A DNA stretch of 64,000 bases from Sinohyriopsis cumingii. Lineage: Eukaryota > Mollusca > Bivalvia > Unionida > Unionidae. Shown piece by piece: positions 1-64,000 of this stretch. Within the stretch, counting starts at the first letter, position 1. Every line of letters starts with the position of its first letter. The DNA is taken from assembly GCA_028554795.2 (NCBI GenBank), contig CM068842.1:30083782-30147781 (forward strand), written 5' to 3'. The position numbers and the translations under genes were made by a program. Below the pieces are notes generated by a model that saw only the letters and a program-made list of their open reading frames with translations, searched no databases and was not told where the DNA came from.

Positions 1-1
1 T

Positions 2-964
2 TGCCACTTTCCCAAGACACAACAGTACCGCAAGGGTGATCCCAGTCAGAAAGGCATTTTCGCCGACTACGTGGATGCCTTTTTGAAACTGAAGCAAGAA
101 GCCAGCGGCTATCCTTCCTGGTGTCACACTCCCCAAGACCAAATACAATTCAAAGAGAAATACTACGAACAAGAAGGCATCACTTTAGACCACATCGAGA
201 AAAACGAAGGCAGGCGATCGTTTGCCAAAGTGATGTTAAATTGCTTGTGGGGTAAAATGGCACAACGCCCGTGTTTACCCAAGACGGAATATTTGACAGA
301 ACCTTCCCGCTACTTCCAGATGATTCACGACAAAACCAAATACATGAAACACGTGGACGTCGTTCGAGAGAATTTGATCTTGGTCAATTACGAAGAAGAT
401 CTGGACTTTGTGCAAGACGACCCTTTTGGAAATGTCATCATTGCGGCTTACGTGACAGCCCATGCTCGCTTAAAATTGTACGAAGCTTTAGAACTGTTAG
501 AAGAACGTGTCCTGTACTTTGACACGGACAGTTGCATTTACATCCATCACCCGATTCAACATCACCCTAACATCGAAGGAGACCGTTTAGGAGCCTGGAC
601 AGACGAGCATCCCGACGACAAGATTCTAAGTTTCGTCAGTGGCGGTCCCAAAAATTACGGCTACGAATACCGTGACAAACAAGGAGAAGTGCACACGACG
701 TGCAAAGTGAAAGGACTGACTCTGAATTATCGTACCAGTCGTGTGGTCAACTTTGGGGTATTGAAAGAAGCCTTGCAATCGGGAGAGGATGGAAACTTTC
801 AAGTGACCACTCACCAACCGAACAAGATTGTACGTTTACCCACTCACCACATCGTCAGTCGACCTTTGGAAAAAGTTTATCAAATCGTGTACCAGAAGCG
901 AGTTCGACTTCCCAATCATTTCACCTTACCGTATGGACACGTTGGTATAAAACATTGGTTGTAA
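2..964 (+). CDS. polB: Protein-primed family B DNA polymerase, C-terminal part (5' end outside window)
   Basis: This is the C-terminal third of a Polinton-type protein-primed DNA polymerase that would copy the element. The frame is open from base 2, so the gene continues to the left. The visible part matches the last 320 or so residues of the polymerase of element B almost residue for residue. It holds polymerase motif B (KVMLNCLWGKM) and motif C (YFDTDSCIY, with the two catalytic aspartates). The C-terminus differs: A ends GHVGIKHWL, whereas B runs on for about ten more residues. A TATAAAA at 946-952 inside the last codons probably drives the next gene. The visible part shows no break. Confidence 0.95.
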   Translation, partial: CHFPKTQQYRKGDPSQKGIFADYVDAFLKLKQEASGYPSWCHTPQDQIQFKEKYYEQEGITLDHIEKNEGRRSFAKVMLNCLWGKMAQRPCLPKTEYLTEPSRYFQMIHDKTKYMKHVDVVRENLILVNYEEDLDFVQDDPFGNVIIAAYVTAHARLKLYEALELLEERVLYFDTDSCIYIHHPIQHHPNIEGDRLGAWTDEHPDDKILSFVSGGPKNYGYEYRDKQGEVHTTCKVKGLTLNYRTSRVVNFGVLKEALQSGEDGNFQVTTHQPNKIVRLPTHHIVSRPLEKVYQIVYQKRVRLPNHFTLPYGHVGIKHWL

Positions 965-988
965 GAGGATAGTTACCCCACCAGAAAG

Positions 989-1447
989 ATGACTTCGCCA
1001 CAGCAAGAATCGAGTGAGAAACCCGATGAGAACTCCAAGTTCAAACCCTACCATTTTCCAGTCTTCTTACCTGACTATTGTGATTGTGCCCGTCGATTGG
1101 ACACGTTTCAGAAATGGCCTACGGATAGGGAAGGATTACCTTCTTCGCATGTTTTAGCTAGAACAGGATTTGTCTACTTGGGACCTGAGTCAGGATTGGG
1201 ATACGAGGTACAGTGTTTCGCTTGCGGACTGAAGTTACGAATGGATCTATGTATCGATAAAGATTCAGCTATTCTGGAACATACTCGATGGTCTCCGCAC
1301 TGCCCTTACCTTTCTATGGCCTTTCCACCCATCACACTACGGTACAATGTTGACGGTACCTTAGAGACGGTACCTTCCAGAACAGGACATAAAAAACGTA
1401 AAAAAGGAAAGATGTACAAGCTGGAGACTGCATTGCGGCTAGTATAA
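989..1447 (+). CDS. BIR-domain (IAP-like) protein 1, only in element A
   Basis: This 152-residue protein has one BIR zinc-binding domain at about residues 30-108. The spacing CFAC, then HTRWSPHC gives the C-X2-C...H-X6-C ligand set, and HVLARTGFVYLG fits the middle of the fold. BIR proteins bind caspases or related factors, so a role in delaying host cell death is a reasonable inference. No RING finger is present; a Lys/Arg-rich tail follows. The ATG lies 37 bp after a TATAAAA inside the polymerase gene. Element B lacks this gene: its polymerase is followed directly by the second BIR gene. The stop codon lies inside the TATA box of the next gene. Confidence 0.88.
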   Translation: MTSPQQESSEKPDENSKFKPYHFPVFLPDYCDCARRLDTFQKWPTDREGLPSSHVLARTGFVYLGPESGLGYEVQCFACGLKLRMDLCIDKDSAILEHTRWSPHCPYLSMAFPPITLRYNVDGTLETVPSRTGHKKRKKGKMYKLETALRLV

Positions 1448-1452
1448 AAAGG
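1443..1452 (+). promoter_or_regulatory. TATA box overlapping a stop codon
   Basis: TATAAAAAGG contains the TAA stop of the preceding BIR gene at 1445-1447. It lies 54 bp before the ATG of the second BIR gene. The leader after it matches the leader of the corresponding gene in element B, so it is likely the core promoter of that gene. Confidence 0.65.
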
Positions 1453-1505
1453 GGCTATGGTCAAGATCGATAGTTCATTGTGACTACCAAGACCGAGCGA
1501 ACAAG

Positions 1506-2144
1506 ATGAATACTTTCAGAGAAACACAGAACAAGTTGTTTAGAAGGGCACAATTCAAGTGTGAGGCTTCGGAAGTGGAATGCGATTGTGAGCCTTGCGA
1601 TGGGACCGATGCTGTACCTTGTGACCTGAGCGATGCCATAAAGCATCATGGGAACTTTAGTGCCCCTACCCCTATCATGGAAAGTGATGCTGTGCGTGTC
1701 AAACCTGTGGGATGCGAAAGCGATGCTGCTCGTCCTCTTGGACATTTTACTGGGTTTCGTTTTAAAGGGGAATGTCGACCTTCACGTTTACCTCCCTACG
1801 GATGTCATCCAGCCCTGAGCAAACTCCTGCCCATTTCACTCAACCCTCATCGAAACGAACCTGTGAAAAACGGATATTCGTTTCCTGTGCGTTTGTCGGA
1901 ATACTGCGACTTTGAAAATCGTCTTCAATCGTTCAAAGGAAAATGGCCTAAGTATCTGGGAGGACCGACCCCCGAAGAATTAGCCAGAGCCGGATTTTTC
2001 TACTTGGGCGAAGGAGATAAAGTCAAGTGCTTCAGTTGCAGTGTGTCACTTCACCACTGGGAACCGCAAGATTCGGCCTACGTAGAACATGCTCGATGGT
2101 CACCGAATTGTCATTACTTACCTTTAGTGGGACCGAGACATTGA
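1506..2144 (+). CDS. BIR-domain (IAP-like) protein 2
   Basis: This 212-residue protein has a Cys-containing N-terminal half and a single BIR domain at about residues 135-205. The domain is recognised by TPEELARAGFFYLGEG, CFSC and HARWSPNC, the C-X2-C...H-X6-C zinc ligands. The element B homologue (21788-22531) is 35 residues longer, because a Cys-rich stretch near the N-terminus is missing or replaced here. The BIR part is almost identical in the two copies. The two BIR proteins of element A are only distantly similar, so this is not a fresh duplication. An anti-apoptotic role is inferred from the domain alone. Confidence 0.88.
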   Translation: MNTFRETQNKLFRRAQFKCEASEVECDCEPCDGTDAVPCDLSDAIKHHGNFSAPTPIMESDAVRVKPVGCESDAARPLGHFTGFRFKGECRPSRLPPYGCHPALSKLLPISLNPHRNEPVKNGYSFPVRLSEYCDFENRLQSFKGKWPKYLGGPTPEELARAGFFYLGEGDKVKCFSCSVSLHHWEPQDSAYVEHARWSPNCHYLPLVGPRH

Positions 2145-2172
2145 AGTAACTTTTTACCATAATAATTTGTTC

Positions 2173-2628
2173 ATGGATACTTTACAAGAGAACATTCGTG
2201 CTTTGCCTGTGGAGTTGACAGAACGCATTTACCGAGAGCTGGTCAAAATACAAGTGAAACGTAAAGAACAATTGCATCCGTTACGTCACCGGTGTTTGAA
2301 CCACTGGTACCTGAAGGCTATACAAGGACTGATTCAATTGAAAGTGTTCCATCGGACAGACATTGATCAACGATCCTCTAGTTTTAAAAAGGATTGGTTT
2401 GGTATGGACGATTGTAGTTACATCATTGTAAACGTACTGCATCGAATTCCAGAGGAAGAGTTAACGAATTACCAACATCTTAAACACAATGTCAACTTGG
2501 TGAAAGAGGAAACTTCTGAACGAATTGTAATGTGTAGATTAGTGACTCAACGATTTAAATTCGACACTGAAGTGAAACCATGTTTGTGCAAAGAGTACAT
2601 TTCTTGTGTCAGACCAAAGAGGATTTAG
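2173..2628 (+). CDS. Unknown protein, paralogue 1 (F-box-like N-terminus)
   Basis: This 151-residue protein is of unknown function. The ATG at 2173 was chosen because the same start is used by its neighbour and by both copies in element B. The first 45 or so residues, including LPVELTERIYREL, are almost identical to those of the next gene, while the rest diverges. The pattern LPxEL..I+..L resembles the start of an F-box helix set, which would link it to ubiquitin ligases. That similarity is weak and unproven. It lies 28 bp after BIR protein 2 and 12 bp before its paralogue. Confidence 0.75.
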   Translation: MDTLQENIRALPVELTERIYRELVKIQVKRKEQLHPLRHRCLNHWYLKAIQGLIQLKVFHRTDIDQRSSSFKKDWFGMDDCSYIIVNVLHRIPEEELTNYQHLKHNVNLVKEETSERIVMCRLVTQRFKFDTEVKPCLCKEYISCVRPKRI

Positions 2629-2640
2629 TATGACCTATTC

Positions 2641-3159
2641 ATGGATACTTTACAAGAGAACATTCGTGCTTTGCCTGTGGAGTTGAGAGAACGCATTTAC
2701 CGAGAGCTGGTGAAAATACAAGTGAAACGTAAAGAACAATTGCATCCGTTACGTCACCAGATCTTTAACCACTGGTACCTGAAGGGTATAAGAGAACTGA
2801 TTCGTCAGAAATTGTTTCAGTGGTCAGACCTTGTTCAATACTTCCAGGCCCCCGATGATTCACGTGTTGATCATTTTGGTTACTTCGAGATTCACCTAGA
2901 GCAACCCATTGAGGAAGACGAGGTAAAGGATTACCAACATATTTTACGTGGAATCTACTTAGCGGAAGAGGAAACTTCTAATCGAACTCTGACGTTTCGG
3001 TTACAGTATGCAAGATTTACATTACCCACTGGAAAACGAACATTACTGGCTAGAAAGTACGTGTATTCTTTTCGAAACAAAGAGACTATAAAAACAGGCA
3101 GCTACGCCACGACTTATGTCGTATGTAATCCAACAGATTCCGTGGAAGGAACTCAATGA
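2641..3159 (+). CDS. Unknown protein, paralogue 2 (F-box-like N-terminus)
   Basis: This 172-residue protein of unknown function is a tandem paralogue of the gene before it. The N-terminal block (LPVELRERIYREL through the His/Arg-rich LHPLRHQ) is shared and the C-terminal two thirds diverged. That suggests one conserved interaction surface joined to a variable one. A TATAAAAA at 3087-3094 lies within the coding region and probably serves the next small gene, which overlaps its 3' end. Element B has an equal-length copy at 23028-23546 with scattered substitutions. Confidence 0.75.
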   Translation: MDTLQENIRALPVELRERIYRELVKIQVKRKEQLHPLRHQIFNHWYLKGIRELIRQKLFQWSDLVQYFQAPDDSRVDHFGYFEIHLEQPIEEDEVKDYQHILRGIYLAEEETSNRTLTFRLQYARFTLPTGKRTLLARKYVYSFRNKETIKTGSYATTYVVCNPTDSVEGTQ

Positions 3160-3328
3160 CCATATTCAAACCGTGGATCATTACCATCGATTATTGCAAG
3201 AACTGTATCCATTCAATTTGGGACGACAAGTGGTGTGTGTCTTAGTGACTTGTTTTCTGGGATTTCGTTTACCAGCCGATTCTTTGTGGACTCTTTACGA
3301 TCAGTACTTACCACCTCCATGGCCTTAA
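3116..3328 (+). CDS. Small protein of 70 residues, overlapping its neighbours
   Basis: I do not recognise this protein. It overlaps the end of the preceding gene in another frame and overlaps the next start by 10 nt. A TATAAAAA lies 22 bp before its ATG. The middle is hydrophobic (VVCVLVTCFLGF) and the C-terminus is YLPPPWP. Element B keeps an equivalent frame at 23491-23715 with an almost identical protein, so the overlap looks real rather than accidental. Confidence 0.55.
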   Translation: MSYVIQQIPWKELNDHIQTVDHYHRLLQELYPFNLGRQVVCVLVTCFLGFRLPADSLWTLYDQYLPPPWP

Positions 3329-3660
3329 ATGGTCACGAAAAACTTCTTTTGCTCAAAGCCTTGCGGTTTCATCTGGATACTTCTCGACCTCAACAGGAAA
3401 AAAAGATTCGTCAACTTTTAGCTACCCAAGACGTGTATGACGATGTGTGTGTAGCTTGTGACTTACACCCTCATTGGACAGATGTTCGTGACTGGAAAAA
3501 GGGGGGTTTTGAGGTTTGGACCCAAGAAGTGGCCCAGTATGCACAAGAGTTGTTCAAGGAAAAAAATTACTTTTCAACCTGTGTTAGTGACGGTGCCAGA
3601 AGAACCCGTCACCGAGAACAACCACTCGCTTCAGGACAGGACTGTCATGGACATTCCTGA
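3319..3660 (+). CDS. Unknown 113-residue protein
   Basis: I do not recognise this protein. The ATG at 3319 overlaps the stop of the 70-residue gene. The N-terminus is helical and charged (GHEKLLLLKALRFHL) and the middle has Trp, His and Cys residues (VACDLHPHW). Its 3' half overlaps the next frame, which is shifted by +1, by at least 120 bp. In element B the corresponding frame (23706-24029) is 107 residues long. The two proteins are similar up to about residue 95 and differ in the tail. Confidence 0.55.
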   Translation: MALNGHEKLLLLKALRFHLDTSRPQQEKKIRQLLATQDVYDDVCVACDLHPHWTDVRDWKKGGFEVWTQEVAQYAQELFKEKNYFSTCVSDGARRTRHREQPLASGQDCHGHS

Positions 3661-3868
3661 ACGGTCATTCCGGGAGGACACTTGTGTGACAATACCTCAT
3701 GTAGAGACTGTAAGAACATTACACACTGTCCCTAGGACATCTTGGTTAACCAAAACATGTTGTACAGACACTTGTTTATATTTCACTTTGATCGCTTTGC
3801 TGTGTTTTATATTCCTGTACATCACTATTTGGGTTGTATGTATTTTTGTCTTTCGTGTTCATATTTGA
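3539..3868 (+). CDS. Small membrane-anchored protein in an overlapping frame
   Basis: The C-terminal part of this open frame is a strong membrane segment (LYFTLIALLCFIFLYITIWV) followed by a short basic tail. A Cys-containing region (TCCTDTC) lies just before it. The start is uncertain: the ATG at 3539 is conserved in element B (23926), but the frame is open further upstream inside the preceding gene. Expression by re-initiation, frameshifting or splicing is possible. A polyadenylation signal AATAAA follows at 3876-3881. Confidence 0.5.
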   Translation: MHKSCSRKKITFQPVLVTVPEEPVTENNHSLQDRTVMDIPERSFREDTCVTIPHVETVRTLHTVPRTSWLTKTCCTDTCLYFTLIALLCFIFLYITIWVVCIFVFRVHI

Positions 3869-3875
3869 AACATTC

Positions 3876-3881
3876 AATAAA
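3876..3881 (+). terminator. Polyadenylation signal
   Basis: AATAAA lies 8 bp after the stop of the membrane-anchored protein and just before the TATA box of the ATPase gene. It marks a boundary between two transcription units. Element B has the same arrangement (AATAAA at 24224-24229). Confidence 0.6.
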
Positions 3882-3897
3882 CGTGTTCTGAAAAAAG

Positions 3898-3905
3898 TAT
3901 ATAAA
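3898..3905 (+). promoter_or_regulatory. TATA box of the ATPase gene
   Basis: TATATAAA lies 48 bp before the ATPase ATG and 17 bp after a polyadenylation signal. The same TATATAAA occurs at 24245-24252 in element B. Confidence 0.65.
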
Positions 3906-3952
3906 CTCTTGTCTTGTTTGTTTTTCGTGTCACAAGTGACATTTCTCACACC

Positions 3953-4696
3953 ATGGCTACCTCTGCTGTCTCTGCTCCCTCTTCCTCTACTGTCAAAGTC
4001 ATCGACGAACACTTAGATCGTGCCAGTTGGGAGGCTTTGTATCTTCGCCATCCCTTTAACATGCTCATTGCTGGACCTAGCGGTTCAGGCAAAACCGAAT
4101 TCGTCAAACGTTTGATCGAGCATAAACATCATTTGATCGATCGGCCCCCTCAACGGATCGTGTGGTGTTACAAAGAGTGGCAATCGGCGTACAGCCTTTT
4201 GCGAGAAAGTCAAGGCGATTCCATCGTGTTTGTGGAAGGCATTCCTAAAGAAGACGACGGCATCGTCTCTGACTCCCGTCTAACCCATTTGGTCATTTTC
4301 GACGACATGTTAGGAGAAGACGAAGAAGAAATTAAATTGTGGTTCACGCGCAAAGGGCATCACCGTAATGCCAGTGTCGTTTACATCACCCAAAATTTGT
4401 TTCAACAAAGTAAAGCCCATCGCACCATCAGTCTCAATGCGCATTGCGTGGTCTTGTTTAAAAGCCCTCGAGATAAATCGCAAGTGCAAGTCTTAGCCAA
4501 ACAGTTAGGAACGCCTTGGCTGACTCAGGCGTACGACGATGCCACTCAAACGCCACACGCCTATTTACTCGTCGATTTGAAACCTACCACTCCCGAGGAT
4601 TTGCGATTTCGTACCCACTTGTTTCACCACTGGTGCCAAGACGGAGGGCCTGTCCTGTACACGTCTCCGTCCTCGACTTCATTTCACTCCCCATGA
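3953..4696 (+). CDS. FtsK/HerA-type genome-packaging ATPase
   Basis: This 247-residue protein is the packaging ATPase of Polintons, which would drive DNA into the capsid. Walker A is GPSGSGKT at residues 41-48. Walker B is LVIFDD at about 113-118, with the acidic pair at the end. A sensor-like segment follows (VVYITQNLFQQ). The ATG at 3953 lies in CACCATGG, a good eukaryotic start context, 48 bp after a TATA box. Length and motif order fit the family. Element B has a near-identical copy of 251 residues with a slightly different C-terminus. Confidence 0.95.
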   Translation: MATSAVSAPSSSTVKVIDEHLDRASWEALYLRHPFNMLIAGPSGSGKTEFVKRLIEHKHHLIDRPPQRIVWCYKEWQSAYSLLRESQGDSIVFVEGIPKEDDGIVSDSRLTHLVIFDDMLGEDEEEIKLWFTRKGHHRNASVVYITQNLFQQSKAHRTISLNAHCVVLFKSPRDKSQVQVLAKQLGTPWLTQAYDDATQTPHAYLLVDLKPTTPEDLRFRTHLFHHWCQDGGPVLYTSPSSTSFHSP

Positions 4697-4704
4697 AAAA
4701 AATC

Positions 4705-4712
4705 TATAAAAA
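4705..4712 (+). promoter_or_regulatory. TATA box of the long basic-protein gene
   Basis: TATAAAAA lies 9 bp after the ATPase stop codon and 41 bp before the next ATG. The same arrangement is present in element B at 25050-25057. Confidence 0.6.
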
Positions 4713-4752
4713 CCTCAGACCCTTTTTCGTCTGTCTCACACTCAGTGCGAAC

Positions 4753-5715
4753 ATGACGTCCCTTCAGTCGCATCTTCCCGTCAAATTGATTCGTGCCTTG
4801 TATGGCATCAGTCGAGAAAAAGATCCACAAACACGAGCTCGTGTCTTAGAAGCTAGCCTCAAAGAAGTCTTACGATGGTTCACGGTGACGGCACGTCAAT
4901 TACTCCAAGGAATCATTCAGATTCCTCATCAAACCAAACGCTTTTTCGATCGAAACAAAGTCGCTTTGGTCCAACTGGCCGATCCCCGCATCGACACTGA
5001 AACCAAAAAACAAATCATTTTGAAACCTGGAGGGAGCGGTACTCTAGGAGGGGTCATCATTCGCTCACTCTTAAGATGGGATCCTAATGCCCCCAAAGTT
5101 ATCCCCAAGACAAAAGTCCAACGAAGCCCCAAGAAGAAAAAGAAAAAGACCAAGTCCCCAAGAAGAATAACTTCTCCAGTGGCGGGACCCTCCTCTTACC
5201 AGACACCACCCCAGAAAAAGAAAAGAAGCCCCCAGAAAAAGAAACAGAGAAAAAGTCCCCAGAAAAAGAAAAGTCCACAGAAGAAGAAGAAGAAAACTAG
5301 TCGCAAGAGAGGCACTTCGGCCAGGACGCAACCTTACACTCGCAAGCCACGACCTGCCACAGCGGTGACTGCGTCTCCGGCAGCCTCACGTTTGTCCACT
5401 TCTCCGTTGATGTCACCAGGAACTGAAGAGTACTTGGAGACGTTGATCACACCAAGAACTTCTCCGTTGATGACCCCCAAAAGAACTTCCCCAGTGGCAG
5501 GACCCTCCAATTTAGCGGCAGTGGCTGCTGCTCACAAAGTACCTTCTCCCAAAATCAAAGTCCATGAAAGATCGGGCATGTTACAAAGTTTACTGGATTT
5601 GTCCAAACAAGAACTGGCTCGATTTAGTCCGTTACGTACCCCTGCACGACGTGTCATGCCTGTCCTCAAACTGATAAAACGTAAAGACAATCAGTGGCGA
5701 CGCGTTCCAGTATAA
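4753..5715 (+). CDS. Lys-rich basic protein, probable core or DNA-binding virion protein
   Basis: This is a 320-residue protein. An N-terminal domain of about 115 residues ends in a Gly-rich segment (KPGGSGTLGGVIIRSL). After it comes a long low-complexity middle of Ser-Pro-Lys repeats (SPKKKKKK, SPQKKK) and Thr/Pro blocks. The last 60 residues are conserved. The composition suggests a nucleic-acid condensing protein, comparable in style to adenovirus core proteins; this is inference. The N-terminal domain looks like a diverged relative of the next gene's product: both have a helical region, a basic stretch and a GG-hydrophobic end. The stop codon TAA sits inside the next TATA box. Confidence 0.8.
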   Translation: MTSLQSHLPVKLIRALYGISREKDPQTRARVLEASLKEVLRWFTVTARQLLQGIIQIPHQTKRFFDRNKVALVQLADPRIDTETKKQIILKPGGSGTLGGVIIRSLLRWDPNAPKVIPKTKVQRSPKKKKKKTKSPRRITSPVAGPSSYQTPPQKKKRSPQKKKQRKSPQKKKSPQKKKKKTSRKRGTSARTQPYTRKPRPATAVTASPAASRLSTSPLMSPGTEEYLETLITPRTSPLMTPKRTSPVAGPSNLAAVAAAHKVPSPKIKVHERSGMLQSLLDLSKQELARFSPLRTPARRVMPVLKLIKRKDNQWRRVPV

Positions 5716-5721
5716 AAAAGG
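5711..5721 (+). promoter_or_regulatory. TATA box overlapping a stop codon
   Basis: TATAAAAAAGG contains the TAA stop of the Lys-rich gene at 5713-5715 and lies 53 bp before the next ATG. The same overlap is found in element B at 26048-26056. Confidence 0.65.
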
Positions 5722-5773
5722 CCTGTGACCGAGTAGGGTATCAGTGTTTTTAGGTGCTCCTAAAGACTCAAAG

Positions 5774-6160
5774 ATGTCACCCTCCAGAAAACCCCAAGGA
5801 AAGAAAAGGAAAGGACTACCACCACGTTTAGCCAAACATGGGGACCTGTTATCTGTCCTGTCCAAAGCTTCTCCACCCCTACGAAAAAAACTCATTCAAA
5901 CGGCCTCCAAAGAGGTCATCGATACCGTGTGCGAATGTTGTTTGAACGTTTTGAAAGGCACGATCCCTTTGTCCAAACACCAGAAACAATGCTTAGGCAA
6001 ACATCGTCACGTTCTTCGGAAAATGGTTCAAAAGAAAATTCCCATTCGTCAAAAAAAGAAGATGTTGGTCCAACGTGGAGGCATTTTACCTCTCTTGTTA
6101 GGCCCCATACTGAAAGGAGTCTTGGGAACCATGTTGGGAGGACTGATGGGAGCAAGATAA
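5774..6160 (+). CDS. Conserved small basic Polinton protein
   Basis: This is a 128-residue basic protein. The N-terminus is Lys/Arg-rich. A helical core contains CECCLNVLKGTIPLS and HQKQCLGKHRHVLRKM, then a basic stretch leads to LVQRGGILPLLLGPIL near the C-terminus. I recall proteins with this plan from other Polintons, where the function is unknown; a virion role is inferred from its place among capsid genes. The ATG at 5774 is preferred because it is conserved in element B. The stop TAA overlaps GATAAAAAGG, a probable promoter of the next gene. Confidence 0.8.
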   Translation: MSPSRKPQGKKRKGLPPRLAKHGDLLSVLSKASPPLRKKLIQTASKEVIDTVCECCLNVLKGTIPLSKHQKQCLGKHRHVLRKMVQKKIPIRQKKKMLVQRGGILPLLLGPILKGVLGTMLGGLMGAR

Positions 6161-6165
6161 AAAGG
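6156..6165 (+). promoter_or_regulatory. TATA-like box overlapping a stop codon
   Basis: GATAAAAAGG spans the TAA stop at 6158-6160 and lies 44 bp before the next ATG. The same overlap occurs in element B at 26754-26763. Confidence 0.5.
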
Positions 6166-6208
6166 CCTTCGGAAGTCCCAAGATCTCAGAATTCACCCCT
6201 GACAACCC

Positions 6209-6823
6209 ATGGAAGGACGAAAACTAGCTTTAGTGCCTTACAAACGATGGATGGAATACCATCGGTGGCAAGAACAACGCACCCCGCATTTACCTCCCAA
6301 TCCCAATTTGAGCGAGATGTCCCAGTTACAACACGAATTGCAATCCTTGCTGGATCGCCAAGATTTGTCCGAAACAGAAAAATCGCAAAAGTACGGTCAA
6401 CTCTTGCAACGACTGCAACTCTTTCCCACTCTGAAAGATTTTAAGACCTTGATGAAAAGTCCAGCGCCATCACCAGTACCAGTACCAGTACCACCAGTAC
6501 CCGTGACCAAGACAGAAAAAGGGAAAGAAGAAGAAGAAGAAGGGTTTCAAACTCCACCAGAAAAAGTACGCAAGTTAACAACACCACCTACCTCCAGAAT
6601 TGGATGGATTAAAAAGATGATGGCCACCCCTTCTTCCTCACAAGAGAAAAAGAAAGTGAAGACAGAAGTGAAGACAGAAGTGAAACAAGAACCGATATCC
6701 CCCGCTCAGACATCCTCCTCCTCTTCGACACCTATTGCTGGCCGCACACGCAAAGCCTTGCAATCCAAGAAAATACCCCAAGAGAAAAAGAGTAGCCTCT
6801 TCCAAGAGTGGGTGCCTTATTAA
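6209..6823 (+). CDS. Unknown virion-associated protein (charged, low-complexity middle)
   Basis: This 204-residue protein starts MEGRKLALVPYKRWMEYHRW and then has a helical Gln/Leu-rich region (QLQHELQSLLDRQDL). The middle carries repeated Pro-Val (PVPVPVPPVPV) and Lys/Glu runs, and the C-terminus is SSLFQEWVPY. I recall a conserved gene with a similar basic N-terminus next to the integrase in other Polintons, but its function is unknown to me. Element B has a 208-residue copy with small in-frame length changes in the repeats and in the helical part. These do not break the frame, which argues for a functional protein. Confidence 0.7.
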   Translation: MEGRKLALVPYKRWMEYHRWQEQRTPHLPPNPNLSEMSQLQHELQSLLDRQDLSETEKSQKYGQLLQRLQLFPTLKDFKTLMKSPAPSPVPVPVPPVPVTKTEKGKEEEEEGFQTPPEKVRKLTTPPTSRIGWIKKMMATPSSSQEKKKVKTEVKTEVKQEPISPAQTSSSSSTPIAGRTRKALQSKKIPQEKKSSLFQEWVPY

Positions 6824-6843
6824 GACACCAATCAACACAAAAA

Positions 6844-7956
6844 ATGGAAAAAGTCTTAGCTAGCATTTACTACGATCCCTCGCATCCTGCAGGTTACGCA
6901 GGAGTTCAAAAATTGTATCGTGCTGCCAAAACGCGACTGAAAAGTCTCCGTTTACCTCAAGTGCAACGATGGTTACAAGAACAAGCTACCTACACTTTAC
7001 ACAAACCCATTCGACGCAAGTTTGCCAGAAGTCGCACCCGAGTGGAAGGCATCGATCATCAATGGCAAGCCGATTTAGCCGATGTCTCTCATTTGGCCAG
7101 CTACAATCGTGGTTACAAATATTTGTTTTGTGTCATCGACGTCTTTTCCAAATTTGCCTGGGTCGTACCCTTGACTTCCAAATCCAGTAGCGAGTTAGTG
7201 CGAGCCCTGCAACGGGTGTTGAAACAAAGCGGTCGTCGCCCTCTTCGATGGCAAACGGACAAAGGCACCGAATTTCTGAACCAAGCTTTCCAAAAAGAAT
7301 TAAAGAAACGTGACATTCATTTTTTTACCACCGAGAATCCCGAAACCAAAGCCAGCATCGTGGAACGTTTTCAACGCACTTTGAAAGAACGCATGTGGAA
7401 ATATTTTACGCATCACCACACTCTGAAGTACATCGACATCTTACCGCACCTGGTGCAAGCGTACAACCAATCTTACCATCGAAGCATCGGACGTGCCCCG
7501 CAAGACGTGACTCCCGACAACGAAGTGCTGGTGTTCGAGCGCCTGTTCGGTACGTCCCCGACGAGGGCTGTCCCCAAGAAAAGTGGAGAGTTGACCGTAG
7601 GAGATTGGGTGCGCATTGGCAAAACCAAACGCACTTTCGACAAAGGTTACTTACCTAACTGGACGACCGAACTGTTTCGCGTCACTGGACGAGTACATGG
7701 CCGTCATCCTGCCGTCTATAAATTGGAAGACATGAACGGAGAAGTACTCAAAGGAACGTTTTATTTGCCCGAGTTACAACGTGTCACCAAAAAAGAAGAC
7801 GACGTGTACGACATCGAAAGCATTCTCGAACGCAGAACCCGTAAAGTGGGCAAACGACGTGTCAAAGAAGTCAAAGTACGTTGGAAAGGATATCCACCCA
7901 GTTTCGATTCTTGGATCGACGCTTCGCAAGTCATCGACTATAAAAAGAAGAAGTGA
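6844..7956 (+). CDS. DDE integrase with C-terminal chromodomain
   Basis: This 370-residue protein is a retrovirus-type (rve) integrase of the kind that inserts Polintons and makes 6-bp target duplications. The catalytic triad is visible at D77 (WQADLAD), D139 (QTDKGTEF) and E174 (ASIVERF), with 34 residues between the last two. A chromodomain occupies about residues 318-370 (YDIESILERR, VRWKGYPPSFDSW), which could guide insertion to marked chromatin. The ATG follows an A-rich leader. In this copy the chromodomain is intact; in element B it is broken by a 17-bp deletion. A TATAAAAAG near the 3' end may serve the next gene. Confidence 0.96.
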   Translation: MEKVLASIYYDPSHPAGYAGVQKLYRAAKTRLKSLRLPQVQRWLQEQATYTLHKPIRRKFARSRTRVEGIDHQWQADLADVSHLASYNRGYKYLFCVIDVFSKFAWVVPLTSKSSSELVRALQRVLKQSGRRPLRWQTDKGTEFLNQAFQKELKKRDIHFFTTENPETKASIVERFQRTLKERMWKYFTHHHTLKYIDILPHLVQAYNQSYHRSIGRAPQDVTPDNEVLVFERLFGTSPTRAVPKKSGELTVGDWVRIGKTKRTFDKGYLPNWTTELFRVTGRVHGRHPAVYKLEDMNGEVLKGTFYLPELQRVTKKEDDVYDIESILERRTRKVGKRRVKEVKVRWKGYPPSFDSWIDASQVIDYKKKK

Positions 7957-7961
7957 CCATC

Positions 7962-8384
7962 ATGCCCTTTCACACAGCAGCAGACGCAGCTACGTCGACC
8001 AGTCCTTCTTCCCCTAGTTCTTCTGTGCAAGATTTACAAAAACAACCCTTGTGGGTGTGGTGTGGAGAACGTGTGCCTAAAACGCAAATCGTCTTTTTCT
8101 GCCAAATCTTCGTGGTGTATTGTGTCATCGGGGCAGCCATCGCCAATTTGAGTTTGCAACAAGGAGACAAACAATTGTGGACCATTTTATTGAGCAGTTG
8201 CATCGGTTACCTGCTTCCCAATCCTTCCCTGAAATTCTCCTCGAACGGGAACCCCGGGAACGTTGTGTCCAGTGCCAGTGCCAGTCACCACTCCAACCAC
8301 AACCAGAACCCCATTCTAGACGGAGACACGCCTCTGACGTCCAGTAATATTCCCTCGGACAGCCACAGAACTCTGGAATTATGA
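7962..8384 (+). CDS. Small membrane protein with two hydrophobic segments
   Basis: This is a 140-residue protein. A Ser/Pro-rich N-terminus leads to PLWVWCGERVPKTQIVFFC, then a first membrane segment at about 43-63 and a second at about 72-86. The tail is Ser/Asn-rich. I recall a gene of this type beside the minor capsid gene in other Polintons, but know no function. The ATG at 7962 is used rather than the upstream GTG. The stop overlaps the penton start as ATGA at 8381-8384, which suggests coupled translation or a shared transcript. Confidence 0.75.
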   Translation: MPFHTAADAATSTSPSSPSSSVQDLQKQPLWVWCGERVPKTQIVFFCQIFVVYCVIGAAIANLSLQQGDKQLWTILLSSCIGYLLPNPSLKFSSNGNPGNVVSSASASHHSNHNQNPILDGDTPLTSSNIPSDSHRTLEL

Positions 8385-9319
8385 GTCACCAAAACCAATT
8401 TTACTTAACCTTACCCAGTGACAGTTCCATGGAGGTGTTTCCCCACAACACGTTGTGCTGTTACACGGCCAAATTACCTCAGGCCATCCAGTTAGATCAC
8501 GAAGCCCATTGGGAAGTGGCTTTAGTGGAAATGATTCACCCGACCCAAGTCCTCAATGTCCTTCCCAATCAAAATAAATTTGATGTGGAAGTTCATGACG
8601 AGCAAGTGCAACAGTGGATGGATACCCATAGCAAATATGACAAGAGAACCCGTAGCCCACAAAATCCAAAGTGGACCACCTATCACTTGTTCATTCCCCC
8701 AGGCTATTATTTTAGTGGTCAACATTTGGTCAGCACCATAGCCACCAGGTTTAATGGTGTGTTTCTGAAAGCTTTGGAAAGTGTCAAAAAAAGTGTCACC
8801 CTGGAGTACCACAAATCAGCTCGTCGCTTCCAGATAAAATTTCCTGAGGGGCCCAAAATCATGTCTTTCTTATTTTGTCCTGAATTGTTTGACATGTTGG
8901 GCGGTGACATGGAGCTGAGGAAGAAAGTAGAACAACAAAAAGGCGAATTACTAGTCATTTCTGACAACGATACTTTTGCCAAGTATTTTCGTACCCCGGT
9001 AGAACTGAACCAAGGACTAAATTTGATGTTCGTGTACTCCGATGTGGTGGAGTATAACGTGGTGGGACACACCTCCGTACCATTACTGCGTGTCATTCCT
9101 TTCAAAGTGGATTCTGCCGCAAACGCTGACGAGGAAGGTGGAAACACTTACCACGTCCACCGCGAATTTGTCCATCCTCACTATTTACCGGTCAGCAAGT
9201 CGTATTTGGACACGGTCAACATTACTATAAAAGGAGATTTAGGACAAAATATTCCATTCACCAAAGGAAAAGTCACGGTGAAACTCCATTTTAGAAAACG
9301 GTTCTCTCACGACTCGTAA
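8381..9319 (+). CDS. Minor capsid (penton) protein, single jelly-roll
   Basis: This 312-residue protein has the recognisable Polinton penton N-terminus (LTLPSDSSMEVFPHNTLCCY), followed by HWEVALVEMIHP. It would form the capsid vertices. Compared with the copy in element B, the first 50 and last 110 residues are almost identical. The middle (about residues 55-205) has diverged strongly, including the segment before FELFD-like positions, while the anchors PPGYYFSGQHLV and KKSVTLEYHK are kept. This mosaic pattern suggests recombination or selection for diversity. A TATAAAAGG inside the 3' part (9236) may drive the next gene. Confidence 0.92.
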   Translation: MSHQNQFYLTLPSDSSMEVFPHNTLCCYTAKLPQAIQLDHEAHWEVALVEMIHPTQVLNVLPNQNKFDVEVHDEQVQQWMDTHSKYDKRTRSPQNPKWTTYHLFIPPGYYFSGQHLVSTIATRFNGVFLKALESVKKSVTLEYHKSARRFQIKFPEGPKIMSFLFCPELFDMLGGDMELRKKVEQQKGELLVISDNDTFAKYFRTPVELNQGLNLMFVYSDVVEYNVVGHTSVPLLRVIPFKVDSAANADEEGGNTYHVHREFVHPHYLPVSKSYLDTVNITIKGDLGQNIPFTKGKVTVKLHFRKRFSHDS

Positions 9320-9322
9320 GTC

Positions 9323-9745
9323 ATGTATCCAGTGTACCGAGGGGTGGCTCGACAGCGAGGACACGGTTTAGGAGACATGTTAAAATCGGCCTTTCGTTCG
9401 GTGGCTCCAGTCTTGAAACCGATGGTGACACGAGGATTGCACGCCTTGAAAGATGCGGCACTGACACAAGGCAAAGAATTTCTCCAAAATGTCATCATCG
9501 ACAAACAAAACCCTAAAGAAGCCTTCATGAGGGCAGGCAAAAATGTCTTGCTGCAAACGGGCAAAGACATTTTAGGCCGACGAGACACACCTATAAATGC
9601 CCTGCACGCTACCGAGTCAAGCATTCAGCAAGGACAAGGCAGAAAGAGACGACGAAGAAGAAGAAAACACCCTTTCACCAGACTTCAAGCGAGAAAGGCC
9701 AAGAAAAGAAGAACCGTTCGAGACTTAGACGTTTTCGATTATTGA
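9323..9745 (+). CDS. Small basic virion-type protein
   Basis: This is a 140-residue basic protein. The N-terminus contains RQRGHGLGDMLKSAFRS, then amphipathic helical segments, and the C-terminus is Arg/Lys-rich (RKRRRRRRK). Its position between penton and major capsid, and the Gly-rich then amphipathic layout, recall adenovirus internal capsid proteins such as pVI or pX. That link is by layout only. The ATG lies 4 bp after the penton stop. Element B carries a nearly identical copy with one residue fewer in the Arg run. Confidence 0.75.
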   Translation: MYPVYRGVARQRGHGLGDMLKSAFRSVAPVLKPMVTRGLHALKDAALTQGKEFLQNVIIDKQNPKEAFMRAGKNVLLQTGKDILGRRDTPINALHATESSIQQGQGRKRRRRRRKHPFTRLQARKAKKRRTVRDLDVFDY

Positions 9746-9764
9746 GACACGGCAACAACAAAAA

Positions 9765-11075
9765 ATGATGCACCGAGAGTCTTGCGCCTGTTCCAAGACG
9801 GAACTGGATCTGTTTGCCATGCCCCCCACCATGATGACGATGCAAGAATCCCAATGGGTGGAATTTCACCCCGTCTCCTCATTGATAGCCTCAGCTCCCA
9901 TCGAGTTTGAAATCAAAGGACAGCCCGAAGATTACATCGATCTGAATAGCAGTTACTTGTACCTGAAAGTCAAAGTTGTCGATAAGGATAATACGGCCCT
10001 AGAGGGCGATGAGGTAATAGCTCCCGTCAACAATTTCATGCATTCCTTGTTCAGTGGAGTGGACTTGTACTTGAATAACAAACTGGTCAGTAGCAGCATG
10101 GATACTTACCCTTATCGAGCGTACCTGGAAAATCTCTTGACGTACGGAATAGACGCCAAGAACACTCATCTCAATGCCTGTGTGCTATGGGAAGCTGACG
10201 AAGCAGGCGAGTTTGAAACATTGGAAACTGATCCATCAGCCAAAAAAAACAATAATGGATTTATAGAACGAAGAAACAGAATCAAAGATGGACAGAGTTT
10301 AGAACTGATGGATCGTTTGCATTTGGACATGTGGTTGCAAGAGAAATATTTGCTAAACGGGGTGAATGTTCGCCTGAGACTGAATCGTAGCAGTGCCGCT
10401 TTCCATTTGATAGGTAGTACCACTTGCAAAACTGACATCGAGGTAGCCAGGCTCTACGTACGACGCGTGGAAGTGTTACCTAAAGTGGGTAACGACATCA
10501 GTCAAACATTGAGCAGAACGACCGCCAAGTATCCCATACGACGCGTGGAAGTGAAAACGTTCACCATTCCCGTTGGACATCATTCCATGATCGAAGATCA
10601 ACTGTTCCAAGGACAGCTACCCAAGCGTTTAATCATTGGTATCGTCGAGAATGCAGCCTTCAACGGAACTTTGGGTAAAAATCCTTTCAACTTTCAACAC
10701 TTCAAGGTGAAGAAAATCGAAGTCAGTCGGGATGGCAAAACCTTGTGTACCCGACCTTTCGAACCTGACTTTGAGAAGAAGAATTACTTGAGATCGTACT
10801 TGTCCTTGTACGAAGCCACCGGACAGTTAGGAACCAACACCAGTCACGGCATTGAGTACGACGAATATGCAGGAGGCTATGCTTTGTGGGCTTTCGATTT
10901 CACTCCAGACCAAGGCAGCGACGAGGGACATTTCCACCCTATAAAATCTGGCCAGATTCGTGTGGAACTTCAGTTTGCAGATAAAGTGCCAGAGACAGTG
11001 AACGTCATCCTGTATGCAGAATTCGATAATACCATAGAAATCAACAGTTTGAGAGAAGTCATTCTAGATTACTAG
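9765..11075 (+). CDS. Major capsid protein, double jelly-roll
   Basis: This 436-residue protein is the major capsid protein. It has the conserved Polinton signature IEFEIKGQPEDYIDLNSSYL near residues 45-65, followed by PVNNFMHSLFSGVDLYLNN. This protein family is annotated in many invertebrate genomes after the C. elegans gene F54H12.2. It would build the trimeric hexon-like capsomers. The frame is open throughout, unlike the copy in element B, which has a frameshift in the middle. Amino-acid differences between the copies cluster in a few loops. It follows an A-rich leader and is 5 bp before the next ATG. Confidence 0.95.
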   Translation: MMHRESCACSKTELDLFAMPPTMMTMQESQWVEFHPVSSLIASAPIEFEIKGQPEDYIDLNSSYLYLKVKVVDKDNTALEGDEVIAPVNNFMHSLFSGVDLYLNNKLVSSSMDTYPYRAYLENLLTYGIDAKNTHLNACVLWEADEAGEFETLETDPSAKKNNNGFIERRNRIKDGQSLELMDRLHLDMWLQEKYLLNGVNVRLRLNRSSAAFHLIGSTTCKTDIEVARLYVRRVEVLPKVGNDISQTLSRTTAKYPIRRVEVKTFTIPVGHHSMIEDQLFQGQLPKRLIIGIVENAAFNGTLGKNPFNFQHFKVKKIEVSRDGKTLCTRPFEPDFEKKNYLRSYLSLYEATGQLGTNTSHGIEYDEYAGGYALWAFDFTPDQGSDEGHFHPIKSGQIRVELQFADKVPETVNVILYAEFDNTIEINSLREVILDY

Positions 11076-11080
11076 AAACC

Positions 11081-11569
11081 ATGGAAGACTGTTATCCCTC
11101 TTTACCTAGTGGAGAAACTTTGGACATGGAATGTGAGGAGACTGTGGAAGAAGAAGAAGAAGTGATCATGATGAAGTCAAGATGGCCAGAACAAGAAGCC
11201 CATTTAGTCTCCTGTTTTGCCAAACACTTGGTAGACAAAATGACGGAATTGATCAAGAAAAATTGTTATGGATGCCAAAACGATCATCCCAGTCAAATTC
11301 AACACGATAAATGCCTAATGTTAAGTCAAGAAGAAAAATTGGACGAGTATCTGGACGAAGCTTGGAGTCTCATCTCGGACAAAGACGTGTTGCACCAGTG
11401 GTATAAAGACTTGCGTGAACATTCTTGTCCACCATTAACCACTCAAGAGATCCATCGTATCGAAGCTCTCCTAAATCAGAGTGAGGAAACAGAACGAATA
11501 ACCGTTTATTCGTCAGACATTTTCAAGCAAAAAGTCAGGATCGAATTGACGACTTATTATTACCTGTGA
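11081..11569 (+). CDS. Unknown acidic protein next to capsid and protease genes
   Basis: This is a 162-residue protein I do not recognise. An acidic N-terminus (EEEEEVIMM) precedes a helical region with Cys and His residues (KKNCYGCQNDH, HDKC) that could bind a metal. The C-terminal part is mixed helix and strand. It lies 5 bp after the capsid stop and 28 bp before the protease ATG. The copy in element B is 160 residues long and near-identical, differing by two Glu codons in the acidic run. Confidence 0.7.
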   Translation: MEDCYPSLPSGETLDMECEETVEEEEEVIMMKSRWPEQEAHLVSCFAKHLVDKMTELIKKNCYGCQNDHPSQIQHDKCLMLSQEEKLDEYLDEAWSLISDKDVLHQWYKDLREHSCPPLTTQEIHRIEALLNQSEETERITVYSSDIFKQKVRIELTTYYYL

Positions 11570-11597
11570 AGAAGAAAAAAAAACAACACACAAATCA

Positions 11598-12158
11598 ATG
11601 GATACCTGGGAACTTTATTACCTTTTGAACCACAGTTCGTATACAGCTTCTTGGAATCCTGTCGTCTGTGCTAAAGATGAACTCCCTCATCGCAAACCTA
11701 AAGACCATCAAGCTTACGTGATCAACACGGACGAAAGTCATCTCCCAGGAACCCACTGGGTAGCCGTCTACTTTCCTCAAGAAGGATGTGTGGAATATTT
11801 CGATTCGTACGGATTGCCCCCTTTGGAAGACGATATCATTGACTTTATGAGAAGAAATGCTCAAACCACCCGATTCAATAACGTGAAATTACAAGGCACA
11901 GATTCCTTGGTGTGTGGACAGTACTGTGTGTATTTTCTGCATCATCGCAGCCTGGGCTATTCCTTAGAACATTTAGTGACTCATTTTGATCCTCGTTCTT
12001 CTGCTAGAAACGATGTGAAAGTAGATCGATGGTTTTGTGACCATTATGCTTATCTTTTGTCTCAAGCTAGGAAACGTAGTGTCCATCAATGGCCTAATGA
12101 TTTCCAACAGTGGAAATCACAATTTCATTCACAACGTTGTCAGCCCTGTTCAAAGTAG
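11598..12158 (+). CDS. Adenain-type cysteine protease
   Basis: This 186-residue protein is the maturation protease of Polintons, related to the adenovirus protease. The catalytic residues are visible in family order: H53 in GTHWVAVYF, D69 in EYFDSYGLPP, Q108 and C110 in CGQYCVYFLHH. It probably processes capsid precursors. The length is close to that of the adenovirus enzyme. The ATG follows an A-rich leader. The copy in element B differs by only a few residues. A polyadenylation signal at 12271 ends the core gene block. Confidence 0.95.
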   Translation: MDTWELYYLLNHSSYTASWNPVVCAKDELPHRKPKDHQAYVINTDESHLPGTHWVAVYFPQEGCVEYFDSYGLPPLEDDIIDFMRRNAQTTRFNNVKLQGTDSLVCGQYCVYFLHHRSLGYSLEHLVTHFDPRSSARNDVKVDRWFCDHYAYLLSQARKRSVHQWPNDFQQWKSQFHSQRCQPCSK

Positions 12159-12270
12159 TTAGTAATTGAAGAAAAAAATGTTCGTCATTTGAAAAAATAT
12201 TGTTTGATGTTATCATGTTGGATTATTGTTAGAGTTGTTGTTGTTGTTAGTTAGTGTTAAGTGATTTTCG

Positions 12271-12276
12271 AATAAA
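12271..12276 (+). terminator. Polyadenylation signal closing the core gene block
   Basis: AATAAA lies 113 bp after the protease stop in A/T-rich DNA. Element B has AATAAA at 32822-32827 in the same place. No histone-type stem-loop is present here, in contrast to the genes further right. Confidence 0.6.
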
Positions 12277-12393
12277 AAATGTTGTGTTTCGAAAAAAATG
12301 CCTTTGTGGTTTGTTTAGCTATAAGAATGTTGGATTGATGCTCTTTCATTTCTTACTATCCCTCTCATGAACGTTGCGGCTCGAAAACCGTGT

Positions 12394-12422
12394 GGGGATG
12401 TTTTCCTTCACGTCCGCGCTTT
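12394..12422 (+). promoter_or_regulatory. Reiterated end-gene promoter block, copy A1
   Basis: GGGGATGTTTTCCTTCACG followed by TCCGCGCTTT lies 91 bp before the next ATG at 12485. The same block precedes each gene of the right-end cluster in both elements. Instead of TATA, an AACTTTAAGAACC sequence follows. Confidence 0.75.
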
Positions 12423-12484
12423 AACTTTAAGAACCGGGTTGTTCCCAGTCTAGCCATCCATTGTCGACTCATCCTCCTAAGAAG

Positions 12485-12913
12485 ATGTGCTCCAAACTAG
12501 CTAAGCTCAACGAAGCCTACGTGAATCTGCATAGGGTCAGACACAGTCTGATACCGAAACCAGAAGAAATAGAGAATGTGAGAATGTTAAAAATCACTGA
12601 AGACCTGATAGAAGAACTCTTCCGAGAAGAAATGAACAGGGAAAAAGAAGAATGGACAGAGAAGTACAGACTTCAGAGACAGCAGCAACAGCAGCAACAA
12701 CAGCAACAACAGCAGCAACCTGAAGATGACAGAGGCTTTGTCGATTGCCGTATCGACACCAAAGAGTTTCCTTCTCTTTCCGAAGAAGCAGACCTATCGC
12801 CAGAAAGTCTATCCTCAGAGGACATCGCATTCTTAGAAACTAAAAAAGAATGCCATAGCAAACAAAAAAACAGCCCTTTTCAGGGCTACCCCAATACTCT
12901 AGAAAAGAAGTAA
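12485..12913 (+). CDS. Right-end coiled-coil gene 1 (poly-Gln), frame runs through the 3' stem-loop
   Basis: This frame encodes 142 residues. The N-terminal half is helical and charged (KLAKLNEAYVNLHRVRH), then comes a run of 14 Gln, then an acidic Ser-rich tail. The ATG at 12485 is chosen over the upstream TTG. The frame passes through the histone-like stem-loop at 12872-12887 and ends at 12913. If the mRNA were cut just after the stem-loop, it would lack a stop codon. The element B copy has a one-base length difference before this point and stops earlier. One of the two frames is therefore altered; I cannot tell which. Confidence 0.6.
   Translation: MCSKLAKLNEAYVNLHRVRHSLIPKPEEIENVRMLKITEDLIEELFREEMNREKEEWTEKYRLQRQQQQQQQQQQQQQPEDDRGFVDCRIDTKEFPSLSEEADLSPESLSSEDIAFLETKKECHSKQKNSPFQGYPNTLEKK
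12872..12887 (+). terminator. Histone-type 3' stem-loop
   Basis: AGCCCTTTTCAGGGCT forms a 6-bp stem with the loop TTTC. The flanks are AAAAAC before and ACCCCA after. A purine-rich AGAAAAGAAG block starts about 12 nt downstream. This is the plan of metazoan histone mRNA 3' ends. AATAAA occurs further on (12954), possibly as a backup signal. Confidence 0.75.
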
Positions 12914-13240
12914 CGATCGATTTGCCAATGTGTGAAGGTAGAGTAGTGTGAAAATAAACACTAAGTCTTTATTAAAAAATGTGAGGGTACGTGTTTGTGT
13001 GATTGTGTTTGTAAGTGATAAAGTAAGTTGGTGTGGATAGTAGATTAAAATGATGTTTGTTTCTTTTCTCTTTGGGCTGTTTGAGGTGTATATTTGGGGT
13101 TAGATTGGATTGCTTTGCGTATGTGGATAGTCTATTGAAGTGATGGGTAGCATAAAAAAGTGAGCGAGTGTTTCTTTTAGGTCCGCGCGTTGTTGTTGTC
13201 TCTAGGTCATGATCTAGGTAAGATGAATTTTATGTTATTA

Positions 13241-13280
13241 GGGGGATGTTTTCCTTCACGTCCGCGCTTTCAGTATAAAT
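13241..13280 (+). promoter_or_regulatory. Reiterated end-gene promoter block, copy A2, with TATA
   Basis: GGGGGATGTTTTCCTTCACG followed by TCCGCGCTTTCAG and TATAAAT at 13274-13280. The next ATG is at 13337. The sequence is conserved base for base in element B at 33811-33850. Confidence 0.8.
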
Positions 13281-13336
13281 TGAAACTCGTTCGGCAGTCC
13301 AGCTACCCTTGTTGATTGATCAACACAGCCAGAAAA

Positions 13337-13645
13337 ATGACTAGCAGAATAGTGAAACTGTTAGAACTCCAGATGCACCTGGAATATGCCAGGCGGATAG
13401 TAAACGAACTATCAGCGGAGGCTATAGTAGAAGAAGCAAGAATAAAGAAGGAAGAAGAGGAGAGAAGACAGAGGGAAGATGAGGAAAAGAAAAGAGAAGA
13501 GATGATGTCGTTTAATATTCCTGAAACAGAGGATTGGGGTGCTGAAGCGAATCATCCTTCCTCTGCGCTCCCCAGAAGAAAGGTGAAAGAAGACTGGGGA
13601 AGAAGATGCGTGTGCGGCGCCAGGCCAGGAAGGTGCAACCATTAG
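13337..13645 (+). CDS. Right-end coiled-coil gene 2
   Basis: This 102-residue protein is mostly a charged helix (VEEARIKKEEEERRQRE), probably a coiled coil, followed by ETEDWGAEANHP and a Cys/Arg-rich tail (RRCVCGARPGRCNH). I do not recognise a family. It has its own promoter block with TATA and its own histone-type stem-loop, so it is a complete transcription unit. Element B carries a homologue of 101 residues with the same C-terminal Cys motif. The N-terminal pattern is loosely similar to the other right-end genes, which suggests an old duplicated family. Confidence 0.7.
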   Translation: MTSRIVKLLELQMHLEYARRIVNELSAEAIVEEARIKKEEEERRQREDEEKKREEMMSFNIPETEDWGAEANHPSSALPRRKVKEDWGRRCVCGARPGRCNH

Positions 13646-13673
13646 ATAGGTGCATCAGGAGTTCAAAAAAAAC

Positions 13674-13689
13674 AGCCCTTTTCAGGGCT
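13674..13689 (+). terminator. Histone-type 3' stem-loop
   Basis: AGCCCTTTTCAGGGCT lies 28 bp after the stop codon, with AAAAAAAC before and ACCC after. AGAAAAGAAATA follows at about 12 nt. Confidence 0.8.
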
Positions 13690-13902
13690 ACCCAATACTC
13701 TAGAAAAGAAATAACTATTAATTTGCCAATGTGTGCAGGTAGAGTAGTGTGAAAATAAACACTAACTCTTTATTAACAGTGGAAGTGTATGTGTTTGTGT
13801 GTTTGTAAGAGCTCAGGTATGTTTGTGTGAATAGTAGATTATGGGTTTCTTAGCAAATGTGGAGAGTATAGTTAGGGTTATATTATATGAAATGAGAAAG
13901 TA

Positions 13903-13930
13903 GGGGGATGTTTTCCTTCACGTACGCGCG
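13903..13930 (+). promoter_or_regulatory. Reiterated promoter block, copy A3 (extra copy)
   Basis: GGGGGATGTTTTCCTTCACG followed by TACGCGCG. No gene starts before the next block 40 bp further on, so this is a tandem duplicate of the promoter. Element B has only one block at this place. Confidence 0.65.
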
Positions 13931-13971
13931 ATGTTTGGTCATCATCTAGGTAAGATCCATTTTATGTTTTA

Positions 13972-14010
13972 GGGGGATGTTTTCCTTCACGTACGCGCTT
14001 TTCGTATAAG
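13972..14010 (+). promoter_or_regulatory. Reiterated end-gene promoter block, copy A4, with TATA-like box
   Basis: GGGGGATGTTTTCCTTCACG followed by TACGCGCTTTTC and GTATAAG. The ATG of the next gene lies about 50 bp downstream at 14060. Confidence 0.75.
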
Positions 14011-14059
14011 AACCCACAGTATTCGTCGTTCAAACCATTCTGCAAAGAATAAAAAGAAG

Positions 14060-14437
14060 ATGGCGTCAAACCAAATGGACAAATTACAAACCTTGCAAGA
14101 CGTTTTAGACAACTTAGGAATAATGGAACAGATGCTAATAAGACTCGTTGAAGACCATTATTCCTATAGTCCCCATCGTGTAAAGATGGAAATTAACAAT
14201 TTAAGGAAAGCAAAGGACAAGATTAGTGGTGTCATGAAAGAGATCAAGGAGGAGAAGGAGGATGAAGAGGAAAAGATAAGAATAAGAAAATGGAACGAAA
14301 AAATTGAAAAAGAAGAGGAAAATGAGAAGAGGAAGAAAGAAGAGGAGGAAGAGAAGAAGGAAGAGAAGGAGAAAAAAAAGAAGAGAAAGAGTGTTGGAGA
14401 TAAAATAAGAAGTTGGTGGAGGAAAAGAAGAAATTAG
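14060..14437 (+). CDS. Right-end coiled-coil gene 3, ending at the TIR
   Basis: This 125-residue protein has a helical N-terminus and a very Lys/Glu-rich central run, ending GDKIRSWWRKRRN. A coiled coil or disordered charged segment is likely. The gene in the same place in element B (34579-35163) is 194 residues, with an unrelated-looking N-terminal half but the same type of C-terminus (DKIRGWWKKLRS). The N-terminal part has therefore been swapped or has evolved fast. The stop lies 16 bp before the stem-loop, which is inside the terminal inverted repeat. Confidence 0.7.
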   Translation: MASNQMDKLQTLQDVLDNLGIMEQMLIRLVEDHYSYSPHRVKMEINNLRKAKDKISGVMKEIKEEKEDEEEKIRIRKWNEKIEKEEENEKRKKEEEEEKKEEKEKKKKRKSVGDKIRSWWRKRRN

Positions 14438-14446
14438 AAGAAGAAA

Positions 14447-14792
14447 ACCCAAAGGCCCTTTTCAGGGCCAGCCATATTTCTCGAAAAGAGATAGTCTTTG
14501 AATTGCCTACCCCTTTTTTAAATTTAAATTTAAATTTAAATTTAAAAAAACTTTTTTAAAAAAAAAATCCCATGTTAAATTCCCCTTGTACGTATAGTAT
14601 CCCACGATTTATTCCCATGTTAAATTCCCCTTGTACGTATAGTATCCCACGATTTATTCCCATGTTAATTCCCCTTGTACGTAAAGTGTCCCACGATTTT
14701 TCTCCATGTTAAATTTCCATTGTACGTAAAGTGTCCCAAGGGTGTTTTTAATGCTAATTCCCATTGTACGTAAAGTGTCCCCATTCACTACT
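14447..14792. repeat. Right terminal inverted repeat of element A
   Basis: The inner part (stem-loop, TTCTCGAAAAGAGATAG, GAATTGCCTACCCC, A/T run) is the same as in both TIRs of element B. The outer part is a minisatellite of about 45 bp built on CCATGTTAAATTCCCC and TTGTACGTATAGTATCCCAC, repeated about five times. B has the same frame words but a different core (CATAGACCCTATA). The end CCATTCACTACT at 14792 matches the Polinton terminus. Confidence 0.85.
14454..14469 (+). terminator. Histone-type 3' stem-loop inside the TIR
   Basis: GGCCCTTTTCAGGGCC, preceded by CCCAAA and followed by AGCCATATTTCTCGAAAAGA. The stem-loop and its flanks fit the histone consensus closely, and the purine block follows at the usual distance. 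Confidence 0.85.
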
Positions 14793-15429
14793 TATATAGG
14801 TGGTTATGAACGTTAGGAATATCCCCTCATTTTTTCAGAAATATCAAAGCTTGTATGTGCATTTTCCCTTTTCCACTCTATATTAGTGCTTAGATTTGTT
14901 CCAAAAAAAAAGAAAAAAGAAACGAAACAATTTTGAAGAAAAAAACAACTGAATTTTGAATTCAGTTTTCTCTCTGTTTATAATTTTTTTCGAGTTGATG
15001 GTGCATGACAGAGTACATTCGCCTACCTTTCCAAAGTGAGAGGCATTTCTTCACATGTCATTGCCTTTGTTAAATTCGGTTTCATTGGTTAGTTATCATT
15101 AATCTTTAATTTTTTTGATGCATTTCTTTTTGATAGAAGATTTAAGGCTTTCTATTGTTGTAACGGTATTTATGTTGTTTAGTCTGTTGATGAAATTATC
15201 TATAACAAAGTGCTTAAGATTTTTCAGTTTTTTTTTATTATTTCAAGCCCTACAAAAGGAGACCAAGTTTGTCTTCAAAGACGATTGAAACTCTAAATTA
15301 CACGGGCGTGAAGGAAAACATCGTTGTGTTTAATCTAATCATGCTTGCCGTATCTCTTTGTGTTTTAGAGGTCATATTTCTTCTTAAGTAAATACACGCA
15401 TCAATAGACAGACAGATTGGGTCATCATC
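14793..15429. other. Spacer between elements A and B, no gene seen
   Basis: This is 637 bp of A/T-rich DNA with no convincing reading frame. On the - strand at 15304-15322 it holds CGATGTTTTCCTTCACGCC, a diverged copy of the end-gene promoter block. That suggests the spacer is itself part of an older Polinton (remnant C), into which B was inserted. Confidence 0.6.
15424..15429. repeat. Left target-site duplication of element B
   Basis: ATCATC immediately before the AGTAGTTAATGG terminus. It is identical to the six bases after the right terminus (35522-35527). Six bases is the known Polinton duplication length. Confidence 0.9.
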
Positions 15430-15772
15430 AGTAGTTAATGGGGATCTTATAGGGTCAATGGGACTGATCAGTACAAATACCCTTGGGAACATATAGGGTC
15501 TATGTAAATTTAACATGGAGAAAAATCGTGGGAACATATAGGGTCTATGGGAATTAACATGGCCAAAAACCCTGGGACAATATAGGGTCTATGTAAATTT
15601 AACATGGTCAAAAAACCCTTGGGACTGTATAGGGTCTATGTAAAATTGAAACAGGGAGGGTCTCTATTTTTTTTTTTAAAAAATAAAAAATAAAATAAAA
15701 AAAAGGGGTAGGCAATTCAAAGACTATCTCTTTTCGAGAAATATGGCTGGCCCTGAAAAGGGCCTTTGGTTT
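15430..15772. repeat. Left terminal inverted repeat of element B
   Basis: This is the reverse complement of 35181-35521 with only small differences in the A/T run. The outer part has four to five imperfect units of about 45 bp, each with ATAGGGTCTATG and TTTAACATGG. The inner part carries, on the - strand, a histone-type stem-loop for the left-end gene. Confidence 0.95.
15749..15764 (-). terminator. Histone-type 3' stem-loop inside the left TIR
   Basis: Read on the - strand this is GGCCCTTTTCAGGGCC with AAA before and AGCCATATTTCTCGAAAAGAG after. It lies 22 bp after the stop of the outward-facing left-end gene. Confidence 0.82.
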
Positions 15773-15786
15773 ATGTTAATATGCCC

Positions 15787-16017
15787 TTAACATAAAGGGC
15801 ATTTGCGACATCTTCTTGTCCTCAAACTTCGTCTTACAGCAGGGCCATACATCAGAGTCCTCTTGAGGCAACCTTGTCTCTCTATATAGACTCTTCTTAT
15901 CCACAGGCTGCTGCTGGTCCTGTGGACAACGGTCCACTTGGATCGGACATACATGAGCATGTCCGTCCTGAACATCATTGTTGACACAAGGGTTGAAGAT
16001 TCAACGTCGGTCCACAT
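15787..16017 (-). CDS. Small outward-facing left-end gene (76 residues)
   Basis: I do not recognise this protein. It is rich in Arg and Ser, starts MWTDVESSTLVSTMM and ends RTRRCRKCPLC. Three things support a real gene: a TATAAATA on the - strand about 45 bp before the ATG, a start separate from any other gene, and a histone-type stem-loop just after the stop. With the right-end gene 3, each end of the element then has a gene running outward and ending in the TIR. The short length and lack of relatives leave doubt. Confidence 0.5.
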   Translation of the reverse strand: MWTDVESSTLVSTMMFRTDMLMYVRSKWTVVHRTSSSLWIRRVYIERQGCLKRTLMYGPAVRRSLRTRRCRKCPLC

Positions 16018-16167
16018 GTTGAGGCTCCTACAATAGGTGAATCAATGCAGTGAACTGCGCTTATTTATAGGGACAGAAAGGATTGAAACGGATTGAGTTC
16101 ATTCACCAATCCGAACACGCGTTACAGAATTCAGTCAGCCCGCATCCAATCCGAAGAGAGCAGTCTG

Positions 16168-16188
16168 TGACGTCACGTAGTCTATATA
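16168..16188 (+). promoter_or_regulatory. CRE palindrome (TGACGTCA) and TATA-like box
   Basis: TGACGTCA at 16168-16175 is the full binding palindrome for CREB/ATF factors. TCTATATAG follows 5 bp later, about 50 bp before the ATG at 16237. A second TGACGTCA is found in remnant C at 40515. This suggests that host CREB/ATF could switch on the left-end gene. Confidence 0.5.
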
Positions 16189-16236
16189 GATTCGTTAGCG
16201 CTTGTGTGCAGTCAATCTATGCGACAGTGATTCAAC

Positions 16237-16803
16237 ATGACGGAAACTCAGAAAACGATCCAATGGGGTGCACCAGCAGGGGAGACCGCCCAAGGGAACC
16301 CGGACTTACTTTCAGAAGAGGTGAATTGGGATTTTGTCGATTTTCTCTCCTCGCAAGAATTTGTTCCGGAACCTTCGTTACCTTCTTCATTACCGCAAGT
16401 GGAGAATTTTAGACAGAGACAGAAAGAAGAATTGGAGAAATTTATACAACGACAAAAGGAAGCGGAACAGGCTTTTCTCTTACAGCAACAGCAACAAGAA
16501 GAAGAGGTAAGAAAAAAACAACAGCAAGAAGAAGTAGCAGCAAAGAAACAAGAGGGTGAAAATCAAACGGTCACGGTACTGTTGGACATTTTAGCGGAGT
16601 TAAGAAGTCTGAAACAAATGTATCAGACTTCTTTATCACGACCGAAGAGAATACGACCTTCCCGAGCTAAACACGTCAACCCTGTGACTAAGCCTACCGT
16701 ACCACCCTTAGTGATTTCAACCCAATCATTATCATCATTACGCAGTCCAGAAGTAGGCCTTGGCCGTGGCAAAGGCTTAAGGCAGTTAAAATTGATTGCT
16801 TAA
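16237..16803 (+). CDS. Left-end Gln-rich coiled-coil protein
   Basis: This is a 188-residue protein of unknown function. A N-terminal region (WDFVDFLSSQEFVPEPSLPS) leads to a long Gln/Glu/Lys-rich helix that should form a coiled coil. A short helical stretch (VTVLLDILAELRSLKQMY) and a basic Arg/Pro-rich tail follow. Acidic start, coiled coil and basic tail would suit a regulatory or DNA-binding adaptor, but this is a guess. It has its own promoter (CRE plus TATA) and a histone-type stem-loop 27 bp after the stop. Confidence 0.7.
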   Translation: MTETQKTIQWGAPAGETAQGNPDLLSEEVNWDFVDFLSSQEFVPEPSLPSSLPQVENFRQRQKEELEKFIQRQKEAEQAFLLQQQQQEEEVRKKQQQEEVAAKKQEGENQTVTVLLDILAELRSLKQMYQTSLSRPKRIRPSRAKHVNPVTKPTVPPLVISTQSLSSLRSPEVGLGRGKGLRQLKLIA

Positions 16804-16830
16804 ACTCACCCCTGCACCATAAAGAAAAAA

Positions 16831-16846
16831 GGCCCTTTTCAGGGCC
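16831..16846 (+). terminator. Histone-type 3' stem-loop (best match)
   Basis: GGCCCTTTTCAGGGCC, preceded by AAAGAAAAAA and followed by ACCCACATTTCTCGAAAAGAAA. Stem, TTTC loop, ACCCA tail and the purine-rich block 14 nt later all agree with the histone 3' processing signal. Confidence 0.88.
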
Positions 16847-17098
16847 ACCCACATTTCTCGAAAAGAAATACAATTTCAATTTGCCAATAACTCAAAAATA
16901 AACCCCACCCAGTTTTACCCTTATAGTACGTGTCTGTGTATGAGTGCGTGAGTGTAGCTTCTTATTTTAAAATCAAAACTCAAAGACTCTTACCTTATAT
17001 CATTCATTTATTCTTTTCTCCATTTTTTACAATCCAATTCACAATTCACAACACAACACTTTAATAAAAAGTTCATTGATTTCTTCTTTTCTCCTTGT

Positions 17099-17560
17099 TT
17101 AGTCTCTCTGTTTTTTGAATTTCTTCACCGTCACACTCTTTTCCTCTTCTTCCTCCTCGCTTTCTTCCCTTCTTCTTTTTTTCTCCTGTTTCTTTTTCTT
17201 CACCTGTCTTCTTTCTTCCTCAGAAGAATCCCTCTCTTCCTCTGAAGAATCCCTCTCTTCTTCTGAAGAATCCTTCTTTTCTTCTGACTCCTCTTGTTTC
17301 TTTTTTGGGCAATCTGGAGACCAATGTCCTTTTTCTTTACAATAATAACAGGTATCTTTACTTTTGTCTTTTTTAGCTCCTGTTTTTTGACGGTCTGGAC
17401 ACTCTGAAGACCAATGCCCTTTCTTCTGACAGATATAGCAAGTATCTTGACTTTTATCTCTAAAGGAAGGAGAGTAGTCCGTAGGCTGGTCTGAAGAGAA
17501 TTTTCTAATGACCCCTCGCAAAGCTCTGACGAAACGTTCCATCTCGTTAGTCTCTTCCAT
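17099..17560 (-). CDS. CCHC zinc-knuckle protein with acidic Ser-rich tail
   Basis: This 153-residue protein has two CCHC zinc knuckles, CYICQKKGHWSSEC and CYYCKEKGHWSPDC, each with the C-X2-C-X4-H-X4-C spacing. They follow a helical N-terminus and precede an acidic tail with three RDSSEEE-type repeats. Such knuckles bind single-stranded nucleic acid, so a role in replication or RNA handling is likely. The ATG at 17560 is chosen because the remnant copy in C starts at the matching place. It is transcribed away from the polymerase from a shared promoter region. An AATAAA on the - strand lies at 17007-17012, so it seems to be polyadenylated. Confidence 0.85.
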   Translation of the reverse strand: MEETNEMERFVRALRGVIRKFSSDQPTDYSPSFRDKSQDTCYICQKKGHWSSECPDRQKTGAKKDKSKDTCYYCKEKGHWSPDCPKKKQEESEEKKDSSEEERDSSEEERDSSEEERRQVKKKKQEKKRRREESEEEEEEKSVTVKKFKKQRD

Positions 17561-17611
17561 CGTTGTGCTCGGCTTGAGAGTGAAATGAATAGTGAAAGGA
17601 CAAGACACACA

Positions 17612-17647
17612 CCCTTTTATATACGCTGGTCTGCTATGACTATAAAG
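17612..17647. promoter_or_regulatory. Divergent promoter between zinc-knuckle and polymerase genes
   Basis: On the - strand TATATAAAAGGG at 17612-17623 lies about 50 bp before the zinc-knuckle ATG. On the + strand TATAAAG at 17641-17647 lies about 48 bp before the polymerase ATG. The two boxes are only 18 bp apart, so the genes are probably switched on together. Confidence 0.65.
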
Positions 17648-17694
17648 TAGTTTATGGTGTTTGAACTTGAGTCATTTGACTTTTTGCTTTCAAG

Positions 17695-20600
17695 ATGAAA
17701 CGATCCCATTCATTCGAGAAGAAAGAAGAAGAAAGTAAGATGCAGAAACGTGATCTCTCGCCTCGTACCAGGGCTGAAATATTGGCACAAATTCATGCCA
17801 GTGATTTTGAAGACGACATGAGTGAACCAGAATCCGAACCCTCTAAACCAAGTCCACCACCCTTTGTCAACCCTGAAAAGTACTATTCCATTCGAGAGAC
17901 GGAAAAGCGCTCCTCTAGAAAATTTAGAACCACGGCTTACAAATACACGGTGAAGTTTAAAGATTTCAAGGCTGAAGTACCGTTAGAGAAAGCAGAAGGG
18001 TTCATCACCGGAGTGTGGGATTCTCTGCTCACTGCACTCAAGCGACAATGTCAACCCAAAGAAGACGATCGCTTGAGACTTTCCATACAACACGACGGTT
18101 TGAAATCCCCTGTTTGGATCGAGTTTAGCACCCCTGCAGAATTGACCGCTTCCAAAGTCATGGACAAGATTCAACACGTGAACAATCTAATGACCAGTTT
18201 GACATCACCGATGGAAAAGCCACATTGGACATGACCCACGTCTCTCCTCCTCAAGGGACCGGACGCAAAAAGATGTTATTGGTGAACGACCTTCGCAGCA
18301 TTAAGCGTAGCCTTGTCCAAATTCACAATCCTCATGACCAGATGTGTTTAGCCCGTGCCATCGTGGTGGGACGAACCTATGCCAACAAGAACGACACGGT
18401 AGAATGGAAAAGAGACTGGGAGAACATTCGACAATCGGACCGAGCCAAACAACGAAGTGAAGCAGAACTCCTGTTACGACAAGCTGGCATGTCCAAAGAC
18501 ACACCCTGTGGCATTCCTGAGATGCAAAAATTGCAAGATGCCCTAGCTCCACGCTACACCTTGAAAGTGTACCCTCAAGAAGTGCGCGGGTCTCTGTTGT
18601 TTCGAGGGCAAGATTTTAAGGACGGAAAATACATTCACGTTTATCATCACGATGACCATTTCGATACCATTACCAGTATCACCGGATTCCTGGGATACGG
18701 TTATTACTGTGAGAAATGTGACCATGGTTATAATAATCGAGAGCAACACAAGCATTGTGGATCGAAATGCTCAGGATGTTTGGCCTCTTCACCCTGTCTG
18801 AGCGAAGAACCAGTGCCTTGTTCAACTTGTCTGCGCACGTTTGTCAGCCCTACCTGTTACCAACAACATCTGAAAACGCAAGGTTCACAGCAGAAATGTG
18901 CTTGTCAACTCCTGAGATTGTGCCCCACGTGTGGACAAGGCATACGTACCAATAGTACCAAGGCACACGTATGTTCAGGAAAAAAGAAATGTCACATTTC
19001 TCACCACATCGTGGACTTGGAACACCAATGTTACGTGCAAAAATACCAACCCCCACCAGAGAAAGAGGACGGTCACAAGAAGAAAGGCAATTTCATCTTT
19101 TTCGATTTCGAATGCATGCAAGAGACCGGCATTCACATTCCTAATTTCTGCGTGGCTCATCGAGCGTGCGAGAAGTGTATTCAAGAACCTATCTTCAGTT
19201 ATTGCCCTCACTGCAGCAAGATTCCTGGAGGGCGTGAAAAAATCTTTCGAGGACCAAAGACGCTAGACGATTTTGCCAAATGGGTCTTAGACCCCATCGA
19301 CAAGACGTGGAGCCAAGAGGACATCGAACGTTACGGAGATTGTCATCGTCATGCCACGGTGATGGCTCACAATTTCTCCGGATACGATGGACAGTTTCTT
19401 CTCAGATACTATACGGAACATGGCACCGAACGTCCTAAAGTGACTTTGAACGGAGCCAAAATCATTTTCATGCAAGTGGGACAAGTACAGTTTAAAGATT
19501 CGATGAGCTATTTGGCCATGCCTTTGAGTCGAATGCCTAAAACGTTTGGAATGACAGAAATGGCTAAAGGGTACTTTCCACACTTTTTCAATACGGAAGC
19601 CAATCAACATGCCGTTCTACCCCATTTGCCTGAGGCTCACTATTACGACCCCGACAACATGCGTACCGAACAACGAGAAGCTTTCTACGCTTGGTACCAG
19701 GCTCACGCCTCGGACCCTTTCGACTTTCAGGAAGAAATGTAAAAGTATTGTCGTTCCGACGTGGACATTTTACGGCGTTGCTGTGGAAAATTTCGAGAAC
19801 TGTTCATGGAACACGGAGGGGTCGATCCTTTGAAAGAAGCTTGCACCATTGCCAAAGCGTGTTCCTTAGTGTATCGACAACGATTCATGCCTGAAAACAC
19901 CGTGGCTGTCATCAGTCCTCAAACGACCCACTATGTCAAGCGTCAATACTCGGTCAAAGCCCTATGTTGGTTACATTACTTGTGCGATAAGGAAGACAAG
20001 TGGATTCAGCATGCCCGCAACGGAGGGGGCGAAAAGACCATCGGAACGTATTCGGTCGATGGCTGGGACTTAGAAAACCCCAAGATCGTGTACGAGTTTA
20101 ACGGTTGCTTATTTCACGGATGTCCCGTCTGTTACCCTGACCGTGGCACTAAAAATCAGTTTTTACAACGAACCATGGAAGACTTGTACCAGGACACTTG
20201 TCAGCGACGCCTAAAGTTAGAAAAGCAAGGATACCAAGTGGTGGAAATGTGGGAACACGAGTACGATCACCGTATGAAAACCGATCCTGAGTTTAAACGC
20301 CTCGTGGAAAGTTACCAGTTCATGGATCCGCTGAACCCGAGGGATAGTTTGTACGGAGGAAGGACCAATGCCACCTGTTTGCTGTACCAAACCGACGAAG
20401 AGAAAGGAGAAGAAATCAAATACTTGGACGTGTGTTCGCTGTATCCCTACGTGTGCAAATATTGTCGCTTTCCTGTAGGGCACCCGCAATTGTTCACGGA
20501 ACACATCGACCTGAAAAACATTCGACAATACCAAGGCTTGATCAAGTGTAAAGTTTTGCCTCCCACGAACCTATACCATCCCGTCTTACCTCACCATTGT

Positions 20601-21755
20601 CAAGGCAAACTGATGTTTCCTTTGTGCCGTACTTGTGCCGAAACGTGCAACCAAGACCAGCCTTGTCATCACAGCCAAGAAGAACGGGCCTTGACGGGAA
20701 CCTGGGTCAGCGTAGAATTGTTCAAAGCTATGGACATGGGATACCAACTGTTAGAAGTGTACGAAATTTGCCACTTTCCCAAGACACAACAATACCACAA
20801 GGGTGACCCCACTCAGAAAGGCATTTTCGCAGACTACGTGGATGCCTTTTTGAAACTGAAGCAAGAAGCCAGCGGCTATCCTTCCTGGTGTCACACTCCC
20901 GAAGACCAAATACAATTCAAAGAGAAATACTACGAACAAGAAGGCATCACTTTAGACCACATCGAGAAAAACGAAGGCAGGCGATCGTTTGCCAAAGTGA
21001 TGTTAAATTGCTTGTGGGGTAAAATGGCACAACGCCCGTGTTTACCCAAGACGGAATATTTGACAGAACCTTCCCGCTACTTTCAGATGATTCACGACAA
21101 AACCAAATTCATGAAACACGTGGACGTCGTTCGCGAGGATTTGATCTTAGTCAATTACGAAGAAGATCTGGACTTTGTACAAGACGACCCCTTTGGAAAT
21201 GTCATCATTGCGGCTTACGTGACAGCCCATGCTCGCTTAAAATTGTACGAAGCTTTAGAACTGTTAGAAGAACGCGTCCTGTACTTTGACACGGACAGTT
21301 GCATTTACATCCATCACCCGATTCAACATCACCCTGACATCGAAGGAGACCGTTTAGGAGCCTGGACAGACGAGCATCCCGACGACAAGATTCTAAGTTT
21401 CGTCAGTGGCGGTCCCAAAAATTACGGCTACGAATACCGGGACAAACAAGGAGAAGTGCACACGACGTGCAAAGTGAAAGGACTGACTCTGAATCATCGT
21501 ACCAGTCGAGTGGTCAACTTTGGGGTATTGAAAGAAGCCTTGCAATCGGAAGAGGATGGAAACTTTAAAGTGACCACCTATCAACCGAACAAGATTTTAC
21601 GTTTACCCACTCACCACATCGTCAGTCGACCCTTGGAAAAAGTCTATCAAATTGTGTACCAGAAGCGAGTGCGACTTCCCAATCACTTTACGTTACCGTA
21701 CGGTCACGTCGGTATTGGTCTGTATATAAAAAGGAACCCTAGACAAGATCGATAG
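17695..21755 (+). pseudogene. polB: Protein-primed family B DNA polymerase, broken by a frameshift and a nonsense codon
   Basis: This is the full-length Polinton polymerase region, about 1,350 codons. Visible motifs are exonuclease I (FFDFECMQE), exonuclease II (HNFSGYDGQFLLRY), exonuclease III (YCRSDVDIL), polymerase A (DVCSLYPYV), B (KVMLNCLWGKM) and C (YFDTDSCIY). A Cys/His-rich region lies before the exonuclease domain. Two breaks are present. The frame changes at about 18180-18186, so the first 180 residues end at 18234 in another frame. An in-frame TAA stands at 19740-19742, just before exonuclease III. Unless recoding occurs, no complete enzyme is made. The remaining sequence is little degraded, so the inactivation is recent. 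Confidence 0.93.
21723..21734 (+). promoter_or_regulatory. TATA box of the BIR gene
   Basis: TATATAAAAAGG lies inside the last codons of the polymerase, 53 bp before the BIR ATG. The leader that follows is the same as in element A after 1452. Confidence 0.65.
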
Positions 21756-21787
21756 TTCATTGTGACTACCAAGACCGAGCAAACAAG

Positions 21788-22531
21788 ATGAATACTTTGA
21801 AAGAGACATCGTTCCAGTTTGGGGATTGTAAAAAAGTTGTATCTTCCTCTAGTGTGACTAATATTGGATGGATAAGACCCAGGCATTGCGACGGAAAATG
21901 TCCGGAAGGAAACTGCGATTGTCCATGTGGTTACCATTGTAATTGCGTAACGGAGTTTGCAGACGAGTGCGATTGTGAGCCTTGCGATGGATACGATGCT
22001 GTACCTTGTGACCTGAGCGATGCCGTAAAGCATCATGGGAACTTTAGTGCCCCTACCCCTATCATGGAAAGTGATGCTGTGCGTGTCAAACCTGTGGGAT
22101 GCGAAAGCGATGCTGCTCGTCCTCTTGGACATTTTACTGGGTTTCGTTTTAAAGGGGAATGTCGACCTTCACGTTTACCTCCCTACGGATGTCATCCAGC
22201 CCTGAGCAAACTCCTGCCCATTTCACTCAACCCTCATCGAAACGAACCTGTGAAAAACGAATATTCGTTTCCTGTGCGTTTGTCGGAATACTGCGACTTT
22301 GAAAATCGTCTTCAATCGTTCAAAGGAAAATGGCCTAAGTATCTGGGAGGACCGACCCCCGAAGAATTAGCCAGAGCCGGATTTTTCTACTTGGGCGAAG
22401 GAGATAAAGTCAAGTGCTTCAGTTGCAGTGTGTCACTTCACCACTGGGAACCGCAAGATTCGGCCTACGTAGAACATGCTCGATGGTCACCGAATTGTCA
22501 TTACTTACCTTTAGTGGGACCGAGACATTGA
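21788..22531 (+). CDS. BIR-domain (IAP-like) protein with Cys-rich N-terminus
   Basis: This 247-residue protein has a Cys-rich N-terminal stretch (CDGKCPEGNCDCPCGYHC) that could bind zinc, a spacer, and one BIR domain at the C-terminus (CFSC, HARWSPNC). The Cys-rich stretch is largely absent from the element A copy at 1506-2144, while the BIR part is nearly identical. There is no second BIR gene here, in contrast to A. An anti-apoptotic function is inferred from the domain. Confidence 0.88.
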   Translation: MNTLKETSFQFGDCKKVVSSSSVTNIGWIRPRHCDGKCPEGNCDCPCGYHCNCVTEFADECDCEPCDGYDAVPCDLSDAVKHHGNFSAPTPIMESDAVRVKPVGCESDAARPLGHFTGFRFKGECRPSRLPPYGCHPALSKLLPISLNPHRNEPVKNEYSFPVRLSEYCDFENRLQSFKGKWPKYLGGPTPEELARAGFFYLGEGDKVKCFSCSVSLHHWEPQDSAYVEHARWSPNCHYLPLVGPRH

Positions 22532-22559
22532 AGTAACTTCTTACCATAATAATCTGTTC

Positions 22560-23015
22560 ATGGATACTTTACAAGAGAACATTCGTGCTTTGCCTGTGGA
22601 GTTGAGAGAACGCATTTACCGAGAGCTGGTTAAAATACAAGTGAAACGTAAAGAACAATTGCATCCGTTACGTCACCGGTGTTTGAACCACTGGTACCTG
22701 AAGGCTATACAAGGATTGATTCAATTGAAAGTGTTCCATCGGACAGACATTGATCAACGATCCTCTAGTTTTAAAAAGGATTGGTTTGGTATGGACGATT
22801 CTACCTACATCATTGTAAACGTACTGCATCGAATTCCAGAGGAAGAGTTAACGAATTACCAACATCTTTCACACAATGTCAACTTGGTGAAAGAGGAAAC
22901 TTCTGAACGAATTGTAATGTGTAGATTAGTGACTCAACGATTTAAATTTGACACTGAAGTGAAACCATGTTTGTGCAAAGAGTACATTTCTTGTGTCAGA
23001 CCAAAGAGGATTTAG
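22560..23015 (+). CDS. Unknown protein, paralogue 1 (F-box-like N-terminus)
   Basis: This 151-residue protein corresponds to 2173-2628 in element A, with a few substitutions. Its N-terminal block LPVELRERIYREL is shared with the next gene. The function is unknown; the F-box resemblance is weak. Confidence 0.75.
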   Translation: MDTLQENIRALPVELRERIYRELVKIQVKRKEQLHPLRHRCLNHWYLKAIQGLIQLKVFHRTDIDQRSSSFKKDWFGMDDSTYIIVNVLHRIPEEELTNYQHLSHNVNLVKEETSERIVMCRLVTQRFKFDTEVKPCLCKEYISCVRPKRI

Positions 23016-23027
23016 TATGACCTATTC

Positions 23028-23546
23028 ATGGATACTTTGCTAGAGAACATTCGTGCTTTGCCTGTGGAGTTGAGAGAACGCATTTACCGAGAGCTGGTGA
23101 AAATACAAGTCAAACGTAAAGAACAATTGCATCCGTTACGTCACCAGATCTTTAACCACTGGTACCTGAATGGTATAAGAGAACTGATTCGTCAGAAATT
23201 GTTTCAGTGGTCAGACCTTGTTCAACACTTTGAGTTAGTGAATGATCGAAATGTTCATTATTTTGGTTACTTCGAGATTCACCTACAGCAATACATTGAG
23301 GAAGACAAGTTAAAGGATTATCAACATATTTTACGTGGAATCTACTTAGAGGAAGAGGAAACTTCTAAACGAACTCTGAAGTTTCGGTTACAGTATGCAA
23401 GATTTAGATTCCCTACTGGAGAACGAAGATCTCTGGCTAGAAAGTACGTGTATTGTTTCCGAAACAAAGAGACTATAAAAACAGGCTGCCATGCCACGAC
23501 TTATGTCACATGTCATCCAACAGATTCCGTGGAAGGAACTCAATGA
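23028..23546 (+). CDS. Unknown protein, paralogue 2 (F-box-like N-terminus)
   Basis: This 172-residue protein corresponds to 2641-3159 in element A. The substitutions between the two copies are concentrated in the middle (about residues 75-105) and are mostly amino-acid changes. That may mean relaxed constraint or selection for change there. It contains an internal TATAAAAA at 23474-23481 for the next small gene. Confidence 0.75.
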   Translation: MDTLLENIRALPVELRERIYRELVKIQVKRKEQLHPLRHQIFNHWYLNGIRELIRQKLFQWSDLVQHFELVNDRNVHYFGYFEIHLQQYIEEDKLKDYQHILRGIYLEEEETSKRTLKFRLQYARFRFPTGERRSLARKYVYCFRNKETIKTGCHATTYVTCHPTDSVEGTQ

Positions 23547-23715
23547 CCATATTCAAACCGTGGATCATTACCATCGATTATTACAAGAACTGTATCCATT
23601 CAATTTGGGACGACAAGTGGTGTGTGTCTTAGTGACTTGTTTTTTGGGATTTCGTTTACCAGCCGATTCTTTGTGGACTCTTTACGATCAGTACTTACCA
23701 CCTCCATGGCCTTAA
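23491..23715 (+). CDS. Small protein of 74 residues, overlapping its neighbours
   Basis: This corresponds to the 70-residue frame of element A, with four extra N-terminal residues because of an additional ATG upstream. The hydrophobic segment VVCVLVTCFLGF and the end YLPPPWP are kept. It overlaps both the preceding and the following gene. The function is unknown. Confidence 0.55.
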   Translation: MPRLMSHVIQQIPWKELNDHIQTVDHYHRLLQELYPFNLGRQVVCVLVTCFLGFRLPADSLWTLYDQYLPPPWP

Positions 23716-24029
23716 ATGGTCACGAAAAACTCCTTTTGCTCAAAGCCTTGCGTTTTCATCTGGATACTTCTCGACCTCTACGAGAAAAAAAGATTCGTCA
23801 ACTTTTAGCTACCCAAGACGTGTATGACGATGTGTGTGTAGCTTGTGACTTACATCCCCATTGGACAGATGTCCGTGCCTGGAAAGAATGGGATTTTGAG
23901 GCTTGGACCCAAGAAGTGGCCCAGTATGCACGAGAGTTGTTCAAGGAAAAAAGTTACTTTTCAACCCGTGTTAGTGACGGTGCCAGAAGAACCCGTCACC
24001 CAGGACAGGACTGTCGTGGACAGACCTGA
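23706..24029 (+). CDS. Unknown 107-residue protein
   Basis: This corresponds to 3319-3660 in element A and is similar over the first 95 residues (GHEKLLLLKALRFHL, VACDLHPHW). The tail is shorter because of a deletion in the overlap with the next frame. The function is unknown. Confidence 0.55.
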   Translation: MALNGHEKLLLLKALRFHLDTSRPLREKKIRQLLATQDVYDDVCVACDLHPHWTDVRAWKEWDFEAWTQEVAQYARELFKEKSYFSTRVSDGARRTRHPGQDCRGQT

Positions 24030-24210
24030 AAGACCCTTTCGGGAGGACACTTGTGTGACCTTACCCCCTGTTGAACTGGTTAGAACATTACCCAAAACAT
24101 GTTGTACAGACACTTGTGTTTATTCCACGTTCATCGTTATCATGTGCCTTTTATCCTTGTACTTAAGCCTTTGGCTTTTACGTATTTTTGTCTTTCGTAT
24201 TCATGTTTGA
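23926..24210 (+). CDS. Small membrane-anchored protein in an overlapping frame
   Basis: The C-terminal membrane segment (FIVIMCLLSLYLSLWLL) and the Cys pair before it (KTCCTDTC) are kept relative to element A, although the hydrophobic residues themselves have changed. Conservation of the character rather than the exact residues supports a real membrane protein. The start is uncertain; the ATG at 23926 is the one shared with A. Confidence 0.5.
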   Translation: MHESCSRKKVTFQPVLVTVPEEPVTQDRTVVDRPERPFREDTCVTLPPVELVRTLPKTCCTDTCVYSTFIVIMCLLSLYLSLWLLRIFVFRIHV

Positions 24211-24223
24211 TAAAAAAACATTC

Positions 24224-24229
24224 AATAAA
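24224..24229 (+). terminator. Polyadenylation signal
   Basis: AATAAA, 14 bp after the stop of the membrane-anchored protein and just before the TATATAAA of the ATPase gene, as in element A. Confidence 0.6.
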
Positions 24230-24298
24230 CGTGTTCTGAAAAAGTATATAAACTCTTGTCTTGTTCGTTTTCGTGTCACAAGTGACATTTCTCACACC

Positions 24299-25054
24299 AT
24301 GGCTACCTCTACTGTCTCTGCTCCCTCTTCCTCTACTGTCAAAGTCATCGACGAACACTTAGATCGTGCCAGTTGGGAGGCTTTGTATCTTCGCCATCCC
24401 TTTAACATGCTCATTGCTGGACCTAGCGGTTCAGGCAAAACCGAATTCGTCAAACGTTTGATCGAACATAAACATCATTTGATCGATCGGCCCCCTCAAC
24501 GGATCGTGTGGTGTTACAAAGAGTGGCAATCGGCGTACAGCCTCTTGCGAGAAAGTCAAGGCGATTCCATCGTGTTTGTGGAAGGCATTCCTAAAGAAGA
24601 CGACGGCATCGTCTCTGACTCCCGTCAAACCCATTTGGTCATTTTCGACGACATGTTAGGAGAAGACGAAGAAGAAATTAAATTGTGGTTCACGCGCAAA
24701 GGGCATCACCGTAATGCCAGTGTCATTTACATCACCCAAAATTTGTTTCAACAAAGTAAAGCCCATCGCACCATCAGTCTCAATGCGCATTACGTGGTCT
24801 TGTTTAAAAGCCCTCGAGATAAATCGCAAGTGCAAGTCTTAGCCAAACAGTTAGGAACGCCTTGGCTGACTCACGCGTACGACGATGCCACTCAAACGCC
24901 ACACGCCTATTTACTCGTCGATTTGAAACCTACGACCCCCGAGGATTTGCGATTTCGTACCCACTTGTTTCACCACTGGTGCCAAGACGGAGGGCCTGTC
25001 CTGTACACGTCTCCGTCCTCGACTTCATTTCACTCCCCATCAAAAAATCTATAA
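24299..25054 (+). CDS. FtsK/HerA-type genome-packaging ATPase
   Basis: This 251-residue protein has Walker A GPSGSGKT at residues 41-48 and Walker B LVIFDD at about 113-118. It is nearly identical to the element A copy. The C-terminus is four residues longer (SPSKNL) because a base change removes the stop used in A. It appears intact and starts in CACCATGG. Confidence 0.95.
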   Translation: MATSTVSAPSSSTVKVIDEHLDRASWEALYLRHPFNMLIAGPSGSGKTEFVKRLIEHKHHLIDRPPQRIVWCYKEWQSAYSLLRESQGDSIVFVEGIPKEDDGIVSDSRQTHLVIFDDMLGEDEEEIKLWFTRKGHHRNASVIYITQNLFQQSKAHRTISLNAHYVVLFKSPRDKSQVQVLAKQLGTPWLTHAYDDATQTPHAYLLVDLKPTTPEDLRFRTHLFHHWCQDGGPVLYTSPSSTSFHSPSKNL

Positions 25055-25095
25055 AAACCTCAGACCCTTTTTCGTCTGTCTCACACAGTGTGAAC

Positions 25096-26052
25096 ATGAC
25101 GTCCCTTCAGTCGCATCTTCCCGTCAAATTGATTCGTGCCTTGTATGGCATCAGTCGAGAAAAAAATCCACAAACACGAGCCCGTGTCTTAGAAGCTAGT
25201 CTCAAAGAAGTCTTACGATGGTTCACGGTGACGGCACGTCAATTACTCCAAGGAATCATTCAGATTCCTCATCAAACCCAACGCTTTTTCGATCGAAACA
25301 AAGTCGCTTTGGTCCAACTGGCCGATCCCCGCATTGACACTCAAACCAAAAAACAAATCATTTTGAAACCTGGAGGGAGCGGTACTCTAGGAGGGGTCAT
25401 CATTCGCTCACTCTTAAGATGGGATCCTAATGCCCCCAAAGTTATCCCCAAGACAAAAGTCCAACGAAGCCCCAAGAAGAAAAAGAAAAAGACCAGGTCC
25501 CCAAGAAGAATAACTTCTCCAGTGGCAGGACCCTCCTCTTACCAGACACCACCACCCCGGAAAAAAAAAAGAAGCCCCCAGAAAAAGAAACAGAGAAAAA
25601 GTCCCCAGAAAAAGAAAAGTCCACAGAAGAAAACTAGTCGCAAGAGAGGCACTTCGGCCAGGACGCAACCTTACACTCGCAAACCACGACCTGCCACGGC
25701 AGTGACTGCGTCTCCGGCATCCTCACGTTCATCCACTTCTCCGTTGATGACACCCAGAACTGAAGAGTACTTGGAGACGTTGATCACACCAAGAACATCT
25801 CCGTTGATGACCCCCAAAAGAACTTCCCCAGTGGCAGGACCCTCCAATTTAGTGGCAGTGGCTGCTGCTCACAAAGTACCTTCTCCCAAAATCAAAGTCC
25901 AAGAAAGATCGGGCATGTTACAAAGTTTACTGGATTTGTCCAAGCAAGAACTGGCTCGATTTAGTCCGTTGCGTACCCCTGCACGACGTGTCATGCCTGT
26001 CCTCAAACTGATAAAACGTAAAGACAATCAGTGGCGACGCGTTCCAGTATAA
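25096..26052 (+). CDS. Lys-rich basic protein, probable core or DNA-binding virion protein
   Basis: This 318-residue protein corresponds to 4753-5715 in element A. The N-terminal domain and C-terminus are conserved. The Ser-Pro-Lys repeats in the middle differ by small in-frame gains and losses. The TAA stop lies inside TATAAAAAG of the next gene. Confidence 0.8.
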   Translation: MTSLQSHLPVKLIRALYGISREKNPQTRARVLEASLKEVLRWFTVTARQLLQGIIQIPHQTQRFFDRNKVALVQLADPRIDTQTKKQIILKPGGSGTLGGVIIRSLLRWDPNAPKVIPKTKVQRSPKKKKKKTRSPRRITSPVAGPSSYQTPPPRKKKRSPQKKKQRKSPQKKKSPQKKTSRKRGTSARTQPYTRKPRPATAVTASPASSRSSTSPLMTPRTEEYLETLITPRTSPLMTPKRTSPVAGPSNLVAVAAAHKVPSPKIKVQERSGMLQSLLDLSKQELARFSPLRTPARRVMPVLKLIKRKDNQWRRVPV

Positions 26053-26056
26053 AAAG
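26048..26056 (+). promoter_or_regulatory. TATA box overlapping a stop codon
   Basis: TATAAAAAG spans the TAA stop at 26050-26052 and lies 43 bp before the ATG of the Arg/Lys-rich small gene. Confidence 0.6.
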
Positions 26057-26098
26057 AGCCTGTGACCAAGTCGGGGTATCAGTGAACTTGTAAAAAAG

Positions 26099-26287
26099 AT
26101 GTCACCTCCAAGAAGCCAGAAAAGAAAGAGACAAAGGCAGACGCGTCCTCCGACAAAGCGCTTAGCCAAGCATCGACATTACCCTAAGAAAAGACACAGT
26201 CGTTCCAAGAAAAAGAGGCGTCAACAAAGGGGAGGATTCCTTGGTGATTTTGGGAAAAACATTGTCACCTTTATGACAAAGCGATAG
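26099..26287 (+). CDS. Very basic 62-residue protein, only in element B
   Basis: More than 40 per cent of the residues are Arg or Lys (KRKRQRQTR, SRSKKKRRQQR), followed by GGFLGDFGKNIVTF. A highly basic start with a GG-hydrophobic end recalls adenovirus core peptide pX/mu and DNA-condensing protamine-like proteins; this is a compositional argument only. It has its own TATA box before and a GATAAAAGGG after. Element A lacks the whole unit: there the Lys-rich gene is followed directly by the conserved basic gene. Confidence 0.7.
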   Translation: MSPPRSQKRKRQRQTRPPTKRLAKHRHYPKKRHSRSKKKRRQQRGGFLGDFGKNIVTFMTKR

Positions 26288-26347
26288 TCCCAAAAAAAAG
26301 ATAAAAGGGTGTGCGTTAAGTCATCGACGTTAGTGTCTGTTCGGTGA

Positions 26348-26758
26348 ATGTCCCGGAACCACAAGCAAAAAATGTCACCCTCCAGAAAACCCCAAGGAAA
26401 GAAAAGGAAAGGACTGCCACCACGTTTAGCTAAACATGGGGACATGTTATCTGTCCTGTCCAAAGCTTCTTCACCCCTACGAAAAAAACTCATTCAAACG
26501 GCCTCCAAAGAGGTCATCGATACCGTGTGCGAATGTTGTTTGAACGTTTTGAAAGGCACGATCCCTTTGTCCAAACACCAGAAACAATGCTTAGGCAAAC
26601 ATCGTCACGTTCTTCGCCAAATGGTTCGAAAGAAAATTCCCATTCGTCAAAAAAAGAAGATGTTGGTCCAACGTGGAGGCATTTTACCTCTCTTGTTAGG
26701 CCCCATACTGAAAGGAGTCTTGGGAACCATGTTGGGAGGACTGGTGGGAGCAAGATAA
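26348..26758 (+). CDS. Conserved small basic Polinton protein
   Basis: This corresponds to 5774-6160 in element A. The first ATG at 26348 gives eight extra residues; the ATG at 26372 matches the A start. The core (CECCLNVLKGTIPLS, LVQRGGILPLLLGPIL) is unchanged. The TAA stop at 26756-26758 overlaps GATAAAAAGG. Confidence 0.8.
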   Translation: MSRNHKQKMSPSRKPQGKKRKGLPPRLAKHGDMLSVLSKASSPLRKKLIQTASKEVIDTVCECCLNVLKGTIPLSKHQKQCLGKHRHVLRQMVRKKIPIRQKKKMLVQRGGILPLLLGPILKGVLGTMLGGLVGAR

Positions 26759-26806
26759 AAAGGCCTCGGAAGTTCCAAGATCTCAGAATTGACCCCTGAC
26801 AACCCC

Positions 26807-27433
26807 ATGGAAGGACGAAAACTAGCTTTAGTGCCTTACAAACGATGGATGGAATACCATCGGTGGCAAGAACAACGCACCCCTCATTTACCTCCCAATC
26901 CCAATTTGAGCGAGATGTCCCAGTTACAACACGAATTGCAATCCTTGATGGATCGCCAAGATTTATCCGAAACAGAAAACTCGCAAAAGTACGGTCAACT
27001 CTTGCAACGACTGCAACTCTTTCACCAGAAAGCTTTAGACGAAACAGCTCTACCCACTTTGAAAGATTTTAAGACCTTGATGAAAAGTCCAGCACCATCA
27101 CCAGTACCAGTACCAGTTCCACCACTACCCGTGACCAAGACAGAAAAAGGAAAAGAAGAAGAAGAAGGGTTTCAAACTCCACCAGAAAAAGTACGCAAGT
27201 TAACAACACCACCTACCTCCAGAATTGGATGGATTAAAAAGATGATGGCCACCCCTTCTTCCTCACAAGAGAAAAAGAAAGTGAAGACAGAAGTGAAACA
27301 AGAACCGATATCCCCTGCTCAGACATCCTCCTCTTCAACACCTATTGCCGGTCGCACACGCAAAGCCTTGCAATCCAAGAAAATACCCCAAGAGAAAAAG
27401 AGTAGCCTCTTCCAAGAGTGGGTGCCTTATTAA
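26807..27433 (+). CDS. Unknown virion-associated protein (charged, low-complexity middle)
   Basis: This 208-residue protein corresponds to 6209-6823 in element A. It keeps 12 codons (around FHQKALDETALP) that are missing in A, and has shorter Glu and Ser runs. The reading frame is kept despite these changes. Confidence 0.7.
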   Translation: MEGRKLALVPYKRWMEYHRWQEQRTPHLPPNPNLSEMSQLQHELQSLMDRQDLSETENSQKYGQLLQRLQLFHQKALDETALPTLKDFKTLMKSPAPSPVPVPVPPLPVTKTEKGKEEEEGFQTPPEKVRKLTTPPTSRIGWIKKMMATPSSSQEKKKVKTEVKQEPISPAQTSSSSTPIAGRTRKALQSKKIPQEKKSSLFQEWVPY

Positions 27434-27455
27434 GACACCAATCAACACAAAAAAA

Positions 27456-28538
27456 ATGGAAAAAGTCTTAGCTAGCATTTACTACGATCCCTCGCATCCT
27501 GCAGGTTACGCAGGAGTTCAAAAATTGTATCGTGCTGCCAAAACGCGACTGAAAAGTCTCCGTTTACCTCAAGTGCAACGATGGTTACAAGAACAAGCTA
27601 CCTACACTTTGCACAAACCCATTCGACGCAAGTTTGCCAGAAGTCGCACCCGAGTGGAAGGCATCGATCATCAATGGCAAGCCGATTTAGCCGATGTCTC
27701 TCATTTGGCCAGCTACAATCGTGGCTACAAATATCTGTTTTGTGTCATCGACGTCTTTTCCAAATTTGCCTGGGTCGTGCCCTTGACTTCCAAATCCAGC
27801 AGCGAGTTAGTGCGAGCCCTGCAACGAGTGTTGAAACAAAGTGGCCGTCACCCTCTTCGATGGCAAACGGACAAAGGCACCGAATTTCTGAACCAAGCTT
27901 TCCAAAAAGAATTAAAGAAACGTGACATTCATTTTTTTACCACCGAGAATCCCGAAACCAAAGCCAGCATCGTGGAGCGTTTTCAACGCACTTTGAAAGA
28001 ACGCATGTGGAAATATTTTACGCATCACCACACTCTGAAGTACATCGACATCTTACCGCACCTGGTGCAAGCGTACAACCAATCTTACCATCGAAGCATC
28101 GGACGTGCCCCGCAAGACGTGACTCCCGACAATGAAGTGTTGGTGTTTGAGCGTCTGTTCGGTACGTCCCCGACGAGGGCTGTCCCCAAGAAAAGTGGAG
28201 AGTTGGCCGTAGGAGATTGGGTGCGCATTGGCAAAACCAAACGCACTTTCGACAAAGGTTACTTACCTAACTGGACGACCGAATTGTTTCGCGTCACTGG
28301 ACGAGTGCATGGCCGTCATCCTGCCGTCTATAAATTGGAAGACATGAACGCAGAAGTACTCAAAGGAACGTTTTATTTGCCCGAGTTACAACGTGTCACC
28401 AAAAAAGAAGACGACGTGTACGACATCGAAAGCATTCTCGAACGCAGAACCCGTAAAGTGGGCAAACGACGTGTCAAAGAAGTCAAAGTACGTTGGAAAG
28501 GATTCTTGGATCGACGCTTCGCAAGTCATCGACTATAA
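27456..28538 (+). pseudogene. DDE integrase with a truncated chromodomain
   Basis: The catalytic core is intact (QADLAD, QTDKGTEF, ASIVERF) and nearly identical to that of element A. Near the 3' end, after VRWKG, 17 bp present in A are missing here; a GAT repeat flanks the lost segment, as in replication slippage or end joining. The frame shifts and ends after 10 aberrant residues, removing the conserved second half of the chromodomain. The catalytic part could still be made, but chromatin binding is probably lost. Confidence 0.93.
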
Positions 28539-28553
28539 AAAGAAGTGACCATC

Positions 28554-28970
28554 ATGCCCTTTCACACATCAGACGCAGCTACGTCGACCAATCCTCCTTC
28601 ACCTAGTTCTTCTGTGCAAGATTTACAAAAACAACCCTTGTGGGTGTGGTGTGGAGAACGTGTGCCTAAAACGCAAATCGTCTTTTTCTGCCAAATCTTC
28701 GTGGTGTATTGTGTCATCGGGGCAGCCATCGCCAATTTGAGTTTGCAACAAGGAGACAAACAATTGTGGACCATTTTATTGAGCGGTTGCATCGGTTACC
28801 TGCTTCCCAATCCCTCCCTGAAATTCTCCTCGAACGGGAACGTTGTGTCCAGTGCCAGTGCCAGTCACCACTCCAACAACAACCACAACCAGAACCCCAT
28901 TTTGGGCGGAGACACACCTCTGACGTCCAGTAATATCCCATCGGACAGCCACAGAACTCTGGAATTATGA
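28554..28970 (+). CDS. Small membrane protein with two hydrophobic segments
   Basis: This 138-residue protein corresponds to 7962-8384 in element A, with the same PLWVWCGERVPKTQIVFFC segment and two membrane segments. The Ser/Asn-rich tail has small in-frame length changes. Its stop overlaps the penton ATG as ATGA at 28967-28970. Confidence 0.75.
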   Translation: MPFHTSDAATSTNPPSPSSSVQDLQKQPLWVWCGERVPKTQIVFFCQIFVVYCVIGAAIANLSLQQGDKQLWTILLSGCIGYLLPNPSLKFSSNGNVVSSASASHHSNNNHNQNPILGGDTPLTSSNIPSDSHRTLEL

Positions 28971-29884
28971 GTCACCAAAACCAATTTTACTTGACGTTAC
29001 CCAGTGACAGTTCCATGGAGGTGTTTCCCAATAACACATTGTGCTGTTACACGGCCAAATTACCTCAAGCCATCCCCTTAGATCACGAAGCCCATTGGGA
29101 AGTGGCTTTAGTAGAAATGATTCACCCTACACAAATCAAAAACATCACTGAAACTCAAAACTTTTTTGAGGTCGAAATCCTGAACCAACAATTACAAGAA
29201 GCCATGACTGACATCGGGTTTTCAGGGATCACAACAACATCCACCAGCAATCCAGCCTTCAAAATCTACACCGTGAAAATTCCACCAGGGTTTTATTTTA
29301 GCGGCCAACATTTGGTGGACACTATTGTGGACAGGTTCGAGTTCGCCTTTGCCAAAGCCCTGAACAGAGCAAAAAAAAGTGTCACCCTGGAGTACCATAA
29401 AGTGGCTCGTCGCTTACTGATGAAATTTCAGGATACCCAAACGATGTCCATCAGTTTCAATCGTGACTTGTTTGATATTTTAGGTGGAGACACAAACATG
29501 GCTCCAAATTTTAATCCGAAGATCAACAGCAATACGGAATTTTACAAGTATTTTCGATTCCCTGTAGAACTGAATCAAGGACTGAATTTAATGTTCGTGT
29601 ACTCCGATGTGGTGGAGTATAACGTGGTGGGACACACCTCTGTACCGTTACTGCGTGTCATTCCTTTCAAAGTGGATAATACCACGGCCAGTGACCAGGA
29701 AGGTGGAAACACTTACCACGTCCACCGCGAATTTGTCCATCCTCATTATTTGCCTGTCAGCAAGTCGTATTTGGACACGGTCAACATTGCTATAAAAGGA
29801 GATTTGGGACAAAATATTCCATTCACCAAAGGAAAAGTCACGGTGAAACTCCATTTTCGAAAACGGTTCTCTCACGACTCGTAA
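28967..29884 (+). CDS. Minor capsid (penton) protein, diverged middle
   Basis: This 305-residue protein has N- and C-terminal parts nearly identical to the element A penton, but the middle (about residues 55-200) is very different in sequence and length. The anchors IPPGFYFSGQHLV and KKSVTLEYHK remain. It is intact. The sharp borders of the divergent part suggest exchange with another Polinton lineage. Confidence 0.92.
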   Translation: MSHQNQFYLTLPSDSSMEVFPNNTLCCYTAKLPQAIPLDHEAHWEVALVEMIHPTQIKNITETQNFFEVEILNQQLQEAMTDIGFSGITTTSTSNPAFKIYTVKIPPGFYFSGQHLVDTIVDRFEFAFAKALNRAKKSVTLEYHKVARRLLMKFQDTQTMSISFNRDLFDILGGDTNMAPNFNPKINSNTEFYKYFRFPVELNQGLNLMFVYSDVVEYNVVGHTSVPLLRVIPFKVDNTTASDQEGGNTYHVHREFVHPHYLPVSKSYLDTVNIAIKGDLGQNIPFTKGKVTVKLHFRKRFSHDS

Positions 29885-29891
29885 GTAAGTC

Positions 29892-30311
29892 ATGTATCCA
29901 GTGTACCAAGGGGTTGCTCGACAGCGAGGACACGGTTTAGGAGACATGTTAAAATCGGCCTTTCGTTCGGTGGTCCCGGTGTTGAAACCGATGGTGACAC
30001 GCGGATTGCACGCCTTGAAAGATGCGGCACTGACGCAAGGCAAAGAATTTCTCCAAAATGTCATCATCGACAAACAAAACCCTAAAGAAGCCTTCATGAG
30101 GGCAGGCAAAAATGTCTTGCTGCAAACGGGCAAAGACATTTTAGGCCGACGAGACACACCTATAAATGCCCTGCAAGCTACCGAATCAGGCATTCAGCAA
30201 GGACAAGGCAGAAAAAGACGACGACGAAGAAAACACCCTTTCACCAGACTTCAAGCGAGAAAGACCAAGAAAAGAAGAACCGTTCGAGACTTAGACGTTT
30301 TCGATTATTGA
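29892..30311 (+). CDS. Small basic virion-type protein
   Basis: This 139-residue protein corresponds to 9323-9745 in element A and is nearly identical. It has the same RQRGHGLGDMLKSAFRS start and Arg-rich C-terminus and lies 8 bp after the penton stop. Confidence 0.75.
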   Translation: MYPVYQGVARQRGHGLGDMLKSAFRSVVPVLKPMVTRGLHALKDAALTQGKEFLQNVIIDKQNPKEAFMRAGKNVLLQTGKDILGRRDTPINALQATESGIQQGQGRKRRRRRKHPFTRLQARKTKKRRTVRDLDVFDY

Positions 30312-30326
30312 GAAAAGAGCCAAAAA

Positions 30327-31641
30327 ATGATGCACCGAGAGTCTTGCGCTTGTTCCAAGACGGAACTGGATCTGTTTGCCATGCCCCCCACGATGATGAC
30401 GATGCAAGAATCCCAATGGGTGGAATTTCACCCCGTCTCCTCATTGACAGCCTCAGCTCCCATCGAGTTTGAAATCAAAGGACAGCCCGAAGATTACATC
30501 GATCTGAATAGCAGTTACTTGTACTTGAAAGTTAAAGTTGTCGATGAGGACAATTCACCCCTAGATGGCGATGAGGTAATAGCTCCCGTCAACAATTTCA
30601 TGCATTCCTTGTTTAGCGGAGTGGACTTGTTCTTGAACAACAAACTGGTCAGCAGCAGCATGGATACTTACCCTTATCGAGCGTACCTGGAAAATCTCTT
30701 GACGTACGGAATAGACGCCAAGAACACTCATCTCAATGCCTGTGTGCTATGGGAAGCTGACGAAGCAGGCCAGTTTGAAGAATTAGAAATTGATGTAAAA
30801 AAAAACACCAAACAATGACGGATTTATAGAACGAAGAAACAGAATCAAAAGTGGAGATAGTTTAGAACTGATGGATCGTTTGCATTTGGACATGTGGTTG
30901 CAAGAGAAGTATTTGCTGAACGGGGTGAATGTCCGCCTGAGACTGAATCGGAGCAGTGCCACTTTCCATTTGATAGGCAGTACTGCTTGCAAAACTGTCA
31001 TCGAGGAAGCCAGGCTCTACGTACGACGCGTGGAAGTGTTACCTAAAGTGGGTAACGACATCAGTCAAACATTGAGCAGAACGACCGCCAAGTATCCCAT
31101 ACGACGCGTGGAAGTGAAAACGTTCACCATTCCCAAGGGACAGCGATCCATGATCGAAGATCATCTGTTCCAAGAACAGCTACCGAAACGTTTGATCGTT
31201 GGTATCGTCGAGAATACAGCCTTCAACGGAGATTTGGGTAAAAATCCTTTCTACTTTCGACACTTTGGCGTGTCCAAGATCGAAGTCAGTCGCGACGGCA
31301 AGACCTTGTGTACCCGACCTTTTGAACCTGACTTTGCCAAGAAGAATTACTTGAGATCGTACTTGTCCCTGTACGAAGCCACGGGTCAGTTAGGAACCAA
31401 CACCAGTCACGGCATTACGTACGAGGATTATGCTGGAGGCTACACTTTGTGGGCTTTCGATTTCACTCCAGACCAAGGCAGCGACGAGGGACATTTCCAC
31501 CCTATAAAATCTGGCCAGATTCGTGTGGAAATTCAATTTGCAAACCGAATCCCTGATGAAACGGTGAACGTCATCCTGTATGCAGAATTCGATAATACCA
31601 TAGAAATCAACAGTTTGAGAGAAGTCATTCTAGATTATTAG
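30327..31641 (+). pseudogene. Major capsid protein, broken by a frameshift
   Basis: The first 163 codons run in frame with the capsid signature (IEFEIKGQPEDYIDLNSSYL) and end at a premature stop at 30818. The rest of the capsid is open in another frame to 31641. The break lies in a run of nine A at 30797-30805, where the corresponding A-run in element A is in a different local sequence. No intact capsid would be made from this copy. A slip in a homopolymer could also be a sequencing error, so reads should be consulted. Confidence 0.9.
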
Positions 31642-31646
31642 AAGCC

Positions 31647-32129
31647 ATGGAAGACTGCTATCCCTCTTTACAAAGTGGAGAAACTTTGGACATGAAATGT
31701 GAGGAGACTGTGGAAGAAGAAGTGATCATGATGAAGTCAAGATGGCCAGAACAAGAAGCCCATTTAGTCTCCTGTTTTGCCAAACACTTGGTCGACAAAA
31801 TGACGGAATTGATCAAGAAAAATTGTTATGGATGTCAAAACGATCATCCCAGTCAAATTCAACACGATAAATGCCTGATGTTGAGTCAAGAAGAAAAATT
31901 GGACGAGTATCTGGACGAAGCTTGGAGTCTCATCTCGAACAAAGACGTGTTGCACCAGTGGTATAAAGACTTGCGTGAACATTCTTGTCCACCATTAACC
32001 ACTCAAGAGATCCATCGTATCGAAGCTCTCCTGAATCAGAGTGAGGAAACAGAACGAATAACCGTTTATTCGTCAGACATTTTCAAGCAAAAAGTCAGGA
32101 TCGAATTGACGACTTATTATTACCTGTGA
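31647..32129 (+). CDS. Unknown acidic protein next to capsid and protease genes
   Basis: This 160-residue protein corresponds to 11081-11569 in element A, with two Glu fewer in the acidic run. The Cys/His residues (KKNCYGCQNDH) are kept. The function is unknown. Confidence 0.7.
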   Translation: MEDCYPSLQSGETLDMKCEETVEEEVIMMKSRWPEQEAHLVSCFAKHLVDKMTELIKKNCYGCQNDHPSQIQHDKCLMLSQEEKLDEYLDEAWSLISNKDVLHQWYKDLREHSCPPLTTQEIHRIEALLNQSEETERITVYSSDIFKQKVRIELTTYYYL

Positions 32130-32150
32130 AGAAGAAAAAAACACAAATCA

Positions 32151-32711
32151 ATGGGTACCTGGGAACTTTATTACCTTTTGAACCATAGTTCGTATACGGC
32201 TTCTTGGAATCCTGTCGTCTGTGCTAAAGATGAACTCCCTCATCGCAAACCTAAAGACCATCAAGCTTACGTGATCAACACGGACGACAGTCATCTCCCA
32301 GGAACCCACTGGGTAGCCGTCTACTTTCCTCAAGAAGGATGTGTGGAATATTTCGATTCGTACGGATTGCCCCCTTTGGAAGACGATATCATTGACTTTA
32401 TGAGAAGAAATGCTCAAACCACCCGATTCAATAACGTGAAATTACAAGGCACAGATTCCTTGGTGTGTGGACAGTACTGTGTGTATTTTCTGCATCATCG
32501 CAGCCTGGGCTATTCCTTAGAACATTTAGTGACTCATTTTGATCCTCGTTCTTCTGCTAGAAACGATGTGAAAGTAGATCGATGGTTTTGTGACCATTAT
32601 GCTTATCTTTTGTCTCAAGCTAGGAAACGTAGTGTCCATCAATGGCCTAATGATTTCCAACAGTGGAAATCACAATTTCATTCACAACGTTGTCAGCCCT
32701 GTTTAAAGTAG
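32151..32711 (+). CDS. Adenain-type cysteine protease
   Basis: This 186-residue protein has the full catalytic set (H53 in THWVAVYF, D69 in FDSYGLPP, Q108 and C110 in CGQYCVYF). It differs from the element A protease at only a few positions and is intact. Confidence 0.95.
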   Translation: MGTWELYYLLNHSSYTASWNPVVCAKDELPHRKPKDHQAYVINTDDSHLPGTHWVAVYFPQEGCVEYFDSYGLPPLEDDIIDFMRRNAQTTRFNNVKLQGTDSLVCGQYCVYFLHHRSLGYSLEHLVTHFDPRSSARNDVKVDRWFCDHYAYLLSQARKRSVHQWPNDFQQWKSQFHSQRCQPCLK

Positions 32712-32821
32712 ATTGTCCATTGAGAAAAAATGTTGGTGATTTGAAAAAAATGGTTTGATGTTATAGTGTTGGATTATTGTTAAAAATGTTAGAGTTGTTG
32801 TTTAGTGTTAAGTGATTTTTG

Positions 32822-32827
32822 AATAAA
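32822..32827 (+). terminator. Polyadenylation signal closing the core gene block
   Basis: AATAAA 111 bp after the protease stop, at the same place as 12271 in element A. Confidence 0.6.
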
Positions 32828-32953
32828 AAATGTTGTGTTTTGAAAAAATGCTTTTGTCTTTTGTTTAGCTATAAGAATGTTGAATTGATGCTCTTTCATT
32901 TCTTACTATCCCTCTCATGACAATCACTGAACGTTGCGAATCGAAAACCGTGT

Positions 32954-32983
32954 GGGGGATGTTTTCCTTCACGTCCGCGCTTT
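32954..32983 (+). promoter_or_regulatory. Reiterated end-gene promoter block, copy B1
   Basis: GGGGGATGTTTTCCTTCACG followed by TCCGCGCTTT, about 62 bp before the ATG at 33046. Confidence 0.75.
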
Positions 32984-33045
32984 CACTTTAAGAACCGGTT
33001 TGTTTCCAGTCTAACCATCCATTGTCGACTCATCCTCCTACGAAG

Positions 33046-33399
33046 ATGTGCTCCAAACTAGCTAAGCTCAACGAAGCCTACGTGAATTTGCATAGGGTCA
33101 GACACAGTCTGATACCGAAGCCAGAAGAAATAGAGAATGTGAGAATGTTAAAAATCACTGAAGACCTGATAGAAGAGCTCTTCAGAGAAGAAGTGAACAG
33201 GGAGAAAGAAGAATGGACAGAGAAGTACAGACTTCAAAAACAGCAACAACAACAACAACAACAGCAACAGCAACCTGAACCTGACAGAGGCTTTGTCGAT
33301 TGCCGTATCGACACCAAAGAGTTCTTCTTCTCTTTCCGAAGAAGCAGACCTATCGCCAGAAAGTCTATCCTCAGAGGACATCGCATTCTTAGAAACTAA
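33046..33399 (+). CDS. Right-end coiled-coil gene 1 (poly-Gln), frame different from element A
   Basis: This 117-residue frame corresponds to 12485-12913 in element A up to about residue 90, including a Gln run of 10. After TKEF a one-base length difference moves the frame, giving a basic tail that ends 29 bp before the stem-loop. Here the stop lies before the stem-loop, as expected for a mature histone-type mRNA, but the tail composition looks less natural than the acidic one in A. Confidence 0.55.
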   Translation: MCSKLAKLNEAYVNLHRVRHSLIPKPEEIENVRMLKITEDLIEELFREEVNREKEEWTEKYRLQKQQQQQQQQQQQPEPDRGFVDCRIDTKEFFFSFRRSRPIARKSILRGHRILRN

Positions 33400-33427
33400 A
33401 AAAGAATGCCATAGCAAACAAAAAAAC

Positions 33428-33443
33428 AGCCCTTTTCAGGGCT
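33428..33443 (+). terminator. Histone-type 3' stem-loop
   Basis: AGCCCTTTTCAGGGCT with AAAAAAC before and ACCCCA after. AGAAAAGAAG follows at about 12 nt, as in element A. Confidence 0.8.
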
Positions 33444-33810
33444 ACCCCAATACTCTAGAAAAGAAGTAACGATCGATTTGCCAATGTGTGTGTAGGTAGA
33501 GTAGTGTGAAAATAAACACTAACTCTTTTTAAAAATGTGAGGGTATGTGTTGGTGTGTTTGTGTTTGTAAGAGCTCAAGTAAGTTGGTGTGGATAGTAGA
33601 TTAAAATGATATCTTTTCTTAGTGTTTGAGGTGTATATTTGGAGTTAGATTGAATTGCTTTGCGTATGTGGATAGTCTATTGAAGTGATTTATAAAAAAA
33701 ATTTAAAATAGTGATGGGTAGCATAAAAAAGTGAGTGAGTGTTTCTTTTAGGTCCGCGCATTGTTGTTTTTTTTGGTCATGATCTAGGTAAGATGAATTT
33801 TATGTTATTA

Positions 33811-33850
33811 GGGGGATGTTTTCCTTCACGTCCGCGCTTTCAGTATAAAT
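33811..33850 (+). promoter_or_regulatory. Reiterated end-gene promoter block, copy B2, with TATA
   Basis: GGGGGATGTTTTCCTTCACG followed by TCCGCGCTTTCAGTATAAAT, about 57 bp before the ATG at 33907. It is the same as in element A. Confidence 0.8.
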
Positions 33851-33906
33851 TGAAACTCGTTCGGCAGTCCAGCTACCCTTGTTGATTGATCAACACAGCC
33901 AGAAGA

Positions 33907-34212
33907 ATGAATAGCAGAATAGTGAAACTGTTAGAACTCCAGATGCACCTGGAATATGCCAGGCGCATAGTAAATGAACTATCAGCGGAGGCTATCGTAG
34001 AAGAAGCAAGAACAAAGAACGAAGAGGAGAGAAGACAGAGGGAAGAGGAAAAAAAAAAACTAGAAGAGAGGATGTCATACAATATTCCCGAGACAGAGGA
34101 TTGGGGTGCTGAAGCGAATCATCCCGCCTCTGCACTCTCAAGACAAAAAGTAAAAAGAGACTGGAGTCAAAGATGCGTGTGCGGCGCCAGGCCTGGAAGG
34201 TGCAACCATTAG
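33907..34212 (+). CDS. Right-end coiled-coil gene 2
   Basis: This 101-residue protein corresponds to 13337-13645 in element A. It has the charged helix, the ETEDWGAEANHP segment and the Cys-rich end CVCGARPGRCNH. The end is strictly conserved while the helix changes, so the C-terminal Cys motif is probably the functional part. Confidence 0.7.
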   Translation: MNSRIVKLLELQMHLEYARRIVNELSAEAIVEEARTKNEEERRQREEEKKKLEERMSYNIPETEDWGAEANHPASALSRQKVKRDWSQRCVCGARPGRCNH

Positions 34213-34237
34213 ATAGGTGCATCTGGAGTTAAAAAAC

Positions 34238-34253
34238 AGCCCTTTTAAGGGCT
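34238..34253 (+). terminator. Histone-type 3' stem-loop with TTTA loop
   Basis: AGCCCTTTTAAGGGCT. The loop is TTTA instead of TTTC, a change also tolerated in histone stem-loops, and the stem is intact. ACCC and AGAAAAGAAATA follow. Confidence 0.8.
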
Positions 34254-34488
34254 ACCCAATACTCTAGAAAAGAAATAACTATCCATTTGCCAATGTGTGT
34301 AGGTAGGGTAGTGTGAATATAAACACTAACTCTTTATTTATAGCGAGAGTGTATGAGTTTGTGTGTTTGTGTGTTTTTGTTTGTAAATGATGAAGTTTGT
34401 GTGAATAGTAGATTATGGGTTTATTTATTGATTCTTAGCGTATGTAGAGAGTATAGTTTGGGGTTTGATTATAAGAAATGAGAAAGTA

Positions 34489-34526
34489 GGGGGATGTTTT
34501 CCTTCACGTCCGCGCTTTCACTATAA
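34489..34526 (+). promoter_or_regulatory. Reiterated end-gene promoter block, copy B3, with TATA-like box
   Basis: GGGGGATGTTTTCCTTCACG followed by TCCGCGCTTTCACTATAATA, about 55 bp before the ATG at 34579. Confidence 0.75.
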
Positions 34527-34578
34527 TAACCCACCACGTTCGTCGTTCGAACCATTCTACGGAATAATAAAAACGAAG

Positions 34579-35163
34579 ATGGTGGTTGCAAGTGACTTGT
34601 TCAACAATTTGGTACATATATACAACTGGATAATAGATGGTATCTATGTAGTGGAGAGACTGGAAAAAGAATGGAAGATAGCAGAGTACCTGGACTACGC
34701 TAAATGTCTAAACATAGCCAAAGAAGTGATAGCAGGAATGATTGAAGAGGAGGAAAAAAGATTGAGAGGTATGATAAATCCCACCTATGTCAGAGTGGGA
34801 AGCCTAAAGGAAGCACTTGACAATGCAAGCAAAGTCAGGTGCTTTCTTGAAAAAATGTCACATGGGACAGAGTGCTCTTATGTGGAGAGAGGCCAGGAAA
34901 GACTGAGGAAAGGAGAGGAGTTGATGAGAAAAGTGATGGAGGTAGAAGTCAAGAAGATTAAAGAGAGATGGTATAAAGAAAGAAAAGAAGAAGAAAATAG
35001 AAAAAAAAGGGATGAATTTGAAAAACTGAACACAAACTGGATGAAAATCCAAGAGAAGTTCAGGGCCATGGGCCACCCGGACTGGCTGCCGGAAACAGAA
35101 AAGAAAAAGAAGAAAGGAATGATGGACAAAATAAGAGGATGGTGGAAGAAGTTAAGAAGTTAA
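34579..35163 (+). CDS. Right-end coiled-coil gene 3, long version ending at the TIR
   Basis: This 194-residue protein is helical and charged. Its N-terminal part (LFNNLVHIYNWIIDGIYVVERL) has no clear match in the shorter element A gene at 14060. The C-terminal part (KERWYKERKEEENRKKR and DKIRGWWKKLRS) is similar in style and ends in the same Trp-Trp-basic motif. The promoter block and the stem-loop are conserved around it, so the coding part was exchanged between common regulatory ends. Confidence 0.7.
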   Translation: MVVASDLFNNLVHIYNWIIDGIYVVERLEKEWKIAEYLDYAKCLNIAKEVIAGMIEEEEKRLRGMINPTYVRVGSLKEALDNASKVRCFLEKMSHGTECSYVERGQERLRKGEELMRKVMEVEVKKIKERWYKERKEEENRKKRDEFEKLNTNWMKIQEKFRAMGHPDWLPETEKKKKKGMMDKIRGWWKKLRS

Positions 35164-35180
35164 AAAGAAGAAGAAAAAAA

Positions 35181-35521
35181 CCCAAAGGCCCTTTTCAGGG
35201 CCAGCCATATTTCTCGAAAAGAGATAGTCTTTGAATTGCCTACCCCTTTTTTTAATTTTATTTTTTATTTTTTTTTAAAAAAAATAGAGACCCTCCCTGT
35301 TTCAATTTTACATAGACCCTATACAGTCCCAAGGGTTTTTTGACCATGTTAAATTTACATAGACCCTATATTGTCCCAGGGTTTTTGGCCATGTTAATTC
35401 CCATAGACCCTATATGTTCCCACGATTTTTCTCCATGTTAAATTTACATAGACCCTATATGTTCCCAAGGGTATTTGTACTGATCAGTCCCATTGACCCT
35501 ATAAGATCCCCATTAACTACT
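35181..35521. repeat. Right terminal inverted repeat of element B
   Basis: The reverse complement matches 15430-15772. It runs from the stem-loop of the last gene through GAATTGCCTACCCC, an A/T run and about five units with CATAGACCCTATA and CCATGTTAAATTTA, and ends CCATTAACTACT. Confidence 0.95.
35187..35202 (+). terminator. Histone-type 3' stem-loop inside the right TIR
   Basis: GGCCCTTTTCAGGGCC with CCCAAA before and AGCCA after, 23 bp after the stop of right-end gene 3. Confidence 0.85.
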
Positions 35522-35527
35522 ATCATC
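35522..35527. repeat. Right target-site duplication of element B
   Basis: ATCATC immediately after the ACTACT terminus, identical to 15424-15429. Confidence 0.9.
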
Positions 35528-36590
35528 CTTGCGTTTCACTGTACTTTCGGAAAAAGAAAAAAAAAGATAACATGCCCCTCAATACTGTAACACGTCTGTT
35601 CTGACTCTACCGATGTGAGTGTGAGTGTTTATGTTAAAATGTTTAAGTGAGATATAAAAAATGGTCAGCTTGAAAACGCGAACCAATACTGTGACGCTCA
35701 TTATTTTGATGTGGTAAGAAGAAATGGTACAACACACACAAAGAGGGCTTGTAAGTTCACATTTCAGTCTGTCTGCACTGTAATGGTAACAACGCAAGAA
35801 CATAGGGATTATTACGCCACACAGTCCTAGAACAAAACAATGCATCACCCGCTGTATGCCATTTCATTGGCTATACTTATTTTCTTACCGCGTTCGCTTC
35901 GAATTGACTTGAGTAGCTATTCAGACAGTGACGAGAATGGCCATGCTTTACTGAGTCTATCCTATAGACGATTTATATAAAAAAAATATTTTTAAAAATT
36001 AAACTAATGCACGAACAATCGTACCATGGGCGATCCCATGGAAATTGTGTCCGTCTTATTGCAAAATACATCAACATTTAATTTAACCGTGCAGATCGCT
36101 AGAACAAACCTCTGATAATATACATTTTGAAAAGTCTTGTGTGACACGGATCGCCATTGTCGCTTGGTGTCTGCTTTCTTGTTCGAAAAGAGATCGTTTC
36201 GTCTTGACTATAACAATTTAATTTGACTAAGTTTTACGCGCTACTTGAACTCATACATTTACGTTGTAGGTGTAAGTCGTCGTTCTCAGTTTTCTGGAAG
36301 TTCGTTTTTGCGTTTCTCAGATGTGATACTATATTTTACGGACTGAACGAAATTTCTTTTGGCGTGAAGCAGGACTCATGGTTTTGTGACATATGTGGAG
36401 AACACTGATGAAAGCTCAGTTATGTCGTCTTCGAAATCGCTGACACGGTTTTGAGCTAACACTTCAGCTCTTGTGTGAGGCGACACGGCACGTCATTGCC
36501 TTTTACTTTATCACTGAAATCGTTTCATCTTATTGCAAAATTACATTTGACTAGACTTCATACGCAGCAGGTCCCTGTATTCATTCCACT
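35528..36590. other. Non-coding part of remnant C
   Basis: I see no supported gene in these 1.06 kb. The DNA is A/T-rich with short frames only. The last 30 bases resemble the leader of the zinc-knuckle gene of element B (TTCATTCCACTCTC against TTCATTTCACTCTC). Confidence 0.5.
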
Positions 36591-36607
36591 CTCAAACGAT
36601 CAAGAAG

Positions 36608-37001
36608 ATGGAAGAGTCAGCACAGATCGACCTGCTGGTCAAATATTTGCTAAAAGTCATACGAAAGCATAATTCACAGGCGAAAGTGGCAACAAAACTT
36701 ACTCTTTTGGTCGTTGATTTGATGAGAGTCAAACGAAAGTGTGTAAGTGCTGATGAAGTTTGCTATATCTGCAAAGGTAAATGGGTATTTGTCTCCAGAA
36801 TACCTGCTTCGTCTAAGAAAGAGAGACAAAAGTCAATATGCCTAATATCGCTGTCGGGAGAAAGGACACTGGGATTCAGAGTGCCCTACGAGTAAAGAGA
36901 AGAAACAGAAACAAAACGAAACAGAGAAGAGGGATTCAGAACAAGAAGAAATTGAAGATGAAGAACTTGTGCCAGTAAAGACATGGAAATGGAAAAATTG
37001 A
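36608..37001 (+). pseudogene. Broken CCHC zinc-knuckle gene of remnant C
   Basis: The start (MEESAQIDLLVKYLLKVIRK) follows a leader like that of the element B zinc-knuckle gene. A first knuckle begins CYICKGK and then loses its His/Cys part. A second knuckle, CREKGHWDSEC, is present in another frame and runs into an acidic tail (EQEEIEDEEL) ending at 36999-37001. A frameshift between the knuckles therefore breaks the gene. It lies on the + strand near the right end, whereas in element B the gene is on the - strand near the left end, so C had another gene order or was rearranged. Confidence 0.7.
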
Positions 37002-37209
37002 CAATGTGAGCCGATGCGTTGGCCCTGATGTGAAATTTCACACTACCTTCTAAAAGAGAATAGACCAGAAAGAAAACGTAAGTGTCTCTTAGTCTTGACA
37101 TTCTATAATAAGGATGACGTGTATTGTTTTTTACTCACACTTTATGAAATTGTGCTCTTTCACTTATCTCTATCCCTCTGGAACATGTTTTAGTTAGAAT
37201 TGAAATGAA

Positions 37210-37238
37210 AGGATGTTTACCTTCACGCACGCTCTTTA
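37210..37238 (+). promoter_or_regulatory. Diverged end-gene promoter block in remnant C
   Basis: GGATGTTTACCTTCACGCAC followed by GCTCTTTAGG. It matches the reiterated block of elements A and B with a few changes. No gene follows; the minisatellite begins about 250 bp further on. Confidence 0.55.
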
Positions 37239-37459
37239 GGCATGCAAGTCGGTAAACAATAGTCAGCCTATTCATCCATCATTTTGTGTCTTGATGTTTC
37301 CTAAATCACACACTGATGCCATAAAATAACGGGTTAAATGGGTTTTGTAGTGTTGGGGGTGGGGTGGGGTGTAGGTGCTTGGCAAAGTTGGTCATTGCAG
37401 GTGAGGGTTTAGGTGCTTTCAAAAAACTTTTTCTTCTTCACTCTGTGTTAATGGAATAT

Positions 37460-37805
37460 AATGGGTTATTTTCTTCATTCTATGTTGATAGTATATATCA
37501 AGGGTTATTTCTTCACTCCGTGTGGATAGTGTATAATGCTTTTCTTCTTCCCTCTGTGTGGTTAGTATATTATGGCTTTTTTCCTCTTCCCTCTTTGAGG
37601 ATAGCGTATATTGGGTTATTTATTTCTTCTTCCCTCTGCGTAGATTGTAGATATGGGGTTTATTTTTTTTTACATCTCACCTCCGTGTGGATAGTAGGTA
37701 TGGGATTTGTATTCTTCCTCTTCCATGTGTAGATAGTATATTTGGGGTTAGTATTATCTCCCTTCTGTGTGGATAGTATATTTGGGGTTTGTTTTTTTCC
37801 TCTTC

Positions 37806-37843
<38 letters not shown>

Positions 37844-40200
37844 CGCGTACGTTATGTAAATCGTATATTTGGTTGTTTTTTTCTTCTTCCTCCCGAGTGT
37901 AGATGGTATATTTGGGGTTTGTCCGCGTTAGCGACGTTGTGTGGATAGTATATTTGGGAATTGTGTGCGTTCGGGTACGTTTGTATGGATAGCATATTTG
38001 GTTTTGTTTTCCCTCCCTTCCGTGTGGATAGTATATTTTGAGTTTGTATGCCTTAGCGACGTTGTGTGGATAGTATATTTGGGGTTTGTATCCGTTCGCG
38101 TACGTTTGTGTGGATAGTATATTTGGGGTTTGTATGCATTAGCGACGTTGTGTGGATAGTATATTTGGGGTTTGTATGCGTTCGCGTACGTTTGTGTGGA
38201 TAGTATATTTGGGGTTTGTACGCGTTAGCGACGTTGTGTGGATAGTATATTTGGGGTTTGTATGCGTTAGAGACGTTGTGTGGATAGAATATTTGGGGTT
38301 TGTACGCGTTAGCGACGTTGTGTGGATAGTATATTTGGGGTTTGTATGCGTTCGCGGACGTTTGTGTGGATAGTATATTTGGGGTTTGTATGCGTTCGCG
38401 TACGTTTGTGTGGATAGTATATTTGGGGTTTGTATGTGTTAGAGACGTTGTGTGGATAGTATATTTGGGGTTTGTATGCGTTCGCGTACGTTTGTGTGGA
38501 TAGTATATGTGGGGTTTGTACGCGTTAGCAACGTTGTGTGGATAGTATATTTGGGGTTTGTATGCGTTAGCGACGTTGTGTGAATAGTATATTTGGGGTT
38601 TGTATGCGTTCGCGTACGTTTGTGTGGATAGTATATTTGGGGTTTGTATGCGTTAGCGACGTTGTTTGGATAGAATATTTGGGGTTTGTACGCGTTAGCG
38701 ACGTTGTGGATAGTATATTTGGGGTTTGTATGCGTTCGCGTACGTTTGTGTGGATAGTATATTTGGGGTTTGTATGCGTTAGAGACGTTGTGTGGATAGT
38801 ATATTTGGGGTTTGTACGCGTTAGCGACGTTGTGTGGATAGTATATTTGGGGTTTGTATGCGTTAGAGACGTTGTGTGGATAGAATATTTGGGGTTTGTA
38901 CGCGTTAGCGACGTTGTGTGGATAGTATATTTGGGGTTTGTATGCGTTCGCGGACGTTTGTGTGGATAGTATATTTGGGGTTTGTATGTGTTAGAGACGT
39001 TGTGTGGATAGTATATTTGGGGTTTGTATGCGTTCGCGTACGTTTGTGTGGATAGTATATGTGGGGTTTGTACGCGTTAGCAACGTTGTGTGGATAGTAT
39101 ATTTGGGGTTTGTATGCGTTAGCGACGTTGTGTGAATAGTATATTTGGGGTTTGTATGCGTTCGCGTACGTTTGTGTGGATAGTATATTTGGGGTTTGTA
39201 TGCGTTAGCGACGTTGTTTGGATAGAATATTTGGGGTTTGTACGCGTTAGCGACGTTGTGGATAGTATATTTGGGGTTTGTATGCGTTCGCGTACGTTTG
39301 TGTGGATAGTATATTTGGGGTTTGTATGCGTTAGAGACGTTGTGTGGATAGTATATTTGGGGTTTGTATGCGTTCGCGTACGTTTGTGTGGATAGTATAT
39401 TTGGGGTTTGTATGCGTTAGCGACGTTGTGTGGATAGAATATTTGGGGTTTGTACGCGTTAGCGACGTTGTGGATAGTATATTTGGGGTTTGTATGCGTT
39501 CGCGTACGTTTGTGTGGATAGTATATTTGGGGTTTGTATGCGTTAGCGACGTTGTTTGGATAGAATATTTGGGGTTTGTACGCGTTAGCGACGTTGTGGA
39601 TAGTATATTTGGGGTTTGTATGCGTTCGCGTACGTTTGTGTGGATAGTATATTTGGGGTTTGTATGCGTTAGAGACGTTGTGTGGATAGTATATTTGGGG
39701 TTTGTATGCGTTCGCGTACGTTTGTGTGGATAGTATATTTGGGGTTTGTATGCGTTAGCGATGTTGTGTGGATAGAATATTTGGGGTTTGTACGCGTTAG
39801 CGACGTTGTGGATAGTATATTTGGGGTTTGTATGCGTTCGCGTACGTTTGTGTGGATAGTATATTTGGGGTTTGTATGCGTTAGCGACGTTGTGTGGATA
39901 GAATATTTGGGGTTTGTACGCGTTAGCGACGTTGTGGATAGTATATTTGGGGTTTGTATGCGTTCGCGTACGTTTGTGTGGATAGTATATTTGGGGTTTG
40001 TATGCGTTAGCGACGTTGTGTGGATAGAATATTTGGGGTTTGTACGCGTTAGCGACGTTGTGGATAGTATATTTGGGGTTTGTATGCGTTAGCGACGTTG
40101 TGTGGATAGTATATTTGGGGTTTGTACGCGTTAGCGACGTTGTGTGGATAGTATATTTGGGGTTTGTATGCGTTAGCGTACGTTTGTATGGATACTATAT
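37460..40200. repeat. Minisatellite of 42/44-bp units with a 126-bp higher-order repeat
   Basis: The array is built of GTGTGGATAGTATATTTGGG units followed by GTTTGTATGCG. One unit type ends TTAGCGACGTT (42 bp) and the other TTCGCGTACGTTT (44 bp). From about 38000 the array is very regular. From 39130 it shows a 126-bp period made of three units (44, 42 and 40 bp). The first 500 bp are degenerate. The unit resembles spacer DNA after right-end gene 1 of elements A and B (TATATTTGGGGTTAGATTGG, then GCGTATGTGGATAGTCTAT). Open frames in the array are by-products of the 126-bp period. Confidence 0.9.
37808..37841. repeat. GT microsatellite
   Basis: A run of about 16 GT repeats inside the degenerate start of the minisatellite. 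Confidence 0.9.
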
Positions 40201-40228
40201 TTTAATTTTGGTTTTATTCTTCGATCTG

Positions 40229-40264
<36 letters not shown>
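40229..40264. repeat. GT microsatellite
   Basis: A run of about 17 GT repeats at the right border of the minisatellite. Confidence 0.9.
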
Positions 40265-40266
<2 letters not shown>

Positions 40267-40399
40267 GTGTAAGAACGTCTGGATAGTATATTTGTTGGGT
40301 TTTTCCTCTTCCCTGTGTGAATAGTATATTTTGGGTTTGTTTTTTGTTCTTCTCTCTGTGGTGTGTGTGCGTGTGTGTGTATTGGTCTCTGTTTGTCCC

Positions 40400-41060
40400 T
40401 ATAAAACTCCTTTTATCCCTATCAAATACATTCTACCTACCTACCTACAGTAGCGCGTATTCAGGTCAGCCACTTGCAACACTGTTGCCATTTATCCCCT
40501 AGTTTCCAGTAGAGTGACGTCACTGACGCTGGAAATTTTGATACTATAAATATGGACTTGGGAGTTTTCCACAGGTTGTAGCTATACATATGTACTAGAG
40601 TTCATAAACAGGTACGTCACTCAAGCTAAGGCTATAAAAAGATAGTGGGGTTTTCCAAAGGAATAACCCACAAGTTGTAGTATAAATAGATAGTGGGATT
40701 TCATATGAATTTTAGCTGATTATAGCTATAAATAGATACATGGGTGTTTATCCACAATCGTCACACAAGTTGATATTGTAAGTAGTTACTAATTTTATCC
40801 ATTTTAGTCTAAACCATTGTAACTTAATTTTCAGGGATATGTTTAATTTCCTTTAAATTCTGGGACAATTTCGTCATTTTAGCGTTACTTTTAGTCACAT
40901 CCATTTTGTCATTGAGCATTTCCTTGATTATAGCTATTTATAGCATCATTACAATTATGCAAATTTTTGAACACCCCAGCAAGATTTCAGGTCTTGGTAA
41001 TGCTTTATATATAAATCTCACGCTTGTACTAGTGTATGTATGTCTCTGTCTCTGTTGTGT
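40400..41060. other. Non-coding remnant C sequence with a CRE palindrome and several TATA-like boxes
   Basis: TGACGTCA lies at 40515-40522. CTATAAATA or CTATAAAAAG sequences recur near 40545, 40632, 40680 and 40728 in short imperfect repeats. No gene is visible. It may be a decayed promoter region of the left-end type seen at 16168 in element B. Confidence 0.4.
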
Positions 41061-41079
41061 TTGACCCTCTACCATCATT

Positions 41080-41595
41080 GTCCCTAGACAATCCCACCAT
41101 GTTCAATTCCCCTTGATGCTATACAGACCCACCATGTTCAATTTCCATATGTTAAATTCCCCTAGTCCCTAGACAGACCCCCACTCTATTCCCATGTTCA
41201 ATTCCCCTTGTCCCTAGAGTGACCCAGCAATTTTTCCCATGTTCAATTTCCCTTGACGCTATACAGTCCCACCCTGTTTAAATTCCCTTGACACTATACA
41301 GTCCCACCCTGTTTATATTCCCTTGACGCTATACAGTCCCACCCTGTTTAAATTCCCTTGACGCTGTACAGTCCCACCCTGTTTAAATTCCCTTGACGCT
41401 ATACAGTCCCATATTCCCATGTTCAATTCCCCTTGACGCTCAACAGTCCCAAAATTTATTTCCCATGTTAATTTCCCTTGATGCTAAACAGTCCCACGAT
41501 TTTTCTCCATGTTAAATTTCCATTGACGCTAAACAGTCCCGGGGGGGTCTGTAATGCTAATTCCCACTGACGCTGAATCGTCCCCCTTAACTACT
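41080..41595. repeat. Right TIR-type minisatellite of remnant C
   Basis: About ten units of 35-45 bp with CCATGTT(C/A)AATT and CCTTGACGCTATACAGTCCC. The ATGTTAAATT and TCCCACGATTTTTCTCC words are shared with the TIRs of A and B, while the core differs. It ends CCCCTTAACTACT at 41595. Confidence 0.75.
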
Positions 41596-41689
41596 TGCAA
41601 TGTCTGATTGTATGTGCCTTTAGAAGCTGTACTTCCAGCAAGAAAAATTTGCATTTTGTTAGCTTAGCAATATACAGAAACTGAAAAGC

Positions 41690-41990
41690 CTTTCAATATG
41701 GAAGTAAGCTTTGTGAGCTTGAGCAGTAAATAAAAACAGTATTACCTTTCAGTATGGAAATAAGTTTTGTGAGCTTCAGCAGTAAATAGAAAGTGCATGA
41801 CCTTTCAGGATGGAAATAAGTGTTGTAAGCTTGAGCAGTAAATAGAAACTGCACGACCTTTTAGTATGGAAATAAGTTTTGTGAGCTTGAACAGCAAACA
41901 GAAACTGCATTACCTTTCAGTATGGAAATAAGTTTTGTGAACTTGAGCAGTAAATGGATACTGCATTACCTTTCAGTATGGAAACAATTT
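41690..41990. repeat. Tandem repeat, about 56-bp unit
   Basis: Five to six units built on CTTTCAGTATGGAAATAAG and TTTTGTGAGCTTGAGCAG. It lies in host DNA just right of the remnant C terminus. Confidence 0.8.
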
Positions 41991-42529
41991 TTGCTGAAGA
42001 TATGACTTGGTACCATCTGATTCTTTATGAAGTTATGTCCCTTTAACATCCTTGAGAACAAGGTAAAGAAATCTGATTTGCTTCATCATTCACTTGGATT
42101 TAGTTTTGTAGTCAGTCAGGGTAAAATTGCTTACAAAATGTTAAAAGTTTCATTTATTGCAAAATATTAAGTTATCTCGGCTCAAATCACTGATTTTATG
42201 ATAAGTGAAACATGTGATTGAAATTGAGGGAAAAGGGTAGTGGGGTGGGGTGCTGAAGAGTAAATTTAATTTTCAAAGCTTTGATTTAAAACCAAGATTG
42301 GTACATATTAAAAAAACTGAAATCTTTTCCTGCATAAATATAAGCTATATATCTCATCCTGTGTTAACCCCCCAAAATGACATTTTAACTTGTGGTTTTG
42401 CCACTTGTTAAAGTATCACAATGTACCACATGATGAAATATATATGGATTATCACAGAAAAAGAATGCGTGTGTGTGCGATTTGGATTTTTAACGTAGCT
42501 TTTAAAAAATTTAGTCATATCGTTACGAT

Positions 42530-43020
42530 GTCTGCAGTGTGGCAGTTTATAGTGATGTCTAGCACTGAGGCATCATGCCACAGACATGTAGCATGATGTC
42601 CCACACAGTCACATTATCCTGATACCAGGCCGACCAGTCCTAACACTAACCTCTTAATGCTGAGCACCAAGTGAGGCAGCTGTTAATACCATTTCCGTAA
42701 GTCTTTGGTATGACTTGGCCGGGGATCGAACCCATGACCTCCCACATCCGAGGTGGACACTCTAACCACAAGGCCACCGGAGCAGTCCAATGTGTGCATG
42801 TGATGTCTAGCATTGAGGCATCATGCTGCAGATATGCAGCATCATGTCTCACTCACCCAGTTCACATTATCCTGACACCAGGCCGACCAATCCTAACACT
42901 AACCTCTTAATGCTGAGTGCCTAGCTAGGCAGCTGTTAGTACCATTTTTATAAGTCTTTGATATGTCTTGGCCAGGGTTTGAACCTGCAACCTCCTGTAT
43001 CCAAGGCAGATGCTCTAATG
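42530..43020 (-). repeat. Two adjacent copies of a tRNA-derived SINE
   Basis: Both copies contain CATTATCCTGA(T/C)ACCAGGCCG and end in a reversed tRNA-like B box (GGGGATCGAACCC; diverged as AGGGTTTGAACCTG in the second). ACTCTAACCACAAGGCCACC is a reversed A-box region. Related copies lie at 53590 and 61310. The orientation with respect to the tRNA part is - strand. Confidence 0.7.
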
Positions 43021-44079
43021 TAGAAAAAGAAATTAACCTATATATACACAAATCTTATCCTTTACATACACAAATCTATATGCTTTCTTCTAAGCTGGTG
43101 GAAAGAAATAATTTGATATGACAAAGGGCTAGGTCAAGGCCACAGGTTTATGCTATCAGGAAAGATGTATTCATACAACATGGCTATCAACAAAACATAA
43201 ATGCAGTTTTGCAATTATTACATTCCCCAGCTTTTGCATTTTTAAGGTACTTTCAATTATGCATAGTGAATAGATTATTAAAAATGGGATTTACAGTTTT
43301 ATTCAGTGTATCAATGCATATCGACTTGAAAACATCAGTGAATACTCTTACACAGTTCAGCCAGCAATACAGAAATATGTATAAATATTCATAACAAACA
43401 CCAGATCAAACATTTATGATTACAGGGGCTAGTACTAAGTTTTATGACATGTATTGAATGATATGAAGGGTGATCCTTTGAAATTCTTGTCTGCCCTAAA
43501 TCACATATAAATAGAAAGGAATGGCTACTGACCATATTTACTCAAGTCATATTCAAAGCTTATATCTGAACCTGTGTGTACACGGACCAGCAGCTAATAA
43601 AACAAACAGTAAAATCAGAATCATTAAAAAATTTAATTGTCAGTTCTGAAAAGTGCTAGTTTAAGGCTGTTTTTCTGGGGATAATTTCCACTGCTTTATC
43701 CACGTATAACACACACCTAGCTCTGAATGAAACATGACCAAATCTACTATCCCATAATTCACCAGAAATTAAGATTCACTTAAAATCACACTGTATTTAT
43801 CCAGTGATGAGACCATACAAAAAGATATGTGCTACCCTCAAATTTAATTTTTTTCTCACAAGTATTGACAAATTATATCGTCGTCTGATAATAAGTACAT
43901 GCCCTCCTTTTTGACAAATGAATTTGACTGGCCCCTTTTTCTTATCATGGGAGGGGCTCTATACCTACAACAAAATATTTAGATCACAAGCTGCTGTGTG
44001 TTATGTGCTGGCAGTCTAGGTCAATGCTATTACAAGTTTTGCACACAATGTACATGAGAAAAAAAATGATACGAAAATG
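43021..44079. other. 3' flank of the SLC15-like gene, no gene seen
   Basis: A/T-rich DNA beyond the stop codon of the transporter gene. It may hold the 3' untranslated region, but I could not place a clear polyadenylation signal. Confidence 0.4.
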
Positions 44080-44564
44080 TCATCTTTCATCAGAGATCAA
44101 TCTATTGAGCCTTCCAGAGTGATCTTGGCTAATTGTCCGATTAAGATTCACAGGGATTCTTGGCCTTACTCCAACCTCCGATATTGCTGTGCTTGTAGAT
44201 GTCTCATCATCAGCCTTAAAGGGGTTCGGTCTTGTTGCTGTTGCTGGATCTTGCACACTGATACCGATTATTTCTTTACGTAATTTACACTTCCAAATGA
44301 CAATTAGGAATGCCACCAAGCCTAGAACCTGTATGCCACCAAGAGTGTAAAAATAGAAGTCCAAATGACAGGCCTTGTTCCCCCCTATAGAGTTGACACA
44401 GCGACAGTTAATATCTCCTACATTATTACTGTGAAACCAATGACCCATGAGGACATAAATCAATCCTACACTGAATAAACTGCCAAGCCCCGAAAAAAGG
44501 TAGAACAGTCCCATCACGCTGCTCTTTAGGGATTGTGGGGCAATGGAACATGCAAACTCCAGTC
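44080..44564 (-). CDS. SLC15-family (peptide/histidine transporter-like) gene, last coding exon
   Basis: This exon encodes the last membrane helices and cytoplasmic tail of a proton-coupled oligopeptide or histidine transporter (PHT/SLC15A4-like). GLEFACSIAPQSLKSSVMG continues the conserved segment begun in the previous exon. It is followed by GLFYLFSGLGSLF, a loop with paired Cys, and the final helix YFYTLGGIQVLGLVAFLIVI. The tail is Ser/Thr/Arg-rich. A TTTCAG acceptor precedes it, and the phase fits the previous exon (GTAGCAG joined to GACTGGAG). The stop TGA is at 44080. Six exons in all can be read in this window; the first half of the gene lies to the right of it. Confidence 0.9.
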
Positions 44565-46924
44565 CTGAAATACAGACAATGCAGTCGAGTAATATCTTAT
44601 TCTAAATAGGACTTTTTTCATAAATGAATAATTATCAGGTTAAATAGAAATCAAACAAGAGACTCAAATAGGCCCTGGATTGCTCAACTGATGGATATCT
44701 ATCTAATAGCCATATTCAAGAATAGTTGGTCAACAAACCTGGAAAAATATGATACTTCCTGTTGAAATATTTTCCTATTCTGTTGATTGCATATATTATG
44801 AAAACAACTGTTTCAAGGTTTGTCTAGTTTTTTTTATCTTCATCCATATTTAATGGCAAATCAGTATCATTTGTCCAATACTGAAAGGTCTCTATGCCTG
44901 ACACTTTGTCAAAATTGGTCAAATTCTGTTCAGCAGTTGTTTTGTTTTTTGGATAAAGTTGTGTAAATGTTTCTTCAAATTTTGTTTTGTGGTGGATTGG
45001 CATCATTTGTACAAATATGAAAACTCATTATGCCAGAAAGCTTCTAAATTATGTTGAGCAGTTTTTCAGAAGAAATCATTTAAATATTACTGTTTTTTTG
45101 GCAACAATGCCATATTTCATATTGGACTGGCATCAAAATTGAAAGACCTCTATGCAATGATGTTTTATGTCAAATTTGATCAAAATTTTTTGGGGGTAAT
45201 GGAGGCTGTATTTGATGGCAGATCAGCATCTGTTGCACAAAATTGAAAAGTGTGTCCTACTAGGATGCCTTCCGTCTGTCAAATCTGGTCAATTTCATTT
45301 GAATGTTTTATTCTGGAATAAGTTTTTAAAAAGTTTTTCCATGTTTAGTAATGGTGGTGATATATGATGATGGATTGGCATCATCTGTACATATCTGAAA
45401 GGTTTTCTTGTCTGGATGCTTTCCCTCAGGATTGGTCGAATTCTTTACAGCATTTTTGGTGAAGAAATCATCTTAAGGTGTTTCTCATTTTTGTAATTAC
45501 AGCTATATTTGATGGTAGACCAACATTATTGTACTGATCTGAAAATTCTTTTTGCCATAATGTTTTGTCAAGTTTGGTCAAAAATTACATTAATTGGTTT
45601 CAGGGACAACATTGTAAGGGTTGTGTCTTCAGCCATATCAGTAAAATACAATCAAATTCTGTTCAGTTTTGGACAAGAAGCCATTTAAAGGATTCTTTGT
45701 TTTTAGTAATGGTGGCCATATTTAATGGCATATCATCAGTTGTAAAAACTTGAAAGAGCTCTATGCCAGGAAAGTTTCAGTCAAATTTGGTCAAATTCTG
45801 TTAAGAACTTTCTTTTTAGAAACAGTTATTTAACATCTGTTATATTTTTAGTAACAGTGGCCAGGATGCTTTCAACATTTATCAAATTCTAATTTTAGCA
45901 ACAGTGGTCATGAATTGGCAGCTTTTGTACAAATCTGAATGGTCTTCATGCCTGGATGCTTTCAAACATTTATGAGATTCTATAGAGCAGTTTTGAAAAA
46001 AAATTATACAGATGTTATTAAATGTTTTAGTAATGGTTGCCACATCTAAAGTTGGGTCAGCACCAGTTTTACAGGCTTGAAAACCCTTTAAGACAGGATG
46101 CATTCTGTCAAATGTGGTCATATTCTGTTGAGCTGTTCTTGAGACATTTTTTAAAAGTTGTTCTATTTTTAGCAACAGCAGTCATGAAAGAGATTTTTTT
46201 ATACAAAAGATGTCAATATTGCCAACTGTAGTTAGATTTTTGTGCATTTTGGCAATATTTCGTTTAGGATCAACTGAATATAGTCAGAACTGTTTTAGTT
46301 TTAACACAAGTCCGATGTTGATATCACCATCCCTTCAAGAAGAAAAGTGATAACAAATTTGAAGATGGCCAACATGGCTGTTGGTGGTCTGATCAGCATC
46401 ATATTCATTCACTACCAACTAGGTATCATAAAGAGTCTTTTAATAAAAATACCATGAATACATGACCAGCTGTCCTGGGGAAATAGGAATCATAAGAAGT
46501 GGTGAAAACCCCATTCTGATACAGCCATTGATTTGGGAGGAGCAGAAAGAACAATAGTTTCAAGGTAGCCACCATGATGGCTGTATTGAGGGTCAATTTG
46601 CATGATTTTCATTTAGGACCAGATAGACACTGCAAGAACTCCTCTGATGAAAACCCCATATTAAAATGACTTTCTATTTAAGAGTAGTGATAACAAGATT
46701 TTCAAGATGGCCACCATGGTTACCATACTGGGCATCAGATCAGCACCATTTAAATTTAGGACCTGCGAGAACTTTCATGTCATTCCTCCAAGTAGATCAA
46801 AAGAAGTAGTGATAAGTCTTCTGGCAAAAACCCATGCCAATATTCAGGAGAAGTAGCAATAACAAGATTCTCATGATGACTGCTGTGTTGGTCATACTGG
46901 ACATTAGATCAGCACTATTTTTCT

Positions 46925-47530
46925 TAAGGACCAATAAGACACCTTAAGAAGTCTTTCAGTGAAAACCCCCATGTTGATATGACCAACCATTCTGAAGGAC
47001 CAATAAGACACCATAAGAAGTCTTTCAATGAAAACCCCATACTGATATGACCAACCATTCAGGAGGACCAATAAGACACCATATGAAGTCTTTCAATGAA
47101 AACCCCATATTGATATGACCAACCATTCAGGAGGACCAATAAGACACCATAAGAAGTCTTTAAGTGAAACCCCATATTGATATGACCAACCATTCAGGAG
47201 GACCAATAAGACACTATATGAAGTCTTTCAGTGAAAACCCCATGTTGATATGACCAACCATTGAGGAGGACCAATAAGACACCATAAGAAGTCTTTCAGT
47301 GAAAACCCCATAGTGATATGACCAACCATTCAGAAGGACCAATAAGACACCATAAGAAGTCTTTCATTGAAAACCCCATGTTGATATGACCAACCATTGA
47401 GGAGGACCAATAAGACACCATAAGAAGTCTTTCAGTGAAAACCCCATAGTGATATGACCAACCATTGAGGAGGACCAATAAGACACCATAAGAAGTCTTT
47501 CAGTGAAATCCCCATGCTGATATGACCAAC
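46925..47530. repeat. Tandem repeat, 68-bp unit
   Basis: About nine units of 68 bp, each with AGGACCAATAAGACACCATA and CCCATATTGATATGACCAAC. Single copies of the same words occur in other introns (for example near 49340-51180 and 61830-62400), so the array is a local expansion of a dispersed repeat. Confidence 0.85.
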
Positions 47531-48034
47531 CATTCAGGAGACATAGCAACAATGAGATTTTTAAGACTGCTGTGGTAGCCATAATGGACATTTGAGCTGA
47601 GCAGCAGCATTTTTATTCAGGATCTACTCCACAGGATGAATGTGTTTGTAAAGTTCATGGCAATTCTCCAGCCAGTTTAAGAGGAGTAAAATTATGCTAA
47701 TGGATTAAGGGATGACAGATGACAGATCAATGACAAAGAAGCATTTAGTTTACAACTAGATGAGCTAAAAATGCTGTTGTTTTATGACAGAAATCTCTCC
47801 CACAAAAATCAAATGCTAGTGTTTCATGACTGTAGGAGCCATAGCAATAAATACTCAGTAAATCATCTCTTCTTCAATGAATACCAATCTCCGATTGGTT
47901 CAAAAATGGGATGACGCCAATGGTAAAACAATTATGGATAAAAACAATTCCATTCATGCTATTCACTCATAGACAAATTTCAGAAGGTTCTAAGTTCTGA
48001 GTTCAGTACATACTAGAGTTAAGAGGCTACATGA

Positions 48035-48330
48035 ATGTGGGGCCTGGCCCAAATTTCACTAATATATCTCTTATGTTTATATCTAGACTTGAGACATATG
48101 ATTTGTCAAGTTTAAGACAGACTTTAATTTTAGCCAATTAGAACACTGGATTCTAAACTTAAGTCCCGATTCAGATTTAAGTTATATTGGTGGAATCCAG
48201 TCCAGGCACCAATTTCATCAACACAAGTCACAAAGTTAAGTCAAAACATATAGCATTTGATTGGTCAATTTCAAATTATACTTAAATTCCAACCAATTTG
48301 TATGAATTCTAGACTTAATTTCAAGTTGAG
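48035..48330. repeat. Possible MITE-like repeat
   Basis: A/T-rich stretch with repeated AGACTTAA/TTAAGTCT words in both orientations and GCCCAAATTTCACTAATA echoed by GCACCAATTTCATCAACA. No target duplication was found. Confidence 0.3.
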
Positions 48331-48571
48331 AGACTAAGAATTGTGTACAAGAATGAAAGACTTAAAATGAATTTTTAATGTACTAAACCTTACAAACCAA
48401 GATAGATGCACTGAACTGACAAAACTGAAAGTGACATCAAACATCCAGAGCTGGAATAGATTCAATACAGTAACGTTACGGGTAAAAGCTTTCTTATAAA
48501 TAAATCTGACCTAAATTGGTAAATGTTGGGATACGTATATCATAGGAGAATCTTGGTACCTGTAGACTTAC

Positions 48572-48667
48572 CTGCTACACTGGTGAACACTTCACTAAGC
48601 CCAATTAGTGTGTACTGTGGTATCTGATACAATATACTCATATCAGCAGCACAGTAGTTGGAGTTAC
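48572..48667 (-). CDS. SLC15-family gene, internal exon
   Basis: A 96-nt exon with a TTCTACAG acceptor and a GTAAGT donor. It encodes a segment containing ILYQIPQYTLIGLSEVFTSVA, the conserved helix before the last part of SLC15 transporters. The phase fits both neighbouring exons. Confidence 0.9.
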
Positions 48668-48909
48668 CTGTAGAAGAAAATTAACAGTGAAGTATTCAAA
48701 TACAATGCAATCTGCCATATCAGAGACTTCTATATAAAGTACACCTGCTTGTTAGGAACATGTATTGAAGTTGTATATGGAATTTTCCATTCAGATATGG
48801 GTGACCAGAGAGCAGTTTTGGTTGCTTTATCTGCCCTTTCTTTACTCTTTTATACCAAGCTAGCAGCCCAGAGTACAGAATATTTTTTCCAGACAGTATG
48901 AGTACAGCA

Positions 48910-49161
48910 TTATTTCTCCAATATCTGAGATGCTGAGGTGTCAGGTTTAAGATTTTGTAAGGCTGTCAATATGATATAGTTCAAAGCTATTAGTATGGCT
49001 GCAATTTCTTCAATAAAAGCTGTGGCTCTATTCCAGTAACCAGCATGAGGTGATGCAATGGCAGCTCTGACTTTGTCTCCATCTAATAAACCATCTGTAT
49101 ACAGAGATGTATGCCTACAACAGGGGTCTCTAGGAAAGGACAGAACCTGTTGAGGTCTCAT
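48910..49161 (-). pseudogene. LINE fragment with RNase H-like domain
   Basis: An open frame of 83 codons contains SLYTDGLLDGDKVRAA and, 25 residues on, AFIEEIAAILIALNYI. This resembles the first and second acidic motifs of the RNase H domain of non-LTR retrotransposons. It lies alone in an intron and is truncated at both ends. Confidence 0.55.
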
Positions 49162-49299
49162 TCAACTGACAATGATCAAACATAATTTTTGAGGGTGTTG
49201 ATAATCAAGACAGTGATTCTGAAACAGAATTTTGCAACACAGATTTTTTTCTTCTGTTTCTTAGTGAGGACGATTTTGTATAAAGGAAATGGAATGAAG

Positions 49300-51200
49300 T
49301 TTGGTTTCTGAGCATACAATGTTTAGTGTTTTGGCCCACTGTGGTGGCCATATTGGTGGCCAGGTCTGAGTGGATCCATTTTCATTTAGGATCAAACAGA
49401 CATAATAAGAAGTGTTACGGTAAAAAGAAACTTTGTCATATATGACTCTCTGTTCAGGAGATAACAAGATTTTCAGTATGATTGACATCCCAAACACCAA
49501 ATTGGCACCATGTTAAAATCACCATCCATTCATGAGGAATAGTGATAGCAAGATTTCAAGATGGTGTAAAGTTTAATGGCTATCTTCCAAGTAGTTCAGG
49601 AGTAGCGATAACAAACATGTGTTAATGGACAGATGGAGGTCAGACCACAGACAACAGGAATCCCATAAGATGTTCTGGTCTATGACCAACAGAACTAAAA
49701 ACTGCAGTGAAAAACAATAATCTTTTGAAGGGTCTGCCACTCTACTGGGTGAAAAGAATTTCATGGAATTCAAGACCATTTCTTCATTTTAACTGTCAAG
49801 TGTTGAAAACATTTTTTAAAAATTAACTGCTATGGTGCACATGGTGGGTGTTGGCACCATTTTCTTTAGGAAAAAGTAGACATTATTAAATACCTATTGG
49901 TGAAACCCATGTCATAATGATCATTGATTCAGGGGGTAAAGTTATAACAACAGTTTTAAGACAATCATAATGACAGCCATACTGGATGTACAATTGGCAT
50001 CATTTTCATTTAGGACCATCTAGGTATCATACAAAGCCTATTGGTGAAAGCCCCATGATGATATAGCCAACCATTTTCAACAATATTTTCAACTATGATT
50101 TTCCTTTCAGGAGGAGCAGTACTAACAAGATTTTCAAGATGGTTGCTCTGGCAGCCATATTGGATGTCAGATCAGCACAATTTTGATTTAAGACTAGTTA
50201 AACATCATAAGTCTTTTCATGAAAGCACCATGTTGATATGACCATCCATTCAAGACGAGTAGCAATAATCTGATTTTTAATATAGCTGCCATGGTGGCCA
50301 CAATGGATGTTAGGTCAGTACCATTTTTATTTAGGACCAGCTAAGACATCATTAGAAGACTTTAGTGAAAACCATCCATGTAGGAGTTGTAGCAATAACA
50401 CAATTTTCAAGATGCTCACTATTGCAACTGTATCAAATGTCAGAACAGTGGCATTTCATTTCAGACCAACTAGATGAAGCAGTCACTTTGCAAAAACGCC
50501 ATGTGGATATGACTATCCATTCAGCAATAACAAGATTTTTACGATGGCAGCCATATTGGACATCAGATAGCCACTATTTTCTTTAAGACCAACTAGACAT
50601 CATAAGTCTTTTATTGAAAATTCCATGTTGATAAATGACGTTCCATTCAGGAAAAGTAATGATAACAAGATTTACAAGATGGAAATTGTGGTGGTCATAC
50701 TGGATGCCCAAGCAACATTTCATCAGGCCAAGTAGACCATGGGATGAATGTATATGTAAAATTGTATGCTCATCCTCCAAGTAGTTCAGGAGATATAGCA
50801 ATAATAAACTTTTGTGACCATCCATTCAGGAGGAGCAGTGATATTTTGTAAGGTGGCTGCTGTGGTGGCCATATTGGTACCATTTTCATTGAGGACCAAC
50901 TAAACGTGATAAGAAGTCTTTCTGTGAAAACGCCATGGTGGTATGACTATGTAGGAGGTGTAGCAATAAGATTTTCAAGATGGCTGCTGTGGTGGCCATA
51001 ATGGACATCATAGTGGCACCATTTTCATTTAAGACCAAGTAGACAACATAAGAAGTTTTTTGGTGAGAACCCAATGTTCATATGACCATTTGTTTTGGAG
51101 AAGTAGCAATTACAAGATTTTCATATTGAATGTTCAAGCAGCACCATTTCCATCTAAGGACCATATGGTGAATGTGTAGGTAACGTTTCACTGAAATCCT
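49300..51200. repeat. Dispersed intronic repeat family, unit about 150-165 bp
   Basis: Imperfect head-to-tail copies share ACAAGATTTTCAAGATGG, CATATTGGACATCAGAT, TTCATTTAGGACCAA and GTGAAAACCCCATGTTGATA. They fill most of this intron and recur at 52640-53230 and 60690-62420. They carry no coding capacity. Confidence 0.7.
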
Positions 51201-51941
51201 CCAAACAATTTAGGAGAATTAGTGGTAACAAACCTATGCTGATGGATGGGATGAACAACAGACCATCTGATAAGTTCTTGTGGTCTATGACCAGTAGAGC
51301 TAAAATAAAAACCCAAAACAATGAAAAATAAGTGGCACCCAAAGAAAGAGATTTATAACATGCTATCAAGCCACTTCAAAGAATTCCTGTTTCATATTTC
51401 AAACATGATTTCCATACATCTCATAAAGGATAATTTTATTCATCAACAAAGACATAGAGTTGTATTTAGTGAGAATCAATGCTTTTAATAATTGATCAAA
51501 AATACAAAATGGACCTAATTTTGAAAAAATTATTTAACTACTATGAATTCATTCAGATATTTGTGGCTTTGCAAAAATTGTAAGCGATTATCCCTTAAGA
51601 CGATTCAACCTAGGTCATTTGTTAGATTATTACAAATCATCAGCTCTTCATTTATGTTTGTACAAGAAATGGACAGTTGGATGGATGCAGATAACACCAT
51701 AACAACATATATCCAACTAAAAAATGGTCATATGAAAATACTATTTTTCACCATATGATTACAAAATTTCACTATCAGTTTTGGATACATATACTGATGT
51801 GAACACACAAAAAGTCATTATAAAAAATGTGGCTATTAACAGTGACATCATTTTCATCTGACTTTGTTTATCAGCTGATTGTTTGTACTTGAAGGTAATT
51901 AAGCCTATCTATGATCATACAAACTCAGATTAAATATTTAC

Positions 51942-52194
51942 CTATTAGCTGATTAATACATCTGTAACAACAGGTACTCTCCTCGTCTTTGTAGAGACTC
52001 TGTAGACGGAATTTTTCTACCAATCCAGCAGAAAATGCTGCAGTCACAGAGAAAACAAGTCCCAAGGCAATCCTTTTTTCCATGGTGAAATTGTAACCAC
52101 GGCGACTGATCCAGGGGTAGACAACTTTGTTCATGATGGGCAGTATTAAAATCAGAAGAACTAGATCAAATAGAGAAAGCCAGGCTGCTACTAT
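51942..52194 (-). CDS. SLC15-family gene, internal exon
   Basis: A 253-nt exon with a TTTCAG acceptor and a GTAAAT donor. It encodes VAAWLSLFDLVLLILILPIM, then a loop with PWISRRGYNFTMEKRIALG and the helix LVFSVTAAFSAGLVEKFRL, in the order expected for SLC15 transporters. A Cys-rich short stretch (STCCYRC) follows before the next exon. Confidence 0.92.
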
Positions 52195-53589
52195 CTGAAA
52201 CTATTCAATTAACAGCAAACATCAAACACTATCTCTTTATATTATGTTTTCTTCTCTTTTAGTATTACTGACAGATATATAATACATGTGTAAGAAAGAA
52301 ATGTCAGGCATGTATAAAATTAATGACCAAAGGATTAAGAGTCACATTGATATACATGAACATGTAATGTTCAAATGAATCCTTCCTCCAAAATATCAAT
52401 CATGTCCTAGCTTTTGACCTTGACCCACACATTACTCCTCAGGCAAGATATCACTACAATTTATAAGAAATTTATAAGTGTAAACGTGAAGACTACCTGA
52501 ATAACAGTTGCTAAGATACTGTCAACAAGAGTCCCCTGATGAGACATGTTCTCCTGGCTGAAAATAATTTCCAAGAATAAAAGACCATTTCTTCCTTTAA
52601 ACTACCGACTGCTGCAACCATCTCGTATACTCTTCAATAAAATGATCTTCAAATTAGCTTCTCTGGTGGACATATTGTATAACAGATTTTCATTTAGAAC
52701 CAACATCATTAAATATTTTCTGATGGAAATGACATGTTGATATGAGTTTCTGCTTTGAAAAAGTAATGATAGTAAGATTTTCAAGATGACTGCCATGGTA
52801 GTCATACTGGATATCAGATCGGCACCATTTTCCATTTAGGACCAAGAAGCCTTTTGGTGATAACCTCATGGCAATATTACTTTTTGTTCTGGAGTACTGA
52901 TAGCAAGATTTTCAGAATGGCCACTGTGATGGCCATATCCATCATCCAATCAGCATCATCTTCATTTAGAACCAAGTAGACATCATAAAAAGTCTTTATC
53001 TGCAAACCCATTGATAATATGGCCATCCATTCAGAAGTAATGGTAATGACAAGATTTTCAAGATGGCAACCACATATTAAATATTACTAAGTGCCAGCTA
53101 GTTATCATAAGAAGTATTCTAGGAAAAACCTCATATCAGTATCACTATCCATTCAAGGGCAGTAGCCATAACAGGATTTTCATGATGGCTGTTGAGACAG
53201 ATCTGCACGGTTTCAATTTAGGACCAAGTACAGTGTAACCCTGCTATAACATGATGGTCAGGATCCAAAAACATCATTGTGCTATGTACTAAATCATACT
53301 ATAGCCAACCAAGTCAGTTAGCAGAAGAAAATGATACATGCACCAAAAACTTGGTGAGGGCAGGTGGTGGTAACAAAAGTAGGTGCAAAACTATGCACTT
53401 CATTGGCACAGTTACAATCTTAAAACAAGAAATCCACATGAAGTGAAAACAGACATTGCATATATATCATGTTACTTTATTCAGAGAACCGTACATTGGT
53501 ACAATATGTCTAATGTATAACACACAGAAGTAAAATGTGTAGTTATTTTGTCACAGATCATTATGTGTCTGAATTCAAAGCCAAATAAA

Positions 53590-53915
53590 AACATGTGTGA
53601 TTTGGATTTTTAACGTAGCTTTAACAATTTTTCAGTCATATCACTATGATGTTTGCAGTGTGGCAGTTTACAGTGATGCCTAGCACTGGGGCATCATGCC
53701 GCAGACATGTAGCATGATGTCCCACCCAGTCAAATTATCCTGACACCAGGCCGAATAGTCTAAAGACATTCAAATCTCTTAATGCTGAGCGCCAAGCGAG
53801 GCAGCTGTTAGTATCATTTTTGTAAGTCTTTGGTACAACTCAACTGGAGGTCAAACTCACGACCTCCTGCATCCAACGCTCTAACCACTAGGCCACTGAA
53901 GTGGTAATTCTGTAT
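53590..53915 (-). repeat. tRNA-derived SINE copy
   Basis: The same family as at 42530 and 61310, with CAGTGATGCCTAGCACTGGG, TTATCCTGACACCAGGCCG and CTCTAACCACTAGGCCACTG at the reversed tRNA end. Confidence 0.7.
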
Positions 53916-56052
53916 GGAAAGACGAAGCACATCTATGGTTCAGTATGTATGCATGAGTATGTCCCAAGGCCAATAAACGCTGTCTGGATAAATTTCACAC
54001 TTCTAGAATTCTATGCTGTGGATCAGAAAGCTTTATTGTTTTTTTGAAAATCTGATTGAATTTTAGCTACACTTTCATCATCGTATGGTCAACTCATGAT
54101 CAGATCAATCTTGAGCTGTCTTTAACACTGGATTTAATCCGGTCCAGGGCTTCAAACTTCTCTTTAACATTAAAAGCTTTGTTTTCTGTGTAAATACCCA
54201 GTAATTAACACTTTGTCATCAATTACTTTGAACAATTACAGCAAGAACAATTGTTAATCAACAATGCAGTCATTTTTTATAGGATAAGGATGACATTATT
54301 CACTGGTCAACTGATTGCATAGTGATTGTTAAACAACAGAGCCAAGCTACATGCATATGTTGACAGCTTTCATTTTTTAAAACTCTTTTATAACTCATTA
54401 AAACTCATATAACTCATTAAACAGTCTTCCCCTGAGAATGACATATGTTGGCTATTGTTTGAGCAATGATCGTGCAGAGAATGCACTGAGGCAAACTGAA
54501 AGATTTAATGGTTTTATTGTTCATGGATTAGTAATAATAAAATTATGATCTGACATCTTTAAAAAAGTGACAAAAGTGATCAAAGTGCATTGATTGACTA
54601 CTGACACATCTGAAATGAACATTCACAAATTGAAATGTTTAACAACTTTAATCATATAAAGAATGATACAATCAATTCTTCCAGAATGCAACACATCTAG
54701 CCAAATTATTAAATCAAACTCTTGTTTATTTTGACACAAAGAAATTGGTGAAATTATTGTAAAATTATGGGAGCATTACCACAATCATGTTATATTTTAA
54801 TTCATACACAATCTCTTTGCCAAAATGACATGAACTTTTTTAAAAATTGTGCCCTTTGAAAAAAAACTTTTTTTTTCGTGTACCCCCACAAAAATATACA
54901 AAATCTCAAGAGACACACACAATCATGTTATAACCATTCATGTTAAAACCAAATCTTTAATATAATGAAAAGTGCTAGAGAGTGAAAACCTCATCCTGAT
55001 ATAATCAACCATGTAGGAGTAGCAATAACAAGATTTTCAAAATGGAGTCTACGAAAATTTGTCTGTAGATATGAGTGCAAACACCTAGATAGTTGCAGAC
55101 CACATCTGCAATATGAAAATATAGCTATTAGTGATTGGTGCATCATAAATAACGTCATTTACTACAAACTTGCTCCACAGTGTGTTAAACTGAGTCACTT
55201 AACATGTTGGGATTAATGGAATCTATTCTGGGATTTGCAACAAGGCAAGGAAATCCAAGTTACAGGGTTACATTGTTTGTCTCGCCACTCAGCCCATGTA
55301 TTATTTTCTCACCAAATTTTTTCCATTCAAATTAAACTAACCCCTCACTTTTACAATATAGTAAGAACATTAAACATGTAGACTATTCATAAGGTACTAT
55401 TATTGCCCCTCATTTTACATATAGGTCATTCTATTTTTTTTATATTAAATCTAAATAATTATCTCAATAGAATCCAGATATCTACTGCTCTTACAACCCA
55501 AAAAAATAACAAAAAATGCAACAATTTAACAGTTATAATTGTTTTTGGCTTTAAGCACTGCACCATGAAAATTTAGAACAACCTACTTTTATTTTGGAAA
55601 CACCATGCATTAACGGGAATATGTTAATGAGGGCACTGGAATCAATTCAAAGTACAATAGTCCTATGCATGAGAAAACATCAACGCAAAAAAATTTGACG
55701 GAATTGCTGTATTATCATATTTAATAAATGGATTACATATGAAGAAAAAAAGCAATAAGTAGTTAATATTTTTATAAGGATAACTTTTAACTTTCATCAG
55801 TCCTAATTTGGAAAAGATCTATATCATCCAATGATAAGATAATGGGTTCACAAGTCTGACCAACAGTACAATGTGAAATAATTGATATATGTTGGACTGA
55901 CTATTCATGGATAAGTACAGACTGGTGACACTATCATATATAACTCACCATTTCTTTGGAAGAGGTCAAACTGTCTGTGACATATTGGTGTTTTAATTGA
56001 TACTGATTGTAAAATTACCCTCATGCATGAAAGACACCTCAAACACATTACC

Positions 56053-56311
56053 AGGGGCCCCCGAGTGGCCGAGTGGTCTAAAGCGCTCACCTTTCCGGAT
56101 CACTGCCATCTCACCTCTGTCTGCATGGGTTCGAGTCCAAGGCTCGGCTAGCGTGGGTACGTGGGAAAGCCTGCCAGTAGCTTCTCATTGGTCGGTGGTT
56201 CTTCCCTGGGTTTTCCAGGGTTCTTCCTCCACCTGTTATACTGGCCGCCATGTATAGCCTATCTTGTGCTGAAAAATGGTGTTAAATCCTAGAACAACAA
56301 CAACAACAACA
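56053..56311 (+). repeat. tRNA-derived SINE with 14-bp target duplication
   Basis: The head has an A box (GTGGCCGAGTGGTCTAAAGCG) and a B box (GGTTCGAGTCC), as in a Leu/Ser-type tRNA. The body runs to GTGTTAAATCC and ends in an (AAC)n tail. The flanks TCAAACACATTACC at 56039-56052 and 56312-56325 are identical. It is a second SINE family in this locus, full-length and recently inserted. Confidence 0.9.
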
Positions 56312-57489
56312 TCAAACACATTACCCAACTGATAACCATATGAGGGGCTTTCTACTTCATGAATTTGTTGGAAATTTATATTTTCTGTCCTGGAAATATG
56401 GCAGGTGCTGCCACTAATAGTGCAAGGATATGTTACAGGGAAATCTTCTTGTGGAATAGAACATGGAAGGATGAATGAAACATTCCGATCTTTTAAATGC
56501 AGGAGTTTTTCATCTGTGATTGTATAATCTTCTCTGATTCAACTGGGGTGGATCAGGGTTTTTTTTCCAAGGTTTGAAGAAATCGGGTTTAACATAACAC
56601 ATTGCTGGGTGCTGACAGATTTAAATCATTTGGCCCATGTGAATCCACATGAGTTACAGGGACAAAGTAGAATGGATGGTGAGGGTCACAAAAATCACCA
56701 GGACATTTGTTGAACATACTGTTAAACAATAAAGTGTTTGATAAACTTGATGGTGTATTGGGCCCAACAGTGATGATTCAAACATTTTATTGATGGCCTC
56801 AGCAGGTTGGGTTTTGTTTCCTTTCCCTTTCTTCTTATGGTCTTTCTGTTAACATTCTAGGGCCTCTCAAGATTGAAAAATGCAGGGCCATAAACCAAAC
56901 TGCATTTCTGTCTTATCTCTGGTTACCATTCAAAAACTTCCATCAGACCTGTTATAAATAAAAGCATAAAAGCTGTGTATAGCTATGGTTAATTCTTTTA
57001 ATATAAATAACAAAATTAGAAAATTATATGAAGCACCTTCATTTATGATCAGCAAACAAATAGACAGACTTTGTTTATCATTCTGTCTCCAATGTTTTCC
57101 GAGTAGCTTGTAAGTGAAGTTCTTGTTAAAACTCTGTTATTGTTGGTTTTGTTTTGATTTGGGGTTTTTATGTTTGTTGCTGTTGCTGTTGTAATAACTC
57201 CATATGGCCAAAGTAGAAGACAATAAGGGTTACTTCCCTTGAAAAATTATTTCCTAGGGCAAGGACACCATGAGTAAGTTGAAAAGAGCAATAACTCTGT
57301 TCAATACAGGACCAAAAAAAGATAAACGATTGTATGATATACATTTTAGTAGCAATTCAGCCACAAAATGACATCAGATGCAAGGGTGGGACAGCTTTGA
57401 TGGTAACAAGAACAGTGAGCTGATGGACAAATAGCCAGATGCATGCAAAAAGTGACCAGTTCTCTAGCTACTGGACCCTAGCTACTTAC

Positions 57490-57618
57490 TGGCTTGCCAT
57501 CTTCAGTAGAGCTTGAATTATTGATTACATATGGTGTGTTGTCACACACTTTCACATTATTCTGTTGCTGGAATGACAGCTTCATATGAAGTCCCTGAGC
57601 CAGAAAGGTTGTTTCTAT
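57490..57618 (-). CDS. SLC15-family gene, internal exon
   Basis: A 129-nt exon with a CTTTCAG acceptor and a GTAAGT donor. It encodes IETTFLAQGLHMKLSFQQQ and an extracellular-type loop with an NNSS glycosylation-like site. It joins in phase to YFQ of the preceding exon and to VAAW of the following one. Confidence 0.88.
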
Positions 57619-57924
57619 CTGAAAGTAAAAATGCATCATGTTACAGTAAAGTGGTCCCCAACTATAAAGCCACTTGGCAGCTAATATTGTGGGTCAGGTA
57701 ATGGGCTCTTTCTGGGGTGGAACAATTTTTAAAACTTTAGTGTTCAACAATCTGCAAAAAGCAGGTGAACTGAATTTGTATGCCCCAAAAGTGTAATTAG
57801 TTTCAAACCAGTATTTTTTATGGACTGAACCATTTTGAAAATTGTAATGTTTCTCTACTTACTGTATTGAAGTTGAAACAACTGAATTTATATATACTGT
57901 TTATATACTCCTATTCACAAATCT

Positions 57925-59275
57925 GGTTTTAAGGATAACGCTGATAACTACCAACCAATCTCAATACTACCAAACTTGTCAAAATTGATTGAAAAACATG
58001 TCCATGACTCATTCATGTCATATTTAACCAAACACTTGCTGTTACACCCTAATCAATCAGGCTTTAGACAGAAACATTCCTGTGAGACTGCCTTGATCTC
58101 CCTAACTTATAAATGGCTTCAAGCACTTGACCAAGGTAGAATAATAGGATCTGTATTTGTAGATTTCAGGAAAGCTTTTGACATGGTGGATCATGAAATT
58201 CTTTTGAAGAAACTGAAAATCTACCAGTGTGATGAAAGAACAATTAGATGGTTTACTTCTTACTTAAGTGAGAGAACACAACATATTTACATAAATAATG
58301 TTCTGTCTGAACCTGGAACAATTAGATATGGAGTACCACAAGGCTCAATTCTAGGTCCATTACTATTAATTTTATTTATTAATGACCTACCACATTTACT
58401 AAGAGACTCAATATCATCTATAGATCTCTATGCAGATGACACAACATTGTCAGACATCCAAAACACAAAGCATGAACTCAAAATTTCTTTACAGAATGCC
58501 CTAAACAAACTGGAAAACTGGTGCACATGCAAAGGCATGGTGGTAAATACTGGAAAAACTAAAATATTACTTATCTCAACATGGCAAAAAAGGACAAATC
58601 TTGATAGTGATGAATGATGTCTAACATGGAAGGATAAACATTTGCATATGGTCTGCCATGATAGACTACTTGGTGTTCTGGTAGATAATAACCTATCATG
58701 GACTGAACATATCAAACATATCAGTAAAAAAGTCAATTCAAGTTTATGGCTTCTCAGTAAGATTAGACATTTTCTCCCTGAAAGGCACAGAAAACTATTT
58801 TATAACAGTTACATATAACCCTATTTAGACTACTGTAATACAGTATGGGGTAATTCAAATGACAAAAACATAGCAAAGCTGGCACATCTTCAAAAAAGAG
58901 CATTAAGGCTAATATCAATTAGGAAAGAAAGCAAGGAAAATTTAGCTGGTAAGTTAAAAATATTACCTATTAATGACCGAATCTTTTTGAGAAAGTCTAA
59001 TTAATATACAGGATATCCCATAATAGTGCTCCTGAATATTTACAATCACTATTCCAGAACAGGCTACCTGGTAATACTCCCCACCTGCGATCCATATCTA
59101 CCAAACAGTATAAAATTCCCAAACCAAATAAGGAGTTATTTAAAAAAAAGTTTCCAATACTCTGGAACTCTGCTCTGGAATATTATTCCAGTTGAGATTA
59201 GAAATGCCCACTCTATTTCCTTCTTCCAAACCCAATATATCCAGTGGCTTCAGAAATGCAGCTAAAATAAATAAA
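57925..59275 (+). pseudogene. 5'-truncated LINE with reverse transcriptase, broken
   Basis: The first half reads open as a reverse transcriptase: PISILP, QSGFRQKHSCETALISL, VFVDFRKAFDMVDH, RYGVPQGSILGPLL, and the catalytic YADD. This fits the CR1/jockey-like group of non-LTR elements. The frame breaks at 58617, 58819 and near 59000, and the rest resembles the C-terminal part (PYLDYCNTVWGNS). It ends near AAATAAATAAA. It lies on the + strand inside an intron of a - strand gene. Confidence 0.88.
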
Positions 59276-59279
59276 TTCC

Positions 59280-60850
59280 TTTGTATGAGGGCCTCATGGT
59301 AGATCAGTTCTTAGCTAATTGTGTTACCCTCTTTAAATGAGGTCATTATTATACTCACTTATAAGCAGAATCCAACTACAAACTGCACAAACCAGATCTG
59401 CAATTGTGTAATGCACTGGCAGATCCATGTCTATGCAGTTTACAAGGAATAATCGGAAGAAAAAAGTGAATAAACCCTGATCTGCCAAAGCATTTTAGAG
59501 TGACTGATCTGTATTTATGTTGTTTGCAGTTGGACTCGATTTATCTGCATAAATGTCTAAATATCAGTGGACCACACAATCTGCTTTTGGTGTCTAAATA
59601 TCAATGGACCACATTACCAGGCAGTTAAATACCATAGTTAATTGAGCACTGCAGGAATAATGCATTGATTTAAGCACTGCACAAGATAAGACTGAAATGT
59701 GACAAAGTGAATTCTGAATGAAAACCATATATACTCACTTAAAAGTATTGTCCAAATTGGTCTGTACAGATTGCACTTGGATCTGACTTATAAACAAGTA
59801 TAGATGGTAATGACTGACCAATAGTTGATAACAGACATTGCTTTTTGGTGATCAATCAATTATCCATATACTAATTGTTCAGATATTTTCATTGTTCTGA
59901 GTGGATAAAATCTCTCCTGGATATATTGACAGTCAAAATGTATTAGGCAGCCACCTGAGGAATGGAGAAAAAGACCTCTTCAATCAGAAGGCAGCTTAGT
60001 ACAGGTTAATACAGAGTTGCCAAGTTTCCAAAATGAGAAATCAGGAGATCTCCCATGACCTTAGACTTTATATGAATCTCTACGACAATAGATGCAGGAT
60101 TTTTTTTCTTCAAACGGTCATACTTGTTTGCTATTTCACTATCAGGAATTTTTTTATTAAATAATGCACCAGCCTAATGGGCATTGCTTATAGGTAACTT
60201 GTGTTCAATAAGGAATAATGTGAACAAGAATTCCGCGTTAAAAATGCTGTCATCATGTGTTCTAAAACTAACATTTTTTATTGCCTTCTACACAATGCAC
60301 ATTATGTTCCTCTGTATCCATGTGTTTCACTATGTCACCCTTCCTACCATGAGAAAAAAGAGAAATCACACCGGCATATGCTACAAAATGTGTAAGAAAT
60401 ACCTTTTTCTGATTCCATGATACACAGGAACTCCTGTGTATACCCCTTTTTGGAAACTGCGTCTTATCTTTTTGTTATGTTGCTAGACATTATTTTTATA
60501 AAATTTAACAAGACAATCGATGTTGAACAAAGAACATGATACTAAGTTTAAGGCAATGGAGTATCCGCTTTCATCTCACAGTTTATAAATGGACACAGAC
60601 AATACACTGAAATATGGAAGTGGAATGCAAATTTACTATTGTACCGTTTTGGTTTTTTTCTTTTCTGCAATGATGAAAAATCACGAGAAGCTATACTCCA
60701 AGCAGGAGATTTAATAACAAGATCTTGACGGTAGCAACCATTGTGACCATGAAGGAAGTTACTAATAAGATCATAAATTCCATGGCAGAGACCTTAATAA
60801 ATTATGCATGTGATTCCTGAAGACCAGTAATTACTTAAAAAAGGCAGATT
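59280..60850. other. Intron sequence without a gene
   Basis: A/T-rich intron DNA. The repeat words of the dispersed family appear from about 60690. No coding region is supported. Confidence 0.5.
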
Positions 60851-60856
60851 AGACCA

Positions 60857-61030
60857 TGAGCCTCAAACCCAAACTACCCTGAGGGCCGCATGAGGGCATT
60901 TTTGATTGCCCAAGGGCCATACCACCTTTGTTATTTCTCATGACACCTTGTGACACCAATCATTTTATGAGCCACAGGATATATGGCTTGGCAGGCTGCA
61001 TGTGGCCCACACGTTTGAGACCCCTGGATT
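60857..61030. repeat. Possible hAT-type non-autonomous element remnant
   Basis: The segment begins GAGCCTCAAACCCAAAC and ends CACGTTTGAGACCCCTGG, an imperfect inverted pair of the type seen at the ends of hAT-derived repeats. GGGCCGCATGAGGG and GGCTGCATGTGGCCC occur inside. No 8-bp duplication was confirmed. Confidence 0.45.
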
Positions 61031-61309
61031 AGAATATAAAGAAAAGTCTGTCTTACGCAGTCCTCAGTAAAAAGTGAGAAATGAAACCTCCTAAGAAAGG
61101 TGATTACTTAACTGAGGTTATTCTTGCAATAATTGGGTTTTTGGGACATGAATTATGTGGCTACTTAGGACAAGTGATTGCTTAATACAGCAAACTACTA
61201 AAGCATAAAACACATGTATCTGACACAATGGCATAGGTCAATATTGCTCGTACGGTTACACTTTTACAAACACAAGTGAGTTTGTGTGTGTGTGTGTGCT
61301 TTGTTGGAT

Positions 61310-61650
61310 TTTTAACACAGCTTTTAACAATTTTTCAGTCATATCGCTACAATGTCTGTAGTGTAGCAGTTTAAAGTGATGCCTAGACCTGGAGCATCAT
61401 GCTGCAGACATGTAGCATGATGTCCCACCCAATCACATTATCCTGACACCAGGCTGACCAGTCCTAACATAACCTCTTAATGCTGAGCGCCAAATGAGGC
61501 AGCTGTTAGTAGCATTTTTGTAAGTCTTTGGCATGACTTGGCAGGGATTTGAACCTGCGACCTCTGGCATCCAAGGCGGACACACTAAAAAGTAGGCAAC
61601 CAGAGCTGTCTCATCTGGATGCTCAAACCACTAGCCTGCTGGAGCAGTAT
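61310..61650 (-). repeat. tRNA-derived SINE copy
   Basis: The same family as at 42530 and 53590, with CATTATCCTGACACCAGGCTG and AGGGATTTGAACCTGCGACC at the reversed B box. The last 80 bp are rearranged. Confidence 0.7.
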
Positions 61651-61829
61651 AAACACAAGTGAGCTTAAGTCCACAACGATAGGGAATGTAGGTTTCTTTC
61701 AGGGAATCAAGCTAAAGAGATGTTTATTAGCTGAACATAATGTTATACTGTACTAGAGGAATCATGATAATAAATCCTTTAGACAACCATATTCAGAACC
61801 AGATACTGTTTTAGCTTTTTCTGAAAACT

Positions 61830-62420
61830 GCATGTCAATCCATTTATTATCAAAAGTCTGGTCAGCACTATTTTCATTTAGGCCCAACCATACACAATAT
61901 TTGAAGTTTTTTTTAGTGAAAACCCCATGTCAATATGACCATCCATGTGTGAAAAGTAGTGATAAAATAATTTGGTGTCCATGTTCCTTTAGAATCGAAT
62001 GTCAGACTGGCACTATTTTCATTTGGACCAAATAGATATCTTAAAATGTCTTTCATTTGTAATCCCATGTCAGTATGAACATTCATTCTGGAGGAGGAGT
62101 GATAAGATTTTTAAGATGTCCATCTTGTTTGCCATACTTGATGTCCAAGGGGCACCATTTTCAATCATGAGCAACATGACAACATAAGATGTGACAGTGA
62201 ACACTCCACATTGATATCACCATCCGTTCTGAAGGAGATTTAATAACAAGATCTTGATGGTAGCAACCATTCTGACTTTGTAGAAGTTACAACAGTACCT
62301 TTTCTATTTAGGACCAAAAAAATAACATAAGAAGTCTTTCAGTGAGAACTCCACTTTGATATTATATATATTCTGGAGAAGTGATGGCAAGATTTTTAAG
62401 CTGGTCGCCACGAAAGATAT
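61830..62420. repeat. Dispersed intronic repeat family, further copies
   Basis: Three to four copies of the family seen at 49300-51200, with TTCATTTAGGACCAA-type and AACCCCATGTCAATATGACC words. Confidence 0.6.
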
Positions 62421-62639
62421 ATTGTTTCAATGAAATCCTCTAAGTTGTTTAAGATGAGTAGTGATAGCAACATAAAACAGAATAATAATAGATGACATAT
62501 GGTTGATAGATGACAGGACAATGCACAAATTCTTCTTGTCTCTGCCCAGTAGATAAAAATTATAGATCTTATGCCTAAAGAATGATTAGTATGCAGTAAG
62601 GCAGTTGATCTCATTTTTCCTGTTGCATGACTTAACTTC

Positions 62640-62688
62640 ACACACACACACACACAGACACACCCAGACACACACACACACACACAGT
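62640..62688. repeat. CA microsatellite
   Basis: ACACAC run with a few interruptions (ACAGACACACCCAGACAC). Confidence 0.9.
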
Positions 62689-62811
62689 AAGTTTGTATCA
62701 TGAAAAAAATCAGTCCCAGGAATATTTATTGATCCGAGGACATGGGCAAATAATTTTCTGGACAGCACATTTCTTGAACTACCAAGAAACACTTTGTCAC
62801 CAAAATCCTAC

Positions 62812-62983
62812 CTGAAAATAAACCATCCAATATGGTATGAGAACTAAAAAAACACACAAGATTTTCCCCAAAACCTTCACATTTTCAACTGAGCTGTCAT
62901 GGAAACTTCCACCATATCTGAATTTGGCATGGTCCAAAAATGAAGTTGGTTCCTGATGATCACCTGCATCAACAGCTCCCACC
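62812..62983 (-). CDS. SLC15-family gene, internal exon
   Basis: A 172-nt exon with a TTTTTCAG acceptor and a GTAGGA donor. It encodes SFLDHAKFRYGGSFHDSSVE, then ENVKVLGKILCVFLVLIPYW and MVYFQ, the conserved loop and helix of SLC15 transporters. The phase fits both neighbours. Confidence 0.92.
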
Positions 62984-63471
62984 CTGAAAAATGTAAGGAC
63001 ATCTTAAATTTATAATATTCTGCTTACAGATGCTCTTTCCTCCATGACCCTGGCAGATCAACATTTAGACCGCACAAATTACATGTCATTTGTTTTCTCT
63101 TTAGCAAATATATGCCATTGTTCACTGAAACCACTGGTGTGGACATGAGATAATACTGTGAATTCATTTATAAAAAATTTCAAATAATGAAACCAGTCAA
63201 CCATGCTGACAGGATCAAAGTGCTGTACTTCCAGTTCAGTCATTTGACCACAGGCAGTATTACTTCAAAAATAACTACACTGAAACCAGAATGTGAAAAA
63301 AAGGGAAAAAAAATAATTTTTTGCTAATAATTCAGTATAAGTGGGAGATATCAGTGAGTGACAGGAGACAACTCTAAACTCCGAAGAAAATACCCAGATG
63401 GTATGAGAATATCACCACTTCTCCCACAACTAAAACTATATCATATAGCAGACAAGTCCCATCAGACTTAC

Positions 63472-63598
63472 GTGCTGTAATTTCCTCTGGAGGAATGTCT
63501 TTTCTTTCTTCTTCTAATTCTACATGCCTCCCGTATAACTTTATAGATGTTTTTGAACACACTGCCAACTGGTTTTCTTATGACATAGGAGCATTTAC
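63472..63598 (-). CDS. SLC15-family gene, internal exon (rightmost seen)
   Basis: A 127-nt exon with a CCAACAG acceptor and a GTAAGT donor. It encodes KCSYVIRKPVGSVFKNIYKV and a basic cytoplasmic loop (RIRRRKKR). This matches the region after the sixth helix in SLC15 proteins. Earlier exons should lie to the right of the window or in its last 400 bp, where I could not identify one with confidence. Confidence 0.85.
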
Positions 63599-64000
63599 CT
63601 GTTGGAGAAGAAAACTTGATAATTAATGGAAAAAATATGCTTATGGAGCACAAATTCCCCACCAGTGCCAACCTGTGTAAGTGACCTAAACTAAGGTGTG
63701 GATGGACAGACAAGAGTAACACTTAATGTCCCATTTAAATTTATTGAGGTGCATCAAGAAATGAAAAGACTTTAACATTTTTATAGATAAAACATGCATA
63801 CTAATTAAACAATGTTACCTCCACATTTCCCTGACTGTATGTTAAATGAGTGAAGAGAGAAATAAAAGCATCCAACTGTGTGAGGAGCAGTACACTGACA
63901 ATGCAGCATCGTGAACTAAAAACATTATATCAAAAGCAAAGAATAGAAACTCGTTTACTAAAAGTTTACTTTCTTTTTACAATATACATTACAGGTTAAC
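63599..64000. other. Intron or unrecognised exon sequence at the window edge
   Basis: No supported exon. An open stretch at about 63820-63914 (- strand) with plausible splice sites did not resemble the transporter. Confidence 0.4.

Follow-up and report, generated by a model that had tools for sequence, protein, structure and literature searches.

Histone-type stem-loops and promoter motifs accompany the end genes of a Polinton family in the bivalve Sinohyriopsis cumingii

A stem-loop followed by a purine-rich element is presented in PMC5011920 as a hallmark of histone genes, and a passage of PMC6210712 describes both elements in a bivalve. Why the same signals should lie behind the end genes of virus-like mobile elements is the question raised by a 64,000-nt stretch of the S. 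cumingii genome (GCA_028554795.2, contig CM068842.1, positions 30,083,782 to 30,147,781 of the forward strand), referred to here as the window.

Two tandem Polintons and their end genes

The window holds two related Polintons in tandem, designated A, whose left end lies outside the window, and B (15430 to 35521) (Table 1). Polintons/Mavericks are characterized by inverted repeats with a 6-bp target duplication, and B has both. These features, together with PolB, RVE integrase, FtsK/A32-type ATPase, adenovirus-type cysteine protease and capsid relatives, resemble those of Polinton/Maverick (adintovirus-like) elements. The DNA polymerase B and capsid of B are each broken into two frames, and its protease scored 16.2 bits against Peptidase_C5, under the curated cut-off of 21.3. 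The putative capsid was named from its position and from homology between unnamed bivalve proteins and the intact frame of A. A Pfam scan of the end proteins g0, g1, g2 and g3 of B gave no match, including none to a histone. The g3 protein was predicted to be all-helical, and a fold search with it returned nothing at E ≤ 0.001.

Table 1. Features of elements A and B, with positions counted from the first nucleotide of the window
Feature	Position	Strand	Details
H2B-type motif, g1 of A	12397..12419	+	88 nt to ATG
g1 of A	12485..12913	+	142 aa; frame continues through own loop
Loop, g1 of A (in frame)	12872..12887	+	27.7 bits; GAAAAGA 12902-12908
H4-type promoter stretch, upstream of g2 of A	13171..13188	+	
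H2B-type motif, g2 of A	13245..13267	+	92 nt to ATG
g2 of A	13337..13645	+	102 aa
Loop, g2 of A	13674..13689	+	31.0 bits; GAAAAGA 13703-13709
H2B-type motif, g3 of A	13976..13998	+	84 nt to ATG; extra copy at 13907
g3 of A, short form	14060..14437	+	125 aa; 37% identity to long form
Loop, g3 of A	14454..14469	+	35.6 bits; GAAAAGA 14483-14489
Target duplication, left flank of B	15424..15429		ATCATC, 6 bp
Left inverted repeat, B	15430..15777		348 nt; 341/348 columns match right repeat
Loop, g-1 of B	15749..15764	-	inverted-repeat mirror of g3 loop; GAAAAGA 15729-15735
g-1 of B	15787..16017	-	76-aa frame, retained in other copies (dN/dS 0.13)
g0 of B	16237..16803	+	188 aa; 20 homologues
Loop, g0 of B	16831..16846	+	41.2 bits; GAAAAGA 16860-16866
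CCHC zinc-knuckle gene, B	17099..17560	-	without loop; ATTAAA/AATAAA behind
Core genes, B	18231..32711	+	PolB, BIR/IAP, A32-type ATPase, integrase, putative capsid, adenovirus-type protease
H2B-type motif, g1 of B	32958..32980	+	88 nt to ATG
g1 of B	33046..33399	+	117 aa
Loop, g1 of B	33428..33443	+	27.7 bits; GAAAAGA 33458-33464
H4-type promoter stretch, upstream of g2 of B	33742..33759	+	
H2B-type motif, g2 of B	33815..33837	+	92 nt to ATG
g2 of B	33907..34212	+	101 aa
Loop (UUUA), g2 of B	34238..34253	+	31.1 bits; GAAAAGA 34267-34273
H2B-type motif, g3 of B	34493..34515	+	86 nt to ATG
g3 of B, long form	34579..35163	+	194 aa
Right inverted repeat, B	35174..35521		348 nt
Loop, g3 of B, inside right inverted repeat	35187..35202	+	35.6 bits; GAAAAGA 35216-35222
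Target duplication, right flank of B	35522..35527		ATCATC, 6 bp

Stem-loops behind the end genes and in host histone genes

The original prediction, made by reading the window alone, listed eight copies of RGCCCTTTT(C/A)AGGGCY, and all eight are exact in position and strand. At two or fewer mismatches the window contains nine matches, and the maximum in dinucleotide-preserving shuffles was two (0/100 reached nine). The ninth is the opposite strand of the loop at 34238. The eight loops are not independent because A and B are related (homologous pairs 12872/33428, 13674/34238 and 14454/35187) and the minus-strand loop at 15749 mirrors that at 35187; each element counts as four independent loops, with the mirror in addition. 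Distances from the stop codons fall within the 15 to 30 bp proposed: 28 nt at 13674 and 16 nt at 14454 in A, and 22, 27, 28, 25 and 23 nt in B, where the first value belongs to the mirror loop and its gene, g-1. As had also been observed, the copy at 12872 lies inside an open frame. Each loop has a 6-bp stem, an A-rich 5′ flank, the loop UUUC (UUUA only at 34238) and, where an ACCCA-like 3′ flank had been described, ACCCA, ACCCC or AGCCA. The purine block placed 10 to 14 nt behind was found as GAAAAGA, 13 nt past the stem or, at 12872 and 33428, 14 nt.

The Rfam histone 3′ stem-loop model (Histone3) matched all eight loops, of which four exceeded the 34-bit gathering score and four fell below it (E values of the latter, 2.3e−5 to 4.2e−4). 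Scores ranged from 27.7 to 41.2 bits, compared with 35.9 to 38.2 bits for the ends of host H3, H4 and H2B genes, which share the stem, GAAAAGA and the 13-nt spacing. The result named in the original prediction as refuting it, scores far under those of genuine histone loops, was thus not obtained. The loop lies 27 to 34 nt past the stop in host histone genes and 16 to 28 nt past it in the end genes (except at 12872, in frame), and g1/g2 and host H2B have CTCTAGAAAAGA in common. A model built from the eight window loops recovered host histone ends at 20/20 loci (58 matches; 39.5 to 60.8 bits). As a control, 71 IMG/VR loci with a bare hairpin were considered; GAAAAGA was present in 0/71, and these loci scored ≤24.7 bits, against 86.1 to 91.7 bits in the window. 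At the sequence level, the 3′ signals of the end genes are identical to the ones found in host histone genes, and the proposed likeness to metazoan replication-dependent histone mRNA ends holds for stem, loop, flanks, purine block, spacing and scores. Unlike histone genes, the end genes sit in a mobile element and encode no recognisable histone (g0 to g3 of B), and some Polinton copies have A-U in place of G-C as the outer pair. A host search with RF00066 (U7) gave no match, with 65 of 801,960 candidates scored and 0/14 controls detected, and family and peptide searches for host SLBP, run without a positive control, were empty.

AATAAA/ATTAAA signals were sought within 400 nt behind 37 window frames. 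The core genes of B have no stem-loop behind them, as predicted; that they use AATAAA instead proved mostly wrong, as the putative capsid and integrase have neither signal within that distance. One follows both copies of the protease, the CCHC gene and a frame near 5935-6444 (ATTAAA), and in several loop-bearing end genes AATAAA lies past the loop as well.

Conservation across copies and histone-type promoter motifs

A count over the 2.9-Gb genome gave 56,759 occurrences of the 14-nt hairpin core, compared with 3 of a reversed control. From other copies of the family, 95 loops were sampled; the 40 stretches were picked by exact hairpin matches, so the constancy of the stem there, with a pair broken in 6/95 loops, is partly due to the selection of the sample. 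GAAAAGA was identified in 91 of these loops, 13 nt past the stem in 87 and 14 nt in four, and was missing in four. Most (86/95) sit 14 to 54 nt behind an open reading frame of at least 50 aa. AATAAA follows within 130 nt in 23/95, and in 0/33 of the loops typed to the inverted repeats. The five end-gene sets are under purifying selection (median dN/dS, 0.09 to 0.39), and a full-length g0 is present in 10 of 19 left ends that bear its loop.

The right-end genes also carry an H2B-type element 84 to 92 nt before the ATG. At that distance it differs from its counterpart in the host H2B promoter at 1 or 2 of 24 positions; over all seven window copies the range is 1 to 3 mismatches, and the best of 100 Markov controls had six. 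The motif was found in 19/20 right-end stretches and was missing in 18/18 left-end stretches; S-phase transcription is therefore argued for the right end only, where the H2B- and H4-type stretches add to the likeness with metazoan histone genes. The promoter stretches shared with host H2B and H4 were absent from the original prediction.

Probable use of the host histone pathway and competing explanations

In this Polinton family, the genes at both ends of the element are likely expressed through host histone-gene signals. Behind the end genes, the stem-loop would be bound by SLBP and the purine block by U7 snRNP; processing would cleave a few bases beyond the loop and yield end-gene mRNAs without a poly(A) tail. 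The H2B-type element before the three right-end genes, with the H4-type stretch upstream of g2, would confer histone-type transcription. Given such signals, presumably captured from host histone genes, the end genes would most likely be expressed in S phase, during replication of the host DNA.

The signals could instead be unused relics, if an ancestral Polinton gained host histone flanks that were then copied along with gene cassettes. All three signals (loop, purine block, H2B-type motif) appear host-derived, and the flanks of the right-end cassettes are alike, as if duplicated. However, the loop and purine blocks of A and B differ at 1 of 138 sites, against 67 of 817 in three neighbouring non-coding stretches (Fisher p, 4.6e−4; unpooled non-coding stretches, 1/96, 45/153 and 1/20). 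Starting at the loop, their inverted repeats are identical over 71 columns and much less alike further out, and GAAAAGA is kept in 91/95 loops despite median dS in the end genes of up to 0.97, which makes a relic improbable. We give similarly little weight to the hairpin being a stability or translation element on a polyadenylated mRNA whose true 3′ end lies at a later poly(A) site. The AATAAA behind several end genes would suit this, as would human H2AC18, for which processing either way is described in part of PMC9756948. Against it, AATAAA lies within 130 nt in just 23/95 copies, and the purine block, required only in U7-type cleavage, is the more constant; C. elegans histone genes with AATAAA behind the loop still end at the loop, according to a section of PMC1924863.

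The inverted repeat holds one loop per end, as a palindrome acting in DNA for the integrase, a terminal protein or a transcription factor might. The g0, g1 and g2 loops are not part of the repeats, though, and all loops share the orientation of their gene, have strand-specific flanks and occupy non-random positions behind frames (chance, 0.038 per loop). The signal is common to host histone genes, and among 78 distinct rows the outer stem pair reads G-C 38 times and A-U 37 times, albeit from few events; such a DNA role is very unlikely. Hardly more credible is that the loops chiefly serve as decoys diverting SLBP and U7 from host histone mRNA, an idea compatible with expression through histone signals and suggested by the 56,759 hairpin cores set against 114 H4 matches. 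Purifying selection on the end genes implies that their products matter, and an H2B-type motif before particular genes would be superfluous for a decoy.

No Polinton whose genes have ends of the histone type is known to us. The terms "histone", "stem-loop", "polyadenylation" and "hairpin" each have no occurrence in PMC8097293. In the literature searched, the claim that the arrangement is undescribed in Polintons stood, apart from a bare count: a section of PMC12220804 tallies six Rfam-type histone 3′UTR stem-loops as an ncRNA class in polinton-like viruses and virophages, gives the number alone, with no position, gene or function, and reports none from its cryptophyte elements. Adomaviruses and relatives, as portrayed in part of PMC11071296, are likewise animal DNA viruses touching histone biology; there the protein is histone-like, whereas here the control signals are, and the proteins have no such match.

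Animal histone genes are described in a passage of PMC1924863 as the sole genes known for mRNAs without poly(A) tails. On balance, we lean slightly towards the broader view that a mobile lineage took over a whole histone control cassette (H2B/H4-type promoter stretches and SLBP/U7 3′ end), distributed it among several unrelated end genes and multiplied to some ten thousand copies. The histone pathway would then have far more potential users among non-histone genes than among host histone genes; these non-histone genes would have their expression tied to S phase and may compete with host histone mRNA for SLBP and U7. If expression through these signals is borne out, a mobile element with a histone end on several non-histone genes would mean that the pathway is open to takeover, and the timing of Polinton gene expression would have a concrete answer. 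The family would also offer tens of thousands of natural stem-loop and purine-block copies for studies of SLBP and U7 recognition.

Histone-type loops of two tandem Polintons and their host counterparts

All eight hairpins of the original prediction were present in the window. They lie in two related Polinton elements, A and B, arranged in tandem, whose matched 300-nt blocks were 90 to 99% identical (families D6 to D20). The eight loops comprise four homologous loci per element and one mirror copy that lies within the left inverted repeat; they are associated with the left-end genes g-1 and g0 and the right-end genes g1, g2, and g3. Scored with Histone3, the Rfam covariance model of the histone 3′ stem-loop (gathering score, 34), the g0 loop reached 41.2 bits, the g3 loops of both elements and the mirror copy 35.6 bits, the g2 loops 31.0 to 31.1 bits, and the g1 loops 27.7 bits. 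In element B, loops started 22 to 28 nt after the stop codon and the GAAAAGA purine block followed the stem at 13 to 14 nt; of the strand positions in this element, a fraction of 0.038 follows the end of a frame (≥70 amino acids) by at most 35 nt. Core genes had been proposed to carry AATAAA instead of the loop. However, capsid and integrase had neither AATAAA nor ATTAAA within 400 nt (37 frames checked), and the contrast between core and end genes in this respect therefore fails.

Positions of features in the window
Feature	Position	Strand	Remark
Element A	right end near 14792		truncated by left window edge; left end beyond window
Element B	15430-35521		348-nt inverted repeats; ATCATC at both flanks
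g-1 frame	15787-16017	-	precedes mirror loop
Inverted repeats beyond loop block	14510-14792, 35243-35521		degenerate units of ~44-45 nt, differing between A and B
BIR (inhibitor of apoptosis) gene, B	21788-22531		among Polinton core genes
Counterpart of BIR gene, A	1506-2144
Polymerase, B	18231-21755		broken into two frames
Capsid, B	30327-31641		broken into two frames
TTGCC(A/T)A block	16883-16895 and equivalents		at fixed place behind purine block
TTTTCCTTCACG (core of H2B-type motif)	15307-15318	-	copy in spacer between A and B
Long tandem repeat	37934-40092		41 register copies, the spacing alternating between 42 and 44 nt; frames of 121-128 aa stay open

The capsid frame of element A is whole (436 amino acids), and genus names among the capsid relatives (best 120 of 1894) included Mercenaria, Ostrea, Crassostrea, and Saccostrea, which makes a bivalve the probable host. 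For the BIR gene, the domain was tested in B only, and dN/dS between A and B was 0.82.

Host histone H4 gave 114 matches, a few of them partial, arrayed in units of ∼8.3 kb. At one host histone locus (L126), the 3′ ends of H3 and H4 both read GGCCCTTTTTAGGGCC and that of H2B GGCCCTTTTCAGGGCC, with 13 nt between stem and GAAAAGA in all three genes. Histone3 scored these ends at 35.9 (H3), 37.7 (H4), and 38.2 (H2B) bits, alike in all loci scanned (4 of 20). The CTCTAGAAAAGA sequence of g1 and g2 was identical to host H2B over 12 nt, and its counterpart in g0 and g3 was CTCGAAAAGA. Conversely, R1, a model built from the eight window loops, recovered host histone ends at all 20 loci (58 matches).

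Loop copies across the genome

Across 2,904,868,851 bases in 1138 contigs, GCCCTTTTCAGGGC was counted 28,062 and 28,697 times (total, 56,759), and the backward control 2 times and once. At approximately five loops per element, this count suggests that the genome holds roughly ten thousand elements. The 100 places listed of the 56,759 formed 51 clusters, 18 of which were divergent pairs spaced 1066 to 1104 nt; the g-1 and g0 loops of the window are 1082 nt apart. Forty stretches were picked from these 100 places, all in the initial 3 Mb of C1, one of the contigs, with 20 aimed at left ends and 20 at right ends (one, L103, proved a right end). Together they held 95 loops at an E value of ≤0.01, and Rfam run over 20 of the 40 stretches returned 28 Histone3 matches above the gathering score.

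A frame of at least 50 amino acids ended 14 to 54 nt upstream of 86 of the 95 loops, and GAAAAGA was kept behind 91. The 3′ flank was ACCCA in 54, AGCCA in 28, ACTCA in 5, and another sequence in 8, while AATAAA occurred within 130 nt of 23. Stems were GGCCC/GGGCC in 53 and AGCCC/GGGCT in 35 (3 with UUUA); the remainder had an outer A-C pair (n = 3), a U-G pair (n = 1), or another broken pair (n = 3). Among 78 distinct rows, the outer pair was G-C in 38 and A-U in 37. The shuffle control was exceeded for cells paired and for the covariation score; the number of pairs with double changes did not exceed it (358 of 500), because only one pair varies. As places were chosen by exact 14-mers, fair tests are limited to the flanks, the purine block, position, and the outer pair. 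The TTGCC(A/T)A block (alignment A5, columns 65 to 71) was nearly constant over the 95 loops and absent from the three host histone ends examined.

A chance origin of the hairpins was rejected given the presence of all eight, their place behind frames, and the backward-control counts genome-wide. The hairpin by itself is too weak to be sufficient evidence, because GGCCCTTTTMAGGGCC was present at 71 IMG/VR loci without the flanks: GAAAAGA lay within 40 nt at none of the 71, ACC followed the hairpin at none, and R1 reached a maximum of 24.7 bits there, compared with 86.1 to 91.7 for the window loops (next best window match, 15.0). Genes with such ends might also be host histone genes misread as Polinton genes; this was rejected, as no histone was found among the translated frames inspected or in Pfam scans. 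None of the host H4 matches listed was on the contig of the window (C19).

Histone-type promoter stretches and selection on the end genes

Upstream of g1, g2, and g3 lies a common H2B-type motif, GATGTTTTCCTTCACGTCCGCGCT, which differs at 1 of 24 bases from a host stretch beginning 107 nt before the H2B start codon. Five of its seven window copies had 1 mismatch, and those before g3 of A had two and three; the distance to the start codon was 84 to 92 nt in six copies and 153 nt in one. When the window was randomised in 100 Markov controls, after the match had been seen, the best match had 6 mismatches. A host H4 stretch located 80 nt before the start, TTTCTTTTAGGTCCGCGC, was present upstream of g2 in both elements. 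In the sample, the H2B-type motif occurred 53 times, spread over 19 of the 20 right-end stretches, and the 14-nt H4-type core was present in 14 of 20; both were absent from all 18 left-end stretches.

Median dN/dS was 0.13 for g-1 (17 copies), 0.39 for g0 (10 copies), 0.13 for g1 (14 copies), 0.22 for g2 (16 copies), and 0.09 for short g3 (9 copies), with median dS of 0.11 to 0.97; these sets exclude frames off the start patterns and pairs with dS of ≤0.02 or >1.5. Full-length g0 was found in 10 of the 19 left ends bearing a g0 loop. Homologues elsewhere numbered 20 for g0 and 5 for long g3, and the two forms of g3, sharing 37% identity, both end at the same signal. Between A and B, 1 of 138 sites differed in three 46-nt blocks and 67 of 817 in three adjacent non-coding stretches; further non-coding stretches, unpooled, differed at 1 of 96, 45 of 153, and 1 of 20 sites. 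The right inverted repeats were identical over 71 columns outward from the loop, with 15 to 24 matches per 30 columns beyond. The pattern by which left ends were picked covers a portion of the block that follows g0, and zero diversity there is thus a selection effect.

Relatives, precedents, and a proposed mechanism

Related capsids were encoded on four GTDB contaminant contigs (L001 to L004), none with a Histone3 match. L001 stops 0.8 kb past the protease frame, and L002 and L003 carry no protease frame behind the capsid, so these three are no test of the feature; L004 (26% identity, different gene order) is a weak negative. The contigs come from bacterial MAGs, two by title from animal symbionts, and Polinton capsids in such assemblies point to host or other eukaryotic DNA binned with bacteria. 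IMG/VR held no relatives of PolB, capsid, or g3 and no matches to two stricter loop patterns, and the sole match to a loop-plus-ACC pattern (L005) had no Histone3 match. The one direct precedent found is a count, in PMC12220804, of six histone 3′UTR stem-loops among polinton-like viruses and virophages. Among the matches listed from open-licence literature, no paper was found to describe Polinton end genes with promoters or 3′ ends of the histone type.

As read from sequence, the arrangement fits SLBP/U7 processing and, for the right-end genes, transcription of the histone type. Host SLBP and U7 would process end-gene RNAs at the loop and purine block, with the 5′ end of host U7 snRNA pairing with CUAGAAAAGA and CUCGAAAAGA, and the right-end genes would have histone-type transcription. 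An AATAAA further downstream is no counterargument, because histone genes of Caenorhabditis elegans, as described in PMC1924863, carry a loop, a candidate U7 site, and AATAAA, yet their mRNAs end behind the loop. Searches of the host for U7 and SLBP returned no match but, lacking a positive control, are uninformative; since its own histone arrays carry the same signals, we infer that the host possesses this machinery. The g-1 protein is rich in Arg and Cys, and the g3 protein is charged and predicted to be all-helical (mean pLDDT, 80.4), with 0 of 621 fold-search matches at an E value of ≤0.001. Speculatively, the end proteins could be the ones needed in step with DNA replication.
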